From Prevotella sp. (GTDB lineage: Bacteria > Bacteroidota > Bacteroidia > Bacteroidales > Bacteroidaceae): a stretch of DNA of 55,668 nucleotides. A model generated the notes under the pieces. That model made no database searches, had not been told where the DNA came from, and worked only from the letters and a program-made list of their open reading frames with translations. Position 1 is the first letter of the stretch, and every line of letters starts with the position of its first letter. The stretch spans positions 1 to 55,668 of the forward strand of contig JAFQQY010000026.1 in NCBI GenBank assembly GCA_017410365.1, written 5' to 3'. A program made the position numbers and the translations under genes. Shown piece after piece: positions 1 through 55,668 of the stretch.

Positions 1-750
1 GAGTTAGGAGTTAGGAGTGTAGGAGTGCAGACGGCCTCACCCCCAACCCCTCTCCAAAGGGCGAGGGGAGTAGCAAGCAATCCTTAGGCGTCACGCCTGA
101 ATTAGGAATTAGGAGTTAGGACTGCGAAGCTGATGAGCGTAAGCGAACTAATTAAGAGTTTTTTTAAAGGAGTTAAAGGAAGTTAGAAGAAGTTATCGCT
201 TCGCTGAGAAGTTAAAAGACATTAGCTTCTAGTGTATCTTCATCCTTAACAGGGAGTTAAAGGAAGTTAGAAGAAGTTATCGCTTCGCTGAGAAGTTAGA
301 AGACGTATGCACTCCAACACTCCTAAAATTAGATTATAGATTAAAGATTAAGGATTAAGGTTTGCTTGCCTGCTATTGTCTGCACTCCTACACTCCTGCA
401 CTCCTACACTCCTGAACTCCTGAACTCCTAACTCAGGCGTGAGGCCGTCTGCACTCCTACACTCCTGCACTCCTACACTCCTTCTAACTTCTTAATAAAG
501 ACAACTGCATCAGTTAAGATGCCTAACCGGCTCGCTTTTAAGGCGTAACCCTATCATTTGAAGGTGTGAAGTCTATTAAGTGTGAAAGTGTGAAAGTGTG
601 AAGGATGTGAAGGATGTGAAAGCGCTTTGCATAACTTTATATATGTGATAATTTTTTTTGCATTTTATAAACACAGGCGCACGCGCACGTATAGGGGTTT
701 AAAATATAGATTCATTCCTTCACATCCTTCACACTTTTTCCTTCGACAGT
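1..750. repeat. Repeat-rich non-coding region with a 22 bp inverted repeat
   Basis: No gene is supported here. The stretch is a mosaic of families found elsewhere in the window: 7-mers of the GAGTTAG/GAATTAG type, 8-mers of the ACACTCCT/GCACTCCT type (about 380-480), two copies of a block reading GAAGTTATCGCTTCGCTGAG (about 190-213 and 264-287), and a CCCCTCTCC...GGCGAGGGG hairpin near 48-69. Positions 592-614 and 716-737 form a perfect inverted repeat of about 22 bp built on GTGTGAAGGATGTGAAGG, enclosing about 100 bp, immediately downstream of the VapE-like gene. It lacks a T-run, so it is not a textbook terminator. Confidence 0.8.
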
Positions 751-751
751 C

Positions 752-2926
752 CTAAAATACATCGTCGTCCGAAGGCGCAATGCCCTTTTTGTTCATGGCG
801 ATCTCTGCACCGGAATACTCAATGATAGAATAGAAGGTGCCTTTCCTGTTGTGTACAGATTCAAAACCGTGCTTGCGCAAAGCCCTGCCAACAAGAATTG
901 GCGAGAGTGGTCTCTTGGTCAGTATGTTTATCTTCTCAACGATATTTGAGCATGTCAGCAACTCATGCTGCTCCCCGGGTAGCGGTTGGCGGAAATAATT
1001 AAGCAACAGCTCTTCTTCTGTGCTCGTAACCTCGAAGTGAGACAAGTGCGGGTAAAGGGTTTCTATCTCTTTCTGGTTGAACCAGTAGCGGAAGCCGCTT
1101 CTCCACAAAGCCAGAGCCTGGCTGTAAAGGCCGGTATAATGATATTTCTCTGGTCTGGGCTCATCGATATTTTCAACTTCAAACGGCAGCCAACGGCGAT
1201 TGCCGCTGTCGTCGGTCAGAAAACGTATGTTGTTGCCCGTGCCGCAGAACGAGGCTATGTGCTGTCGGCATTCCTTGAAGCGCTCGTATGCTGCTCGCTC
1301 GCTGATGGTCTTGCTGGTGACAAGTGCCTTCAACTGATTCAGCTCGGCGGTCTTCATTGAGTCTATCTCTTCTAAGCAGATAAGTGCAAACTCTGCCAGC
1401 GAAAGCTTGTCGTCTTTGGTCATGCGGTCGCTGTTGGTCTTTGTGAAAAAATACTGATGCAGTTCCGGTGGCAGCAGGTTGTTGAAGAAGGTTGTCTTGT
1501 AGATGCCTTGTCTGCCCACAAAAACAAGGATGGTGTTGTTGACCACGTTCTTGTTGAGCAGCGAAGCCACCATGGCAACCAACCATTTGCGGAAGCAGGA
1601 GGTAAAGGTTTTGCTGGATGAAGGATGAGAGTTTTGAGATGAGGGATTGCTTGTCCTGCTATTGTCTGAACTCCTAATAGAAACCATTTCTGCCACCTGA
1701 GCAATATAATCTGTTGTGCCGTCCCATTCGGGCAGTGAGTAGAAGTAATCCTCAAAGGGATTCCATTGAGGCACGTAGTCGCTGCAAATGACGTTGTACA
1801 GATGCTGGAGCTTGACCTTGAGGCCGGTCTTCGACATGCGTGCCCACAGAGAGTTGACATCGCGGTCGGTGAGTTCGAGAAAAGGAGAGTCTCCTTTTCT
1901 GGATGAGAGATTAGGGATGAGAGATGATGTATTGTTAAGGGCCATTTCCGTCTTACGGGTAATCACATTATACCTGAATTTTGCCACAGAACTGAGGAAG
2001 TTTTCGATTTCATCTACGGAGGCATAGAAAGCCTTGTCGGCGGCGGCACTCTTCTTGGACAGTGCATGAACGGGCATGGTGGCAAACTCATCGACATGGG
2101 CATAGCAGGAGGCAATGATGGAGCGTACCTGTTGGGAATCGTAATCATTGAACCGCTCCACTGCCCACTGCTCCGCTTTCTCGCGAGCCACGCCCAGTGA
2201 GTTGAGGTAGTAGCCCGTGCGCATGACGTACTCGTTGTAGGTGCCGGGGGCATATTCCAATCCCTCACCGGCAAGATGACTCTCGATGGCACGCACGGCT
2301 CGCTTGAGAGGGAACGACTTGGTCTTTTCGGGAGTGTTGGGACTGACCACAAACGGTTCGGCATCCATGCGGAGCACTGCCTCGGCATCGTGGCACAACA
2401 CTGACAGACGGCCGATGTTCTTGCACTTCATGTCGGCTTCGGCTCCAAGCAGACGGGCGAAATACTTGTTGGCAACGGTAAATCCGGGAGCTTCGCCGCG
2501 ATAGTCTTGCGGGGAGGGCAGCGGCTGCTGGCTGGACATGACATAACGAAACAATACCCTGACTCCATGGCCGGAAATGGTGCGGTAGACAAGGAAGGCA
2601 TGCGGATCGGCACAGGCGGTGCGGAAGGCTGCACCGACATCAGCAAGGTGGTCGAAGTCGCACATGCCCACACCGGTGAACCCCACGAAGTGCTGACGCC
2701 GGCGCCCGCCATCGCACTGCACCACGGGACACAGGGCTGGCATCCACTGCTTGACCTTGTTGGCATCGGTATCAAGGCCTAAGGCTGCTTGCGTGCGGTA
2801 TTTCTCTGTTGACGACTTGAGCTGCTCGCCGCAGATAATCTCTGCTACTTCGCTCCACTCTGCTACACGACTCTTTGCCGTGTACATTCCCATGAACAGG
2901 GACGGAAGAAATGTTTTTTTATCCAT
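752..2926 (-). CDS. VapE/VirE-N (BT4734-like) primase-helicase-type protein
   Basis: A 724-residue protein with the arrangement of Bacteroidota VirE-N/VapE proteins, which usually sit in mobile or accessory regions. The N-terminal part (about residues 50-200) carries the BT4734-like signature, including DFDHL and RTISGHGVRVLFRY. The C-terminal half is a P-loop NTPase of the virulence-associated E type, with Walker A GRQGIYKTT and a Walker B-like ICLEEID. DNA replication or mobilisation is the family inference; no substrate can be read. Two low-complexity stretches before the P-loop (encoded around 1612-1690 and 1878-1935) match intergenic repeat families and look like in-frame insertions. A -7 box lies at 2989-2996 on this strand. 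The next gene (broken HTH) is divergent. Confidence 0.85.
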   Translation of the reverse strand: MDKKTFLPSLFMGMYTAKSRVAEWSEVAEIICGEQLKSSTEKYRTQAALGLDTDANKVKQWMPALCPVVQCDGGRRRQHFVGFTGVGMCDFDHLADVGAAFRTACADPHAFLVYRTISGHGVRVLFRYVMSSQQPLPSPQDYRGEAPGFTVANKYFARLLGAEADMKCKNIGRLSVLCHDAEAVLRMDAEPFVVSPNTPEKTKSFPLKRAVRAIESHLAGEGLEYAPGTYNEYVMRTGYYLNSLGVAREKAEQWAVERFNDYDSQQVRSIIASCYAHVDEFATMPVHALSKKSAAADKAFYASVDEIENFLSSVAKFRYNVITRKTEMALNNTSSLIPNLSSRKGDSPFLELTDRDVNSLWARMSKTGLKVKLQHLYNVICSDYVPQWNPFEDYFYSLPEWDGTTDYIAQVAEMVSIRSSDNSRTSNPSSQNSHPSSSKTFTSCFRKWLVAMVASLLNKNVVNNTILVFVGRQGIYKTTFFNNLLPPELHQYFFTKTNSDRMTKDDKLSLAEFALICLEEIDSMKTAELNQLKALVTSKTISERAAYERFKECRQHIASFCGTGNNIRFLTDDSGNRRWLPFEVENIDEPRPEKYHYTGLYSQALALWRSGFRYWFNQKEIETLYPHLSHFEVTSTEEELLLNYFRQPLPGEQHELLTCSNIVEKINILTKRPLSPILVGRALRKHGFESVHNRKGTFYSIIEYSGAEIAMNKKGIAPSDDDVF

Positions 2927-2988
2927 AGACGGTAGTTATTTTAAAGCATTGTTTGCATTGCAGTAGGACTGCTAAGACGAAACATTTA

Positions 2989-2996
2989 CAAAAATA
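2989..2996 (-). promoter_or_regulatory. -7 box of the VapE-like gene
   Basis: Reads TATTTTTG on the minus strand, matching the Bacteroides TAnnTTTG box, about 60 nt upstream of the start codon. No clear -33 TTTG was picked out. Confidence 0.5.
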
Positions 2997-3050
2997 TATA
3001 ATCATCAATAAACAAAAAGAAAACGGTACAAATCCGGACGATTAATTTTT

Positions 3051-3362
3051 ATGAAAGCAAAAGAATTGGCAAGGCGCATCAGTATGGTTACTGCATGGGA
3101 GGTGAACCATGTGCGCACCTGTGGCATGCGCGAGATAGAGCGTAGTGCAGGCATCGGCAGTGGCTATCTTAAGCGAGCCTAAGAGGGTAGGTATTCATTT
3201 ACCTTGGAGCAGTTTCTGGCTCTGGACGGTATAATCAGGGAGCACTACAGCAGACAGATGTTGCTATATAAGGACTTTAACCCCACACTGGCTGAGATGG
3301 CTGAGGAGGGGCTGGAGAGGTGGAAGGGTGTTTTGAGGAGTCTCTACATGGAGCTGACATGA
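3051..3362 (+). pseudogene. Small HTH-type protein interrupted by one in-frame TAA
   Basis: An ATG at 3051 opens a frame of 103 codons ending TGA at 3360-3362, broken only by TAA at 3180-3182 (codon 44). The N-terminal part contains REIERSAGIGSGYLKR, which resembles a helix-turn-helix of the XRE type; the part after the stop (EGRYSFTLEQFLALDGIIRE) continues the domain smoothly. A single AAA or GAA to TAA change would explain this, so it is a recent nonsense mutation, a sequencing error, or a stop that is read through. It lies between the divergent VapE-like gene and the sugar transferase and may have regulated either. Confidence 0.6.
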
Positions 3363-3408
3363 AAGTCTCTCTCCGGAATGGAAGAAAATAAAACAAATTT
3401 ATAAAAGT

Positions 3409-4062
3409 ATGATTTATAGAATTGTAAAACGCACATTTGATTTCATCTGTGCATTACTTGGTATTGTTGGCACTGCGCCAATTTGGTTGATTTCAATTAT
3501 CTTAACATTGTTGAGCGATTGGGGACCTCTGTTCTATTTTGCCAATCGTGTGGGTAAGGACAACAGGAGGTTTAAGATGTGGAAGTTCCGCTCAATGAGG
3601 GTGGCTCGTGGGGCGAACGAAGCTTCGCTGCGTCCTGACCAAGACCGCATATTCTGGTGGGGTAAGGTGATGCGCAGGCTGAAGATTGATGAGTTGCCAC
3701 AGCTGATAAACATTCTGAACGGCACGATGTCGATAGTTGGTCCTCGGCCTGCTGCTATAGATCAGGTGGAAATAACACGAGGGGGCGAGAATGCGATTGC
3801 TGCCACTGTGCCTTGTGGCCTGACTAGTCAGTCGAGTCTCTGGGACTATATATATGGTGACCAGTTTCCTGACGAGGAGGAGTATAACGAGAAGGTGCTG
3901 CCGATACGTCTTAAACTGGATGTGTATTACGTGAAGCATGCTAGTTTCTTTGGGGACATGAAGCTGATAGTATGGACGGTAGTGGCTATTCTATATACGG
4001 CTTGTGGCAAGTATCCGCAGTGGATGCATGACAGGTTGGTGGGGATGGCTGCGAAATGTTAA
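3409..4062 (+). CDS. Undecaprenyl-phosphate sugar phosphotransferase (bacterial sugar transferase)
   Basis: A 217-residue monotopic phosphoglycosyl transferase that would load the first sugar-phosphate onto the undecaprenyl lipid carrier in capsule, exopolysaccharide or O-antigen synthesis. It has the N-terminal KRTFDF segment and hydrophobic hairpin (about residues 5-32), the MWKFRSM motif, and the family signature DELPQLINILNGTMSIVGPRP spread over about residues 90-115, including the Asp-Glu pair. The length is that of the small PglC/EpsL-like class without extra membrane spans. The PIG-L deacetylase follows 74 nt later and is probably co-transcribed. Only two glycan genes are present, so this is either the edge of a larger locus or a remnant. 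The sugar is not predictable. Confidence 0.9.
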   Translation: MIYRIVKRTFDFICALLGIVGTAPIWLISIILTLLSDWGPLFYFANRVGKDNRRFKMWKFRSMRVARGANEASLRPDQDRIFWWGKVMRRLKIDELPQLINILNGTMSIVGPRPAAIDQVEITRGGENAIAATVPCGLTSQSSLWDYIYGDQFPDEEEYNEKVLPIRLKLDVYYVKHASFFGDMKLIVWTVVAILYTACGKYPQWMHDRLVGMAAKC

Positions 4063-4136
4063 AGAGCAGAATGTTTATCGTAACGTTGAACGATGACGAT
4101 TGGATAATAGTGTAAATAAGAAAAAGTTAATTAAAT

Positions 4137-4814
4137 ATGAAATATTTGCTTGTTGTGGCTCATCCTGATGATGAGACTTTGGGTGCTGGGGCTTCTATGT
4201 GGAAGTGGGCACATGAAGGGAATACTGTAGATGTATGTATAATGTGTACGGAGGCGAAGGCGCGTGCGTTCCGTCCAGAGGATAATGAACTGGAGGATGA
4301 TACTAATGCGTCGAACAAGTTTCTGGGGGTGAACAGGATTTATGAGGGGACTTTCCCGAACATAGAAATGAACACGGTGCCGCATCTTAAACTGGTGCAG
4401 TTTATTGAGGGTGCTATCAGGGAGAGTGAACCGGATGTGATAATAACTCATCATCCTGCGGATACGAACAACGACCATCTGCAGACTTCGATGGCGTGTC
4501 AGGAGGCTATACGTTTGTTCCAGCGCCGCCCGGAGGTGAAGCGTGTGAGGGAGTTCTGGTATATGGAGGTGCCTTCATGTACAGAGTGGAAGATAAACAA
4601 CGCCATGGAGACGTTCAACCCGAACTGTTATGTGGAGGTGGGAAAGGAGGGCATTGATGCTAAGGTGAAGGCGCTGTCGATGTACCGTGGCGTGATGCGT
4701 CCGTATCCGCATCCTCGCTCTGCGGAGTATATAACTGGCCTGGCTGCCATGCGTGGCGGACAGTGGGGACAGAACTACAGCGAAGCGTTTGAGGTGGTGC
4801 TGAGGGAGTATTGA
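4137..4814 (+). CDS. PIG-L family (LmbE-like) deacetylase
   Basis: A 225-residue zinc-dependent N-deacetylase of the LmbE/PIG-L family, which removes N-acetyl groups from amino sugars or related conjugates. The zinc-binding AHPDDE motif is at residues 8-13, and the second metal motif appears as HHPADTNNDH near residues 102-111. Its place behind a sugar transferase suggests it acts on a lipid-linked or nucleotide-linked GlcNAc-type sugar in surface glycan assembly; that is inference. A hairpin-forming CCCCTCC-GAA-GGAGGGG repeat lies directly behind the stop codon and may mark the transcript end. Confidence 0.88.
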   Translation: MKYLLVVAHPDDETLGAGASMWKWAHEGNTVDVCIMCTEAKARAFRPEDNELEDDTNASNKFLGVNRIYEGTFPNIEMNTVPHLKLVQFIEGAIRESEPDVIITHHPADTNNDHLQTSMACQEAIRLFQRRPEVKRVREFWYMEVPSCTEWKINNAMETFNPNCYVEVGKEGIDAKVKALSMYRGVMRPYPHPRSAEYITGLAAMRGGQWGQNYSEAFEVVLREY

Positions 4815-4874
4815 GGGGCCTCCCCTAACCCCTCCGAAGGAGGGGGAGCGCGTTAGAGCTGCACCATAATATGG

Positions 4875-5288
4875 TTATTTCTGAGCGTTATTCAATATGA
4901 CATCGTCAAGATTGATAATCTCAACTTGAGGAAAGTCTATTTCTTTTAGAATGTTATAATGATGATCTTCTGTAACAATAAACTTGGCATTTGCTGAAAT
5001 AGCACAATCTACAAATTTATTATCATCAGGATCTGATTTGATGAGTTCAAAATTAAAATATGGTGTAACAAATATCGTATTAGGATTATTTGTGATAACC
5101 TTTAATGCCAACGAAGCGAAAAGTGGACTTGCCTTATAGCTTAAAATCTCTTCATACTCATTGAGAATATCTGTTGATACACATAATTTGTTACGACCGT
5201 CAATGAATGAAAGCCACAAATCATGATATCTGCTTCTTTTAGATATTATTTGAATAAGACAATTGGTATCAACAACAAGACGTGACAT
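4875..5288 (-). CDS. PIN-domain protein, putative toxin of a toxin-antitoxin pair
   Basis: A small PIN-domain nuclease of the 'putative toxin, PIN family' (COG1569-like) type. The first acidic residue is in LVVDTNCLI near the N-terminus; further acidic residues occur in SDPDDNKFVDCAI and VTEDHHYN. PIN toxins of TA systems cleave RNA using Mg2+ and a cluster of Asp/Glu. The ATG at 5286-5288 (protein MSRLVV...) is preferred to a TTG at 5297 that overlaps the upstream stop. The gene directly follows a 70-codon gene on the same strand, the usual antitoxin-toxin order. Confidence 0.8.
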   Translation of the reverse strand: MSRLVVDTNCLIQIISKRSRYHDLWLSFIDGRNKLCVSTDILNEYEEILSYKASPLFASLALKVITNNPNTIFVTPYFNFELIKSDPDDNKFVDCAISANAKFIVTEDHHYNILKEIDFPQVEIINLDDVILNNAQK

Positions 5289-5293
5289 GAGAT

Positions 5294-5506
5294 TCAATGC
5301 TTAGCGTGTAAATCCTCTTTTCTTATTTCATCTAATTTTTTCTGATCTAAGATTCCTGAATCCCAAAGACGTTCTGATTCTTCATCCAATTGTGACTGAA
5401 AATGGCGAGTCAATACTTCTTGTATTTCTCTTGCATATTCTTCACTGTTATTGAATGAGAATAGTTTCAACAGGTGTAACTGCGTAGGATTGAGTGCTGT
5501 TGTCAT
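5294..5506 (-). CDS. Small protein upstream of the PIN gene, putative antitoxin
   Basis: A 70-residue charged protein (MTTALNPTQLH...) whose stop codon is 5 nt before the PIN toxin start. I do not recognise a DNA-binding fold; the C-terminal half is acidic and probably helical (ESERLWDSGILDQKKLDEI), as in many small antitoxins. The ATG at 5504-5506 is preferred over a longer frame because a full promoter lies just upstream: -7 box TATTTTTG at 5524-5531 and TTTG at 5551-5554, 19 nt apart on the minus strand. Antitoxin function rests on position alone. Confidence 0.7.
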   Translation of the reverse strand: MTTALNPTQLHLLKLFSFNNSEEYAREIQEVLTRHFQSQLDEESERLWDSGILDQKKLDEIRKEDLHAKH

Positions 5507-5523
5507 TGTATCAATATTTTTTG

Positions 5524-5554
5524 CAAAAATAATAGGTTTTCTTGAAACTGCAAA
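5524..5554 (-). promoter_or_regulatory. Promoter of the PIN toxin-antitoxin pair
   Basis: On the minus strand TTTG (5551-5554), a 19 nt spacer, then TATTTTTG (5524-5531): a full match to the Bacteroides TTTG-N19/20-TAnnTTTG promoter, 18 nt before the ATG. Confidence 0.7.
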
Positions 5555-5745
5555 ATTTATTTGATTATTCAATGTTAAAATAGGGGTGAAGGGGTGAAGG
5601 AGGCTCACGCCTGAGTTAGGAATTAGGAGTTAGGAATTAGGAGTTTTTTTAAGGAGTTAAAGGAAGTTAGAAGAAGTTATCGCTTCGTTAAGAAGTTAGA
5701 GGACGTATGCATCTAGTGCAAGCAAACCTTAATCTATAATCTAAC

Positions 5746-6113
5746 TCTGGGAGTGAAGGACCTCCCCTAGCCCCTCCGAAGGAGGGATGTCTTTTTGTCT
5801 AAGGATATTTGGGATTTAAAGGATTCTTATCTGTCTTTTTGTCCCAAACCACGACGTGTTGATGAGCGAAGGCGAATAATTTCACTAATTAAACGAATTA
5901 AGACAGAAGTTTTTAAGACATAAAGACAGATTTAATACAAAGACAGGAGTACATGAGGACATAATATTTATTGCGACGCTGCGCTTCACAGATTTCATCT
6001 GTCTGTTATTTCTTTGTCTAAAATCTTAATGAATAAATTCATGCAATCTTATTCAAATAAATATCTGCAATAAATATTATGTAAGCATCTGCGTGTTGAT
6101 GAGTGGAGGCGAA
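5746..6113 (+). repeat. Dispersed non-coding element, copy 1
   Basis: About 368 bp that recur at 8021-8397 and, in part, at 9891-10131. Landmarks in order: a CCCCTCC-GAA-GGAGGG hairpin, a segment with several GTCTTTTTGTC-like words, AAACGAATTAAGACAGAAG, then perfect 16 bp inverted arms ACATAATATTTATTGC (5959-5974) and their complement (6067-6082). Between the arms is a small hairpin ACAGAT-TTC-ATCTGT. The copy ends in GTTGATGAGTGGAGGCGAA. No ORF is conserved. It lies just upstream of the first DUF4143 ATPase. Confidence 0.8.
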
Positions 6114-6214
6114 AAAAAGACGTATGCATCTTGTGCAAGAAACTTTATCCTTAATCTTCTAAAATGTCATTTTTGTGCAAAATAAGCCCAGGGGAAATGT
6201 TTTAGTTTTACATT

Positions 6215-6246
6215 TTTGGTTATATTAATGCTTTTTGTTATTTTTG
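6215..6246 (+). promoter_or_regulatory. Promoter of the first DUF4143 ATPase
   Basis: TTTG at 6215-6218, exactly 20 nt, then TATTTTTG at 6239-6246; the ATG is 20 nt further on. A second TTTTTG word lies upstream at about 6170-6175. Confidence 0.75.
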
Positions 6247-6266
6247 CAAAATAAAATACATCCAAA

Positions 6267-7730
6267 ATGAATAGATTGGCAAAACAGCTTAAAGAGCAAA
6301 TGATAAAAAGAATGGCAATAGATAATCCGTGGTGGATAACAGGTACTATTGCTGATGATTTCAAAGATATGCCAGAAAGGGTTTATCTTGAAGAATTCTA
6401 TCCTTTGGTGTCAGACTTGTCTGTACGAAGAGCTGTGATTCTTATGGGGCCGAGACGTGTAGGCAAAACAGTGATGCTTTATCACACGATAGAGAGGCTT
6501 ATATCAGATGGTGTTTCGCCTCAAAAGATTATCTATGTCTCTATTGATACACCTGTATATAACAATAGCTCGTTAGAAGAACTGTTTTTCTATTCAAGAC
6601 AAGCTCTTAGAAATGATAATGATTTTGATGGTTATTATGTGTTCTTTGATGAAATACAATATCTTAAAAACTGGGAGGTGCATTTAAAATCACTTGTTGA
6701 TACATATAGGAATGTAAAGTTTGTTGCTTCAGGTTCGGCTGCCGCCGCATTGAAAATGAAAAGCAATGAAAGTGGCGCAGGACGATTTACAGATTTTATG
6801 TTGCCGCCTCTTACTTTCTATGAATATATAAATTTACAGAAATTAAATTCTATAATAGTGAATAAACCTGATGGTATAGCTCCTTATGACACTATTAATA
6901 TTAATGAATTGAATAATCATTTCATTGATTATATTAATTATGGCGGTTATCCTGAAGTAGTCTTTTCTGAGAAGATACGTTCGAATCCTGGATTATATAT
7001 AAAAAATGATATTATTGACAAAGTTTTGTTACGTGATTTGCCAAGTCTATATGGTATTACGGATATTCAAGAATTGAATAAACTTTTTGTTCATATAGCA
7101 TTTCGCTCTGGCAATGAATTCTCATACGAAAAACTTGCAACAGAATCGGGCATAAAAAAAGATGTTCTAAAAAAATATTTGGAGTATTTGGAAGCTGCGT
7201 TTCTAATAAAAGTAGTGAACCGTATAGACCAAAATGCGAAGCACATGCAACGTGTTACTTCTTTTAAGATATATCTTACAAACCCATCGTTGAGGTGCGC
7301 TCTTTTCTCTCCAATAGATAACGACGATGATTTTATAGGAAGTTTGGTTGAAACAGCTATATTTGCACAGTGGATACAAGGTGGAAAAAGTGATTTCTAT
7401 TATGCAAATTGGACAAAAGGGAGAGATAAGGGAGAGGTTGATATAGTCTGGGTGGAAGAAGCTACGCAAAAAGCATTTTCTATGGTTGAAATAAAATGGA
7501 CTGATAGATTTGTAGATAATCCTACAGAATTAAAGTCTATTTATTATTTTTTGCAAAACAATAGTGATATCCGGAAGATAATCGTGACATCTAAAACTAA
7601 ATTCAGCCAATATCAATTATCAAAATGTGGATCAATTTTATTTGTTCCATCTGCAATTTATGCTTATTGGGTATCTGATTTTTTATTTAGAAATAAAAAG
7701 CGTGAAATGCTTTATCCAAAAGGGATGTAA
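6267..7730 (+). CDS. AAA_14/DUF4143 ATPase (first of four)
   Basis: A 487-residue protein of the ATP-binding family with an N-terminal AAA_14 ATPase domain and a C-terminal DUF4143 domain, common in many near-identical copies in Bacteroidota and of unproven function. Walker A GPRRVGKT is at residues 61-68; Walker B is YVFFDEIQ. A winged-helix-like middle (about 270-310) precedes a PD-(D/E)XK-like end with GEVDIV (about 389-394) and VEIKW (about 404-408). It is longer than its relatives here (390, 374 and 445 residues), with a 55-residue hydrophilic stretch rich in Asn and Ile (about 190-235). AT-richer than the housekeeping genes. Element copies lie on both sides. Confidence 0.88.
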   Translation: MNRLAKQLKEQMIKRMAIDNPWWITGTIADDFKDMPERVYLEEFYPLVSDLSVRRAVILMGPRRVGKTVMLYHTIERLISDGVSPQKIIYVSIDTPVYNNSSLEELFFYSRQALRNDNDFDGYYVFFDEIQYLKNWEVHLKSLVDTYRNVKFVASGSAAAALKMKSNESGAGRFTDFMLPPLTFYEYINLQKLNSIIVNKPDGIAPYDTININELNNHFIDYINYGGYPEVVFSEKIRSNPGLYIKNDIIDKVLLRDLPSLYGITDIQELNKLFVHIAFRSGNEFSYEKLATESGIKKDVLKKYLEYLEAAFLIKVVNRIDQNAKHMQRVTSFKIYLTNPSLRCALFSPIDNDDDFIGSLVETAIFAQWIQGGKSDFYYANWTKGRDKGEVDIVWVEEATQKAFSMVEIKWTDRFVDNPTELKSIYYFLQNNSDIRKIIVTSKTKFSQYQLSKCGSILFVPSAIYAYWVSDFLFRNKKREMLYPKGM

Positions 7731-8020
7731 AAATAAGATGTTTTATTTTGCTTATTTTGTTTTTGAGAGGTAATAGTTTGTAGTTCAGATGCTTATAAGT
7801 GTATTCTTAAGTAATACTTTAAGTGTTTTTGGGGCGAAGATAGATTATTATAACAATATAATTACCATATCCTTTAAATCCAGATAAGTGTAGACGGCCT
7901 CACGCCTGAGTTAGGAATTAGGAGTGTCGAAGTGTAGAGGCCTCACCCCCTACCCCTCTCCAAAGGGCGAGGGGAGTGGTAAGCAAACCTTAATCTTTAA
8001 TCCTTAATCTTTAATCTAGT
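7731..8020. repeat. Intergenic repeats between two ATPase genes
   Basis: No gene is visible. From about 7900 there are GAATTAGGAGT words, a CCCCTCTCC...GGCGAGGGG hairpin (about 7950-7975) and CTTAATCTTTAATC words, the same families as at 1-480. Confidence 0.6.
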
Positions 8021-8397
8021 TCTGGGAGTGAAGGAGTGAAGGACCTCCCCTAGCCCCTCCGAAGGAGGGATGTCTTTTTGTCTAATGATATTTGGGATTT
8101 AAAGGATTCTTATCTGTCTTTTTGTCCCAAACCACGACGTGTTGATGAGCGTAGGCGAATAATTTCACTAATTAAACGAATTAAGACAGAAGTTTTTAAG
8201 ACATAAAGACAGATTTAATACAAAGACAGGAGTACATGAGGACATAATATTTATTGCGACGCTACGCTTCACAGATTTCATCTGTCTGTTATTTCTTTGT
8301 CTAAAATCTTAATGAATAAATTCATGCAATCTTATTCAAATAAATATCTGCAATAGATATTATGTAAGCATTTGCGAAGCTGATGAGTGGAGGCGAA
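8021..8397 (+). repeat. Dispersed non-coding element, copy 2
   Basis: About 377 bp nearly identical to 5746-6113. The inverted arms are at 8242-8257 and 8350-8365, the right arm with one mismatch (GCAATAGATATTATGT). It sits between the 3' ends of two convergent DUF4143 ATPase genes. Confidence 0.8.
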
Positions 8398-8454
8398 TAA
8401 TTGAAGGGGGGAAGAAGACATGATGATGACGTTTAGTAAATCACTCGAAGGGGA

Positions 8455-9627
8455 TTACAGAAGTGTAGGCAATATATGGTGGAGATTGCGATAGTTGATG
8501 ATGGCAATTTCTCCCTTGTCATTCTCAAAGTCTCCAGCATAGATTACAGCTTTCTTGGAAATAGGAGTTTTTATCCATTCTGATAATTTTGATAATGTTT
8601 TCTCAAAAGAATTATGATATGTCATGGAGGACTTAATTTCAAGTGCCGTTATTTCTCCTTCTTGCTTAAGCAATATATCAACCTCATTCTGATTTGAATC
8701 TCTATAGAAATAGACTCCATTTGACAGACCTTGATTATAACGATGCTTAATTACTTCCATGACAATGAAATTCTCAAATATGGCACCGCGCATCTTGTCA
8801 CGTTCTAACTGACGAGGACTTTCTATGTCAAGGAGGTAGCATGCTATGCCTGGGTCACAGAAATATATCTTGGGACTTTTTACCAAGCGCTTGGAAATAT
8901 TTTCATAATATGGTGGGAGAAGGGTTATTATGTATGATGCTTGTAATACAGACAACCAATTAGTTACAGTCTTGCTATCTATGCCTAACTGAGATGCTAT
9001 CTCTGAAGAATTAAAAATAGAACCGATTCGAGATGCGCATAATTTCATGAAACGCATGAACTGCATTTGATCTTTTACTTTAAGAAGTTCACGGACATCG
9101 CGTTCTATGTAGGTTCTTACATATGATGGATAGAAGAAACGTGGCTTGTTCTTGTTCGCACATATTGCTGGATAGAGACCTCCAAATAGTAAATTGTCTA
9201 ATGGAAGATTTCTTGAAGTATCTTTTGTTTCTTCATAGGTCATGGGGAGAAGCTCATATATTCCAGCTCTACCTGGTAATGATTCGCAAAGTCCATGTTG
9301 CAGTTCGAAATTGGAACTGCCTGTCAAAATATACCGTTTCTCAGAGTCGTTGTCTACAATACCTTGAATATATTCAAGCAAAAGAGGTACTTTCTGTATT
9401 TCATCAATAAACATTCCTGCTGGATGTTGTTTCAGAAAAGCAACAGGGTCATTTTCGGCAAACTCGCGGACATGTACGTCTTTCAGACTATACATGGGCA
9501 TATTGGGGAACAAGTGCTTAAGCAAAGTGCTCTTGCCTGATTGGCGAGGTCCAGTAACCGATATTACTGAAAAGTATTTGTATGCCTCTGATATAAGATT
9601 TTCTATAGTCCTGTTAATATAAAACAT
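8455..9627 (-). CDS. AAA_14/DUF4143 ATPase (second)
   Basis: A 390-residue ATPase, typical length for the family. Walker A GPRQSGKST is at residues 26-34, Walker B is MFIDEIQKVP, and the sensor-like LTGSSNFEL is present. The DUF4143 part ends in a PD-(D/E)XK-like pair: NEVDILL and ALEIKSS. The protein is only distantly similar to the first ATPase although the flanking non-coding DNA is nearly identical, so the flanks were duplicated or exchanged independently of the gene. A possible -7 box TAATTTTG lies on the minus strand about 45 nt before the ATG. Function unknown; nucleic-acid-linked NTPase activity is a family-level guess. Confidence 0.88.
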   Translation of the reverse strand: MFYINRTIENLISEAYKYFSVISVTGPRQSGKSTLLKHLFPNMPMYSLKDVHVREFAENDPVAFLKQHPAGMFIDEIQKVPLLLEYIQGIVDNDSEKRYILTGSSNFELQHGLCESLPGRAGIYELLPMTYEETKDTSRNLPLDNLLFGGLYPAICANKNKPRFFYPSYVRTYIERDVRELLKVKDQMQFMRFMKLCASRIGSIFNSSEIASQLGIDSKTVTNWLSVLQASYIITLLPPYYENISKRLVKSPKIYFCDPGIACYLLDIESPRQLERDKMRGAIFENFIVMEVIKHRYNQGLSNGVYFYRDSNQNEVDILLKQEGEITALEIKSSMTYHNSFEKTLSKLSEWIKTPISKKAVIYAGDFENDKGEIAIINYRNLHHILPTLL

Positions 9628-9890
9628 ATTGTTTGGTTATGTAAATTCGGAATTGCACTCCAAAATTACATAAAATATTGCATTCTACAAGAAGGTGTTT
9701 CTGTTTTTTGAATTAATTAACCAAAATATGATGATAATTATAACCCAAATTAGTCATTAGAACGTAAATACGATATTAATAAATACTATTTGCATGTTTG
9801 TCTATTCTTTTTGGCCAAAACCACGGATTACACTAATTTTTATTAGCTGACAAGTTGTTGCTTTTAGTTGACGAGTTGACAAGTAGGACC
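9628..9890. other. Intergenic stretch upstream of ATPase 2
   Basis: No gene is seen. It holds the 5' region of the minus-strand ATPase and, from about 9850, AGTTGACAAGT/AGTTGACGAGT octamer words of the family that also occurs inside the ABC-F gene. Confidence 0.5.
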
Positions 9891-10131
9891 ACTAATTTCG
9901 CTAATTAAACGAATTAAGACAGAAGTTTTTTAAGACATAAAGACAGATTTAATACAAAGACAGGAGTACATGAGGACATAATATTTATTGCGACGCTGCG
10001 CTTCACAGATTTCATCTGTCTGTTATTTCTTTGCCTAAAATCTTAATGAATAAATTCATGCAATTTTATTCAAATAAATATCTGCAATAAATATTATGTA
10101 AGCATCTGCGAAGCTGATGAACGTAGGCGAA
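9891..10131 (+). repeat. Dispersed non-coding element, copy 3 (partial)
   Basis: About 241 bp matching the right-hand two thirds of the element; the left third with the GGAGGGG hairpin is missing, replaced by GTTGACAAGT octamers. Arms at 9976-9991 and 10084-10099 are perfect. Confidence 0.8.
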
Positions 10132-10143
10132 AAAATATTGTTT

Positions 10144-10272
10144 TCATCGTTGAGTAAGCCAATTGGATGCTAAAATCTTGTGGATGGTCAAACCGTTTAT
10201 TTGGACATCTCCTTCTTCGCCTGTCATCATAATATTTAACCAAACTGCACTAAATGGAAAGTTTTTGATGGT
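10144..10272 (-). pseudogene. Possible C-terminal gene remnant
   Basis: An open stretch of 42 sense codons on the minus strand, closed upstream by TAG at 10273-10275 and ending TGA at 10144-10146. It reads like real protein (AVWLNIMMTGEEGDVQINGL, then TIHKILASNW). It has no start codon of its own before an internal ATG pair, and repeats flank it. Probably the tail of a gene destroyed by rearrangement; the family is not recognised. Chance cannot be excluded at this length. Confidence 0.35.
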
Positions 10273-10560
10273 CTAAACATCCTTTGGGAGGGATAAGAAC
10301 AACGACGTGTTGATGAGTGTAGGCGAGTAATTAAGCGAATTTTTTATTAGTTGACAAGTTGACTTATAGTTGACAAGTTAACAAGTAGAACAACGAATTA
10401 AACGAATTAAACGAATTGTTTCTTTTTATGGAGTTAGAATTTTAGGAGTTCAGGAGTGAAGGAGTGTAGGAGTGCAGACAATAGCAGGGCAAGCTGGCTT
10501 TAATCTTTAATCTAATATCTTTTTAAAATGCAAAGTTTAACGAATTATTTTTTTTTGACT
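10273..10560. repeat. Repeat-filled gap before the cupin gene
   Basis: Contains GTTGATGAGTGTAGGCGA, GTTGACAAGT octamers, AACGAATTAAACGAATT words and GGAGTGAAGGAGTGTAGGAG octamers. No gene is visible. Confidence 0.6.
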
Positions 10561-10995
10561 ATGGATATACAATATATTAATGAAAATATGCTTTCGGTGC
10601 TGCACTGGAAGGCAAGGGAGAGTGAGCGCAAGAGGATGAACCATGACTTGCGCACGTCGGCAGAGGATAGGTCGCAAAGGATGCTGAATGCGCTGGAGCC
10701 GGGGACGGTGGTGCCAGTGCACAGGCATGTGGATACGGACGAAACGGTGATATGTCTGGAGGGCAGGCTGGAGGAGATAATATACCAGGAGCTGCCGACG
10801 ATGGATGTGGGCGGTCCGGGCAGGGAGGTGACGGAACTGCTGAGGATTGAGCTATGTCCGAGCAAGGGAAAGTATGGGGTGCAGATACCGAAAGGGGTGT
10901 GGCACTCGATAAACGTGATTGAACCTAGCACAATATTTGAGGCGAAGGATGGTCCCTTCGTGCCGGCGGAGCCGGAGGTGATTGTGGTGGTGTAG
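10561..10995 (+). CDS. WbuC-family cupin protein (copy 1)
   Basis: A 144-residue cupin of the WbuC family, small metal-binding beta-barrel proteins often found in surface polysaccharide loci; the reaction is not established. The metal motif is HRHVDTDETV (about residues 51-60), with a later His in GVWHSIN. The ATG at 10561 (MDIQYIN) is preferred to one at 10528, which would add a poly-Thr/Phe leader from an A/T-rich run just upstream. A paralogue is encoded at 52951-53355. Codon use is GC-richer than the neighbouring ATPases, so the gene does not share their origin. Confidence 0.85.
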   Translation: MDIQYINENMLSVLHWKARESERKRMNHDLRTSAEDRSQRMLNALEPGTVVPVHRHVDTDETVICLEGRLEEIIYQELPTMDVGGPGREVTELLRIELCPSKGKYGVQIPKGVWHSINVIEPSTIFEAKDGPFVPAEPEVIVVV

Positions 10996-11006
10996 GGGGC
11001 TGTTTG

Positions 11007-12131
11007 TCACAACAAAAAATCTTCAATGTTCTTTGGGGTTATAACGCAGAATGTTGATGATGGGTATGAAGAGGTAAAAGATGGTGGGCATTTTACATTG
11101 GACTTGCGATCATTCCATTTAAACTCAAAAGCTTTGATTAAACCATCTTCTTCTTCAATATAGTCAATCTCGTGTTGCTGACGTGTGCGCCAAAAGTATG
11201 ATTGGGCAAAACTGGTTTGATAAGAATTCTTCTTTAATCGTTCGGAAATAGCAAAGTTCTCCCACAGCTCGCCTACATCGGTACGATTTTCTATTTGAGC
11301 AAGATTGCCTATAATGGCGTTGCGTATTCCTAAATCCCAAAAATATATTTTACGTGAGATTTTTAACTCGTTACGATGATTGCGTGAAAAGGAATTTAGA
11401 CGGAATATGATATATGATTTCTCAAGAATATCTATATATCGCTCTACGGTTTTTGAATCAAGGCCAATAAGACCGCCAATTTCATTGTATGATACTTGGC
11501 TGCCAATCTGTAGAGCAAGTGCTTTAAGAAGACGGACAAGCTTGTCGGGCTTATTGATGCTGTCGAGAGAGAGTATGTCTTTGTATAAGTAGCTTTCTGA
11601 TAATTCTTTCAAAAGAATACGTTCGTTGCCAGGGTCGCATACCACCTCTGGATAATAACCATATATCATACGATGCGGTATTAATCTTGACTCTTCTAGA
11701 AAACTAGTGTTGTTGACCATTTCGCTAAAAGATAGTGGATACATAAGAAACTCACGCTTACGACCTGTGAGTGGCTCATTGACCTTAGCTGTCAATTCGA
11801 ATGAGCTACTGCCAGTGGCAATAACTTGAACATCTGGGACTTGGTCGATAATGAGCTTGAGACGGATTCCGACATCTTCTATGCGTTGGGCTTCGTCTAA
11901 TACAAGGATTTTTTTGTTGCCAAGTATAGTGCGAATACGAGTTGATGTCATCGATGCAAATAACTCTTGTATGTCATAGTCATCTCCATTCAACCACATT
12001 ACATCTTGGCGGTTGCTTAATATCTGTTGAAGAAGTGTTGACTTGCCAACTTGACGGGCGCCAATTATTATTATGGCTTTCTTGCTGCCAAGTAATGACA
12101 AGACATTGTCCTTTATCGTCCTTTCTATCAT
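11007..12131 (-). CDS. AAA_14/DUF4143 ATPase (third)
   Basis: A 374-residue ATPase of the same family. Walker A GARQVGKST is at residues 24-32, Walker B is ILVLDEAQ, followed by ATGSSSFEL. DUF4143 covers about residues 190-340; the PD-(D/E)XK-like motif is HEIDYIE...AFEFKWN. The upstream region has a perfect promoter (TTTG-N19-TATCTTTG) with a tandemly duplicated 25 bp unit over its -33 box. Its stop codon lies 11 nt from that of the convergent cupin gene, so no terminator separates them. Confidence 0.88.
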   Translation of the reverse strand: MIERTIKDNVLSLLGSKKAIIIIGARQVGKSTLLQQILSNRQDVMWLNGDDYDIQELFASMTSTRIRTILGNKKILVLDEAQRIEDVGIRLKLIIDQVPDVQVIATGSSSFELTAKVNEPLTGRKREFLMYPLSFSEMVNNTSFLEESRLIPHRMIYGYYPEVVCDPGNERILLKELSESYLYKDILSLDSINKPDKLVRLLKALALQIGSQVSYNEIGGLIGLDSKTVERYIDILEKSYIIFRLNSFSRNHRNELKISRKIYFWDLGIRNAIIGNLAQIENRTDVGELWENFAISERLKKNSYQTSFAQSYFWRTRQQHEIDYIEEEDGLIKAFEFKWNDRKSNVKCPPSFTSSYPSSTFCVITPKNIEDFLL

Positions 12132-12156
12132 AATAATGTAATTACAATTATGACTG

Positions 12157-12187
12157 CAAAGATATAAAAAAAAGCGTTAATTCCAAA
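12157..12187 (-). promoter_or_regulatory. Promoter of the third DUF4143 ATPase
   Basis: On the minus strand TTTG (12184-12187), 19 nt, then TATCTTTG (12157-12164). The -33 box is part of the first repeat unit described next. Confidence 0.75.
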
Positions 12188-12235
12188 AATGTTATGACTT
12201 TTTCGGAATCAATTCCAAAAATGTTATGACTTTTT
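12179..12235 (-). repeat. Duplicated 25 bp unit upstream of the third ATPase
   Basis: Two identical 25 bp units (12179-12203 and 12211-12235; 32 bp period), each AAAAAGTCATAACATTTTTG plus GAATT on the minus strand. The proximal copy carries the -33 box. A 32 bp period is close to three helix turns, as for tandem operator sites. Confidence 0.75.
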
Positions 12236-12514
12236 TGGATTATGGTGGTTTCTTTTATGGAATTAGGGGAGTAATTAGATGAGAGAGAAGCCCCCCTCCA
12301 ACTCCCCCTTGGGGGAGGGACTTAGAAGGCATTTGTATGGATAGCAAACAAACAAAAGTGGTTAGCGGAATAAACTTTTTGTTGAAAAAATCGTTTATTG
12401 AAATAAATGTTTTTATCATTTGCAGACAAATGTATATTGATGGGCCAGAAATGAAGAACTGAAGAATGAAAGACTTTTGTCTTTCGGTCTTAAAAAGAAA
12501 ATTGTCATTGGAAA
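12236..12514. other. Intergenic stretch before the PD-(D/E)XK ATPase
   Basis: No gene. A C-rich hairpin (CCCTCCAACTCCCCC-TTGGGGGAGGG, about 12293-12318) is the only clear structure. Confidence 0.5.
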
Positions 12515-12546
12515 TTTGGTGATTTTATTTAATGTTTGTACTTTTG
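12515..12546 (+). promoter_or_regulatory. Promoter of the AAA-ATPase-like gene
   Basis: TTTG at 12515-12518, exactly 20 nt, then TACTTTTG at 12539-12546. Transcription would start near 12552, which excludes any start codon upstream of the ATG at 12563. Confidence 0.75.
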
Positions 12547-12562
12547 TATTCTGGTTAATGCA

Positions 12563-14122
12563 ATGGTTATGAAATTTCCTATTGGTATACAGTCGTTTGA
12601 ATGTTTGAGAAGCGAAGGTTTTGTCTATGTAGACAAGACCGCTCTTGTCAAGAAGTTGGTGTCTGAGGGTAAGTGTTATTTCCTCAGTCGTCCTCGTCGC
12701 TTCGGCAAGAGTCTGCTGATGTCAACCATCGAGGCGTATTTCAAAGGAAAGAAGCATCTGTTTGAGGGCTTGGCCATGGCAGAACTGGAAACGGAGTGGA
12801 AGGAGCATCCCGTGCTGCACCTGGACTTGAATGCCAAGCCATATACAAAGTTGCAAGACTTGTACGACTTGCTTGATGACCAGCTGACATATTATGAGCG
12901 TCAATATGACAGCATTGCAACAGACAAAAGTCCGGAAGGACGCTTTCGCCAACTAATCCGCTCTGCAAAACAAAAGACAGGCAGAGGTGCCGTCGTGCTC
13001 GTTGACGAATACGACAAGCCTATATTGCAGGCCATTGGAAACGAACCGTTGCAGGATGAGTTCCGCAATGCGCTGAAGGCTTTCTATGGTGTATTGAAAA
13101 GTGCTGATGCAGACCTAAGGTTTACTCTGCTTACAGGTGTTACCAAGTTCGGAAAGGTGAGTGTGTTCAGCGATTTGAATAACTTGGAAGACATATCCAT
13201 GAACCACTGTTATAGTAATGTCTGTGGTATATCTGAAGATGAGCTGCATGAATATTTTGATACGGAGATAGGAGAGCTTGCCAAATGTAATAATCAGACT
13301 AAAGACGAGGCTTATAAAGAACTAGGACGCAGATATGACGGATATCACTTCTGTGAAAGTTCACAAGGAATGTATAATCCTTTTAGCGTTTTGCTTACTT
13401 TGAAAAACAGCAAATATGGCAACTACTGGTTTGCTACCGGTACGCCGACCTATCTTGTGGAGTTGCTGAAGAAGAACGACTTCAAACTTGATGAGTTCTC
13501 TAATCTTGAGGTTAGTCAGGACGAACTAGACAGTATCCATCAGGCGGACATCAATCCTATTCCCGTACTTTTCCAGAGCGGTTATCTCACGATAAAGGAT
13601 TATCAGGAGCGTTTTAAGCTGTATGTCTTAGACTTCCCTAACGAAGAGGTTAGAGAAGGCTTTGTGAAGTTCTTACTTCCGTATTATACAAAATTGAAAG
13701 AGCAACAGACACAGACTTTAATCAGTAAGTTCATTTTGTCTCTTGAACGTGGTGATGCCGACACCTTCATGCAGCTGATGCAGTCGCTGATGGCTGGTAC
13801 TCCATACGAGTTGATTCGTGAACTGGAGAATCATTATCAGAACGTGATGTATATCATTACAAAGTTGATGGGATTCTATATTCAGGCGGAATACCGTACA
13901 TCAAACGGGCGCATAGACTTGATGATTGGCACTGACAAGTATGTTTATGTCATCGAACTGAAGTTTAACGGAACGGCAGAAGAGGCACTGAAGCAGATTG
14001 AAGAAAAGAACTACACCTTGCCATTCGCTATAGATGACAGGCAGATTATCAAGATCGGAGCTAATGTTTCTGGTGAAACAAGAAATCTGGAAGAGTGGAG
14101 GATTGAAAAAATGAAGGATTAA
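12563..14122 (+). CDS. AAA-ATPase-like protein with PD-(D/E)XK nuclease-like tail
   Basis: A 519-residue protein of the AAA-ATPase_like plus PDDEXK_9 type, another expanded Bacteroidota family of unknown function. The N-terminal FPIGIQSFECLR and YVDKTALV signature leads into Walker A SRPRRFGKS (residues 42-50) and Walker B VVLVDEYDKPI. A long helical middle is followed by the nuclease-like motif GRIDLMI...VIELKFN near residues 450-475. The ATG at 12563 is favoured because the promoter overlaps earlier candidates; an ATG at 12569 is equally possible. It belongs to a different family from the four DUF4143 proteins but shares the ATPase plus PD-(D/E)XK layout. Confidence 0.88.
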   Translation: MVMKFPIGIQSFECLRSEGFVYVDKTALVKKLVSEGKCYFLSRPRRFGKSLLMSTIEAYFKGKKHLFEGLAMAELETEWKEHPVLHLDLNAKPYTKLQDLYDLLDDQLTYYERQYDSIATDKSPEGRFRQLIRSAKQKTGRGAVVLVDEYDKPILQAIGNEPLQDEFRNALKAFYGVLKSADADLRFTLLTGVTKFGKVSVFSDLNNLEDISMNHCYSNVCGISEDELHEYFDTEIGELAKCNNQTKDEAYKELGRRYDGYHFCESSQGMYNPFSVLLTLKNSKYGNYWFATGTPTYLVELLKKNDFKLDEFSNLEVSQDELDSIHQADINPIPVLFQSGYLTIKDYQERFKLYVLDFPNEEVREGFVKFLLPYYTKLKEQQTQTLISKFILSLERGDADTFMQLMQSLMAGTPYELIRELENHYQNVMYIITKLMGFYIQAEYRTSNGRIDLMIGTDKYVYVIELKFNGTAEEALKQIEEKNYTLPFAIDDRQIIKIGANVSGETRNLEEWRIEKMKD

Positions 14123-14139
14123 AGAATTGAAAAATTGAA

Positions 14140-14274
14140 GAAGCGTATGTTGATGGGTACAATTCTGTTGTATATGAGGACTTTGTGAAAAAAATGAAAC
14201 TAGCAGGATTGGACACAGAAGTCATTTCGAAGGCGACAGGACTGTCTGCCGATGTAGTAGAGGGAATCAACTGA
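14140..14274 (+). pseudogene. C-terminal remnant of an Rpn-type PD-(D/E)XK transposase-nuclease
   Basis: An open stretch of 44 sense codons with no proper start reads EAYVDGYNSVVYEDFVKKMK and then LAGLDTEVISKATGLSADVV. This closely resembles the C-terminal tail of Rpn-family recombination-promoting nucleases, which end in a short HTH-like 'ISKxTGLSxExI' segment. The body of the gene is missing; DNA just upstream is GAATTGAAAAATTGAAGAA repeat. The gene was probably deleted or displaced when repeats expanded behind the ATPase. Confidence 0.5.
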
Positions 14275-14292
14275 CTCTAAAATCCTAAAAAT

Positions 14293-14323
14293 AAGAAAGG
14301 CTTCCGATTTGGAAGCCTTTCTT
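14293..14323 (-). terminator. Terminator of tRNA-Gln
   Basis: Perfect 13 bp arms AAGAAAGGCTTCC / GGAAGCCTTTCTT around a 5 nt loop. On the minus strand it is followed by ATTTTTAGG, a short T-run, directly downstream of the tRNA gene. Confidence 0.85.
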
Positions 14324-14326
14324 GTG

Positions 14327-14397
14327 TTGGGGTATCCGGACTCGAACCAGAAAAGGCAGGACCAGAATCTGCAGTGTTACCATTACACCATACCCCA
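14327..14397 (-). tRNA. tRNA-Gln (anticodon CUG)
   Basis: On the minus strand the acceptor arms TGGGGTA and TACCCCA pair perfectly. The D-arm reads GGTGTAATGGTAACAC, the anticodon loop TTCTGGT gives CUG (Gln), and the T-arm contains GGTTCGAGTCC. The discriminator base is A; CCA is not encoded. The stem below the loop has one A-C mismatch by my pairing. A strong terminator follows at once. Confidence 0.93.
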
Positions 14398-14618
14398 ATG
14401 CCGTTGTGCAAGAAGCTTGTTGCTTGATTGCGGGTGCAAAGTTACTGCTTTTTCTTAAACCTGCAAAATTTTTTCGCTCTTTTTTTATCAAATAGCATAA
14501 AAAACTTCTTTTTGTGACCTTTTAGGCTGTGATGCGGTTGGGAAAGTGGGGCTTCTTGATTGCGAATTGCTAATAAATCTCAATTTATTTTGTCGTTATC
14601 ATGATTTGCATTAACTTT

Positions 14619-14967
14619 GCAGAAAGATTAGCTGCACTCGGCAATTTCAAAGTAAAGCTTTGATTGCGCTCGTTTGCAAATCTATTGCAGAAAGATTAGC
14701 TGCACTCGGCAATTTCAAAGTAACTTTGATTGCTCTCGTTTGCAAATCTATTGCAGAAAGATTAGCTGCACTCGGCAATTTCAAAGTAAAACTTTGATTG
14801 CTCTCGTTTGCAAATCTATTGCAGAAAGATTAGCTGCACTCGGCAATTTCAAAGTAAAGCTTTGATTGCGCTCGTTTGCAAATCTATTGCAGAAAGATTA
14901 GCTGCACTCGGCAATTTCAAAGTAAAGCTTTGATTGCACTCGTTTGCAAATCTTTTGCAGAAAGAAT
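14619..14967 (+). repeat. Five-copy 66-68 bp tandem array upstream of rsfS
   Basis: Units start at 14619, 14687, 14753, 14821 and 14889 (68, 66, 68, 68, 68 bp), with a truncated sixth start at 14957. Each begins GCAGAAAGATTAGCTGCACT, continues with CGGCAATTTCAAAGTAA and ends CGTTTGCAAATCTATT. The first junction reads TAACTTTG (14612-14619), a perfect -7 box, and the last reads TCTTTTGC. The array looks like a multiplied promoter/5' region. Copies differ only by a few bases. Confidence 0.9.
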
Positions 14968-14989
14968 TTAAAGTACATATTTATATTTG

Positions 14990-15349
14990 ATGGAACAGAC
15001 AAAACAATTAGTTCAAACAATTACAGAAGGAATTCAGGAAAAGAAAGGAAGCGGAATTGTAATAGCAGACCTCACAAAGATAACAGGCGCAATATGTCGC
15101 TATTTTATTGTATGTCAGGGTTCTTCGCCGGCACAGGTGGAGGCGATAGCCGAATCAGTGGGCGACTTCGCCAGACTGAAGCTGGGCGAGAAACCTAGTC
15201 GTGTGGCAGGACTCGAGAATGCCCAGTGGGTGGCAATGGACTATGGTGATGTCATGGTGCATATTTTCTTGCCCGATGTGCGCGAATATTATGATTTGGA
15301 GCATCTTTGGGATGATGCACCGCTAACTAAAATAGCAGATTTAGACTAA
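14990..15349 (+). CDS. rsfS: Ribosome silencing factor RsfS
   Basis: A 119-residue Iojap/RsfS protein. The family binds ribosomal protein uL14 and blocks joining of the subunits, lowering translation when nutrients are short. The domain spans nearly the whole protein: VIADLTKIT, YFIVCQGSSPAQVEAI, and WVAMDYGDVMVHIF with the conserved Asp-Tyr-Gly-Asp. The ATG at 14990 is chosen over a TTG at 14987. The stop overlaps the ftsH start by one base (TAATG), so the two are translationally coupled, and expression of both depends on the repeat array upstream. Confidence 0.93.
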   Translation: MEQTKQLVQTITEGIQEKKGSGIVIADLTKITGAICRYFIVCQGSSPAQVEAIAESVGDFARLKLGEKPSRVAGLENAQWVAMDYGDVMVHIFLPDVREYYDLEHLWDDAPLTKIADLD

Positions 15350-17340
15350 TGGCAGATAATAATAACCAGCAAAATGCTCCTAAGATGCCTAAGTTCAACA
15401 TGAGTTGGATTTATGCTATTGTGATTGTGGTTCTGATGGGACTGTATTTCACAAAGGGAGGTGTGCAGTCGAGCATAGAGACCGAGTCGACATATTACAA
15501 CTTCAAGAATATGGTGATGAAGGGCTATGCCGAGAAGATTGTTGTTAACAAAGAGCAGAATGTGCTGCACATGTATGTCAAGCCGCAGTATATTCGCGAA
15601 GTGTTCAAGCAAGGAGTGGATCAGACCGGCAAGGAACCTACTGTCAAGGTGCAGTTCGGGTCGGTTGACCAGGTGGAGGAGTTTATCGAGACTGCCCGTG
15701 CTGAGAATAAGTTTACAGGCGATTATAGTTACGACAACAAGAAAGAAGACGATTTCCTGAGCATGCTGCTTTGGAACCTGTTGCCTATCGTCGTACTGGT
15801 TGGCCTTTGGGTCTTCATCATGCGCCGCATGAGCGGTGGCAGTGGCGGTCCGGGTGGCGTGTTCAACGTAGGCAAGAGCAAGGCCAAGATGTATGAGAAG
15901 GGTGGCGAGCTGAACATCACGTTTAAGGACGTGGCAGGTCAGGAGGGTGCCAAGCAGGAGGTGCAGGAGATTGTTGACTTCCTGAAGAATCCTCATAAAT
16001 ATACAGACCTGGGAGGAAAGATTCCAAAGGGAGCGTTGCTTGTTGGTCCTCCGGGAACTGGTAAGACTCTGCTTGCCAAGGCTGTGGCAGGCGAGGCGGG
16101 CGTGCCGTTCTTCTCAATGAGCGGTTCCGACTTTGTAGAGATGTTCGTGGGAGTAGGTGCGAGTCGTGTTCGCGACCTGTTTACTCAGGCAAAGGCAAAG
16201 TCGCCATGTATAATATTCATCGACGAGATAGATGCTGTAGGTCGTGCGCGTAGCAAGAATCCTTCGATGGGAGGAAATGATGAGCGTGAGAACACGCTAA
16301 ATGCTTTGCTGACGGAGATGGACGGATTTGGTACGAACAGTGGCGTGATTATACTTGCTGCCACCAACCGTGCCGACATTCTGGACTCTGCTCTGCTTCG
16401 TGCAGGACGTTTTGACCGTCAGATACATGTTGACTTGCCTGACTTGAATGAGCGCAAGGAGATATTCAGAGTGCATCTTGGTCCGGTGAAGATTGACGAG
16501 ACCGTGGATATTGACTTCCTGGCACGTCAGACTCCGGGCTTCTCTGGTGCCGATATTGCCAATGTATGTAATGAGGCTGCCCTTATAGCGGCACGCCATA
16601 ACAGTCAGTCGGTGGGCAAGCAGGATTTCCTTGATGCCGTAGACCGTATCATTGGTGGTCTGGAGAAGAAGACCAAGGTGATGACTGCCGACGAGAAGCG
16701 TGCGATAGCCATCCATGAGGCTGGTCATGCTACTATCTCATGGTTTACAGAACATGCCAATCCGCTGGTTAAGGTGAGCATTGTGCCGCGTGGACGTGCG
16801 CTTGGTGCTGCATGGTATTTGCCCGAAGAGCGCCAGATAACCACTAAGGATGCCATGCTTGACGAGATTTGTTCGTTGCTTGGCGGACGTGCTGCCGAGG
16901 AACTGTTTATCGGAAAGGTGTCTACTGGAGCGATGAACGACCTGGAGCGTGTCACCAAGAGCGCTTACGGAATGATAGCATATGCAGGCATGAGTGATAA
17001 GTTGCCAAACATCTGCTACTACAACAACACGGAGTATCAGTTCCAGCGTCCTTACAGTGAGACAACGGCAAAGGTTATGGACGATGAAGTATTGCGAATG
17101 GTAAACGAACAGTATGAACGTGCCAAGCAGATCCTGACAGAGCATAAGGACGGACATGCGGAACTGGCACAGTTGCTCGTTGACCGTGAGGTGATATTTG
17201 CCGACGACGTGGAGCGCATCTTTGGCAAGCGTCCATGGGCGAGTCGTGCAGAAGAACTGCTTGAGGCTCAGCAGCGTGCCGAGGCTGAGGCTATGGCAAA
17301 GCGCAGGGCTGAGGAACTGGGGCTTGAGTTTAAGGAGTGA
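15349..17340 (+). CDS. ftsH: ATP-dependent zinc metalloprotease FtsH
   Basis: A 663-residue membrane-anchored AAA+ protease that degrades misfolded membrane proteins and regulatory proteins. Membrane spans lie near residues 16-35 and 132-152, with a periplasmic domain between. The AAA module has Walker A GPPGTGKT (233-240), Walker B IIFIDEID and the second region of homology ending LLRAGRFDR. The zinc site is HEAGH at 456-460. It is full-length and intact, with an Ala/Glu-rich C-terminal helix. Directly behind the stop codon are three 49 bp hairpin repeats before cdsA. Confidence 0.97.
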
Positions 17341-17490
17341 GGGGGCCTCCCCTAACCCCTCCGAAGGAGGGGGACTTTTGAAGGGTTGAAGGGACCTCCC
17401 CTAACCCCTCCGAAGGAGGGGGACTTTTGAAGGGGTGAAGGAACCTCTCCTAACCCCTCCGAAGGAGGGGGACTTTTTGAAGGATTGAAG
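17341..17490 (+). repeat. Three tandem 49 bp hairpin repeats between ftsH and cdsA
   Basis: The unit CCTCCCCTAACCCCTCCGAA plus GGAGGGGGACTTTT and GAAGGGTTGAAG starts at 17346, 17395 and 17444. Each can form CCCCTCC-GAA-GGAGGGG followed by ACTTTT, resembling a weak intrinsic terminator in the + direction. Repeats of the GAATTGAAGAA type and one GCTGATGAGCGTAAGCGAA word fill the rest up to 17570. Confidence 0.8.
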
Positions 17491-17570
17491 AATTGAAGAA
17501 CTTATATAAAATTGAAGAATTGAAGACTGCTAAGCTGATGAGCGTAAGCGAATAATAGGAGGACTGAAGG

Positions 17571-18419
17571 ATGAAGAATTTTATTGTTAGAGCCATAACG
17601 GGCATTATTTTCGTTGCAGCTATTGTAGTATGCTTTATCAATCCGCTGGCAATGACTTTTCTTTTTGCCATTGTGACAGGGCTGACCATTTGGGAGTTTA
17701 CAGGACTTGTAAATGGGCGGGAAGGTGTGGATACCAACCGCTTTATATGTACTGCTGCCGGTGTCTATTTCTTCGTTGCAATGATTGGCTTTTGCAGTGA
17801 GATAACCCCGTCTACGGTCTTCATTCCATATCTCATTACAGTGGTCTATCTGATGATTTCCGAGTTGTACGCAAAGAATCAGGACCCAGTGAGCACGTGG
17901 GCATATACGATGATGAGTCAGATGTATGTGGCATTGCCGTTCTCTCTGCTTGGCGTGCTGGCATTCCGCGGCACTCATGATGGTGCCATTTACTCATGGT
18001 TGGCACCGCTTAGCGTGTTTGTCTTTCTGTGGATTAATGATACCGGTGCCTATATCTGCGGTTCGCTTCTTGGCAAGCATAAGCTTTTTCCGCGAATAAG
18101 TCCGGGAAAGAGTTGGGAAGGCTCAATAGGCGGCTTTGTGTTTGTTGCCGCAGTTGCAGTACTGATATGGTATCTCACAGACATGTACGGATATAACGAT
18201 TTAGGACTGTCTGTCTATCAGTGGGTTGGCATGGGACTGATTGTTGCCGTGTTCGGCACATGGGGCGACCTTGTTGAGAGTCTGTTTAAACGCACCATAG
18301 GCATTAAGGATAGCGGCAATATACTGCCTGGGCATGGGGGCATGCTCGACCGCTTTGATTCTTCTTTAATGGCGATACCGGCTGCGGTGGTGTATCTTTA
18401 TACGTTGACTCTGTTTTAA
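17571..18419 (+). CDS. cdsA: Phosphatidate cytidylyltransferase
   Basis: A 282-residue integral membrane enzyme that makes CDP-diacylglycerol from phosphatidate and CTP, the precursor of all phospholipids. About seven or eight hydrophobic segments are visible. The family signature near the C-terminus is intact: GDLVESLFKRTIGIKDSG followed by LPGHGGMLDRFDS. It probably shares a transcript with rsfS-ftsH, although three hairpin repeats intervene. The rsfS-ftsH-cdsA order is one I associate with Bacteroidales. Confidence 0.94.
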   Translation: MKNFIVRAITGIIFVAAIVVCFINPLAMTFLFAIVTGLTIWEFTGLVNGREGVDTNRFICTAAGVYFFVAMIGFCSEITPSTVFIPYLITVVYLMISELYAKNQDPVSTWAYTMMSQMYVALPFSLLGVLAFRGTHDGAIYSWLAPLSVFVFLWINDTGAYICGSLLGKHKLFPRISPGKSWEGSIGGFVFVAAVAVLIWYLTDMYGYNDLGLSVYQWVGMGLIVAVFGTWGDLVESLFKRTIGIKDSGNILPGHGGMLDRFDSSLMAIPAAVVYLYTLTLF

Positions 18420-18770
18420 TCAACTCTTTTTTCGCAACCTCACCCGTCCTCTCCTTGCCGTAAGGAGAGGCTCCACCTCTCTCCTCATTCCTCTCTCCTC
18501 AGGCGAGAGGACTTAACCGCTCCTCCCCGTCGCTCTTACACTAAGGTAGGCGGGGCATCAAAGCCCTCGCCTGATTTTTTTTATTCACCTGGCATGTATT
18601 ATTTCCCTCTTTTGAATGAATTGGGTAGGTAACAAAAGGCTTTTGCCGTGAGATGCCTCCCCTTAGCAAGGGGAGGTTAGGAGGGGATTGTGCAAAGCGT
18701 TCCTTTAGAAGTATATATTTCTCGCAACCTCTCCCGTCCTCTCCTTGCTGTAAGGAGAGGGGAGGAATAC
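18420..18770. repeat. Hairpin-rich intergenic repeats between convergent cdsA and lpxB
   Basis: Contains CTCTCCTTG-CCGTA-AGGAGAG type hairpins (about 18448-18472 and 18738-18760), a CCTCCCCTTAGC-AAGGGGAGG hairpin (about 18657-18675) and C/T-rich tracts. They could end transcription from both sides. No gene. Confidence 0.65.
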
Positions 18771-19886
18771 TCAAGATTTTAATAGTCTGACAATGATACG
18801 TGCGGCATTGTCTGGTGCCTTGTTGTTTCCAAGGCGCTGTCTTACCTCCGCATATCCTTCAAGCATGGCATCCCTGCCACTTCCTCCCGGCAGGATGGCT
18901 GCCAATTCCTTGCGTATGTTTTCCACGCTGAATGTGTCGGCCACCAATTCCGTAACCACCTCCTTGTTGGCAATGAGGTTGACAAGTGAGATGTATTTTA
19001 CTTTAAGGACATGGCGGCGCAGGAAACCAAATACCTTGGCGATGGGCGTCTCGTAGCATACCACTTGCGGCACGTTGAAAAGTGCCGTCTCGAGTGTTGC
19101 CGTGCCACTGGTTACGAGTGCGGCAGTCGCTTGTCGGAGCAGCGGGTATGTCTGGTTGTATACCACATTGACGTGCGTGCCGTTGACAAACTGCTCGTAA
19201 TACTCTTTCTCTATGCTTGGTGCGCCAGCCAGTATTATATCATACCTATCAGCATGCTCTTTTGTTACCTCAATCATTGCCGGCAGATTGTCTTTAATCT
19301 CCTGTCGGCGACTGCCTGCAAGTAGGGCGATGATGGGCTTTGAGGTTTTGAGGTTTTGAGGTTCTGAGGTCATGAACTCCTCCACCTCATCTTGTGTGGG
19401 GTTGCCGACATAGTGGATGGGGTAGTGGTGCTTCCCCTCGAAAAACTCCTTTTCGAACGGTAGTATAGAGAACAGTTGGTCGATGTCGCGCTTTATGCTT
19501 TTTATGCGATACTCCTTCCATGCCCATATTTTCGGGGCTATATAGTAGTAGGCAGGAATATTGGTTTTCTCTTTCAGGTATTTTGCTATGCTGAGATTAA
19601 AGCCGGGATAGTCGACCAGGATAACAACATCCGGCTGCCATTCCGTGATGTCGCGCTTGCACATTTTCATATTGCCGAGAATGGTAGGCAAGTGCAGGAG
19701 CACGGGTATGAAACCCATGTAAGCCAGTTCTCTGTAATGCCTGACCATGGTGCCTCCCTCGGCAGCCATCATGTCGCCGCCGAAGAATCTGAACTGTGCA
19801 TCAGGGTCTTCCTTCTTTAATGAGCGCATCAGTCTTGAGGCATGCAAGTCGCCGCTGGCCTCGCCGGCAATAATATAGTATTTCAT
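18771..19886 (-). CDS. lpxB: Lipid-A-disaccharide synthase
   Basis: A 371-residue GT19 glycosyltransferase that joins UDP-diacylglucosamine and lipid X into the lipid A disaccharide at the inner membrane. The N-terminal AGEASGDLHASRLM and FFGGDMMAAEGG, the VDYPGFNLSIAKYLK segment, and the C-terminal-domain GSRRQEIKDNLP and LVTSGTATLET are all present. Between VGNPTQDEVEEF and PIIALLAGSRR a linker MTSEPQNLKTSK is encoded by four tandem octamers (19341-19372), the same TGAGGTTT repeat seen in non-coding DNA. The start overlaps the surE stop (TGATG), so the two are coupled. Confidence 0.94.
   Translation of the reverse strand: MKYYIIAGEASGDLHASRLMRSLKKEDPDAQFRFFGGDMMAAEGGTMVRHYRELAYMGFIPVLLHLPTILGNMKMCKRDITEWQPDVVILVDYPGFNLSIAKYLKEKTNIPAYYYIAPKIWAWKEYRIKSIKRDIDQLFSILPFEKEFFEGKHHYPIHYVGNPTQDEVEEFMTSEPQNLKTSKPIIALLAGSRRQEIKDNLPAMIEVTKEHADRYDIILAGAPSIEKEYYEQFVNGTHVNVVYNQTYPLLRQATAALVTSGTATLETALFNVPQVVCYETPIAKVFGFLRRHVLKVKYISLVNLIANKEVVTELVADTFSVENIRKELAAILPGGSGRDAMLEGYAEVRQRLGNNKAPDNAARIIVRLLKS
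19341..19372 (-). repeat. Octamer repeat inside lpxB coding sequence
   Basis: Four units of 8 bp (TGAGGTTT, TGAGGTTT, TGAGGTTC, TGAGGTCA on the + strand). Read on the coding strand they give PQNLKTSK-like sequence with no stop in any frame. Confidence 0.85.
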
Positions 19887-20653
19887 CAGAATGTCCAGTC
19901 CTTCATTTGTTCAATCATCTCGTAACTCGTCACGTCAATCCTTGTAGGCGTTATGGCAACGTAACCGTTGTTTATGGCCCAGTTGTCGGTATCCTCAGCC
20001 TCAGGTTCGTCGTTGCGGTATTCTCCAACCATCCAGTAGTAGTCATAGTTTCTTGGGTGGTGGCACATTACCGTCTCGTTGAACCATGTGCCCCATGCCA
20101 TTCGGCATACGCGTACCCCTTTGAACTCCTTCGCTTTCGGGAAGTTGACGTTAAGGCAGACGCCCTTTGGCAATCCCTCGCTGAGCAGTCTTTGCGTGAT
20201 GCTTCTTACGACGGCTCTTAGCGGTTCGAAGTCGGCATCCTCGTTGTAGTCGCATAGCGAGAATGCAACCGAAGGAATATATTTCATGCATCCCTCCATA
20301 GTAACCCCCATGGTGCCAGAGTAATGAGTGTTTACCGAAGCATTGTCGCCGTGGTTTATTCCGCCGATAACTATATCGGGAGTACGTGGGCATATTCTGG
20401 CCAGAGCCATCTTGACGCAGTCGACTGGGGTGCCGTTGCACGACCATATCTCAACCCCTTCTCGCTTGCTTTGCTGTTTTAATCGTAGTGGTGTCGTGGC
20501 AGAGAAAGCGCATGCGAATCCGCTTCTTGCCGAGTCGGGGGCACACACTATCACATCGCCCATGTCGGCCACCATGTCTATCAGGCTGTTGATGCCCTTG
20601 GCCTGGTAGCCGTCGTCGTTAGAAATTAATATCAAAGGTTTGTTACTTTTCAT
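19886..20653 (-). CDS. surE: 5'/3'-nucleotidase SurE
   Basis: A 255-residue SurE-type metal-dependent nucleotidase that removes phosphate from nucleoside monophosphates. The active-site start ISNDDGYQAKG (metal-binding Asp-Asp) lies at about residues 10-20; DSARSGFACA and INHGDNASVNTHYSGTMG complete the site. The ATG at 20653 (MKSNKP) is chosen over a start 24 nt upstream because the -7 box (20675-20682) overlaps the longer version. First gene of a two-gene operon with lpxB, transcribed away from parA. Confidence 0.94.
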   Translation of the reverse strand: MKSNKPLILISNDDGYQAKGINSLIDMVADMGDVIVCAPDSARSGFACAFSATTPLRLKQQSKREGVEIWSCNGTPVDCVKMALARICPRTPDIVIGGINHGDNASVNTHYSGTMGVTMEGCMKYIPSVAFSLCDYNEDADFEPLRAVVRSITQRLLSEGLPKGVCLNVNFPKAKEFKGVRVCRMAWGTWFNETVMCHHPRNYDYYWMVGEYRNDEPEAEDTDNWAINNGYVAITPTRIDVTSYEMIEQMKDWTF

Positions 20654-20674
20654 AAAATCTATTTCTTTCGTTTG

Positions 20675-20682
20675 CAAAAGTA
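20675..20682 (-). promoter_or_regulatory. -7 box of surE-lpxB
   Basis: TACTTTTG on the minus strand, 21 nt before the ATG. Confidence 0.6.
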
Positions 20683-20724
20683 CGAAAAAAGGTTCATAAA
20701 TAACATTTTCTCATATAAAATATG

Positions 20725-20732
20725 TATCTTTG
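20725..20732 (+). promoter_or_regulatory. -7 box of the parA operon
   Basis: TATCTTTG, 42 nt before the parA ATG; the -33 box is poor (TTTT near 20706). The two divergent -7 boxes are about 40 bp apart, so the promoters may compete. Confidence 0.55.
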
Positions 20733-20774
20733 CAAGCCAAACACATATATAAAATCGTTTGTTAAATACTAACA

Positions 20775-21542
20775 ATGGGAAAGATAATTGCTTTAGCAAA
20801 CCAAAAAGGAGGAGTGGGCAAAACCACCACGACAATCAATCTGGCAGCATCGCTTGCGACATTGGAGAAGAATGTGCTTGTGGTTGATGCCGATCCGCAG
20901 GCAAATGCATCCAGTGGTTTGGGTGTAGACATCAAGCAGGTGGACTGCTCTCTTTATGAGTGTATCATTGACAAGGCCGACATTCGCGACGCCATATATA
21001 CAACAGACATAGAAGGGCTGGATATTATTCCGAGCCACATAAACCTCGTGGGAGCAGAGATAGAGATGCTCAACGTGAACAACCGCGAGAAGGTGATTAA
21101 GAACATGCTTGCACCTATCGTAAACGAGTACGACTATATCCTAATCGATTGCAGTCCGTCGCTTGGTCTTATCACCGTCAACTCTCTGACTGCTGCCGAT
21201 TCTGTGATCATTCCTGTACAGTGCGAGTATTTCGCGCTTGAGGGAATCAGCAAGTTGCTTAACACCATAAAGATTATCAAGAGCAAGTTGAACACACGAC
21301 TGGAGATAGAGGGATTCCTGCTTACCATGTATGACTCTCGTCTGCGTCTGGCCAATCAGATATACGATGAGGTTAAGCGCCACTTCCAGGAACTGGTGTT
21401 CAAGACCGTCATACAGCGCAATGTCAAGCTTAGCGAGAGTCCAAGCCATGGTCTGCCTGTAATTCTCTATGATGCAGACTCAACAGGTTCGAAGAACCAT
21501 CTGGCATTGGCGAAGGAAATAATCAGTAAGAATACCAAATAA
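20775..21542 (+). CDS. parA: Chromosome partitioning ATPase ParA (Soj)
   Basis: A 255-residue ParA/Soj ATPase that with ParB moves the replication origin region to the cell poles. The deviant Walker A KGGVGKTT is at residues 10-17 (signature Lys at the start), Walker A' is VVDADPQANAS, and Walker B is YILIDCSPSLGL. The length fits chromosomal Soj proteins without an N-terminal extension. Followed 20 nt later by parB. The intact pair with relA/spoT behind supports a chromosomal, not plasmid, origin for the window. Confidence 0.95.
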   Translation: MGKIIALANQKGGVGKTTTTINLAASLATLEKNVLVVDADPQANASSGLGVDIKQVDCSLYECIIDKADIRDAIYTTDIEGLDIIPSHINLVGAEIEMLNVNNREKVIKNMLAPIVNEYDYILIDCSPSLGLITVNSLTAADSVIIPVQCEYFALEGISKLLNTIKIIKSKLNTRLEIEGFLLTMYDSRLRLANQIYDEVKRHFQELVFKTVIQRNVKLSESPSHGLPVILYDADSTGSKNHLALAKEIISKNTK

Positions 21543-21562
21543 CCGTTGTGTGACAAATAATC

Positions 21563-22495
21563 ATGGCAGTACAGAAGAAATATTCTAAGAGCACAAGCGT
21601 ATTGGGGCGCGGTCTCGACGACATAGGAAGCGGACGCGGTCTCGACGCACTTATAGATACGGGTGATGTCCGTACCCAAGGTTCCTCAAACCTCATTGAG
21701 GTGAGTATAGATCAGATAGCACCTAATCCTAATCAGCCTCGTAGAGAGTTTGACGAGGAAGCCCTTCAGGAACTGGCAGTGAGCATTAGTGAGATAGGTA
21801 TCATACAGCCTATCACGCTGCGCCAGATGCCCGATGGCAAATATCAGATTATAGCAGGTGAGCGTCGTTGGCGCGCCTCGCAGATTGCGGGCATGAGCAG
21901 TATTCCTGCTTATATCCGTACTGTTGAGGATGAGGGCGTGATGGAGATGGCGCTTGTTGAGAACATACAGCGCGAGGACCTCAATGCCATAGAGATAGCC
22001 TTGGCATACGAACATCTGGCAGAGGCAACAGGCATGACTCAGGAGAAGATAGCTGCACGTGTCGGCAAGAGCCGTACAGCCATCACCAACTACATGCGTT
22101 TGCTCCGTTTGCCAGCTCAAGTGCAGATTGCACTCAAGAACAAGGAGATAGACATGGGCCATGCCCGTGCCCTTCTGGCCATAACCAGTCCGAGTGCCCA
22201 GATAAAGCTCTTCAAGGAGATTCAGAAGAACGGCTATTCTGTAAGAAAGGTAGAGAGCATGGTTCAGATGCTGAAGAACGGCGAAGACATAAAGTTGGCG
22301 AAAAAGAAAATCACTAGCCAATCGCAATTGCCAGAGGAGTTCAACCTGCTAAAAGACCGTCTGTCAGACTTCTTCAAGACCAAGGTGCAAATGTCGCTCT
22401 CGCCTAAGGGTAAGGGCAAGATAAGCATACAGTTTGCCAACGAAGAAGAGTTGGAGCGAATAATGAATGCTCTCGACAGTGTTAATAACAAGTAG
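21563..22495 (+). CDS. parB: Chromosome partitioning protein ParB (Spo0J)
   Basis: A 310-residue ParB/Spo0J that binds parS sites and spreads as a CTP-dependent clamp. The N-terminal domain has PNPNQPRREFDEEAL and the CTP-binding box GERRWRA, then ENIQREDLNAIEIA. The central HTH (about 150-200: TQEKIAARVGKSRTAITNYM) binds parS; a C-terminal dimerisation region closes the protein. I did not see a perfect canonical parS (TGTTTCACGTGAAACA) in the window, but a mismatch-tolerant scan is needed. Confidence 0.95.
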   Translation: MAVQKKYSKSTSVLGRGLDDIGSGRGLDALIDTGDVRTQGSSNLIEVSIDQIAPNPNQPRREFDEEALQELAVSISEIGIIQPITLRQMPDGKYQIIAGERRWRASQIAGMSSIPAYIRTVEDEGVMEMALVENIQREDLNAIEIALAYEHLAEATGMTQEKIAARVGKSRTAITNYMRLLRLPAQVQIALKNKEIDMGHARALLAITSPSAQIKLFKEIQKNGYSVRKVESMVQMLKNGEDIKLAKKKITSQSQLPEEFNLLKDRLSDFFKTKVQMSLSPKGKGKISIQFANEEELERIMNALDSVNNK

Positions 22496-22546
22496 AAGAA
22501 AGCATAGATAAAGTTGAAGTGTTTTAAAAACATATTGTTTATCCGT

Positions 22547-23293
22547 ATGCTGATGGTTTGTATGATACAGATTGTCAGCATATTGAATCTATCGGCACAG
22601 TCGCAGACGCCACTCGTTGTCAAGCAGGCAAAGACCGTTGATAGCGTGGCGGTGGTGAAAGCCGACACGTTGGCACAGCCACTGCTTGGCGATAGTCTGC
22701 AGGTGGCTCTTGCAGAAGCCGATAGCGTGTTGCTTGGCGACGTGCTTGGCGATACGTTGAAAGTAAAACCCAAGCGCGACTGGTCTACGTGGCGGCCGAG
22801 TCCTCAGCGTGCCTTGTGGCTAGCTTTGGTGATACCCGGTGGCGGTCAGATATACAACCGCAAGTATTGGAAGCTGCCCATCGTCTATGGCGGAATGATG
22901 GGGTGTCTTTATGCCATGAACTGGAACAACATGATGTATAAAGACTATTCGCAGGCCTATCTCGATATTATGGATAGCGATCCTAATACTCAGAGCTACA
23001 ATAAGTTCCTGCACCTGGGTAAGCAGATAGACAGTTCCAACGAAGAGCGCTACAAGAAGATATTCAAGAGCCGTAAGGACAAGTATCGCCGTTGGCGAGA
23101 CCTCAGTTTCTTCTGTCTTCTGGGCGTTTATGCCATATCCGTGATTGATGCCTATGTCGATGCCGAGCTGTCGGAGTTTGACATATCCCGCGACCTGAGC
23201 CTAAAGGTTGAGCCGGCGGTCATCAACAACAACTCTTCGCGCAATGTCTTCGAGGCATCGTCTGTGGGAGTGCAGTGTAGTTTGAATTTTTAA
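22547..23293 (+). CDS. DUF5683 domain protein
   Basis: A Bacteroidota protein of unknown function that normally lies between parB and a lytic transglycosylase, as here. The first hydrophobic segment (MLMVCMIQIVSILNLSAQ) looks like a signal peptide. The DUF5683 region has PSPQRALWLALVIPGGGQIYNRKYWKLP (about residues 85-112), a membrane-associated stretch common in small membrane proteins, and a second hydrophobic segment LSFFCLLGVYAISVIDAYVDA. I prefer the ATG at 22547; a TTG at 22514 in frame would add 11 residues. Envelope localisation is inference. Confidence 0.82.
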   Translation: MLMVCMIQIVSILNLSAQSQTPLVVKQAKTVDSVAVVKADTLAQPLLGDSLQVALAEADSVLLGDVLGDTLKVKPKRDWSTWRPSPQRALWLALVIPGGGQIYNRKYWKLPIVYGGMMGCLYAMNWNNMMYKDYSQAYLDIMDSDPNTQSYNKFLHLGKQIDSSNEERYKKIFKSRKDKYRRWRDLSFFCLLGVYAISVIDAYVDAELSEFDISRDLSLKVEPAVINNNSSRNVFEASSVGVQCSLNF

Positions 23294-23317
23294 TATTAAA
23301 GCATTAAAACGATTATA

Positions 23318-24583
23318 ATGAATAAAAGAACATTACTCATAGCGGTAGGCTTGTTGTTGTGTGGCGTGGGCGCATCCGTTGCTCAGACCACTGCTGAGAA
23401 CGAGATTTCCGTTATAGGTAAAGATGGAAATCCTGAAGTTATTGAGATGCCAGAGGCAATGACCACCGATATAGACAGTTTACTGGGACTATATATGTCA
23501 AAGTCATATCTATATATTGATGAGAATTGCCAGACGGCAGACGAGAGTCCTACCTTCCCCCAGGAAGTCTATATCGAACGATTGAGTCGCATGCCAACAA
23601 TCATCGAAATGCCATACAATGATGTCGTTCGTCAGATGATAGACCGTTATGCCGTTCGTCTGCGTCGCTCAGTGTCATATATGCTTGGCGCTTCAAATTT
23701 CTACAATCCTATTTTCGAGCAAGCTCTTGAGGCATATAATCTGCCTATGGAGTTGAAATATCTTCCGGTGATAGAGTCGGCGCTAAATCCAGTCGCAGTG
23801 TCACGTGCCAAGGCCACCGGTCTATGGCAGTTTATGCTTGCCACAGGAAAGCAATACGGACTAAAGGTAAATTCGCTTGTCGATGAGCGTTGCGACCCGA
23901 TAAAGTCGTCTTATGCAGCCGCTCATTTCCTGAGTGACCTTTACAAGATTTTCGGCAACTGGCATTTGGTTATTGCCGCCTACAACTGCGGTCCGGAAAA
24001 CGTAAATAAAGCCATCCGCCGTTCCAACGGTGTAAAGGATTACTGGCAGATATACCCATATTTGCCAAAGGAAACCCGCGGCTATGTTCCTGCTTTTATT
24101 GCAGCCAACTATATCATGACCTACTATTGCGAGCACAATATCTGTCCGCTGCGCACCCAGTTGCCTATCTATACAGACACGATTATGCTCGACCGTAATG
24201 TTCATTTCGAGCAGATAGCAGCCTATTGTGGCTTGGCTGTAGAGCATATCAAGTCGCTCAATCCTTCCTACCGCAACAATATTATCCCCGGTCAGACGGA
24301 ACTGTCATGCCTTCGTTTGCCACAGTCATACATAAGCAAGTTTATTGACAACGAAGATTCTATCTATGCCTATAAGAAAGATTCTCTGTTGCCTAACCGT
24401 GCTGTGGTAGCGGTAAACAACAAGGAAGTGGCATCGTCTGGCGGACGTTATCATCGTGTCCGTTCTGGTCAGACACTTGGCGGCATTGCCCGTAAGTATC
24501 GCACGACAGTAAGTCGCATCAAGCGCCTCAACGGATTGCGGAGCAATAACATCAGAGTAGGACAGAGATTGAGAGTGAGATGA
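23318..24583 (+). CDS. Lytic murein transglycosylase with LysM (MltD-like)
   Basis: A 421-residue secreted cell-wall enzyme that cleaves the MurNAc-GlcNAc bond to form 1,6-anhydro ends. The signal peptide (residues 1-22, ending VAQT) has no lipobox. The SLT domain has the catalytic Glu in LPVIESALNP (about residue 150), then ATGLWQFMLATGKQYGL and VIAAYNCGPENVNKAI. One LysM domain closes the protein (RVRSGQTLGGIARKYR...IKRLNGL...VGQRLRV), giving peptidoglycan binding. Located between DUF5683 and relA/spoT, a conserved order in Bacteroidales. Confidence 0.92.
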   Translation: MNKRTLLIAVGLLLCGVGASVAQTTAENEISVIGKDGNPEVIEMPEAMTTDIDSLLGLYMSKSYLYIDENCQTADESPTFPQEVYIERLSRMPTIIEMPYNDVVRQMIDRYAVRLRRSVSYMLGASNFYNPIFEQALEAYNLPMELKYLPVIESALNPVAVSRAKATGLWQFMLATGKQYGLKVNSLVDERCDPIKSSYAAAHFLSDLYKIFGNWHLVIAAYNCGPENVNKAIRRSNGVKDYWQIYPYLPKETRGYVPAFIAANYIMTYYCEHNICPLRTQLPIYTDTIMLDRNVHFEQIAAYCGLAVEHIKSLNPSYRNNIIPGQTELSCLRLPQSYISKFIDNEDSIYAYKKDSLLPNRAVVAVNNKEVASSGGRYHRVRSGQTLGGIARKYRTTVSRIKRLNGLRSNNIRVGQRLRVR

Positions 24584-24601
24584 TAAGCAATATATAGAAA
24601 T

Positions 24602-26872
24602 ATGAATAGCGAGGATTTGATATTGCAAGAAGCAGACGATAAGTTGATAAATGATGCCTTTCAGCATCTTTTAGATACATACGTGGCATCACGTCACCGT
24701 AAGAAGGTGGATATAATTACCAAGGCGTTCAACTTTGCACGTCAGGCGCATAAGGGTGTTCGCCGCCTTTCAGGTGAACCATATATCATGCACCCTATAG
24801 CAGTGGCGCAGATTGCCTGCGAAGAGGTGGGCCTGGGCAGTACGAGTATCTGTGCAGCACTGCTTCACGACGTAGTTGAAGATACTGACTATACAACCGA
24901 GGACATTGAAAACATCTTCGGTGCAAAGGTGGCACAGATTGTTGACGGGCTGACAAAAATCAGTGGTGGCATCTTTGGTGACAAGGCATCGGCACAGGCA
25001 GAGAACTTCAAGAAACTCTTGCTCACGATGAGTGATGACATCCGCGTCATACTTATCAAGATTTGCGACCGCCTGCATAACATGCGTACTCTAGAAAGTC
25101 AGCCTGCCAACAAGCAGTATAAGATAGCCGGCGAGACATTATATATATATGCCCCACTTGCCAACCGCTTAGGTCTTAACAAGGTGAAGTCGGAACTCGA
25201 AGACCTCAGTTTCCGCTATGAACATCCAGAGGAGTACAACTCAATAAAGGAAAAGTTGGCATCGACACAAGAATCGCGCCATACGCTTTTCGACCAGTTT
25301 ACTGCTCCTATCGAGCAGTCGCTCGAGAAGATGGGTGTGAAATACGTCATCAAGGAACGTATAAAGACCCCATACTCCATCTGGAACAAGATGCAGAACA
25401 AGCACGTTACCTTTGATGAAATATACGACATACTGGCTGTTAGAATAATCTTCACTCCATCAAAGCGCGAAGATGAAATCAACGAATGCTTCAACATATA
25501 TGTTGCTATCAGTCAGATATACAAGTCGCATCCCGACCGCCTTCGAGACTGGCTTAACCATCCAAAGGCCAACGGCTATCAGGCATTGCATGTTACCCTG
25601 ATGTCAAAGCAGGGCCGCTGGATAGAAGTGCAGATAAGAAGCGACCGCATGGACGAGGTAGCAGAGCAAGGCTTTGCTGCCCACTGGAAATACAAGGACG
25701 GCGAGACCTCTGAGTTTACAGAAGACGAGGGCGAACTCAACGAGTGGCTGCAGACCATCAAGGAGATTCTCGACGACCCGCAGCCAGATGCCATGGACTT
25801 TCTCGATGCCATCAAGCTCAACCTTTTCGCTTCCGAAATATTCGTCTTCACCCCTAAGGGAGAGATTAAGACAATGCCGGCAGGATGTACTGCCCTTGAT
25901 TTCGCTTTCTCTATCCATACCTTCCTCGGCAGCCATTGTATAGGAGCCAAGGTAAACCACAAGCTTGTGCCACTTAGCTATAAGCTTCAGAGTGGCGATC
26001 AGGTGGAGATATTGACCTCTAAGTCGCAGCATGTGCAGCCCTCATGGATTAACTTTGCATCTACAGCAAAGGCAAAGGCAAAGATACAGGCTGCATTGCG
26101 CCGTGACAATCGTGAGACTCAGAAGGTGGGCGAGACATTGCTGTCCGATTTTCTTGGCAAGAACGACGTGACAATGACCAATGCCATTGTTGACCAGTTG
26201 ATGGCGCTGCATGATTTTCATAAGCGCGAAGACTTCATGCTTGCCATAGGCGAGAAGAAGGTGATACTGGGCGAGGGCGACCTTAACGAACTGAAAGGCA
26301 AGAAGAAAAAGAAGAAGGAAGGCAAGGGATGGAGGAAATTCATTCCGTTCCTAAAGTCTACTTCCCCTAGCACTGGCGAGAAAACCACAACGAAACTCTT
26401 CATCGTGCCGGAGAAGTTCAATCGTAAGAAGCCAATCTTCGTTACCGATGACAATATCTCTCAGTATAAGTTTGTAGACTGCTGTCATCCTATTCCTGGT
26501 GACGACATCCTCGGATTCATTGACAACAAGAACCAGATAGAGATACACAAACGCTCGTGTCCGGTGGCGGCAAAGCTGAAGTCGGCATACGGCAACCGTA
26601 TTCTCGATGCCAAGTGGGAGACTCACAAGCGTCTCTACTTCAATGCTGTGGTCCACATGCAAGGCATCGACCGTATCGGTCTGCTCAACGAGGTGACTAC
26701 TGTCATTTCCAATCAGATGAACATCAACATGAAGAAGGTGATGATAACCTGCGACGATGGCATCTTTGATGGCGTGTTCGACCTCCGTGTTCACGACCGA
26801 GAAGACCTGCAGACGCTAATCAGCAACCTGAAGAATATAAGTGATTTGCAGGAAGTGGCACAGGTGATGTAG
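24602..26872 (+). CDS. Bifunctional (p)ppGpp synthetase/hydrolase
   Basis: A 756-residue Rel/SpoT protein that makes and breaks the alarmone (p)ppGpp. The HD hydrolase domain has an intact HDVVEDTD motif with its His-Asp at residues 89-90. The synthetase domain follows (KTPYSIWNKMQNK, YDILAVRIIF, NGYQALHVTL). The TGS domain begins EIFVFTPKGEIKTMPAG. A Lys-rich linker (GKKKKKKEGKG, about 564-574) separates it from the zinc-finger/RIS part with CCHPIPGDD, and an ACT domain (GIDRIGLLNEVTTVIS) ends the protein. Both catalytic halves look functional, as expected for the single long RSH of Bacteroidota. Confidence 0.95.
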   Translation: MNSEDLILQEADDKLINDAFQHLLDTYVASRHRKKVDIITKAFNFARQAHKGVRRLSGEPYIMHPIAVAQIACEEVGLGSTSICAALLHDVVEDTDYTTEDIENIFGAKVAQIVDGLTKISGGIFGDKASAQAENFKKLLLTMSDDIRVILIKICDRLHNMRTLESQPANKQYKIAGETLYIYAPLANRLGLNKVKSELEDLSFRYEHPEEYNSIKEKLASTQESRHTLFDQFTAPIEQSLEKMGVKYVIKERIKTPYSIWNKMQNKHVTFDEIYDILAVRIIFTPSKREDEINECFNIYVAISQIYKSHPDRLRDWLNHPKANGYQALHVTLMSKQGRWIEVQIRSDRMDEVAEQGFAAHWKYKDGETSEFTEDEGELNEWLQTIKEILDDPQPDAMDFLDAIKLNLFASEIFVFTPKGEIKTMPAGCTALDFAFSIHTFLGSHCIGAKVNHKLVPLSYKLQSGDQVEILTSKSQHVQPSWINFASTAKAKAKIQAALRRDNRETQKVGETLLSDFLGKNDVTMTNAIVDQLMALHDFHKREDFMLAIGEKKVILGEGDLNELKGKKKKKKEGKGWRKFIPFLKSTSPSTGEKTTTKLFIVPEKFNRKKPIFVTDDNISQYKFVDCCHPIPGDDILGFIDNKNQIEIHKRSCPVAAKLKSAYGNRILDAKWETHKRLYFNAVVHMQGIDRIGLLNEVTTVISNQMNINMKKVMITCDDGIFDGVFDLRVHDREDLQTLISNLKNISDLQEVAQVM

Positions 26873-26953
26873 GAGTTTGGAATTAGGAATTAGGAGTTAG
26901 GAATTAGGAGTTAGGAATTAAGAATTATGAATTAAGAATTAAGCATTGAAAAC
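26873..26953 (+). repeat. Tandem GAATTAG/GAGTTAG heptamers before the pectinesterase
   Basis: About ten 7 bp units between the relA/spoT stop and the next start, decaying into GAATTAAGAATTAAGC. They are probably part of the leader if the gene is transcribed from upstream; no promoter box is obvious. Confidence 0.75.
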
Positions 26954-27931
26954 ATGAAAAGGCTATTAACTATTATTATTGCGGCGTTTGCCACTGTTAC
27001 AGGCATGTTTGCTGCCAACAAGTACGACAATCCAGATACTATTGTCGTAGCACGCGACGGTACGGGTGAGTTCCGTACATTGCAAGAGGCCGTTGAGGTG
27101 TGCCGTGCTTTCATGGAGTACACCAAGGTTATCTATGTAAAGAAAGGTATCTATAAGGAAAAACTTATTATTCCTCAGAGTCTGAAAAACGTTCAGATAG
27201 TAGGTGAAGACCGCGACCAGACAATCATCACATACGATGACCATGCCAACCTGCGCCTACTTGGCACAGAACACAAGATGGGTACTTTCCGCACTTACAC
27301 ACTCTGTGTGCGTGGCTTTGGCATCACATTCAAGAACATCACAATAGAGAACAACGCACCTAAGCTAGGACAGGCAGTGGCATTGCATACAGAGGGCGAC
27401 CGCCTTACGTTCATCAACTGCCGTATCTTAGGTAATCAGGATACTATATACACAGGCAACGAAGGCACACGCCTGTTTTTCAAGGACTGCCACATAGAAG
27501 GTACAACCGACTTCATCTTCGGACCTTCTATTGCATGGTTCGAGGGTTGCACCATCGTAAACCGTAGCAACTCATACATCACAGCAGCTTCTACGCCTCA
27601 GAACCAGCCTTACGGCTATATTTTCAACAACTGTAAGATAACAGCTGTTGAGGGCGTGACCAAGGCCTTTCTCGGTCGACCATGGCGCGACTATGGCTAT
27701 ACGCTTTTCATGAACTGCGACATTGGCGGTCATATTCGTCCGGAGGGATGGCACCGTTGGGAGCCACAACGCGAAAAGACAGCACGCTACATGGAATACA
27801 ACAACCGTGGAGCAGGAGCCGATACCAGCAAGCGTGTCGGTTGGGCTCGCCAGTTGACCAAGAAGGAAGCTAATGAGATAACCATCGAAAAGGTGTTCAG
27901 CAAGAACGATACATGGAATCCGGAAATGTAA
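26954..27931 (+). CDS. Pectinesterase (CE8 family)
   Basis: A 325-residue secreted pectin methylesterase that de-esterifies homogalacturonan and so opens it to lyases. The signal peptide (residues 1-20) ends at MFAANK. The right-handed beta-helix carries the active-site blocks GNQDTIY, GTTDFIFG (catalytic Asp) and LGRPWRDY (Arg), all intact, plus an early VGEDRDQTIITY segment. It is a single-domain enzyme with no carbohydrate-binding module. A clear terminator follows, and a SusC/SusD pair starts 222 nt later, so the genes may work on the same pectic substrate. Confidence 0.92.
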   Translation: MKRLLTIIIAAFATVTGMFAANKYDNPDTIVVARDGTGEFRTLQEAVEVCRAFMEYTKVIYVKKGIYKEKLIIPQSLKNVQIVGEDRDQTIITYDDHANLRLLGTEHKMGTFRTYTLCVRGFGITFKNITIENNAPKLGQAVALHTEGDRLTFINCRILGNQDTIYTGNEGTRLFFKDCHIEGTTDFIFGPSIAWFEGCTIVNRSNSYITAASTPQNQPYGYIFNNCKITAVEGVTKAFLGRPWRDYGYTLFMNCDIGGHIRPEGWHRWEPQREKTARYMEYNNRGAGADTSKRVGWARQLTKKEANEITIEKVFSKNDTWNPEM

Positions 27932-27959
27932 ATTTCCTCGGTTCCCACATATATATAAT

Positions 27960-27992
27960 AAGCCGTCTCTACCCATAGGGACGGCTTTTTTT
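27960..27992 (+). terminator. Terminator behind the pectinesterase
   Basis: AGCCGTC...GACGGCT stem with a 12 nt loop followed by seven T residues. Confidence 0.85.
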
Positions 27993-28057
27993 GTTCTTAA
28001 CACCGAAAAGTATGAAAAAAACATCAGATAATTCTTTATATTTTAACAATAAATTCT

Positions 28058-28065
28058 TACATTTG
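28058..28065 (+). promoter_or_regulatory. -7 box of the susC-like gene
   Basis: TACATTTG; TTTA at 28035-28038 lies 19 nt upstream as a weak -33. The inferred leader of about 80 nt is A-rich and shows no obvious riboswitch. Confidence 0.55.
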
Positions 28066-28153
28066 CACAGCGAAACTATTACGAATAGCATAAAACCATA
28101 AAATCAGTAAAGGAAACAACCATATTTTTTAAAATAACTAATAACTTAAATTT

Positions 28154-31100
28154 ATGAAGCAACATTTTAGAAGAGCCTCATTGGCTTTGCTTTCGTTTGC
28201 GGTTTGTTTCTGTGCCTACGCACAAAAAACAATTACCGGAACAGTGAAAGATGCAAGCGGAGAACCTCTTATCGGTGCCACTATTTCAGCTGGTGGCAAC
28301 GCTGGAGCTGTTACCGATGTTAACGGTAAATTCTCTCTGCCAAACGTAAAACAGGGCACTGTCCTGACAATCTCTTATGTTGGTTACAAGCCTCAGAAGG
28401 TTACTGTGGGCAATCAGCAGGCTATCAACGCCGTACTGAAGTCAACCGACAAGTCTCTCGATGAAATCGTAGTTGTAGGTTACGGTACCATGCGCCGTAA
28501 GGACCTCACCGGTTCAGTGGCATCAGTGAGCGGCGACAAGCTGGCTCAGAATCCTGTTGCCAATATCGCAGAGGCACTGCAGGGACAGTTGCCAGGTGTT
28601 AACGTCATCTCTCAGGACGGTCGTCCAGGTGCAACAATGTCTATCCGTGTACGTGGTGGCGGCTCTATCACCCAGAGCAACGACCCACTTTATGTTGTCG
28701 ATGGTATTCAGGTGAGCAGTATCGACGATATTCCTGCCGACAATATCGAGAGCATCGACGTGCTTAAAGATGCTGCTTCTACAGCCATCTATGGTGCGCG
28801 TGGTGCTAACGGTGTAATCCTTATCACTACTAAGTCAGCCAAGGAAGGCAAGACAAAGGTGAAGTATAACGTTTACTACCAGATGAGAGAGCAACCAGAG
28901 AAGCTCGATGTGCTCAATGCATACGAAAACGTGCTCTACAACTGGAGCTATGCAACAGCTCTCGGTAGTTCTATTGCCGACGGTGTGGCTAAGTACTACG
29001 GTCTTGGTGCTAACTACGGCAACCACATCAACGACTACAAGAACGTTGGCATTCACAACTATCTTGACGATGTGATGGACAATGCCAGCACATGGAACCA
29101 CGACGTGTCTATCAGCGGTGGTAACGACAAGACAAAATACTATGCTACCGTTAACTATCGCAACGACGACGGTACACTGAAGAACTCTGGTTTCCGCCGT
29201 TGGAGCGCTAACTTCAAACTTACTCAGAACATCACCGACAACCTCGTTTGGAATGTCGATGCACGCTATTCTGAGATGCAGTTCAAGGGCAGCAAGTACG
29301 AACTTGCAACACAGGCTTACCGCTACAAGCCACTCGACGAGACATTCGGTTCAAACGAACCTTCAGACCTCGGCATGGGTGACGCAAGTGCTGACCCTGC
29401 TTTCGACCCTAACGCAATCATGGACAACTATGAGAACCTGCGCAAGAGATACCGTGTAGGCGTGAACAACGCATTGACATGGACACCTATCAAGGGTCTT
29501 ACAGCAAAGACAGAACTCTATCTGAGCCGCAACTGGAGCGAGACACAGAACTGGACAGGCAACAAGGCTGAGGGTGAAAAGTACAATACTGCCAAGTTGA
29601 CTAAGGGCGACGGCTACTACACACGTTGGAGCACAACCCTCAACTACGACGTACAGGGTCTTGGCGAAAACCATAAGCTGGGCGTGCTCGTTGGTAATGA
29701 AGTGTCTGCAAGCAAGTCTAACTCAAGCTACATCAAGGGTGTAGGCTATCCAGACGAGTGGGATATGGGTTATGCTTTTGCCAATATGAACATGTCTGAC
29801 AAGACTTTAGGTCTCGACGAATACAACAACACCATCGGCACACCATCACACACACTGTCATGGTTCGGCCGTATCAACTACAACTTCATGGAGCGCTACC
29901 TCCTCACTGCTACACTCCGTGCCGACGGTTCTTCTAAGTTCTCAGAAGACAACCACTGGGGCTACTTCCCAGCAGTGGCAGCAGGATGGCGTATCTCTGA
30001 AGAACCATTCATGGAGAGCACAAGAGATTGGCTCGACAACCTGAAGCTCCGCGTTTCTTACGGTACATCAGGTAACGACGCTATCAGCGCATCACTCTTC
30101 AACACACTTTGGAAGACTTCTTCAGCAACCGTTGACGGCGTTTCTAAGCCAACTTATGTACCTGCTGACTGTCTCGGTAATCCAGACCTGAAGTGGGAGA
30201 CAACTATCTCACGCAACATCGGTCTCGACTGGGGACTCTTCGGTGGCAAGCTCCGCGGTACATTAGACTTCTACTGGAACACAACAGAAGACATCCTCAT
30301 GCGCGTGCCTTGTGACCCGACATCAGGATTCAGCTATCAGTTCCAGAACGTAGGCGAGACATCAAACAAGGGTGTCGAACTGACATTGAACTATCAGATT
30401 CTTCGCAACAAGGATTGGAACCTGAGCTTCGGAATGACAATGAGCCACAACGTAAACAAGGTAGAGAAACTTGCTGACAACGTTATTGCAAGTGCTCACA
30501 CCAACTGGGGTTCTACAATGCGTCTGCCAAGCTATGACTACGTAATCAAGGAAGGTCAGCCAGTAGGTCTTATCCAGGGCTACAGAAGTCAGGGCTATTA
30601 CACAGTTGACGACTTCAACGTAGAGAACGGCGTTTGGACACTGAAGCCAGGCATCAACGACACACAGGTAGGTAACTATGCTCCTGGTTGCGGTGAGGCT
30701 TACAAGCGTCCTGAAGGTCAGCAGGCATTCCCAGGTATGGCTAAGTTTGCCGATGTTGATGGCGATAACGTGGCTACAACCGACGACGTTGACATTATCG
30801 GTGAGGCACAGCCTGACATCACAGGTGGTTTCAACTTCAGCGGACGCTGGAAGAGCCTCGACTTCTCTGCTAACTTCACCTATCAGATTGGTGGCGACAT
30901 CTACAATGCAAACGTGATGTACGACATGATGGGTAACAAGGATACTGGTCTCGGTTACAGCCGCTTGGCTGAGATTGCCGACTGCTGGAGAATGTACAAC
31001 GTAAATCAGAATGGTGAACTCTATGCAGTAACAAATCCTGAAGAACTGCGCTCACTCAATGCCGGTGCCAAGTATGCACTGCCATACTCAGAGTACGGTA

Positions 31101-31390
31101 TCGTAAATTCAGAGTTTATCGAAGATGCTTCTTACCTCAAGTTGCAGACCCTGACAATCGGTTACACACTGCCTAAGACATGGTTGCAGAAAGTTGGTAT
31201 TGAGAACGTACGCCTCTACTTCACTGGCAGCAACCTGTTCTGCCTCACTGGCTATAGCGGTCTTGATCCAGAGGTTGACGTAAACCCACATGCCGACAGC
31301 GCATACGACGGTTTCCCAACACCTAACTATGACTTCCGCTCATATCCAAGATCACGCTCTTACACAGTAGGACTCAACGTAACATTCTAA
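28154..31390 (+). CDS. SusC/RagA-type TonB-linked outer membrane transporter
   Basis: A 1078-residue outer membrane importer that takes up oligosaccharides with its SusD lid. After a signal peptide (1-23, ending CAYAQ) comes a carboxypeptidase-regulatory-like domain (ITGTVKDASGEPLIGATIS; about 25-110), then the TonB box region DEIVVVGYGTMRRKDLTGSV, the plug (QGQLPGVNVIS, DPLYVVDGIQ) and a large beta-barrel ending in the aromatic terminus SYTVGLNVTF. The substrate is not encoded in visible motifs; the upstream pectinesterase hints at a pectic glycan. No extracellular anti-sigma or hybrid two-component regulator is adjacent. Confidence 0.95.
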   Translation: MKQHFRRASLALLSFAVCFCAYAQKTITGTVKDASGEPLIGATISAGGNAGAVTDVNGKFSLPNVKQGTVLTISYVGYKPQKVTVGNQQAINAVLKSTDKSLDEIVVVGYGTMRRKDLTGSVASVSGDKLAQNPVANIAEALQGQLPGVNVISQDGRPGATMSIRVRGGGSITQSNDPLYVVDGIQVSSIDDIPADNIESIDVLKDAASTAIYGARGANGVILITTKSAKEGKTKVKYNVYYQMREQPEKLDVLNAYENVLYNWSYATALGSSIADGVAKYYGLGANYGNHINDYKNVGIHNYLDDVMDNASTWNHDVSISGGNDKTKYYATVNYRNDDGTLKNSGFRRWSANFKLTQNITDNLVWNVDARYSEMQFKGSKYELATQAYRYKPLDETFGSNEPSDLGMGDASADPAFDPNAIMDNYENLRKRYRVGVNNALTWTPIKGLTAKTELYLSRNWSETQNWTGNKAEGEKYNTAKLTKGDGYYTRWSTTLNYDVQGLGENHKLGVLVGNEVSASKSNSSYIKGVGYPDEWDMGYAFANMNMSDKTLGLDEYNNTIGTPSHTLSWFGRINYNFMERYLLTATLRADGSSKFSEDNHWGYFPAVAAGWRISEEPFMESTRDWLDNLKLRVSYGTSGNDAISASLFNTLWKTSSATVDGVSKPTYVPADCLGNPDLKWETTISRNIGLDWGLFGGKLRGTLDFYWNTTEDILMRVPCDPTSGFSYQFQNVGETSNKGVELTLNYQILRNKDWNLSFGMTMSHNVNKVEKLADNVIASAHTNWGSTMRLPSYDYVIKEGQPVGLIQGYRSQGYYTVDDFNVENGVWTLKPGINDTQVGNYAPGCGEAYKRPEGQQAFPGMAKFADVDGDNVATTDDVDIIGEAQPDITGGFNFSGRWKSLDFSANFTYQIGGDIYNANVMYDMMGNKDTGLGYSRLAEIADCWRMYNVNQNGELYAVTNPEELRSLNAGAKYALPYSEYGIVNSEFIEDASYLKLQTLTIGYTLPKTWLQKVGIENVRLYFTGSNLFCLTGYSGLDPEVDVNPHADSAYDGFPTPNYDFRSYPRSRSYTVGLNVTF

Positions 31391-31424
31391 TCCATCTAAT
31401 CCAATCTATAAAGAGACAATAAAT

Positions 31425-33554
31425 ATGAAAAATAAGATATTATATTTAGCGTTTTGTGCGGCAGGTCTCCTGGCTACAACATCCTGTGATGATTATCTCG
31501 AGACCAGTTCAAAGTCAAATGCCGACGCAAACTTCGTATTCTCTAACATGACAACGGCTCGTGCCGCCATGGACGGAGCATACGCTGAGTGGCACGGTGC
31601 CATCAGTTCACACATCTTCGGCGACGGTCTTTTCTATGCCTTCGACATTGCTGGCTCTGACATCATGCGTCACCCAGAGAAGTACGAAGGTCAGTTGCCA
31701 CGCCACGTGCCCGAAACATTCTACAGCAACGGTGAACTGGCAAGTACTTACAATGCCGTTCAGTATGGTAAGGAAGCTCCAAGCAACGCATACAGCGTGC
31801 TGTTCTCAGTTATCGGTAAGGCTAACGCCATTGCATCTGCAATCGAGAGTACCGATGGGTATGCCGATATGATGGCAAAGAAGCAGCCAACCGACCTCAG
31901 TCAGCTCTATGGCGAGGCTATCGCTCTGCGTGCAACTGCTTATCGTGAGCTTATCAAGTACTACGGCGACGTGCCTTACGTTAGTGAGATGGGTAAGCCA
32001 GCCGGTGGACTTATGTCTCGCGATGCTATCTACGAGAAGGTTATTGCCGACCTGCAGATGGTTGAGCCTTTGATGTATCCTGTTGGAGCAACAAAGAACA
32101 CATTCTCTAAGACTTATGTAAACGCTCTCATCGGCCGTATCGCTCTTGAGGCAGGTGGTTATCAGACACGCCGTGGCGATGTTGCTCCTGTTGATGCAGA
32201 GGGCAATGCCGTAACTATCGAGACTTTGGGTGCAGAGAATAACGGTGCCAACTATGGTCGTCGTTCAGACTGGAAGGAATTCTATGCAATAGCAAAGACA
32301 CATTTCCAGAACGTTATCAACGAACCAGGTACAGCCAAGTTCCACGAGACAGACCCACGCGGTGCTGAAAACGGTCGTGTTTACGGCAACCCATACCAGT
32401 ACTTCTTCCAGCAGTTGCACGGTGCTGATGCAAGCTATGCTGACGAGTCTATCTATGAAGAGCCATTCACACAGGGTGCCAGCGGTAACGACCCACGTTC
32501 TTACTCTCTCGGTCGTCCTTCAGGCGGTGGCGGTAGCAATGCTTATCCTTGCAAGGCTTACGGACAGGGACGTATCAATCCAGCCTTCTACTATGGCGTG
32601 TTCGATCCAGCCGACCTCCGTCGCGATGTTTCTTGCGCCGTTACTGGTAGTAATGGTAAGGGTGTTGAGGCTATCCTCCCATTCACACCTGGTTCAACAG
32701 TAAAGGGTGGTGGTATTGCTTGTAACAAGTTCGACGAGAACCGTCAGGCAGAACCTTGGGTAGCAAAGCAGCGCCGTTCTGGTATCAATGCTCCTTACAT
32801 GCGTATGTCTGAGGTTTACCTCGGTTTGGCAGAGGCAGCAGCTGCTCTTGGCGACGATGCAACAGCCAAGCTGTATCTCACAAAGATTCGCGTGCGTGCA
32901 TTCGGTAGCGCAGCAAAGGCTGATGTTGATGGCTTCATCCAGAAGAGCGGTTCTCTGCTCAAGGCAGTTATCGACGAGCGTGGTTTCGAGTTTGCTGGCG
33001 AGGGCGACCGTCGTTTCACCCTCATCCGTACAGGTCTTATTGCAGAGAAGGTGAAGATGATCAAGGACCTCACAGCAAAGATGATTGACGGTTTGAAGAC
33101 TCAGGGCTACTATACATTCGACAATGGCAATACTATCTCTGCAAGTATCTGGACAAAGACTGTTGATGCAAAGACAATTTACAAGCACCGTCTTACAGCA
33201 CAGTGTCCTGCAGGCATGGAGAACGACCCAGTGCTCTATCCTTCTTGGCGTGGTCAGCACGACAACTGGGAGGCTATGGGACTCGACTATGGCACAGCAA
33301 CACCTGCAACCAACCTTGCCATCAAGGGCTTGTTCGCTCAGCTTTCTGCTGACGAGATTGCCGCTCTCGAGGCTGATGGTTACAAGAAGACTGCTTGGGG
33401 TTCTGCAATTGTTGACAATGAGAAGGAGTATGGCGACTATTTATTCTATAAGTACGATTACAACAAGGCTCCTATCTATCTCTTCCCATTCTCACCAAAC
33501 GTAATGTCAACTGGTGGTTTCACCAATGGCTACGGTTTTGCTAACAATGAATAG
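31425..33554 (+). CDS. SusD/RagB-type glycan-binding lipoprotein
   Basis: A 709-residue surface lipoprotein that caps the SusC barrel. A lipobox LLATTSC places the lipid-modified Cys at residue 21. TPR-like helical segments include ANAIASAIES, IALRATAYRELIKYYGDVPYV and a late RMSEVYLGLAEAAAALGD and IRVRAFGS. The RagB/SusD signature DERGFEFAGEGDRRFTLIR is clear. At 709 residues it is longer than the common 500-600; the extra length is in the middle (Gly-rich SYSLGRPSGGGGSNAYP) and the C-terminal third. Same transcript as the SusC gene (34 nt gap). Confidence 0.93.
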   Translation: MKNKILYLAFCAAGLLATTSCDDYLETSSKSNADANFVFSNMTTARAAMDGAYAEWHGAISSHIFGDGLFYAFDIAGSDIMRHPEKYEGQLPRHVPETFYSNGELASTYNAVQYGKEAPSNAYSVLFSVIGKANAIASAIESTDGYADMMAKKQPTDLSQLYGEAIALRATAYRELIKYYGDVPYVSEMGKPAGGLMSRDAIYEKVIADLQMVEPLMYPVGATKNTFSKTYVNALIGRIALEAGGYQTRRGDVAPVDAEGNAVTIETLGAENNGANYGRRSDWKEFYAIAKTHFQNVINEPGTAKFHETDPRGAENGRVYGNPYQYFFQQLHGADASYADESIYEEPFTQGASGNDPRSYSLGRPSGGGGSNAYPCKAYGQGRINPAFYYGVFDPADLRRDVSCAVTGSNGKGVEAILPFTPGSTVKGGGIACNKFDENRQAEPWVAKQRRSGINAPYMRMSEVYLGLAEAAAALGDDATAKLYLTKIRVRAFGSAAKADVDGFIQKSGSLLKAVIDERGFEFAGEGDRRFTLIRTGLIAEKVKMIKDLTAKMIDGLKTQGYYTFDNGNTISASIWTKTVDAKTIYKHRLTAQCPAGMENDPVLYPSWRGQHDNWEAMGLDYGTATPATNLAIKGLFAQLSADEIAALEADGYKKTAWGSAIVDNEKEYGDYLFYKYDYNKAPIYLFPFSPNVMSTGGFTNGYGFANNE

Positions 33555-33629
33555 ACATCACTACATCCCCTCTCCGATGGGAGAGGGGAGTAAGGCGAAG
33601 GTTTATTGATTAACGATAAATAGTATTTT

Positions 33630-33668
33630 TAAAGAGCGAGGTTCATCAAAGCAGCCTCGCTCTTTTTG
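33630..33668 (+). terminator. Terminator behind the susD-like gene
   Basis: AAAGAGCGAGG ... CCTCGCTCTTT arms (11 bp) around a 13 nt loop, then TTG; the T-run is the end of the right arm. Confidence 0.85.
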
Positions 33669-33693
33669 TATGTTAACGTGAGTTCTGTGTTCT

Positions 33694-33810
33694 CGAATTT
33701 GCGGGAAATCGGGGAATTGGGTGTTTTAAATTTGCGGGAAATCGGGGATTTAGGTGTTTTAAATTTGCGGGAAATCGGGGATTTAGGTGTTTTAAATTTG
33801 CGGGAGAATG
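33694..33810 (+). repeat. 33 bp tandem array of promoter-like units
   Basis: Four units with core AATTTGCGGGAAATCGGGG; the first has a slightly different 3' part and the last is cut at GCGGGAG. Period is 33 bp. The junctions read TTTTAAATTTG, so each later unit carries a perfect -7 box TAAATTTG whose TTTG can also act as a -33 box. The TTTG of the last unit (33797-33800) sits exactly 20 nt before TATTTTTG at 33821-33828. Confidence 0.9.
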
Positions 33811-33828
33811 AAAAAAGTATTATTTTTG
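33797..33828 (+). promoter_or_regulatory. Promoter of the fourth DUF4143 ATPase
   Basis: TTTG (33797-33800), 20 nt, TATTTTTG (33821-33828); the ATG follows 23 nt later. The -33 box is supplied by the last unit of the 33 bp array. Confidence 0.75.
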
Positions 33829-33851
33829 CACAGGAAACAGCATGTGTAATT

Positions 33852-35189
33852 ATGGAGCATAGAGTATTTAAAAGGAAAATTTATGAAAGAATTCGTCAGT
33901 GGAAGCAGGAATCTAATGGCGAAAGTGCTTTGATGATACAAGGTGCCAGGCGTATCGGTAAATCTACTATTGTAGAAGAATTTGCGAGGAACGAGTACTC
34001 GTCATATTTGATTATTGATTTCAATAAGGCATCTTCTGTCGTAAAGTCTCTTTTTGATGACCTGATGGATTTGGATTTTATCTTTCTCCAATTGCAAACT
34101 ATATATAATGTTGTTTTAGAAGAACGTAAATCTGTTATCATTTTTGATGAAGTGCAAAAGTGCCCAAATGCAAGACAGGCAATCAAGTATCTTGTACAAG
34201 ATGGTCGGTATGACTATATCGAAACAGGGTCGCTCATTAGCATAAAACAAAATACAAAGGGTATAACTATACCGAGCGAAGAAGAACAGATTGAAATGTA
34301 TCCAATGGATTTTGAAGAATTTCGTTGGGCATTAGGAGATGCGGCATCAATCCCGATGATTAGGACATTCTACGAAAAACGAATGGCTTTGGGAGCGGCG
34401 CACCGTACAAAACAAAGAGACTTACGACTTTATATGCTGGTCGGTGGTATGCCTCAAGCAGTAAACGAATATGTTAAAACCAATAATCTTGCAAAAGTAG
34501 ATGCCGTAAAGCGGAGAATCATCAAATTATATTCCGATGATTTCTTGAAGATTGACCCTACAGGTAAACTTAGCAAATTGTTTATGTCAATCCCTTCTCA
34601 ATTAAGTAAGAAGTCAACACGTTTCTATACCAACGCTGTAGTAGGGGAGTTGGAAGTAAATACAGAGGCAGAGATGCTCATCAACCTCGAAGACAGCAAG
34701 GCAGTACTTGTATCATATCATTCTGACGACCCCAATGTCGGCTTGTCATTAACGCAAGATATATCAAAGTATAAACTTTTTGTTGCAGATACTGGTTTGT
34801 TTGTAACAATGGCATTTTGGGATAAGGATTTTACGGAAAATGTTATCTATCAAAAGTTGTTGGCAGACAAGTTGGAAGCCAATCTCGGATACATATATGA
34901 GAATCTTGTAGCTCAAATGCTCACTGCTGCAGGTAATAAATTGTTTTACTATACATTTGAGAAAGATGAGAAGCATTCTTATGAGATAGACTTTTTATTG
35001 TCACGAGGTAATAAGATTTGTCCGATTGAGGTTAAGTCATCTGGCTATAAGACCCATGCTTCTCTTGACGCATTTAGATTGAAATATTCGGCACGAATCA
35101 AGAATAGTTATTTGCTCTACATTAAAGATCTTCAGAAAGGCGACAATGAGTTGATGTACTTACCTTTTTACATGACTGGAATGATTTAA
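33852..35189 (+). CDS. AAA_14/DUF4143 ATPase (fourth)
   Basis: A 445-residue member of the family. Walker A GARRIGKST is at residues 31-39, Walker B is VIIFDEVQ, and IETGSLISI occupies the sensor position. The C-terminal DUF4143 part ends with the PD-(D/E)XK-like YEIDFLL...CPIEVKSS. The ATG at 33852 is chosen: a frame from 33666 would translate the 33 bp array into an NLREIGDLGVL repeat, but that DNA holds the promoter. This copy is 20 kb from the other three and beside a sus pair, so the family is dispersed, not one operon. Confidence 0.88.
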   Translation: MEHRVFKRKIYERIRQWKQESNGESALMIQGARRIGKSTIVEEFARNEYSSYLIIDFNKASSVVKSLFDDLMDLDFIFLQLQTIYNVVLEERKSVIIFDEVQKCPNARQAIKYLVQDGRYDYIETGSLISIKQNTKGITIPSEEEQIEMYPMDFEEFRWALGDAASIPMIRTFYEKRMALGAAHRTKQRDLRLYMLVGGMPQAVNEYVKTNNLAKVDAVKRRIIKLYSDDFLKIDPTGKLSKLFMSIPSQLSKKSTRFYTNAVVGELEVNTEAEMLINLEDSKAVLVSYHSDDPNVGLSLTQDISKYKLFVADTGLFVTMAFWDKDFTENVIYQKLLADKLEANLGYIYENLVAQMLTAAGNKLFYYTFEKDEKHSYEIDFLLSRGNKICPIEVKSSGYKTHASLDAFRLKYSARIKNSYLLYIKDLQKGDNELMYLPFYMTGMI

Positions 35190-35238
35190 TTTAGGTATGA
35201 TTCAGAACCCTATCACTTTTGTATGCTAACTGCACCAG

Positions 35239-35273
35239 TTACGACTCAAAAGTGGCGCAGTTTTGAGTCGTAA
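35239..35273. terminator. Bidirectional terminator between convergent genes
   Basis: Perfect 13 bp arms TTACGACTCAAAA / TTTTGAGTCGTAA around a 9 nt loop, between the ATPase stop (35189) and the barrel-protein stop (35282). Confidence 0.75.
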
Positions 35274-35281
35274 GTGGCATA

Positions 35282-37867
35282 TTACAACCTCACCTGAATA
35301 CTTGCCATAATACTTCGTCCTCGAAGACGGTACATATATTCTGTTTCGCTAAGTAGTCCGTAATTTGCGTATAGGTACTCCCGTCGGTTGAGAAGGTTTG
35401 CTGCCGTAAGGCTGATATCCGCCTTCTTTGAAACATTCCAGCGAAAAGAGGTATCAAGAAGTATAAGACTCTCAGAGCTTCCCGAAGAAAACTTTGTGTA
35501 ATAGTGTTCCCCGCCAATGGCTATTTGCCACTCCTTTGCTGGGACAAATGTCAGTGTCAAGAATTGCTTTAAGGCATCATAGTTACTTATCTCGGTAGAT
35601 TCAATGTCCATCATATTGCGAGTATAGACAAGACGGTAGTCCGTAGAGAGCCAGCTAGTAAGATAACCTTTGAAGTTGGGCTGTACTGAAAATACGCTCA
35701 CCGCATATGGCGATACTACATCCTGCCTCATAGTGGAAGTCTCCACTTGTGCAAAAGTGGCATCCAATCCTATTGTCACTCTTCCCGACATCAAGCCTTT
35801 ACTTGTACTTCCATTTACAGAGAGGTTCTTGCCATCATATTTCATAGGACTAAATGAACCTAGAATGTAGTCATCTATGAATAGTTGGTTCAACATATAG
35901 GGACATGTATTCCATTCGTACATTCCTGTTACATTGAAGAACAGTGATGTGATAGGATTCCTATACTTGAAATTCATTATAACAGAACGTGTGTTTTCAT
36001 ACTCTTTAATAGGTTCAGACAGATGTAAGTTCCTAAAATCCGTCATTATCACTCCTGGAATAAACATTTTGGCTTGCGGTGGCATAAGTGAATAGCGCAA
36101 TTGTGCCGATAACTCCATTTTAGCATTTATCTGATGGCGCACATACAATGAAGGGTTCACAGCCACATAATTATTGGTAGAATTATCATCTGTTTTCATA
36201 TCTCTGATATGATGAAGATTGTAGGTTGTCGGAACAGACAATGTTACTCTCCATTTGTATGACTCGTATGATACTTCAGGAGCGAGGTAGGTATTCAATA
36301 AGGAGAAACTCATATCGTTATGCATCACATATGGCAACTCCAATCCGGTGAGACTACTCGCCATGTCGTGGTAAATGAAATCTACTCCACCACGGGCATA
36401 TACTCTCCAACGCCCGAATATCCAACCATACCGGGCCTCAGTTATAGAGCGAAAGTCTCCACTAGTAATATCCTGTACAGCGTTTTCGGGTCCAGAAACA
36501 AATAGAGAGTGAGGCTTGTAAGAATATCTGTTTCGAGAAGATACGGTAAGAAGATTGTCATCGATACGCTTTATAAGTTGCAAGTCATTTGTTGCACTGA
36601 AAGATGGTGTCTCTGCCTTTTGAGAAAGCGACATAGTACCACTGACATTTGATCTTGCGCTATTCCAATCAGCATCGATGTATAGATTATCTTTGAGAAA
36701 TATTGTAGGACGGTTTACCTGCAATGCCCATTGCCCGTTTAGCCGATGCGCTTGTGTACGCATTGAATTACGCTCTTTGAACGAAGGTATCTCATCGTTG
36801 AAATAGTCAGTCTCATACCCTGTCAAATAATCCAGTCTATCCCCTTCGTATGTGAGATTGAATTTCATATCCTTACTCTCTCCGATATGCCAAGAGTTAG
36901 AGGTATTGGCAATAAATGAGAAATTATCTCTAGTACGACTTTCGTCAATCGGAGAACTTGATATGCCGATATTGATATAATCATCCCAAAGCTTATCTAC
37001 ATAGCCATTACCAAAGATATCATTGTAAATATGTTGTGTGCTTTGAGAAGCAGGATTCCATCCTGTATTATTTATACGAATGCTCTCCATAATCTGCCAC
37101 TTGCCGTCTATACGCATTGCAAATGCAGATGCATCGTACAGCAATGGAGATAGACCGACTCCACCATTGAGAATAGCAATCCAGCGACGTCGGGCCTCTT
37201 CTTTAAGTTTAATATTCAGTCCTGCCTGCTGTGAGTACTCAAGTCCTTTTAGCACCTGCATAGGTTGATGGTTCTCCAGTACCTCAACACTTGCCACATC
37301 TGCAGGATTGATATTCTCCGTAGCTATACCATAACGACCATCCATAAAGTCCGAACCGTCAATATAGAACTTGTTGATAGGCTCTCCATTATACTTTATC
37401 TGCCCGTTGTCCTCAACCTTTATACCTGGTAAGCGTTTGAGAACATCCGCAATCTTCTTGTCCTCCGCAGTAGCATATTTGCTCATATAGTATGATAGCG
37501 TGTCGCTACGCTGTTCAATATCTGGAGCCTTGATGATGACATCACGCAATTGGGTAGGTTGAGAAACCATATAGATAGTATTAGTCGACCGAAATTCAGA
37601 AATACTTACTTCTTGAGATTTATATCCCATACACTGAAATCGCATAAGTTCTGCCACAGATATATTATACCTGATACAATATTCTCCTTTGTCGTTGGTT
37701 ATAGTGTACTGATACGAATTATCTGATGAGTCTTTGACTAGTACGATTGCTCCCGCTATCGGAGAGTTATCATCTTTGTCAAATACTTTACCACAGATTT
37801 CTTTGGTCTGACCATATGTTAAAGACAGACCAAGAAGCATTGCAATTATTGTGGTTATAAGTCTCAT
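35282..37867 (-). CDS. TonB-receptor-like outer membrane beta-barrel protein
   Basis: An 861-residue outer membrane protein. The signal peptide MRLITTIIAMLLGLSLTYGQ leads into a carboxypeptidase-regulatory-like domain (ICGKVFDKDDNSPIAGAIVL), a plug-like part (KIADVLKRLPGIKVEDNG, FYIDGSDFMDGRYG) and a barrel of the OMP_b-brl_3 type. The plug is of the short kind used by Bacteroidota 'outer membrane beta-barrel' receptors, not the SusC kind. The ATG at 37867 is preferred over one at 37894 because it gives a clean signal peptide and lies 11 nt behind the GLPGLI stop. Pairing with a GLPGLI gene is a common arrangement; the cargo is unknown. Confidence 0.88.
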   Translation of the reverse strand: MRLITTIIAMLLGLSLTYGQTKEICGKVFDKDDNSPIAGAIVLVKDSSDNSYQYTITNDKGEYCIRYNISVAELMRFQCMGYKSQEVSISEFRSTNTIYMVSQPTQLRDVIIKAPDIEQRSDTLSYYMSKYATAEDKKIADVLKRLPGIKVEDNGQIKYNGEPINKFYIDGSDFMDGRYGIATENINPADVASVEVLENHQPMQVLKGLEYSQQAGLNIKLKEEARRRWIAILNGGVGLSPLLYDASAFAMRIDGKWQIMESIRINNTGWNPASQSTQHIYNDIFGNGYVDKLWDDYINIGISSSPIDESRTRDNFSFIANTSNSWHIGESKDMKFNLTYEGDRLDYLTGYETDYFNDEIPSFKERNSMRTQAHRLNGQWALQVNRPTIFLKDNLYIDADWNSARSNVSGTMSLSQKAETPSFSATNDLQLIKRIDDNLLTVSSRNRYSYKPHSLFVSGPENAVQDITSGDFRSITEARYGWIFGRWRVYARGGVDFIYHDMASSLTGLELPYVMHNDMSFSLLNTYLAPEVSYESYKWRVTLSVPTTYNLHHIRDMKTDDNSTNNYVAVNPSLYVRHQINAKMELSAQLRYSLMPPQAKMFIPGVIMTDFRNLHLSEPIKEYENTRSVIMNFKYRNPITSLFFNVTGMYEWNTCPYMLNQLFIDDYILGSFSPMKYDGKNLSVNGSTSKGLMSGRVTIGLDATFAQVETSTMRQDVVSPYAVSVFSVQPNFKGYLTSWLSTDYRLVYTRNMMDIESTEISNYDALKQFLTLTFVPAKEWQIAIGGEHYYTKFSSGSSESLILLDTSFRWNVSKKADISLTAANLLNRREYLYANYGLLSETEYMYRLRGRSIMASIQVRL

Positions 37868-37878
37868 TGTATATACGT

Positions 37879-38763
37879 TTAATAGTTTTTCCAATCCCTC
37901 TCAATGTAATCGTAGGTAAGTTCGCGAGGCTTGCTTAGGTCATCACGTTTTTCTCCATTGCTTGTAACATTTACTTTTATACCGCTTACAGTCTCCAAGT
38001 AACCTAAAGGATTGGTGTCGTAACGATATTTTGTCTGATAGAATTTAACACGAGAGGTCTTATTATACGACACCTCGGGCATAGTTATGGTACGATCTGC
38101 TTTTGAGTTGATACCTACACAAGTGAATGAATAGTGGTTATCAGCATCACGCACCTCCATAATAAAGCCAGGCAACCCTCCGAATTTCCAAGGACCGTCA
38201 GCAACAGGTATCTCATCGGTGTAGTATGCTGAATACTCCCTGCCACGGAAACTGCATTTTGCACTTTTGCATTTATATCCGAGAATCTCTTTGGTATCAT
38301 CAGTCAAAGTCCATTGCAGTTCCGGAATAAGTTCCTCAACAAGGAACCAATCTGTGGCAATCTTGTCAGTCGTGGTAAACTTGCCTGTCGGATAATTCTT
38401 ATATACTGACCAAGATGTGCCACCGATGTAACGCTCAGGATTGGCTTGTACCTGATCTGCTGTTGACACTCTAATTAATGAATCAATCTGCATAGTGCGG
38501 TAACTTGAAAATTTTGATATGCCATAACCGACTTGGAGTATCATACGGTCGGTGGATTCAGAAGTTATGTCTGTAGTATCACGCAAGAAGCGATAGTCAT
38601 ACATAAATTCCATAACTCCTTTGGCTATCTCCTTATGCTCTGTGGCAGAAACTGAATTAGCAGACATTCCGCCACCTTCTACTCTGATAACCTGAACATT
38701 TTGTGCGTAGCCCGCAATTATTGTAGCGAGGCTGAGCATCATTGTAATCGTAATCTTTTTCAT
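37879..38763 (-). CDS. GLPGLI family protein
   Basis: A 294-residue secreted protein of the Bacteroidota GLPGLI family, named for its central motif, here GPWKFGGLPGFIMEVRDAD (about residues 195-213). The signal peptide is residues 1-20 (ending GYAQ). Four Cys-containing spots (YKCKSAKCSF, SFTCVG) may form disulfides. The family is usually encoded beside an outer membrane barrel protein and thought to act in the periplasm; the function is unproven. It is first in a two-gene operon, with a -7 box TAATTTTG at 38794-38801 on the minus strand, and faces the histidine kinase gene. Confidence 0.88.
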   Translation of the reverse strand: MKKITITMMLSLATIIAGYAQNVQVIRVEGGGMSANSVSATEHKEIAKGVMEFMYDYRFLRDTTDITSESTDRMILQVGYGISKFSSYRTMQIDSLIRVSTADQVQANPERYIGGTSWSVYKNYPTGKFTTTDKIATDWFLVEELIPELQWTLTDDTKEILGYKCKSAKCSFRGREYSAYYTDEIPVADGPWKFGGLPGFIMEVRDADNHYSFTCVGINSKADRTITMPEVSYNKTSRVKFYQTKYRYDTNPLGYLETVSGIKVNVTSNGEKRDDLSKPRELTYDYIERDWKNY

Positions 38764-38793
38764 ACTTCAACTGTTTTTATAAGTTTCAGAAAG

Positions 38794-38801
38794 CAAAATT
38801 A
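38794..38801 (-). promoter_or_regulatory. -7 box of the GLPGLI operon
   Basis: TAATTTTG on the minus strand, 30 nt before the start. The 118 bp to the opposing -7 box (38919) is the likely binding region of the divergently encoded response regulator; direct AATTATTACT repeats lie in it at about 38848-38870. Confidence 0.55.
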
Positions 38802-38918
38802 CGGGCTTGACATCATTCAGGGAAAAATAATCATTACTCTATCATTGGGAATTATTACTAAATTATTACTGAGTATGTTATTTAACCTTTGGATAGACTA
38901 CAAACAAGATAATTGTGG

Positions 38919-38926
38919 TAATTTTG
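38919..38926 (+). promoter_or_regulatory. -7 box of the histidine kinase gene (leaderless)
   Basis: TAATTTTG ends 4 nt before the ATG at 38931, which puts the transcript start at or next to the start codon. The nearest TTTG (38889-38892) is 26 nt away, outside the usual spacing. Confidence 0.5.
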
Positions 38927-38930
38927 CAGC

Positions 38931-40388
38931 ATGGAAAAGAGAATTAAGATACTTCATTGGTTGACTATTGTGGTTATCATTGCTTTCTGTATGATGCAAT
39001 GCTATTGGCTATATAACCGTTATATATATACATTACAGAGTTACGAAGATGAGTTGTATAGCAGTGTTATTGATGTGATGCTGGAAGAACACAATATGCG
39101 AAAAGCCATAAAGCGTCCCGATATCAGTATTCTTACGAATACAAAGATTTCTGCCTCTTCTTTATCTGATTCAGCTGGAATACAGAGTACTATTTTTGAT
39201 ATATATGTCGTGGACCTCAAAAAGATAGATATTTCCAATGTTATCAATGCCGACATAAAGGAGATTATCAGGCTTTATGAGACCTCGAAGCCCGATGGTA
39301 TCACTCACTATAATTTTGAAATTACCGATAAGCCGACTGATCCTAACGAATATGATGCATTGGAGCGCTTTACAGTTGATGTACGCAATCCCTTCAAACT
39401 GTCAAGTATCGATTCTCTATTAAGAATACGAGGTTTGACATTGGATAATATATCCATTCAGAAAGCAGACACAATGGTTTGGATTCCAATAAGAACAGAG
39501 CATACCTCCATTTTATCCCCTCAGATAACTATAACATATCCATACGACATTTTTGAAGGCGAGGCGGTATCGGCAACACTGACAGTCGGGATGTCTCCTG
39601 TCATAGCAAAGATGATGGACCTATTGATAATGTCCCTTGTGCTCTCCTTCCTACTCATAACTTGTCTTGTAGCACAGATTGCCATCATACGCAAGCAACG
39701 CAAATTGGAAGAGTTGCGCCAAGATTTCATACATACGATGATTCACGAGCTGAAACGGCCTATATCCACATTGAAGATGTGTGTTTCATTTATGCGTAAC
39801 GAGAAACTGATGCAGGATAAGGAAAGTAAGGATGCAATAATTGCCGAATCAAGCAATGAATTGGATAATCTGTCATCCTATTTCTCTAAATTGCGGGATC
39901 TTACATTCAATGATGCAACGGAGATACCATTAACATTATCGGCTTTTAATCTGCGTGATACGATTAAGGAGTGTGTAGGTAAATTATCCATACCAATAGG
40001 GAAAAAGGCAGAGATAAATATTCTATCGAAAGAGGATATTGTTCTCACGGCCGACAAGATGCATATTGGCAATATCATCAGCAATCTATTGGAGAACTCT
40101 ATAAAGTATTCCGGCGAAAGCGTCATGATTGATATTGATTATCAGGAGAACAGCAACGATTCGGTATGCATAACCGTTAAGGACAACGGCTTCGGCATTG
40201 CAAAGAGCGATGTCAGCTATATATACGACAAGTTCTTCCGCAGCCGCTCTGCATCAGATAGGGATATACCGGGCATGGGATTGGGTCTGGCATATGTAAA
40301 ACAACTGGTGCAGGCTCATAGAGGCTGTATCGTGATTGAGAGCGAAGAGGGAGTCGGAACACTATTCACCATAAACCTACCACAATAA
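38931..40388 (+). CDS. Sensor histidine kinase
   Basis: A 485-residue membrane sensor kinase. One membrane span near residues 9-28 and a second near 220-242 enclose a periplasmic sensor part of about 190 residues with no recognised domain. The phosphoacceptor is His272 in IHELKRPIS. The ATPase domain has the N box NLLENSIKYSGE, the G1 box DNGFGIAKSD and the G2 box GMGLGLAYVKQL. No HAMP is obvious. The stop overlaps the response regulator start (TAATG). Divergence from the GLPGLI/barrel operon suggests the pair senses envelope conditions or the barrel's ligand and controls that operon. Confidence 0.94.
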   Translation: MEKRIKILHWLTIVVIIAFCMMQCYWLYNRYIYTLQSYEDELYSSVIDVMLEEHNMRKAIKRPDISILTNTKISASSLSDSAGIQSTIFDIYVVDLKKIDISNVINADIKEIIRLYETSKPDGITHYNFEITDKPTDPNEYDALERFTVDVRNPFKLSSIDSLLRIRGLTLDNISIQKADTMVWIPIRTEHTSILSPQITITYPYDIFEGEAVSATLTVGMSPVIAKMMDLLIMSLVLSFLLITCLVAQIAIIRKQRKLEELRQDFIHTMIHELKRPISTLKMCVSFMRNEKLMQDKESKDAIIAESSNELDNLSSYFSKLRDLTFNDATEIPLTLSAFNLRDTIKECVGKLSIPIGKKAEINILSKEDIVLTADKMHIGNIISNLLENSIKYSGESVMIDIDYQENSNDSVCITVKDNGFGIAKSDVSYIYDKFFRSRSASDRDIPGMGLGLAYVKQLVQAHRGCIVIESEEGVGTLFTINLPQ

Positions 40389-41068
40389 TGAGCAATACAA
40401 TTAACATTTTGTTGGTTGATGATGACCTCAAGAACTCGATGTTATTGAAGCGTTTCCTTGAGGTGGAAGGATTTTGCGTGACATACGCAAACAACGGAGC
40501 CATCGGTTGGGAACTATACCACACCTCGAAGCCAGATCTGATACTGCTCGACATCAATATGCCAGAGATGAATGGCTTTGAGTTGGCACAAAAGATACGC
40601 GATGTGAACCAAAAGGTTCTGATATTCTTCCTTACAGACCGCACGGAAAAAGATGACAGGCTCAAAGGCTTCAGCCTGAAGGGTAATGACTACATCCCTA
40701 AGCCGTTTTATCCCGAGGAATTGATAGCAAAGATAAAGGAGCGTTTTGAGAACAGAAGTATCGAAATGCAGCGAGAATTTATCATTGGAAATACGCTCTT
40801 TGACAGTAACCTATCCACTGTAACATACAACGGAGTGTCACACACGCTCACTGCAAGGCAAACAGACATACTGTTGCTCCTTTCTCAGAATATAGGCACA
40901 ATGATTGAGCGTGAGCATATCCTTAAAACCGTCTGGGGCGATGACAGCAATGCCAACTCACTTGCTTTGAATGTGCAGATTACCTATTTGCGTAGGATAC
41001 TTGAAGATGATAAAAGCATCTCTATCGTATCCTTAAAGAAGAAAGGATATATATTGCAGATTAAGTAA
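40388..41068 (+). CDS. OmpR-family response regulator
   Basis: A 226-residue response regulator. In the receiver domain the phosphoacceptor is Asp55 in LLDINMPEMNGFE, the acidic pair is in LVDDDLKNS, and the Lys is in YIPKPFYPEEL. The C-terminal winged-helix DNA-binding domain (about 130-226) has LTARQTDILLLLSQN and NVQITYLRRILEDD, typical of the OmpR/PhoB group. It is coupled to the kinase by a one-base stop/start overlap. A large nested palindrome follows the gene. Confidence 0.95.
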   Translation: MSNTINILLVDDDLKNSMLLKRFLEVEGFCVTYANNGAIGWELYHTSKPDLILLDINMPEMNGFELAQKIRDVNQKVLIFFLTDRTEKDDRLKGFSLKGNDYIPKPFYPEELIAKIKERFENRSIEMQREFIIGNTLFDSNLSTVTYNGVSHTLTARQTDILLLLSQNIGTMIEREHILKTVWGDDSNANSLALNVQITYLRRILEDDKSISIVSLKKKGYILQIK

Positions 41069-41080
41069 AACTTACAATTT

Positions 41081-41143
41081 GGTATACTGCCTATATACCA
41101 TCGGTATAAACGGCGTATACCAAAAGTATATAGGCAGTATACC
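41081..41143 (+). terminator. Nested palindrome behind the response regulator
   Basis: Outer arms GGTATACTGCCTATATAC (41081-41098) and its exact complement (41126-41143), 18 bp. Within the loop, a second pair GGTATA (41103-41108) / TATACC (41116-41121). The right arm is followed by GTTTTTG, so it can end the kinase/regulator transcript. The size and the repeated GGTATA words are unusual for a simple terminator. Confidence 0.65.
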
Positions 41144-41201
41144 GTTTTTGAATGGTGTGTTAGGAATATCCGATAAATTCTTGTAATATTTCCAAAGGAT
41201 A

Positions 41202-41411
41202 CTATTTCTCTTTGTATTCCAACATCAATTCATCAGCTAGGTATTCATCGCTGCGGCAATGCATGTCGGCAATGCCTTCACTTATAAGCTTATATGTATC
41301 AGAATCGTAGAAGAATGCCAAAGAGTCTTCAAGTGACAGGCCTGATTCCTTGGCAAAAATTGCAACGATTCGGGCGTACTTCATCTGTAATATAGTTTTG
41401 TTTGCTTCCAT
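41202..41411 (-). CDS. DUF3791 family small protein (distal copy)
   Basis: A 69-residue protein of the DUF3791 type, small helical proteins usually encoded beside DUF3990. It has ARIVAIFAKESGLSLEDSLAFFYDSDTYKLI, then ISEGIADMHCRSDEYLADEL. It starts 4 nt behind the DUF3990 stop and ends the operon. It resembles the proximal DUF3791 protein in length and layout but not closely in sequence, so the two may have different partners or roles. The function is unestablished. Confidence 0.8.
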   Translation of the reverse strand: MEANKTILQMKYARIVAIFAKESGLSLEDSLAFFYDSDTYKLISEGIADMHCRSDEYLADELMLEYKEK

Positions 41412-41415
41412 GCTG

Positions 41416-41889
41416 TTATATACGTGTGGCTTTAATGAAATGAAGATGGCGCTCGAGCATGTGTCCGTTTAGAATGCATAGTTGATTGTTTGGCTTTTCG
41501 AACTTCAGCCGTCCGAGTGCTTCGCTTTTGGTAATAACTCCAGCAAAATAAAGGTCAACAGTATTGAACACATGATCATCTGCTATACCACCACTTACGG
41601 CATCGTAACTATACTTTACCTGCAGCCCTTTACGACATGCCGCCACATATTCAAGCCATTCTTCATTATAGCTAGAAAAAGATTTTATAGTGAATTCAGG
41701 TGTTTCTTCGTCTAATTCATATTCATTGACAAATGCAATCTTGCCTCTGCGAGTAAACCGTTCTGCATAGCGCACTGCCTGTTCGCGGATACTTGTTAGG
41801 TAGAAACCAGGACCAAAATCCAATTTGCTGCGTGAATGCAGAACATCAGGTTTTTCAATGACAACAGTTGATGCGTGATACAATCTCAT
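41416..41889 (-). CDS. DUF3990 family protein, ADP-ribosyltransferase-like
   Basis: A 157-residue DUF3990 protein. The family is placed in the ADP-ribosyltransferase superfamily by fold comparison. The visible core is LYHAST near the N-terminus (His of the first strand), DFGPGFYLTSIREQAVRYAERF (Gly-x-Tyr strand followed by a helix, about residues 24-46) and a late EALGRLKFEKPNNQLC (candidate Glu). If active it would modify a cell target using NAD. It starts inside the stop of the upstream DUF3791 gene (4 nt overlap), so the genes are translationally coupled. A toxin flanked by two small regulators is the attractive reading, unproven. Confidence 0.8.
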   Translation of the reverse strand: MRLYHASTVVIEKPDVLHSRSKLDFGPGFYLTSIREQAVRYAERFTRRGKIAFVNEYELDEETPEFTIKSFSSYNEEWLEYVAACRKGLQVKYSYDAVSGGIADDHVFNTVDLYFAGVITKSEALGRLKFEKPNNQLCILNGHMLERHLHFIKATRI

Positions 41890-42101
41890 GCCAATGCTCC
41901 TTTTTCACGTAAAACTTCCGTTAGCTCTTCTACAAGATATTCCTTGCTGAATGTGTGCAACGTGTCATAACATGGTATGATATATCCGTTTAGCACTCCA
42001 GAAGAACGCAATGCATTATATACTTGCGATGCACTTTTGCCGAGGCTCTCTTCTAGACTTCCTACGCAAAAGGTAATGAATTCTAAATGGTCTGTTTTCA
42101 T
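41886..42101 (-). CDS. DUF3791 family small protein (proximal copy)
   Basis: A 71-residue DUF3791 protein (FITFCVGSLEESLGKSASQVYNALRSSG), first gene of the three-gene operon. Its length, its charge and the 4 nt overlap with DUF3990 fit an antitoxin-like partner. A promoter lies upstream on the minus strand: TTTG at 42151-42154, 20 nt, TACCTTAG at 42123-42130 (one mismatch in the -7 box). Confidence 0.8.
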   Translation of the reverse strand: MKTDHLEFITFCVGSLEESLGKSASQVYNALRSSGVLNGYIIPCYDTLHTFSKEYLVEELTEVLREKGALA

Positions 42102-42122
42102 GTTGTGACTTATTATTGCTTG

Positions 42123-42154
42123 CTAAGGTAATATATTTTTTTGAATTTTGCAAA
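42123..42154 (-). promoter_or_regulatory. Promoter of the DUF3791-DUF3990-DUF3791 operon
   Basis: TTTG (42151-42154), 20 nt spacer, TACCTTAG (42123-42130) on the minus strand; the ATG follows 21 nt later. The -7 box has A instead of T at one position, which suggests a weak or activator-dependent promoter. Confidence 0.6.
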
Positions 42155-42193
42155 TAATGAGGGAAAAAGTGCTGATAATGTGATAGTTCTTTT

Positions 42194-43234
42194 TTACGAA
42201 TTCACAATCCCCAACATCCTATCAAGGTTTTCTTTGTTGTTGGCAGCAACAATGCCACTGGGATGGAGGTATGTGGGGGCGTTGCCGTTGAGGTCGGCAA
42301 TTACTCCTCCTGCCTCTGTGAGAATCAGCGATGCTGCTGCAAAATCCCATGGACTGAGCAGATACTCGAAGTACATCTCGCAACGACCCATGGCCAGATA
42401 GCACAATTCGGGAGCACAGGCACCGAAACGGCGGATGTCGTTGCACTGGGTGAATGCTTCAAGGATTATCTTTGAACATAGTGGGGCGTACTCCTTGTGA
42501 TATACGGGTAGGGCTGTGCAGAGTATGCCGTTGGCAAACGGACGGTCGGACACATGTATCTGTTTGCCGTTACGGAAAGCCCCTTTGCCTCGCTCTGCAT
42601 AGAACAGTTCGTTGGTACGGGGAATGTAAACAATGCCTAATATTATAGTTGCAGGGAAACCTCCCCTAACCCCTCCGAAGGAGGGGAAATCGGAATTTGA
42701 TGTAGTTGATGAATTAGTCGTTTCTGTTAACGAGTTGCTGCTACAAGAAGGTGATGTCTGAACTCCTACACTCCTGCACTCCTGCACTCCTGAAGAAAAC
42801 TCTTTTTCTTCCAAAACCCCCAACCCCACGCATATCGCGCACTGGTCAATGCCTCGGGCAAAGTTGGCAGTACCGTCTATCGGGTCGATAATCCAAGTGT
42901 ATTGTTTAGGTTTTGAGGTTTTGAGGTTTTGAGGTTCTAAGGCGTTTGTTACTTCAGAAGGTAATGTCTGCACTCCTGCACTCCTGCACTCCTGCACTCC
43001 TTGAAGTGTTGTCAACTCGTCAACTTCTTCAATATCATCCTCCTCACAAAGAAATCCGCTGCCAGGCAGCAGTTCCTTCAGGTGTTTGCAAAGATATTCC
43101 TGTACAGCAACATCGGTGCTTGTAACAATATTGGCATATCCCTCTTTGCTTGTTATCTCAAACGAAGCCCCTTCCATCAGTCTTGCAGCCTCGCGTACTA
43201 TCTCTATCAGTCTGTCCTTAATGTCTAAAGTCAT
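42194..43234 (-). CDS. Inositol monophosphatase family protein with repeat-derived insertions
   Basis: A 346-residue phosphatase of the IMPase/SuhB/CysQ superfamily, which hydrolyses small phosphate esters with Mg2+. Metal-binding motifs are CEEDDIEE (about residue 80), WIIDPIDGTANFARG and, near the end, SPWDFAAASLILTEAGG. Without two insertions it would be about 264 residues, normal for the family. The insertions are QGVQECRSAGVQTLPS plus EPQNLKTSK (encoded about 42915-43012) and a longer one with GVQECRSVGVQTSPS, SSNSLTETTNSS and DFPSFGGVRGGF (about 42655-42800). Each piece matches an intergenic repeat family. The frame stays open throughout. The promoter -7 box (TAATTTTG) is at 43258-43265. 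Confidence 0.87.
   Translation of the reverse strand: MTLDIKDRLIEIVREAARLMEGASFEITSKEGYANIVTSTDVAVQEYLCKHLKELLPGSGFLCEEDDIEEVDELTTLQGVQECRSAGVQTLPSEVTNALEPQNLKTSKPKQYTWIIDPIDGTANFARGIDQCAICVGLGVLEEKEFSSGVQECRSVGVQTSPSCSSNSLTETTNSSTTSNSDFPSFGGVRGGFPATIILGIVYIPRTNELFYAERGKGAFRNGKQIHVSDRPFANGILCTALPVYHKEYAPLCSKIILEAFTQCNDIRRFGACAPELCYLAMGRCEMYFEYLLSPWDFAAASLILTEAGGVIADLNGNAPTYLHPSGIVAANNKENLDRMLGIVNS
42661..42800 (-). repeat. Repeat insertion 2 inside the IMPase gene
   Basis: From left to right on the + strand: the hairpin element CCTCCCCTAACCCCTCCGAA/GGAGGGG (42661-42687), a GTAGTTGATGAATTAGTCG stretch, and GCACTCCT octamers (about 42764-42790). All three occur in non-coding DNA elsewhere in the window. 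Confidence 0.85.
42905..43005 (-). repeat. Repeat insertion 1 inside the IMPase gene
   Basis: Octamers GGTTTTGA (about 42908-42938) and GCACTCCT (about 42972-43001), separated by about 30 bp of unrelated-looking sequence. On the coding strand they read PQNLKTSK and GVQECRSA. Confidence 0.85.
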
Positions 43235-43308
43235 GATTATATAAGTAAAAGTTATTGCAAAATTAGTGTTTTTTTCATTAAAGCAAAATATATATGATAA
43301 ATATTCAG

Positions 43309-43316
43309 TAACTTTG
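43309..43316 (+). promoter_or_regulatory. -7 box of the ABC-F gene
   Basis: TAACTTTG, 20 nt before the ATG. It lies about 45 bp from the opposing IMPase -7 box, so the two genes diverge from a short shared region. Confidence 0.55.
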
Positions 43317-43336
43317 CAGAAAAGAACAAGAAAATA

Positions 43337-45076
43337 ATGATATCAGTAGAAGGACTAACCGTCGAATTCGGCGGTACGACATTGTTTAAAGACATATCTT
43401 TCCAGATAAACGAGAAAGACCGCATAGCCCTAATGGGAAAAAATGGTGCAGGAAAGAGTACCATGCTTAAGATATTGGCTGGCGTCAGACAACCTACAAG
43501 AGGCAGCGTGCAGGTGCCTAAGGACTGCGTGGTGGCTTATCTGCCACAGCACCTGATGACTGAAGACGGTCGCACCGTGTTTGAAGAGACATCACAGGCA
43601 TTTGCTCACCTTAGGGAGATAGAGAAAGAGATAGAAGAGATAAACGAACAACTGGCTACGCGCACCGATTATGAGAGTGAGTCGTATATGGCTCTGATAG
43701 AGAAGGTGAGTGCCATGAGCGAGAAGTTCTATGCCATAGACATGACCCACTTCGAGGAGAATGTGGAGAAGACGCTGCTTGGACTCGGTTTTGAACGCAC
43801 CGATTTCGACAAACCTACGAGTGAGTTCTCTGGCGGATGGCGTATGCGCATAGAACTGGCGAAGCTGCTGCTCAAGGACCCCGACGTGCTTTTGCTCGAC
43901 GAGCCAACCAACCACCTCGACATCGACAGTATTCAGTGGCTGGAGGAGTTTATAAAGACATCATCGAAGGCAGTGGTTGTAATCAGTCACGACCGCAAGT
44001 TTGTTGATACCATCACCACCCGAACCATCGAGGTGACCATGGGACGCATCTACGACTACAAGGCCACATATAGTCACTATCTCGAACTCCGCAAGGAACG
44101 CCGCGAACAGCAGCAGAAGCAGTATGAAGAGCAACAGAAGATGATTCAGGAGACGAAAGACTTCATAGAACGCTTCAAGGGAACATACGCCAAGACGCTG
44201 CAGGTGAAGAGCCGCGTCAAGATGCTGGAGAAACTGGAACTGGTGGAGGTTGACGAGGAAGACACCTCACGTCTGCGTTTGAAGTTCCCGCCATCACCAC
44301 GCAGCGGCAGTTACCCGGTGCAGGCGGATGGAGTGGGGAAGACATATTATGCTAATAAAGTAGACGAGTTAACAAGTGGACAAGTAAACAAGTTAAATGA
44401 TTCGGAAACAAACAACTCGTCAACTCGTCAACTTGTCAACTCGTCAACTTGTAAAACCGTCTTCCGCAACGCCACGTTTACTATTGAGCGCGGTCAGAAG
44501 GTTGCCTTTGTCGGTAGAAACGGTGAGGGAAAATCTACTATGGTGAAGTGCATAATGGGACAGCTTGAGCATGAGGGCACACTGACACTGGGGCATAACG
44601 TGCAGATAGGTTACTTCGCACAGAACCAGGCATCGCTGCTTGACGATGAACTGACTGTGTTCCAGACCATCGACGACATAGCCAAGGGCGAGGTGCGCAA
44701 CAAGATTCGCGACCTGCTCGGAGCCTTTATGTTCGGTGGTGAGGAGAGCACCAAGAAGGTTAAGGTGCTGTCGGGAGGAGAACGAACACGTCTGGCCATA
44801 CTCAAACTGTTGCTCGAACCCGTCAACCTGTTGATTCTCGACGAGCCAACCAACCATCTTGATATAAAGACGAAGGACATTCTGAAGCAGGCACTGGTAG
44901 ATTTCGACGGTACACTGATTGTTGTAAGTCACGACCGCGACTTCCTCGATGGTCTTGTAACCAAGGTCTATGAGTTCGGTCAGCAGCGCGTGCGCGAGCA
45001 CCTCTGCGGCATCTATGAGTTCCTTGAAACTAAGAAGATGGAGAATCTGCAGGAATTGGAGAAGAAAAATAAGTAG
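43337..45076 (+). CDS. ABC-F family ATPase with repeat-derived linker insertion
   Basis: A 579-residue soluble protein with two ABC ATPase domains and no membrane part. ABC-F proteins act on ribosomes (translation factors such as EttA/Uup-like, or antibiotic protection). Domain 1 has Walker A GKNGAGKST, signature FSGGWRMRI and Walker B VLLLDEPTNHLD; domain 2 has GRNGEGKST, LSGGERTRL and LLILDEPTNHLD. Between them lies the ABC-F linker of charged helices (RKERREQQQKQYEEQQK). After YYANKV, about 34 residues (DELTSGQVNKLN...SSTRQLVNSST) derive from an octamer repeat also seen in intergenic DNA. Without it the length would be the usual 545. No features of a resistance subtype are visible. Confidence 0.92.
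   Translation: MISVEGLTVEFGGTTLFKDISFQINEKDRIALMGKNGAGKSTMLKILAGVRQPTRGSVQVPKDCVVAYLPQHLMTEDGRTVFEETSQAFAHLREIEKEIEEINEQLATRTDYESESYMALIEKVSAMSEKFYAIDMTHFEENVEKTLLGLGFERTDFDKPTSEFSGGWRMRIELAKLLLKDPDVLLLDEPTNHLDIDSIQWLEEFIKTSSKAVVVISHDRKFVDTITTRTIEVTMGRIYDYKATYSHYLELRKERREQQQKQYEEQQKMIQETKDFIERFKGTYAKTLQVKSRVKMLEKLELVEVDEEDTSRLRLKFPPSPRSGSYPVQADGVGKTYYANKVDELTSGQVNKLNDSETNNSSTRQLVNSSTCKTVFRNATFTIERGQKVAFVGRNGEGKSTMVKCIMGQLEHEGTLTLGHNVQIGYFAQNQASLLDDELTVFQTIDDIAKGEVRNKIRDLLGAFMFGGEESTKKVKVLSGGERTRLAILKLLLEPVNLLILDEPTNHLDIKTKDILKQALVDFDGTLIVVSHDRDFLDGLVTKVYEFGQQRVREHLCGIYEFLETKKMENLQELEKKNK
44355..44452 (+). repeat. Octamer repeat insertion inside the ABC-F gene
   Basis: The left arm is a degenerate GTTGACAA-type run (about 44361-44395); the right arm has five octamers CAACTCGT/CAACTTGT (44413-44452). 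The arms are complementary and can form a long imperfect hairpin. The linking word AAACAAACAACTCGTCAAC also occurs in the non-coding array at 47660-47800. Confidence 0.88.
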
Positions 45077-45227
45077 GTGGAACCTCCCCTAACCCCTCCG
45101 AAGGAGGGGGATAGGTTACACACTCAAAAACTTATAAACTCAAAAACTTATAAACTCAAAAACTTATAAACTCACAAACTCACAAAACTCAATAACTATA
45201 AAACTCAATAACTATAAAATTCAACTT
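45077..45227 (+). repeat. Hairpin element and tandem repeats before GH31
   Basis: A CCCCTCC-GAA-GGAGGGG hairpin (45083-45110) is followed by ACTTATAAACTCAAAA 15-16-mers (three copies) and CTCAATAACTATAAAA units (two copies and a part). The 16-mers are stop-rich and were not extended into the gene. Confidence 0.75.
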
Positions 45228-47651
45228 ATGAGAAAAAAACTATTCATTATTCTGTTGCTGCTCGTTGCATGTCTGCAGCTGCCGGCATCAACGACAGAGG
45301 TTAAAGTCGGAACCGACGGTAATCAGTGTGCCATAACCTTCTATACGCCATCTATTGTGCGTGTGGTAAAACAGCCTCAGGCAAATGCCGGCAAGGCGGT
45401 TGATGCAGGACTGGTTGTTGTGTTGCAACCCGAGCAGGTGGCGATAAAGAAGAGCGAGAGCGCCAGTCGTCTGACTCTTCAGAGCAGTAAGCTGACCGCG
45501 ATTGTCGATAAGAAGACAGGTGCGGTGCAGTTCCTTCATAAGGGAACAACACTGCTCAAGGAAAAGGCTTTCGCTTTCCAGTTGCGTGAACAGGGCAATG
45601 ATGCCGGTGCCTATCGTGTAGATCAGTCGTTTGTACTGGGCAAGGATGAACCTATATATGGTCTGGGTATCATGCAGAACAAGAAGATGAACATCCGTGG
45701 CACGGATATAATGATTGAGCAAAGAAACACAGAGGATTTCCAGAATATTATCCAGTCATTGAAAGGTTGGGGACTATACTGGAACAACTACTCAAGAACA
45801 CAGTTCAAGGATAATGCTGACGGCATGAAGTTCTCTTCAGAGGTAGGCGACTGCGTTGATTATTTCTTCATGTATGGCGGAAACCCTGACGGAGTGATTG
45901 CTAATATCCGTCAACTGACAGGTGGTGTGCCAATGTTCCCATTGTGGAGCTATGGTTTCTTCCAGAGTCGTGAGCGCTACAAGACACAGGAAGAATTGCT
46001 TGAGGTGCTTCGCAAGTATCGTGAGCTTCAGATTCCTATCGACTGTATGGTTCAGGACTGGCAGTACTGGGGCAGCAACTACCAGTGGAACGCCATGGAG
46101 TTTCTGGCAGAGGAGTTTCCACGTCCACAGGCAATGATTGACGAGGTACACAAGAAGAATGCTAAGCTGATGATTACCATCTGGTCTAACTTCGGTCCTG
46201 CAACAAAGGCATATCGCAAACTTGCACCAAAGAACTTGCTCTTTAACTTTGAGACATGGCCACAGAGTGGTGTACCTGGATGGCCACCAAACTTCGACTA
46301 TCCTTCTGGTGTCCGTGTATATGATGTTTACAGCAAGGAAGCTCGCGACATATATTGGGAGGAACTGTCACGCCTGCACAAGATGGGTATAGATGGATGG
46401 TGGATGGATTCTACCGACCCTGACTTCTTCAATGCTAAGGAGGCTGACTTTGAAACAAAGGCAACCCTGGGAACATGGCGACGCATGCGTAATGCTTTCC
46501 CGCTCTATGCGGTTAGCGGTGTGCATGACAATCAGCGTGCAGCCTCTTCTGACAAGCGTGTGTTTATCATGACCCGCTCTGGCTTTGCTGGTCAGCAGCG
46601 CTATGGAAGCAATGTGTGGAGTGGAGATGTTGCTTCTACTTGGGAAGAATTGCGCAAGCAGATTCCTGCAGGACTTAACTTTACGCTGACTGGTAATCCT
46701 AACTTCAACTCTGATATCGGTGGCTTCTTTGCAGGAAGATATAACAACAATAGCGCTTTTTCAGGCCCAAACAACCCGCTCTATCGAGAGCTTTATGTTC
46801 GCTGGATGCAGTACGGTCTGTTCTGTCCGGTATTCCGCTCACATGGAACAGAGGTGCCACGCGAAATTTATCTTTATGGTAAGGCCGGCGAACCAATCTA
46901 CGATGCTCTTGTAAAGACAATTCGCATGCGCTACACTCTCATTCCATACCTTTATTCAACAGCATGGCAGGTTACAAAGAACAATCGTAGCTATATGCGT
47001 CCGCTGATGATGGACTTCGCTGCCGACAAGCGTACTTGGAACATGGCCGATGAGTTTATGTTTGGTGAGTCAGTGCTGGCAGCGCCTATCGTAAAGGCCC
47101 AATATACACCTGAGAAGGTGATAAAAATTAACGAACTCTCTGGCTGGCTTAAGAAGCAGGACAATGAGACCGTTGACGGTAATGTGGACTTCTCGCAGAA
47201 GAAGACAGCAACAAAGTATCTGCCAAAGGGCACACGCTGGTATGATTTCCATACAGGTAAGGCTTACGAAGGCGGTCAGGATGTTACGCTGACAACAACT
47301 ATCGACTACATCCCGATGTTCGTGCGCGCAGGAAGCATCCTGCCAATAGGTCCAGAGATGCAGTATGTGAGCGAGAAACCATGGGACAATCTTGAGATAC
47401 GTATCTATCCAGGTCGTGATGCAGAGTTCACACTCTATGAGGACGAGGGCGACAACTACAATTATGAGAATGGCGCATATACAGAGACAACATTCCGCTG
47501 GGATGACTCTGCACGTACACTCACCATTGCCGATCGCAAGGGAGAATACAAGGGAATGCTCAAGAACCGCAAGTTCAACGTGGTACTGGTTTCTGCTGAC
47601 GAGGCTAAACACGTAGATTATTCAGGTAAGGGACTGAGTGTGAAGTTTTAG
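45228..47651 (+). CDS. Glycoside hydrolase family 31 enzyme
   Basis: An 807-residue secreted alpha-glycosidase of GH31 (alpha-glucosidase or alpha-xylosidase). The signal peptide is residues 1-21 (MRKKLFIILLLLVACLQLPAS). An N-terminal beta-sandwich precedes the (beta/alpha)8 barrel. The nucleophile is Asp394 in GWWMDSTDPD; the acid/base is Asp467 in VWSGDVAS, followed by NPNFNSDIGGFF. C-terminal sheet domains include a DUF5110-like region (EFTLYEDEGDNYNYENGAYTE). The WWMDSTDP and GGNPDGVIANIRQLTGG segments recall alpha-xylosidases, but I cannot separate the specificities. It stands alone, without a sus pair within 10 kb. Confidence 0.92.
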   Translation: MRKKLFIILLLLVACLQLPASTTEVKVGTDGNQCAITFYTPSIVRVVKQPQANAGKAVDAGLVVVLQPEQVAIKKSESASRLTLQSSKLTAIVDKKTGAVQFLHKGTTLLKEKAFAFQLREQGNDAGAYRVDQSFVLGKDEPIYGLGIMQNKKMNIRGTDIMIEQRNTEDFQNIIQSLKGWGLYWNNYSRTQFKDNADGMKFSSEVGDCVDYFFMYGGNPDGVIANIRQLTGGVPMFPLWSYGFFQSRERYKTQEELLEVLRKYRELQIPIDCMVQDWQYWGSNYQWNAMEFLAEEFPRPQAMIDEVHKKNAKLMITIWSNFGPATKAYRKLAPKNLLFNFETWPQSGVPGWPPNFDYPSGVRVYDVYSKEARDIYWEELSRLHKMGIDGWWMDSTDPDFFNAKEADFETKATLGTWRRMRNAFPLYAVSGVHDNQRAASSDKRVFIMTRSGFAGQQRYGSNVWSGDVASTWEELRKQIPAGLNFTLTGNPNFNSDIGGFFAGRYNNNSAFSGPNNPLYRELYVRWMQYGLFCPVFRSHGTEVPREIYLYGKAGEPIYDALVKTIRMRYTLIPYLYSTAWQVTKNNRSYMRPLMMDFAADKRTWNMADEFMFGESVLAAPIVKAQYTPEKVIKINELSGWLKKQDNETVDGNVDFSQKKTATKYLPKGTRWYDFHTGKAYEGGQDVTLTTTIDYIPMFVRAGSILPIGPEMQYVSEKPWDNLEIRIYPGRDAEFTLYEDEGDNYNYENGAYTETTFRWDDSARTLTIADRKGEYKGMLKNRKFNVVLVSADEAKHVDYSGKGLSVKF

Positions 47652-47665
47652 ACTTCACACCCGCC

Positions 47666-47805
47666 TCTCTTCCATCAACTCGTCAACTCCTCAACTCGTT
47701 TACTCGTCAACTAAACAAACAACTTGTCAACTCGTCAACTTGTCAACTTATCAACTAAACAAACAACTCGTCAACTTGTCAACTTGTTAACTCGTCAACT
47801 AAAAA
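47666..47805 (+). repeat. CAACTCGT/CAACTTGT octamer array before ptb
   Basis: About fourteen 8 bp units in three blocks joined by AACTAAACAAACAAC words; the last unit is 6 nt before the phosphotransbutyrylase ATG, so the array occupies the whole leader of that gene. No ribosome-binding site is visible apart from an A-run before the ATG. Confidence 0.85.
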
Positions 47806-48687
47806 ATGACTTTCAAAGAAATAAAAATAACCCAATGCAGTAATGTGGCACTGGTATGTCCGCATGACAGCCACACGGAATATGTTGTTGAGCGTGCCCT
47901 CAATGAGGGCATTGCCCACTTCATCCTTTTTGCAACAAAAGCTATAAGCAATCATTTGCAGATGGTGATTGATGAACATGCCGGTAAGGTGACAGTGGTA
48001 TCGTGCGCTGACGATGTTGAGGCATCTAATCTTGCTGTTGCTGCCGTAAAACGTGGCGATGCGGATGTACTGATGAAGGGCACTATAAGTTCAGACATCT
48101 TGTTGCATGCTGTGCTAAACAAGCAGTGCGGACTACTCGAACCCGGAGCCGTGATGACCCATATCACCATTGCCGAGATTCCATCCTTCAAACGCATGCT
48201 GATGTTCTCCGATGCTGCCGTACTGCCACAACCCACGCTTGAGCAGTTTCATGCCATCGTCAGCGAGTGTGCCGCAGCCTGCCGCCGTCTTGGCATCAAG
48301 CAACCACGCATAGCCCTGACCAACTGTGCCGAGAAGGTTAATCCTAAGTTCGAGCACACCATCAGTTACGTGGAGATTATGCGTCGTGCCTCAGAGGGAG
48401 CATACGGCAATGTCCTTGTTGGCGGACCGATGGACGTGAAGACGGCATTAGATTCTGAGAGCGGAAGCATCAAGGGCGTCGCTTCGCCCGTTGTCGGCTG
48501 TGCTGATGTGCTCGTTTTCCCAAATATACAGGCAGGCAACACGTTCTACAAGACCCTCACCTTCTTTGCCAGAGCCACTGTGGCAGGACTGATAGTAGGC
48601 ACCAGTGCCCCAATCGTCGTTGCGTCGCGTGCCGATTCCGATGAGTCAAAATACTACAGTCTATTGATGGCGTGTAGAATAATATGA
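47806..48687 (+). CDS. ptb: Phosphate butyryltransferase
   Basis: A 293-residue enzyme of the phosphate acetyl/butyryl-transferase family, converting butyryl-CoA (or a branched acyl-CoA) and phosphate to acyl-phosphate. Typical blocks include ADVLMKGTISSDILLHAVLNK, TNCAEKVNPKF and GGPMDVKTALD, and a C-terminal FFARATVAGLIVGTSAPIVVASRADS. The length and the partner gene (butyrate kinase 104 nt downstream) favour Ptb over Pta. Together they would yield ATP plus butyrate, isobutyrate or isovalerate from CoA esters, for example from amino-acid breakdown. The leader is an octamer array. Confidence 0.9.
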   Translation: MTFKEIKITQCSNVALVCPHDSHTEYVVERALNEGIAHFILFATKAISNHLQMVIDEHAGKVTVVSCADDVEASNLAVAAVKRGDADVLMKGTISSDILLHAVLNKQCGLLEPGAVMTHITIAEIPSFKRMLMFSDAAVLPQPTLEQFHAIVSECAAACRRLGIKQPRIALTNCAEKVNPKFEHTISYVEIMRRASEGAYGNVLVGGPMDVKTALDSESGSIKGVASPVVGCADVLVFPNIQAGNTFYKTLTFFARATVAGLIVGTSAPIVVASRADSDESKYYSLLMACRII

Positions 48688-48791
48688 GGTTATGAGGTTT
48701 TAAGGTTATGTCCTCTATCTACCTCTATCTTCCTTTAGCTCCTTTTATCTTCTTCGTTAAGAATTAAGCATTAAGAATTAAGCATTACCCC

Positions 48792-49850
48792 ATGCGAATA
48801 CTAGTAATAAATCCCGGGTCAACATCAACTAAGTTGGCCGTTTACGAAGATAATACCCCCGTCTGGCTTTCAGGCGCTCACCATCCCAGTAGCGAACTGG
48901 TAGGTTTTCAGAGTATTGCAGAGCAGTACGACTATCGTATGGCTTTTATCCGCAAACGACTGTCCGACGGTAATGTGCCTATAAAGTTTGATGCCATAAT
49001 CGCTCGTGGCGGACTGACCAAACCGCTTGAAGGTGGTGTGTATAAGGTGAATGAGCAAATGAAGCATGACTTACTTCATGCTCAGATGGAGCATGCCTGT
49101 AATCTCGGAGGACTGATTGCCAGTGAACTGGCTGCTGAATGTGGTTGCGAGGCTTATATGGCAGACCCTGCAGTGATTGACGAACTGGCAGAAGAGGCAC
49201 GCTATACTGGTATTCCAGAGATAAAGCGCATATCATTGTTTCATGCCCTCAACAGTAAGGCCGTTTCGCGTCAGTATGCAACTGCGCAAGGAAAGAACTA
49301 CGAAGACCTGAACATCATCGTTGCCCACCTTGGCGGAGGCATCTCTGTCAGTGCCCACAAGCAGGGTAGGGTGGTGGATGTAAACAATGCACTCGATGGC
49401 GAAGGACCGTTCTCTACAGAGCGCGCCGGCACCGTACCTGCCGGTCAGTTGGTTGACCTCTGTTTCAGTGGCAAGTACAGCATCAAGCAGATAAAGCGCA
49501 TGATTAGCGGAGGTGGCGGTTTGTTGGCATATACAGGCACCAACGACATGATAACCATCACGCGTGAGGCGGAAGAAGGTGAAGAGCCTTATTGCTCTGT
49601 GCTCAACGCCATGCTCTACACCATAGCCAAGCAGATAGGTGCCATGCACATTGCTCTTGGTGGCAAGACGGATGCGATAATTCTCACTGGTGGCATCTCG
49701 CACAGCAAATACTGTACTGACATTCTCGCCAAACGTGTAGACTTTCTTGCCCCTGTAGTAGTCATGCCGGGCGAGAACGAAATAGAGTCGCTCGCCTACA
49801 ATGCCAGAGAAGTACTTGCCGGCAGGATTGTGGCTAAGGAGTATGTGTAA
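48792..49850 (+). CDS. buk: Butyrate kinase
   Basis: A 352-residue acyl-phosphate kinase of the acetate/butyrate kinase family. The first ATP/phosphate loop VINPGSTSTKLAVYE is at residues 4-18. Further blocks are ARGGLTKPLEGG, VAHLGGGISVSAHKQGRVVDVNNALDGEGPFSTERAG and ALGGKTDAIILTGGISHS. The length (352) and the DGEGPFS block mark butyrate rather than acetate kinase (about 400). Together with Ptb it makes ATP by substrate-level phosphorylation. The stop is 6 nt from the convergent rhuM stop. The 104 nt ptb-buk gap holds TTAAGAATTAAGC repeats. Confidence 0.93.
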   Translation: MRILVINPGSTSTKLAVYEDNTPVWLSGAHHPSSELVGFQSIAEQYDYRMAFIRKRLSDGNVPIKFDAIIARGGLTKPLEGGVYKVNEQMKHDLLHAQMEHACNLGGLIASELAAECGCEAYMADPAVIDELAEEARYTGIPEIKRISLFHALNSKAVSRQYATAQGKNYEDLNIIVAHLGGGISVSAHKQGRVVDVNNALDGEGPFSTERAGTVPAGQLVDLCFSGKYSIKQIKRMISGGGGLLAYTGTNDMITITREAEEGEEPYCSVLNAMLYTIAKQIGAMHIALGGKTDAIILTGGISHSKYCTDILAKRVDFLAPVVVMPGENEIESLAYNAREVLAGRIVAKEYV

Positions 49851-49856
49851 GAGTTA

Positions 49857-50864
49857 TTATACATTCTCCTCTTCTGCTTCATCTGCTTTGTTCATCAATC
49901 GCTTCACAGCCTTGTCAAAGTCGCTCTCCAGCATCCTCATCTCGCGCTCTCGATAGATTTCAAACTCTCGCTCAGCCTTTTCGATAGCCTCCTGATGCGA
50001 TATTGTACCAGTCCCCTCAAGGATGTTCTTTCTTAGGCGCAGTATTTGGTCGTCCAAAGCCTTAATCCATTCTGCCATTGTCATCGGGTTTTGCTCCAGA
50101 GCCTGGAACTCCGCATAATCCAAGAATTGCGAGGTCAGCAGGTTTAATCGTTGCAATTCCAACTCCGTGAGATAGTTTTTGGCAATCTTAACATCATCAC
50201 GTGTAACGTAATTCCCCTTGAAGTTGGTCATGCCTACAAACGGTTTTTCATTATCCACCCGTTCATAAATCAGTTCTGCAGCAGTATGCTCATGCACAGC
50301 GTAGTGCATTTTGTTCTGCACTGTTGCAAAAAACAGTTTCGTCATCTTAGCCCTTGGGTCATAGTCTGTAGAGGTTGCATAGATGTCTGTCACCTGCTGA
50401 TAGAAGTTACGCTCACTGCTACGGATGTCACGAATGCGCTGCAATAATTCGCGGAAGTAGCGATTGCCACCCTGTTTCAATCGTTCATCATCCATAGTAA
50501 ATCCCTTCTGGATATACTCATGCAACCGTTGAGTGGCCCAACGACGGAAACGCACAGCAATAGGTGATTGCACTCGGTAGCCAAGAGCGATAATCATGTC
50601 GAGATTGTAATATGTGATGTCACGTTGAACCTTACGTTTACCTTCCTCGCGAACTGTCAAGAAATTCTTTACAGTTCGATTTTCGTCAAGTTCACCATCT
50701 GATAATATATTATCAATATGTTGACTGACATTTTGTTTGGTTGTCTGATATATATCTGCCAACTGCGCCTGCGTAAGCCACACATCCTCATCAGCAAAGC
50801 GAGTGTTCACACTCACTTTGCCATCATCATCTTTATAGAGTATTATTTTGTTTTCTTTGTCCAT
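49857..50864 (-). CDS. RhuM family virulence-type protein
   Basis: A 335-residue protein of the RhuM family (first noted in Salmonella pathogenicity island 3), widespread in bacteria and phages with no known activity. The N-terminal part is a winged HTH-like segment, EDVWLTQAQLADIYQTTKQNVSQHI (about residues 25-50), followed by the family block YNLDMIIALGYRVQSPIAVRFRRWATQRLHEYIQKGF. The C-terminal half is helical and acidic. The family resembles phage antirepressor or toxin-like genes and often sits in accessory DNA. It is transcribed toward buk, with no room for a terminator between them. Confidence 0.9.
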   Translation of the reverse strand: MDKENKIILYKDDDGKVSVNTRFADEDVWLTQAQLADIYQTTKQNVSQHIDNILSDGELDENRTVKNFLTVREEGKRKVQRDITYYNLDMIIALGYRVQSPIAVRFRRWATQRLHEYIQKGFTMDDERLKQGGNRYFRELLQRIRDIRSSERNFYQQVTDIYATSTDYDPRAKMTKLFFATVQNKMHYAVHEHTAAELIYERVDNEKPFVGMTNFKGNYVTRDDVKIAKNYLTELELQRLNLLTSQFLDYAEFQALEQNPMTMAEWIKALDDQILRLRKNILEGTGTISHQEAIEKAEREFEIYREREMRMLESDFDKAVKRLMNKADEAEEENV

Positions 50865-51384
50865 ATCTCTATAACATTTATCCAGCTACTAAAGTACACA
50901 TAATTAATTAAATGAAAGAAATTTTTTGGAGCAAATTCTTGTTTTTCATTCAAATTTTACGTTTGCTTGGTTTACTTACCTTTTTAGGTTGTGAGGTTTT
51001 AGGCTATGAGGTTTTAAGGTTGTGCGGTTTTGAGTCTGTCATTCAAGCGTCTGTACTTCTGGTGTGTTGTTGGACAAACCGCCAAATTTATACTAAATTT
51101 AGTGGTTGTAACCGCTAAATTCATATATAATTTTTCGGTTTGGGCGTTTTTGTTACCTGTTTCAAACGTTCATTGTCCGTTGAAATTATCGGCAAGTTGC
51201 CGAAGATTTGCGTTCGTTTTCATTCAAATTTTACGCTCACTTGGTTTTCTCAGTTTTTATTTGTACTTTTGTCTTGAGAAATTTTGAGGTTTTAAGGTTA
51301 TGAGGTTGTAAGGTTATGAGGCATACGTCTACACTCCTTCACTCCTTTACTCCTACACTCCTAAAAAATAAAACATACAAAACT
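50865..51384. other. Repeat-rich stretch upstream of rmuC
   Basis: Contains two near-copies of CATTCAAATTTTACG followed by CTTGGTTT (about 50948-50972 and 51221-51247), a hairpin AATTTAGTGGTT-GT-AACCGCTAAATT (51096-51121) and GAGGTTTTAAGG octamers (50990-51030, 51283-51318). A promoter CTTG-N20-TACTTTTG (51240-51271) probably drives rmuC with a leader of about 110 nt. No gene is supported. Confidence 0.6.
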
Positions 51385-52926
51385 ATGGAGATATACATTA
51401 TAATAACCGTTGCGGGAATAATCATCATGTCGGCATTGGCTTTCTTTATCGGAAAGAAGTCGGTCGGGGCAGGTGATGACGGACGTGTAGCTACGCTTGA
51501 GGCACAGGCAGCAGAGTTGCAGGCAAGGATTACCGCTCATGAACAGACTATAGCACAGCAGAATGCAGAGTTGCGCCAGTTGACAGCTGAGCGTGATGTT
51601 CAGGCAGTCAACGTTCAGAATGCCATGCGCCAATTGTCAGACTATAAGGCTGATGTTGCTGCGCAGCGTGAGGCTGAGGCTAAGCGTAATGCTGAGGCTG
51701 CTGATGAGATAAAACGCTCGCATGAGTCGCAGATTAATGAAATGAAAGCATCGTTCGACAAGCAACTGGCACAGGCAAAGGAGGCGCACGAAAAACAGAT
51801 AGAGGCACTCAAGGAGATGAACAAAAAGCAGGTGGAGAGTCAGATGAACCTGATAAGGGAGCAGATGCAAACCACCTCGGAGAATGTGCTGAAAAAACGT
51901 CAGGAAGAACTGGGAGAGGCAAACAAGGAACAGGTGTCGAAAATAGTCAATCCGCTGCACGACGAGATAAAGCGCATGGAACAGTTGCTCACCGACACGA
52001 AGGAGAAAAACATTGAGGCATACAACCGTCTTGACGCTTCTATACATGCCAACATGAAGAAGTATGACGAACTGAACGATTCAGCAGCCCGACTCACCAG
52101 AGCATTGACGGGCGAGGTGAAGGTGCAGGGCAATTTCGGTGAGATGAAGTTGCGCCAGCTGCTCGAAGATCTCGGACTGAAAGACGGTGAGCAGTATTCG
52201 TCACAGGCTCATCTGCGCGACAAACTGGGCAATCTCATTAAGGATGACGAGGGCAAGGGACTGATTCCCGACTTCATTCTCCACTTCCCCAACAATCGTG
52301 ATGTCGTGGTCGATTCCAAGATGTCATTCACTGCATACGAGCGCTATGTTAACACGGAGGATATGGCAGAGCAGACACAGTATCTCAAGGAACACCTTGT
52401 GAGCGTGCGTGCTCAGGTTGAGCGATTGGCAAAGAAAGACTATAGCAAGTATCTGCAGGAGGGCTATAACAAACTCAACTTCGTTATCATGTACATACAT
52501 ACCGAAGGGGCACTCAATCTCGCCATGCTCAACGACAGTTCTCTGTGGCGCGAAGCTTACGACAAGGGTGTCTTGATACTCGGACCGCAGACCATGTATA
52601 TGAACCTGCGCATACTTGAACTCATGTGGACACAGGTGAGACAGTTGTCAAATCAGGAGGAGATGATAAAGGCTGCCAATACCATAGTCGAGCGCACTCA
52701 GGACTTCGCCCAGCGTTTCGGTGATGTGGAGACGAAGATGAGACAGACCACGGAGGCGATGAGCAAACTGCGCACAACAACTGCCGACGGCGGTCAAAGC
52801 ATCATCACCGCTGCCCGCTCGTTGTTAAAGGCAGGTGCCCGCGAGAACAAGAAGAAAAAAACAATCAGCGAATCGTCAGACATCGTGTTCATTGATGCTG
52901 ACGAATCACAGATGTTGACCGACTAA
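51385..52926 (+). CDS. rmuC: DNA recombination protein RmuC
   Basis: A 513-residue RmuC. One N-terminal membrane span (residues 1-21, IYIIITVAGIIIMSALAFFIG) anchors a long coiled coil (about 30-190, very rich in Ala, Gln, Glu and Lys). The RmuC domain (about 230-480) has GNFGEMKLRQLLEDLGL, VVVDSKMSF and ILGPQTMYMNLRILELMW. The domain belongs to the PD-(D/E)XK fold and limits inversions at short inverted repeats in E. coli, which is of interest in a genome full of such repeats. The ATG at 51385 is chosen; earlier frames only translate the GTCTACACTCC-type repeats. Confidence 0.93.
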   Translation: MEIYIIITVAGIIIMSALAFFIGKKSVGAGDDGRVATLEAQAAELQARITAHEQTIAQQNAELRQLTAERDVQAVNVQNAMRQLSDYKADVAAQREAEAKRNAEAADEIKRSHESQINEMKASFDKQLAQAKEAHEKQIEALKEMNKKQVESQMNLIREQMQTTSENVLKKRQEELGEANKEQVSKIVNPLHDEIKRMEQLLTDTKEKNIEAYNRLDASIHANMKKYDELNDSAARLTRALTGEVKVQGNFGEMKLRQLLEDLGLKDGEQYSSQAHLRDKLGNLIKDDEGKGLIPDFILHFPNNRDVVVDSKMSFTAYERYVNTEDMAEQTQYLKEHLVSVRAQVERLAKKDYSKYLQEGYNKLNFVIMYIHTEGALNLAMLNDSSLWREAYDKGVLILGPQTMYMNLRILELMWTQVRQLSNQEEMIKAANTIVERTQDFAQRFGDVETKMRQTTEAMSKLRTTTADGGQSIITAARSLLKAGARENKKKKTISESSDIVFIDADESQMLTD

Positions 52927-52950
52927 TAATTATTATTTGGAGGATTTGTA

Positions 52951-53355
52951 ATGAAGATTATTGACCAACAACTATTGGATAGCGTTGTCGAACAGGCGAA
53001 GCAGTCGCCTCGCCTGCGCAAGAACTATAACTTTCATGAGAGCCTTGAAGACAAGTGCCACCGTTTTCTCAATGCACTTGAAGTGGGTACCGTTGTTCCC
53101 ATCCATCATCATGTAACAAAGGACGAGAGTTTCGTGTTGCTACAAGGCAAAGTGCGTGTAAGCACCTACAACGATCAGGGCGAGGTGCTCGAGAGTGTTG
53201 TGCTCAGTCGCGAAGATGGTCGCTATGGCGTTGACATTCCCAAGAACACATGGCATGGAGTGGAGTGCCTGGAGTCGGGCAGCGTCATCTTTGAAGTTAA
53301 GGAAGGTCCCTTCGTGGAGCACGAGATTGACGGCATATTAGAAGTAAGAAAATAG
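52951..53355 (+). CDS. WbuC-family cupin protein (copy 2)
   Basis: A 134-residue WbuC-like cupin, 24 nt behind rmuC, probably on the same transcript. The metal motif is HHHVTKDESF (about residues 49-58), and a later His lies in TWHGVE. It aligns end to end with the protein at 10561-10995 (EDKCHRFLNALEVGTVVPIHHH against EDRSQRMLNALEPGTVVPVHRH), so the window holds two paralogues. Neither sits in a glycan locus here, so the sugar link of WbuC is only a family association. The stop is 5 nt from the convergent flavin reductase stop. Confidence 0.88.
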   Translation: MKIIDQQLLDSVVEQAKQSPRLRKNYNFHESLEDKCHRFLNALEVGTVVPIHHHVTKDESFVLLQGKVRVSTYNDQGEVLESVVLSREDGRYGVDIPKNTWHGVECLESGSVIFEVKEGPFVEHEIDGILEVRK

Positions 53356-53360
53356 ACGCC

Positions 53361-53924
53361 TTACTTCAGTTCCTTTCCGTCTGCAAAGGCATTGCCTACG
53401 CGCTCGCCCAAGCAGATGTATCCGTGGTGCACAGGGTCGTAGGTAATCAGTTCCATCTTCTCTACATCAGGTTTCCCGTCGGCAGCAAGATAGTTCTCAT
53501 CTACAACGATGTTCACAATCTCTGCCACGATATAGTAACCCTCTGCACTCTCGTCAATCTTCTGCTTTATGCGGCACTCCATGGTCATAGGGAAATCGAT
53601 GAACACCGGAGCGTCAACGTTCTCCGCCTTTACAGCCGTCCAACCTGTTTTCTGCATCTTCTGAGCATCGTTCTTCGCACTTACTATGCCCACGAAGTCA
53701 GACGCCACCATCGTTGCCTTTGTTGCGAAAGCCACAGTAAACTCCCCATTGCGGTTAAGATTCTCTGTAGTGGCATGCGCTCCCATAGAGATAACTATTT
53801 CTTTTGAATCCCACTGGCCGCCCCATGCCGCATTCATGGCATTAGGTGTGCCGTCACTGTTGTATGTACCGATAATAAGCACCGGTTGTGGTAGAACCCA
53901 CGATTTCTGTCCAAAATTTTTCAT
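53361..53924 (-). CDS. Flavin reductase family protein
   Basis: A 187-residue FMN-binding protein of the flavin reductase / DIM6-NTAB type. The FMN-binding split barrel begins PVLIIGTYNSDGTPNAMNAAWGG; the central part EIVISMGAHATTENLNRNGEF and a C-terminal block with PVHHGYICLGERVG complete it. Members reduce flavin with NAD(P)H or act as oxygen-sensitive redox proteins. The 5' region carries AGTTGACAAGT octamers and no clear promoter box. Confidence 0.88.
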   Translation of the reverse strand: MKNFGQKSWVLPQPVLIIGTYNSDGTPNAMNAAWGGQWDSKEIVISMGAHATTENLNRNGEFTVAFATKATMVASDFVGIVSAKNDAQKMQKTGWTAVKAENVDAPVFIDFPMTMECRIKQKIDESAEGYYIVAEIVNIVVDENYLAADGKPDVEKMELITYDPVHHGYICLGERVGNAFADGKELK

Positions 53925-54058
53925 ATGTTATGTTTTTTTAGTTGACAAGTTTTTTAGTTGACAAGTTAACGAGTTATTTGCAAACAAACCCTCATCTCTC
54001 ATCTCTCATCTCTCATCTGCGAAGCATTATTCGCCTTCGCTCATCAGCTTTACAGTCT
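53925..54058. repeat. Repeats between flavin reductase and the deoxyribosyltransferase-like gene
   Basis: TAGTTGACAAGTT octamers (53938-53970), CATCTCT heptamers (53992-54018), a reverse copy of the GCGAAGCTGATGAGCG...GCGAA word and CAATTCTTCAATTC repeats. No gene. Confidence 0.7.
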
Positions 54059-54466
54059 TCAATCCTTCAATTCTTCAATTCTCTGAAAAATCTCCTCCTC
54101 ACTCTCATAAGGATGGATGTTGAAATACGGGTTGCCAGTCAGCATGGCTGAGAGCTGCGTCTTCGTGCGGTTGTAGAAGATGTGGCAAGGTTTGCCAAGC
54201 TTCTCGGCAAAAGCCAGTTCGTAACCCACGCCCAGCGACGGACAAGTACACTCAGCTATCACCACATCACATTCTCTGAGCCAGTTGGTGTCCTGCTCAT
54301 ATATCTCCACATCCTTCTTCCCCTGTTCCAATAGATTCAGTTTCTTGCTGCCGACGTGTTCTGTCAGCACAATCGCCGTCTTCTGAATATGCTCTATCAG
54401 TCGTCTGTAGAGGTCGGCATCAACCCTTCCTCCGCGTATGGAACCTGCAAAATATACCTTCTTCAT
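54059..54466 (-). CDS. Nucleoside 2-deoxyribosyltransferase-like protein
   Basis: A 135-residue protein of the nucleoside 2-deoxyribosyltransferase / DNPH1 superfamily, which cleaves or swaps the base of deoxyribonucleosides or their 5'-phosphates. Visible motifs: YFAGSIRGGR at the N-terminus (phosphate/sugar loop), the conserved Asp in RECDVVIAECTCPSLGVGYEL, and the catalytic Glu candidate in VGYELAFA. The promoter on the minus strand is complete: TTTG at 54530-54533, 19 nt, TATTTTTG at 54503-54510. It diverges from vsr. Confidence 0.87.
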   Translation of the reverse strand: MKKVYFAGSIRGGRVDADLYRRLIEHIQKTAIVLTEHVGSKKLNLLEQGKKDVEIYEQDTNWLRECDVVIAECTCPSLGVGYELAFAEKLGKPCHIFYNRTKTQLSAMLTGNPYFNIHPYESEEEIFQRIEELKD

Positions 54467-54502
54467 ATTGCCAATGCTTTAAAGCCTGTTGTATGTATAT
54501 TG

Positions 54503-54533
54503 CAAAAATAGCAAAAAACAATCATAACACAAA
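54503..54533 (-). promoter_or_regulatory. Promoter of the deoxyribosyltransferase-like gene
   Basis: TTTG (54530-54533), 19 nt, TATTTTTG (54503-54510) on the minus strand. Confidence 0.7.
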
Positions 54534-54553
54534 GGATTGTCAGAATTTATTCT

Positions 54554-54561
54554 TAACTTTG
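54554..54561 (+). promoter_or_regulatory. -7 box of vsr
   Basis: TAACTTTG, about 40 nt before the chosen start, and only 21 bp from the -33 box of the divergent gene. Confidence 0.5.
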
Positions 54562-54602
54562 TGATGTCATGCAGTCTTACCTGCTTATTGGCAAAAGAAC
54601 GT

Positions 54603-55091
54603 ATGGATAAGATGGACAAGGAACAACGGCATCGCTGCATGTCGGCGATAAAGGGCAAGAACACCAAACCGGAACTGTTGGTGAGGAAGTTCCTGTTCAG
54701 TCGTGGCTTCCGCTATAGGCTGAACCATCCCCGCCTGCCCGGTCATCCCGACCTCGTGCTGCGCAAATACCGCACCGTAATCTTCGTCAACGGTTGTTTT
54801 TGGCATGGTCATGACGGTTGCCGCCATTTCGTTCTTCCCAAGAGCAACGTCGATTATTGGCAGACGAAGATTGAGCGCAACAAGGCGCGCGACATCACCG
54901 AGCAGCGCACGCTTGCCGCCATGGGGTGGCATTGCATCACGGTATGGGAGTGTCAACTGAAACCCAAAGTGCGCCAGCAAACGCTGGAGTCGTTGGCTTA
55001 CACCCTCCACCGCATCTACCTCGACGACAGAAAGATAAAACCCTATCAGTTGCCCGAAGATGACAGTGTGATGGCTGCGGAAAGTTTATGA
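54603..55091 (+). CDS. vsr: Very short patch repair endonuclease (Vsr)
   Basis: A 162-residue strand-specific endonuclease that nicks 5' of T in T:G mismatches made by deamination of 5-methylcytosine. Conserved features: MSAIKGKNTKPELLVRKFLF at the start, the catalytic Asp in LPGHPDLVL, and the zinc/active-site block VNGCFWHGHDGCRHF. The ATG at 54603 (MDKMDKEQ) is chosen; an ATG at 54612 is equally possible, while earlier frames run into the -7 box. Vsr normally accompanies a cytosine-5 methyltransferase; none is seen in the window, so it is orphaned or its partner lies beyond 55668. Confidence 0.92.
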   Translation: MDKMDKEQRHRCMSAIKGKNTKPELLVRKFLFSRGFRYRLNHPRLPGHPDLVLRKYRTVIFVNGCFWHGHDGCRHFVLPKSNVDYWQTKIERNKARDITEQRTLAAMGWHCITVWECQLKPKVRQQTLESLAYTLHRIYLDDRKIKPYQLPEDDSVMAAESL

Positions 55092-55168
55092 GGTCTTACA
55101 AGAATGTATAAGAAATGACACTTTTTAATAAGACGAGTAGCTGTTGTTTGTTTTTCTAATATAAATAG

Positions 55169-55411
55169 TTGAGCTTTTATAAGGAGTTGGATTATTTCCT
55201 GTTGCCAGTCATTTCCTTAAGTTCTTATATAATGTGGGTAGATCATTGCCTGTGCTTCATCTATGGTGATTTTCCCCTCAATTTCTTGACAAGTGACTTC
55301 AATCAAGAAATTAGATACACTAAGAACATCTATACGTTGCAGCCAAATTGCAATCGCCCAGTTGGTGGCTATGGGAAGTACTGGAACTTAGAGCGTGTGA
55401 TGGCAGATTGA
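55169..55411 (+). CDS. Unrecognised ORF, possibly a gene fragment
   Basis: An 80-codon frame from a TTG at 55169 to a TGA. No ATG start is near the beginning, no promoter is clear, and no family is recognised. The C-terminal end (YTLQPNCNRPVGGYGKYWNL) looks protein-like, so this may be the tail of a degraded gene. A terminator follows about 48 nt after the stop, which argues for a once-real gene. Confidence 0.25.
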   Translation: MSFYKELDYFLLPVISLSSYIMWVDHCLCFIYGDFPLNFLTSDFNQEIRYTKNIYTLQPNCNRPVGGYGKYWNLERVMAD

Positions 55412-55458
55412 TGAAAGTGGAGAAATGGCATAACAAATCACGAAGTTCAATAAAAAGA

Positions 55459-55500
55459 AAATCCCGTATAACTGTTCAGAGTCATACGGGATTTCTATTT
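55459..55500 (+). terminator. Terminator near the window end
   Basis: AAATCCCGTAT / ATACGGGATTT arms (11 bp, loop 14 nt) followed by CTATTTTG. The A-rich left side would also serve the minus strand. Confidence 0.75.
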
Positions 55501-55668
55501 TGTTTATTGTCTCGGAGTTACTTGACCTCCTCAAATATAAAGTATATTGATAATCAGTTAGTTACTGTTATCAAGATACAAATGATATGCAAATGTAAGT
55601 ATAAAACCATATAGAAAAAGTACAAATGGACATTACTTTGTATGATAACATCCTTTTCTACAGATTAA
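55500..55668. other. Terminal AT-rich stretch
   Basis: No gene, repeat or RNA is supported in the last 170 bases. Confidence 0.5.

Follow-up and report, generated by a model that had tools for sequence, protein, structure and literature searches.

How short tandem arrays come to lie both between genes and inside genes that remain readable is the question raised by contig JAFQQY010000026.1 of Prevotella sp. GCA_017410365.1, a gut-type Bacteroidales genome, of which a stretch of 55,668 nt (the window) was analyzed. An earlier note on this DNA had described three distinct 8 bp families in genes and in intergenic DNA. Both locations were confirmed; however, the units were not only 8 bp long but ranged from 7 to 10 bp, and the three "families" seem to be versions of a single purine-rich unit.

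Abundance of the Arrays

In 794,553 bases of the Prevotella sp. draft genome (89% complete), perfect tandem runs reaching 2.5 copies or more were counted 35 times for period 8 and 19 times for period 7; a Markov shuffle yielded 0 and 1, respectively. Periods 7, 8, 9, and 10 exceeded the shuffle in this count, whereas periods 11–13 did not. In the window, 19 exact period-8 runs of at least 2 copies were found, whereas 20 resamplings from a first-order Markov model averaged 0.9, with 5 as the highest count. The arrays are genuine and occur far more often than chance would produce. The recurrent units were AGTTGACR, GGAGTGNA, TGAGGTTW, and GGATTGAA, together with others, and unit sequence varied within single arrays. 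An assembly artefact is unlikely because arrays are also present in genomes G092, which is 99% complete in 2 contigs, and G149, which comprises 10 contigs. With phage carriage in mind, a three-copy AGTTGACR run was found in five IMG/VR stretches. A weak search of the open-access literature returned no earlier account for Bacteroidota.

Architecture of the Composite

Many of the arrays are halves of a composite. In one arm, a 7–10 bp unit is repeated in tandem on the purine strand (R) and points at a short core; a second arm, a pyrimidine-strand array (Y), faces it across the core (R-core-Y). Among 79 neighboring array pairs, 35 were RY and 12 YR, with 17 RR, 8 YY, and 7 undecided, a convergent arrangement of purine-rich units matching that of Xanthomonas-type heptamer repeats; facing arrays were also present in other genera. 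The motif GAC[AG] lay within 40 nt of 29 of the 32 GGAGTGNA arrays, and at the array end in 19 of the 32, against a background of 0.9%. Exact core patterns matched 36 and 19 sites in the genome, and the same patterns read backwards matched none. The composites found between genes in the window, and other intergenic arrays, are as follows (no strand is assigned).

331..482: composite of a GATTAAG array, core GGTTTGCTTGCC...GCTATTGTCTG, and facing CACTCCTG/A-type arrays; core site 372-388
10349..10513: cluster of a AGTTGACA array, a AACGAATTA array, a GGAGTGNA array with core GACAATAGC, and a CTTTAAT array; core site 10469-10485
45122..45224: period-8/16 array (ACTCAAAA/ACTTATAA), directly ahead of the gene at 45228
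47675..47803: TCAACTCG-type arrays, ending immediately 5' of the gene at 47806
51282..51363: composite 5' of where an rmuC-like gene probably starts, with a TGAGGTTW-type array, core GGCATACGTC, and a facing CACTCC array; core site 51321-51337
53934..54018: composite of a AGTTGACA array, core ATTTGCAAACAAAC, and a facing CTCATCT array

Upstream of intergenic arrays, a T-run was present in 16/22 and 15/21 cases for the two main families, GGAGTGNA and AGTTGACR, against a background of 24%. The other families counted showed no such enrichment (6/16, 2/18, 1/6, and 4/11 arrays); these counts, like the genic family and orientation counts below, leave out the GGATGAG and GAAGATA families. The two arms may belong to one family, forming inverted repeats and a long hairpin, or to two families, mostly with no hairpin. 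Folding was limited to same-family composites (6/31), and the mixed ones (25/31) did not fold, with a mean z of about -0.9.

Arrays in the Window's Genes

Arrays of CCTCAAAA, GGAGTGCA, and GTCAACTC lie within the genes for LpxB (19339-19370), inositol monophosphatase (IMPase; 42758-42792, 42908-42936, and 42968-43001), and an ABC-F protein (44358-44449). As claimed in the earlier note, they encode peptides of the PQNLKTSK/EPQNLKTS, GVQECRSA, and VNSSTRQL types. The genic features were delimited as follows.

19339..19370, minus strand: lpxB array of CCTCAAAA type, in a linker variable among relatives; no net length gain
42641..42799, minus strand: IMPase insert 2, with a GGAGTGCA array, core GACATCACC..., a degenerate AACTCGTT-type stretch, and a GC-rich palindrome; 159 nt, an alignment gap against the G215 homologue
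42911..43021, minus strand: insert 1 of the IMPase gene (42194-43234), with a GGAGTGCA array, core GACATTACC..., and a CCTCAAAA array; 111 nt, an alignment gap against the G215 homologue
44360..44452, plus strand: ABC-F insert (residues 342-372), with an AGTTGAC-type arm whose third unit is changed, a 19-base gap, and a facing AACTCGTC arm

The IMPase gene thus carries two clean inserts, of 111 and 159 nt, neither of which is present in the homologue in genome G215. The ABC-F array peptides are missing from all 11 aligned relatives. The ABC-F composite is also the only one among the window's genes that folds into a hairpin (z -5.9). These comparisons agree with repeated insertion as proposed in the earlier note; the exception is LpxB, where the alignment shows replacement of a naturally variable linker and no net insertion. 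No target-site duplication was evident at the IMPase inserts, for which the G215 homologue is too distant to judge. No empty-site strain pair was seen, the best match to the FtsH gene among 398 genomes of the genus being 77%.

Reading Frame and Orientation

The proposal that every frame is open held for GGAGTGCA, GGAGTTCA, the GTCAACTC orientation, and CCTCAAAA, but not for the common variants GGAGTGTA and GGAGTGAA, which carry TAG or TGA in one frame; the heptamers GGATTAA and GAATTAG are closed on both strands. In the left arm of the ABC-F composite, expected TGA triplets were said to have been removed. This is true of the third unit, where AGTTGAC has become AGTGGAC and an in-frame TGA would otherwise stand, whereas the other changed units are open regardless, and the AGTAAAC unit is also found in intergenic arrays.

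Genes do carry the open orientation, as had been stated, but the observation is nearly circular: it is almost automatic because a called ORF must be open and because either strand of the composite gives the order R-core-Y. For the latter reason, inverting a composite leaves the arm order unchanged, with the purine arm first and the pyrimidine arm second. There is also a broken gene, at locus L191, in which the element marks the end of a TPR/HisKA frame and the beginning of a response-regulator/HTH frame. Selection for readable orientation was not demonstrated, since ORF calling itself forces the orientation.

Family usage was a separate matter. With genes called by a home-made hexamer ORF picker, R-oriented arrays were of the GGAGTGNA family in 8/10 cases within ORFs and in 22/94 intergenic cases (Fisher p = 0.0006), a difference partly forced by ORF calling; the sole R-sense genic TGAGGTTW array is located where its called ORF ends (L029). 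Genic GGAGTGNA arrays were in R sense in 8/10 cases (p = 0.11), or in 8/8 (p = 0.008) when two doubtful antisense calls were removed, namely, the array at 51330, which precedes the point where the rmuC-like gene probably begins, and a second array in a dubious ORF (L021). The reverse strand of GGAGTGNA was open for 3/4 variants tested. A bias of purine-arm family in genes, in part imposed by ORF calling, is suggestive.

Spread through the Proteome

Fifteen further open frames of the Prevotella sp. genome carry modules, each frame with a Pfam domain; this count excludes a 203-aa motif-bearing frame (L022) that is probably spurious. Among the 31 composites assessed for folding, 15 were genic; 14 of these were of the mixed type and hence mostly not palindromic, and 10 of the 15 came from loci retrieved via a query with a GGAGTGNA arm. 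One peptide module is common to the unrelated IMPase, MalQ-like, and MetH-like frames, and the module of IMPase insert 2 recurs at two further loci (L128 and L134). The peptides that recur in unrelated genes include the core stretch. In another genome, one loop of TypA is longer by about 33 residues. The suggestion that low-complexity linkers have spread through the proteome gained from these additional genes with the same modules. Insertion of the element into genes and a proteome-wide spread of similar linker peptides are supported by these genes and by the homologues lacking the inserts.

Discussion

Many of the arrays make up the two sides of a dispersed composite, and we consider it probable that this composite is copied to new sites and filtered by readability within genes. 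Its copies are found in gaps between genes and also within ordinary genes, where they are read in frame as part of linkers and loops. Slippage of the short unit would make the arms longer and more diverse, and the composite would then be copied to new sites. Purifying selection may leave mainly those genic copies with a readable purine arm, that is, arms of the GGAGTGCA type, or AGTTGAC arms of short length or from which the in-frame TGA has been lost. The resulting linker peptides would resemble one another and be rich in Ser, Thr, Asn, and Gln.

Ordinary microsatellites, arising by in-place polymerase slippage from chance duplications, with similar units reflecting a biased slippage spectrum and no copying, are a rather unlikely alternative. 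They would explain the unit variation within arrays, and the restriction to periods 7–10, with none at 11–13, fits the idea of a polymerase footprint quoted in the Xanthomonas study (PMC4692102). However, the same families are flanked by recurrent nonrepetitive cores, the facing order is biased (RY over YR), and unrelated genes share similar peptides with the core stretch included.

Regulatory hairpins, either terminators or 5' leader structures with accidental genic copies, seem improbable, even though same-family copies fold strongly and start codons directly follow some arrays (47675-47803). Arrays per kb numbered 1.53 in co-directional, 1.35 in convergent, and 0.87 in divergent gaps, so there is no excess between convergent genes, and an Rfam gathering search of the window returned only a tRNA. 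An intrinsic terminator would have its T-run after the hairpin, whereas here the T-run precedes the purine arm and falls outside it; this candidate was rejected on that position and on the convergent-gap count. Array positions did not match a terminator or promoter role, and a general hairpin function was rejected with folding restricted to 6/31 composites, all same-family. Least probable, and disfavored, is a REP/REPIN-like element mobilized by a RAYT (Y1) transposase. Short, dispersed, palindromic units and the folding of same-family copies would suit it, but Y1_Tnp (PF01797) occurred in 7/21 carriers and 12/21 non-carriers (hand-chosen sets), so that Y1 transposases do not track with the arrays, and it is absent from the 89% complete draft genome. 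No mobilizing enzyme was found.

The STRR heptamers of heterocystous cyanobacteria (Calothrix and Nostoc) comprise several dispersed heptamer families, as do the Prevotella sp. arrays; to our knowledge, they are not described with a facing-arm composite or core. The closest known systems are the convergent GGGAATC heptamers of Xanthomonas and the Rickettsia palindromic elements. The former are dispersed purine-rich runs of heterogeneous units, with 70 and 75 close convergent pairs, about 7–11% at least partly within ORFs, and few in divergent gaps (PMC4692102). Dispersed purine-rich runs, heterogeneous units, convergent pairs, some placement in ORFs, and scarcity between divergent genes are shared features. 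In contrast to that description, Prevotella sp. has several 7–10 bp families, composites with a core flanked by arms from different families, in-frame modules giving similar peptides in many genes, and units lacking G4-type G-runs, GGGAATC not being among the recurrent units. The Rickettsia elements are palindromes of about 150 bp found as in-frame insertions in unrelated metabolic genes, where each gives rise to a similar peptide (PMC10969869). Compared by description only, the two systems share this mode of insertion, whereas the Prevotella sp. composites have tandem-unit arms, exchangeable families, and genic copies that are mostly not palindromic. The enterobacterial RU-1, RU-2, and RU-3 repeats are likewise small and lie between and within genes with open reading frames; they are described as MITE-like, 103–168 bp long, and without tandem-octamer arms (PMC2759123).

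More tentatively, a hitherto undescribed Bacteroidota system could possibly build and copy modular elements of 7–10 nt units, each made of an array, a core, and a facing array, with exchangeable arms, writing near-standard linker peptides (GVQECRS...NSSTRQLVNSST, PQNLKTSKPQNL) into many housekeeping enzymes. If so, protein linkers would evolve through element insertion and not through point mutation. Short tandem repeats in bacteria are usually treated as phase-variation switches; those of Prevotella sp. would instead form the arms of a dispersed element able to enter housekeeping genes while remaining readable. This raises the question of what copies 7–10 bp units plus cores to new sites. Such natural insertions may indicate where enzymes accept new linkers and whether repeat elements supply the flexible regions of Bacteroidota proteins.

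Occurrence and Family Resemblance of the Arrays

The window, 55,668 bases long, is a complete contig; the draft genome to which it belongs measures 3.28 Mb at 89.4% completeness. With 40 more stretches of this genome, 794,553 bases were examined. The octamer repeats described in the earlier note are real and not due to chance. Counting exact runs of 2.5 or more copies gave 19, 35, 3, and 3 at periods 7, 8, 9, and 10; a single second-order Markov shuffle gave 1, 0, 0, and 0. No run had a period of 11 to 13. The claim of three distinct families was borne out for the arrays themselves but probably not for their distinctness. In the purine-rich orientation, GGAGTGNA, CGAGTTGA, GGATTGAA, TGAGGTTW, GGATTAA, GAGTTAG, and GGATGAG resemble one another, and GA[GAT][TG][TGA] was found on one strand of 90 of 113 units (period 7 or 8, at least three copies), compared with 53 on average and 66 at most when the letters were shuffled 300 times. 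The unit families thus look like one kind.

Three copies of CCTCAAAA, AGGAGTGH, and AGTTGACR were present in 4, 6, and 21 of 201 genomes of the family, respectively (own genome counted), and the same patterns read backward in none. Among GTDB contigs, 65 stretches carried three copies of CCTCAAAA, 46 from Bacteroidota and 19 from elsewhere by record title; one of the 46 is from Minthosoma, which we take to belong to Bacteroidota. Ten of 68 such runs lay inside a long open frame, although 13 were less than 300 bases from a stretch end, where frames could be overlooked. Facing AGTTGACR arrays also occurred in another genus (L149 of genome G137), and a stretch of genome G123 (L155) held a GGAGTGTA array whose core was related. 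In two stretches of genome G092 (L141 and L143), an AGTTGACR array with a trailing GCTTGCAGCAATAAA-type stretch was repeated as a whole in tandem.

Composite Architecture

Many arrays are halves of a composite, in which a purine-strand array is followed by a short core and a facing pyrimidine-strand array. Among 79 neighbouring pairs less than 400 bp apart, the order was purine-then-pyrimidine in 35 and the reverse in 12 (p = 0.001); 17 and 8 pointed the same way, and 7 were undecided. Nonrepetitive sequences recurred at the inner ends, namely GACGTATGC, GACAATAGC, or similar at GGAGTGNA arrays and ATTTGC or GCTTGC at AGTTGACRAGTT arrays. GAC[AG] stood directly after the GGAGTGNA array or one unit further in 19 of 32 cases and within 40 nt in 29, whereas its background directly behind unit-like ends elsewhere was 0.9%. 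Taken as exact patterns, the two cores matched the genome at 36 and 19 sites, with no match for either pattern read backward. For the two main families, a T-run preceded the array in 16/22 and 15/21 intergenic cases, against 24% of intergenic positions, but for the other four families in only 6/16, 2/18, 1/6, and 4/11 cases. The 31 composites found comprised 6 with the same family on both sides, which folded strongly (mean z -5.5), and 25 mixed ones, which on average did not fold (mean z -0.9).

Copies within Genes

Array-bearing genes and other repeats of the window
19339-19370: array in LpxB
42194-43234, minus strand: inositol monophosphatase, with inserts at 42911-43021 (111 nt) and 42641-42799 (159 nt)
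44360-44452: element in ABC-F
4819-4845, 5760-5786, 8043-8069, 17338-17490, 42658-42686, 45081-45109: GC-rich dispersed repeat, CCTCCCCTAACCCCTCCGAAGGAGGGG type
14617-14965: 68-bp unit, 5.2 copies, 96%, between the tRNA-Gln and RsfS genes
33696-33805: 33-bp unit, 3.3 copies, at the start of an AAA_14/DUF4143 frame; peptide NLREIGDLGVL

Pfam identified LpxB, ABC-F, and inositol monophosphatase; SusC/SusD-like proteins, also encoded in the window, were recognised by eye. This gene content indicates Bacteroidales. A homologue of inositol monophosphatase in genome G215, 71% identical over the largest matching segment, lacked both inserts. On the solved chain 9vep these mapped between residues 69 and 75, a placement whose first side depends on a weak segment, and between residues 106 and 113. 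The 159-nt insert contains one CCTCCCCTAACCCCTCCGAAGGAGGGG-type copy, read as DFPSFGGVRGGFP. The ABC-F element directly precedes the second nucleotide-binding domain. None of 11 aligned relatives had its octamer peptides, some carrying different short filler at the site, and a paralogue in the same genome matched both flanks with about 6 nt between them. The LpxB array fills a linker that differed in 11 of 11 aligned relatives and that, in the window, is among the shortest of the 12 sequences. In the same variable linker, LpxB of L205 (genome G236) has PPLPLERKGEG, apparently from another dispersed repeat, read in frame.

Using one module as a genome query, we retrieved more copies; a glucanotransferase and a methionine-synthase-like frame each held two of them. 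Module peptides occurred in 15 further frames, all with a Pfam match, among them Mfd-like, MutS2-like, Dus, and MenC-like proteins. One gene of the window's genome (L191:1-2389) was broken at the element, the first frame carrying TPR and HisKA and the second a response regulator with an HTH domain; neither piece had a HATPase match. TypA of another genome had a stretch of 38 residues at a site spanned by 5 in the solved protein, and a 700-aa transporter-like frame of G179 (by eye) had three arrays. In a sugar-kinase-like gene (by eye) of records L048 and L063, 95.5% identical, a CCTCAAAA array had the same place and length with point differences only, indicating that an array can persist by descent.

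Reading Frame and Orientation

The proposal that every frame is open applied to GGAGTGCA and GGAGTTCA, computed to be open as purine arms, but not to GGAGTGTA and GGAGTGAA, with one frame closed, or to GGATTAA and GAATTAG, closed in both orientations. AGTTGACR, TGAGGTTW, GGATTGAA, and GGATGAG were closed as purine arms. The open orientation reported for genes was indeed seen, yet it proves little because an array within a called ORF must be open on the coding strand. Since the purine arm of a composite comes first whichever strand is read, inversion cannot rescue a closed purine arm.

GGAGTGNA accounted for 8 of 10 R-oriented (purine-strand) arrays within ORFs against 22 of 94 intergenic arrays (p = 0.0006), a bias partly forced because, where another family stopped a gene, the array would have been classed as intergenic. 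Less forced by ORF calling is the sense of GGAGTGNA itself, whose reverse is open in three of four variants: the R-sense was found in 8 of 10 genic cases (p = 0.11), and in all 8 once two doubtful gene calls were set aside (p = 0.008). The coding-strand purine arm was GGAGTGNA in 14 of 15 genic composites, 10 of which came from loci retrieved by a query containing that arm. In a gene of L010 with an AGTTGACR purine arm, only the third unit was changed, the one holding the in-frame TGA. The earlier note had described TGA removal in the ABC-F left arm; there the third unit, with its in-frame TGA, was likewise changed, together with further changes.

Origin of the Elements

Y1 transposases did not track the arrays (7 of 21 carriers against 12 of 21 non-carriers), and an enzyme for copying was not found. 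No strain pair was found among 398 genomes of the genus, where the FtsH gene matched at 77% identity at best. Taken one by one, the properties seen here all have precedents, in convergent G-rich heptamers of Xanthomonas (PMC4692102) and in palindromes lying in frame within Rickettsia genes (PMC10969869). A weak literature search turned up no description in Bacteroidota of their combination, with several unit families that can be exchanged, cores, and numerous genic copies read in frame.

The best-supported explanation is that the arrays belong to a repeat element, dispersed and non-autonomous, whose arms consist of tandem units. The arms may undergo slippage, because their units vary. A copying process would spread the element to new sites, and the copies that reach genes would then be filtered by reading frame.
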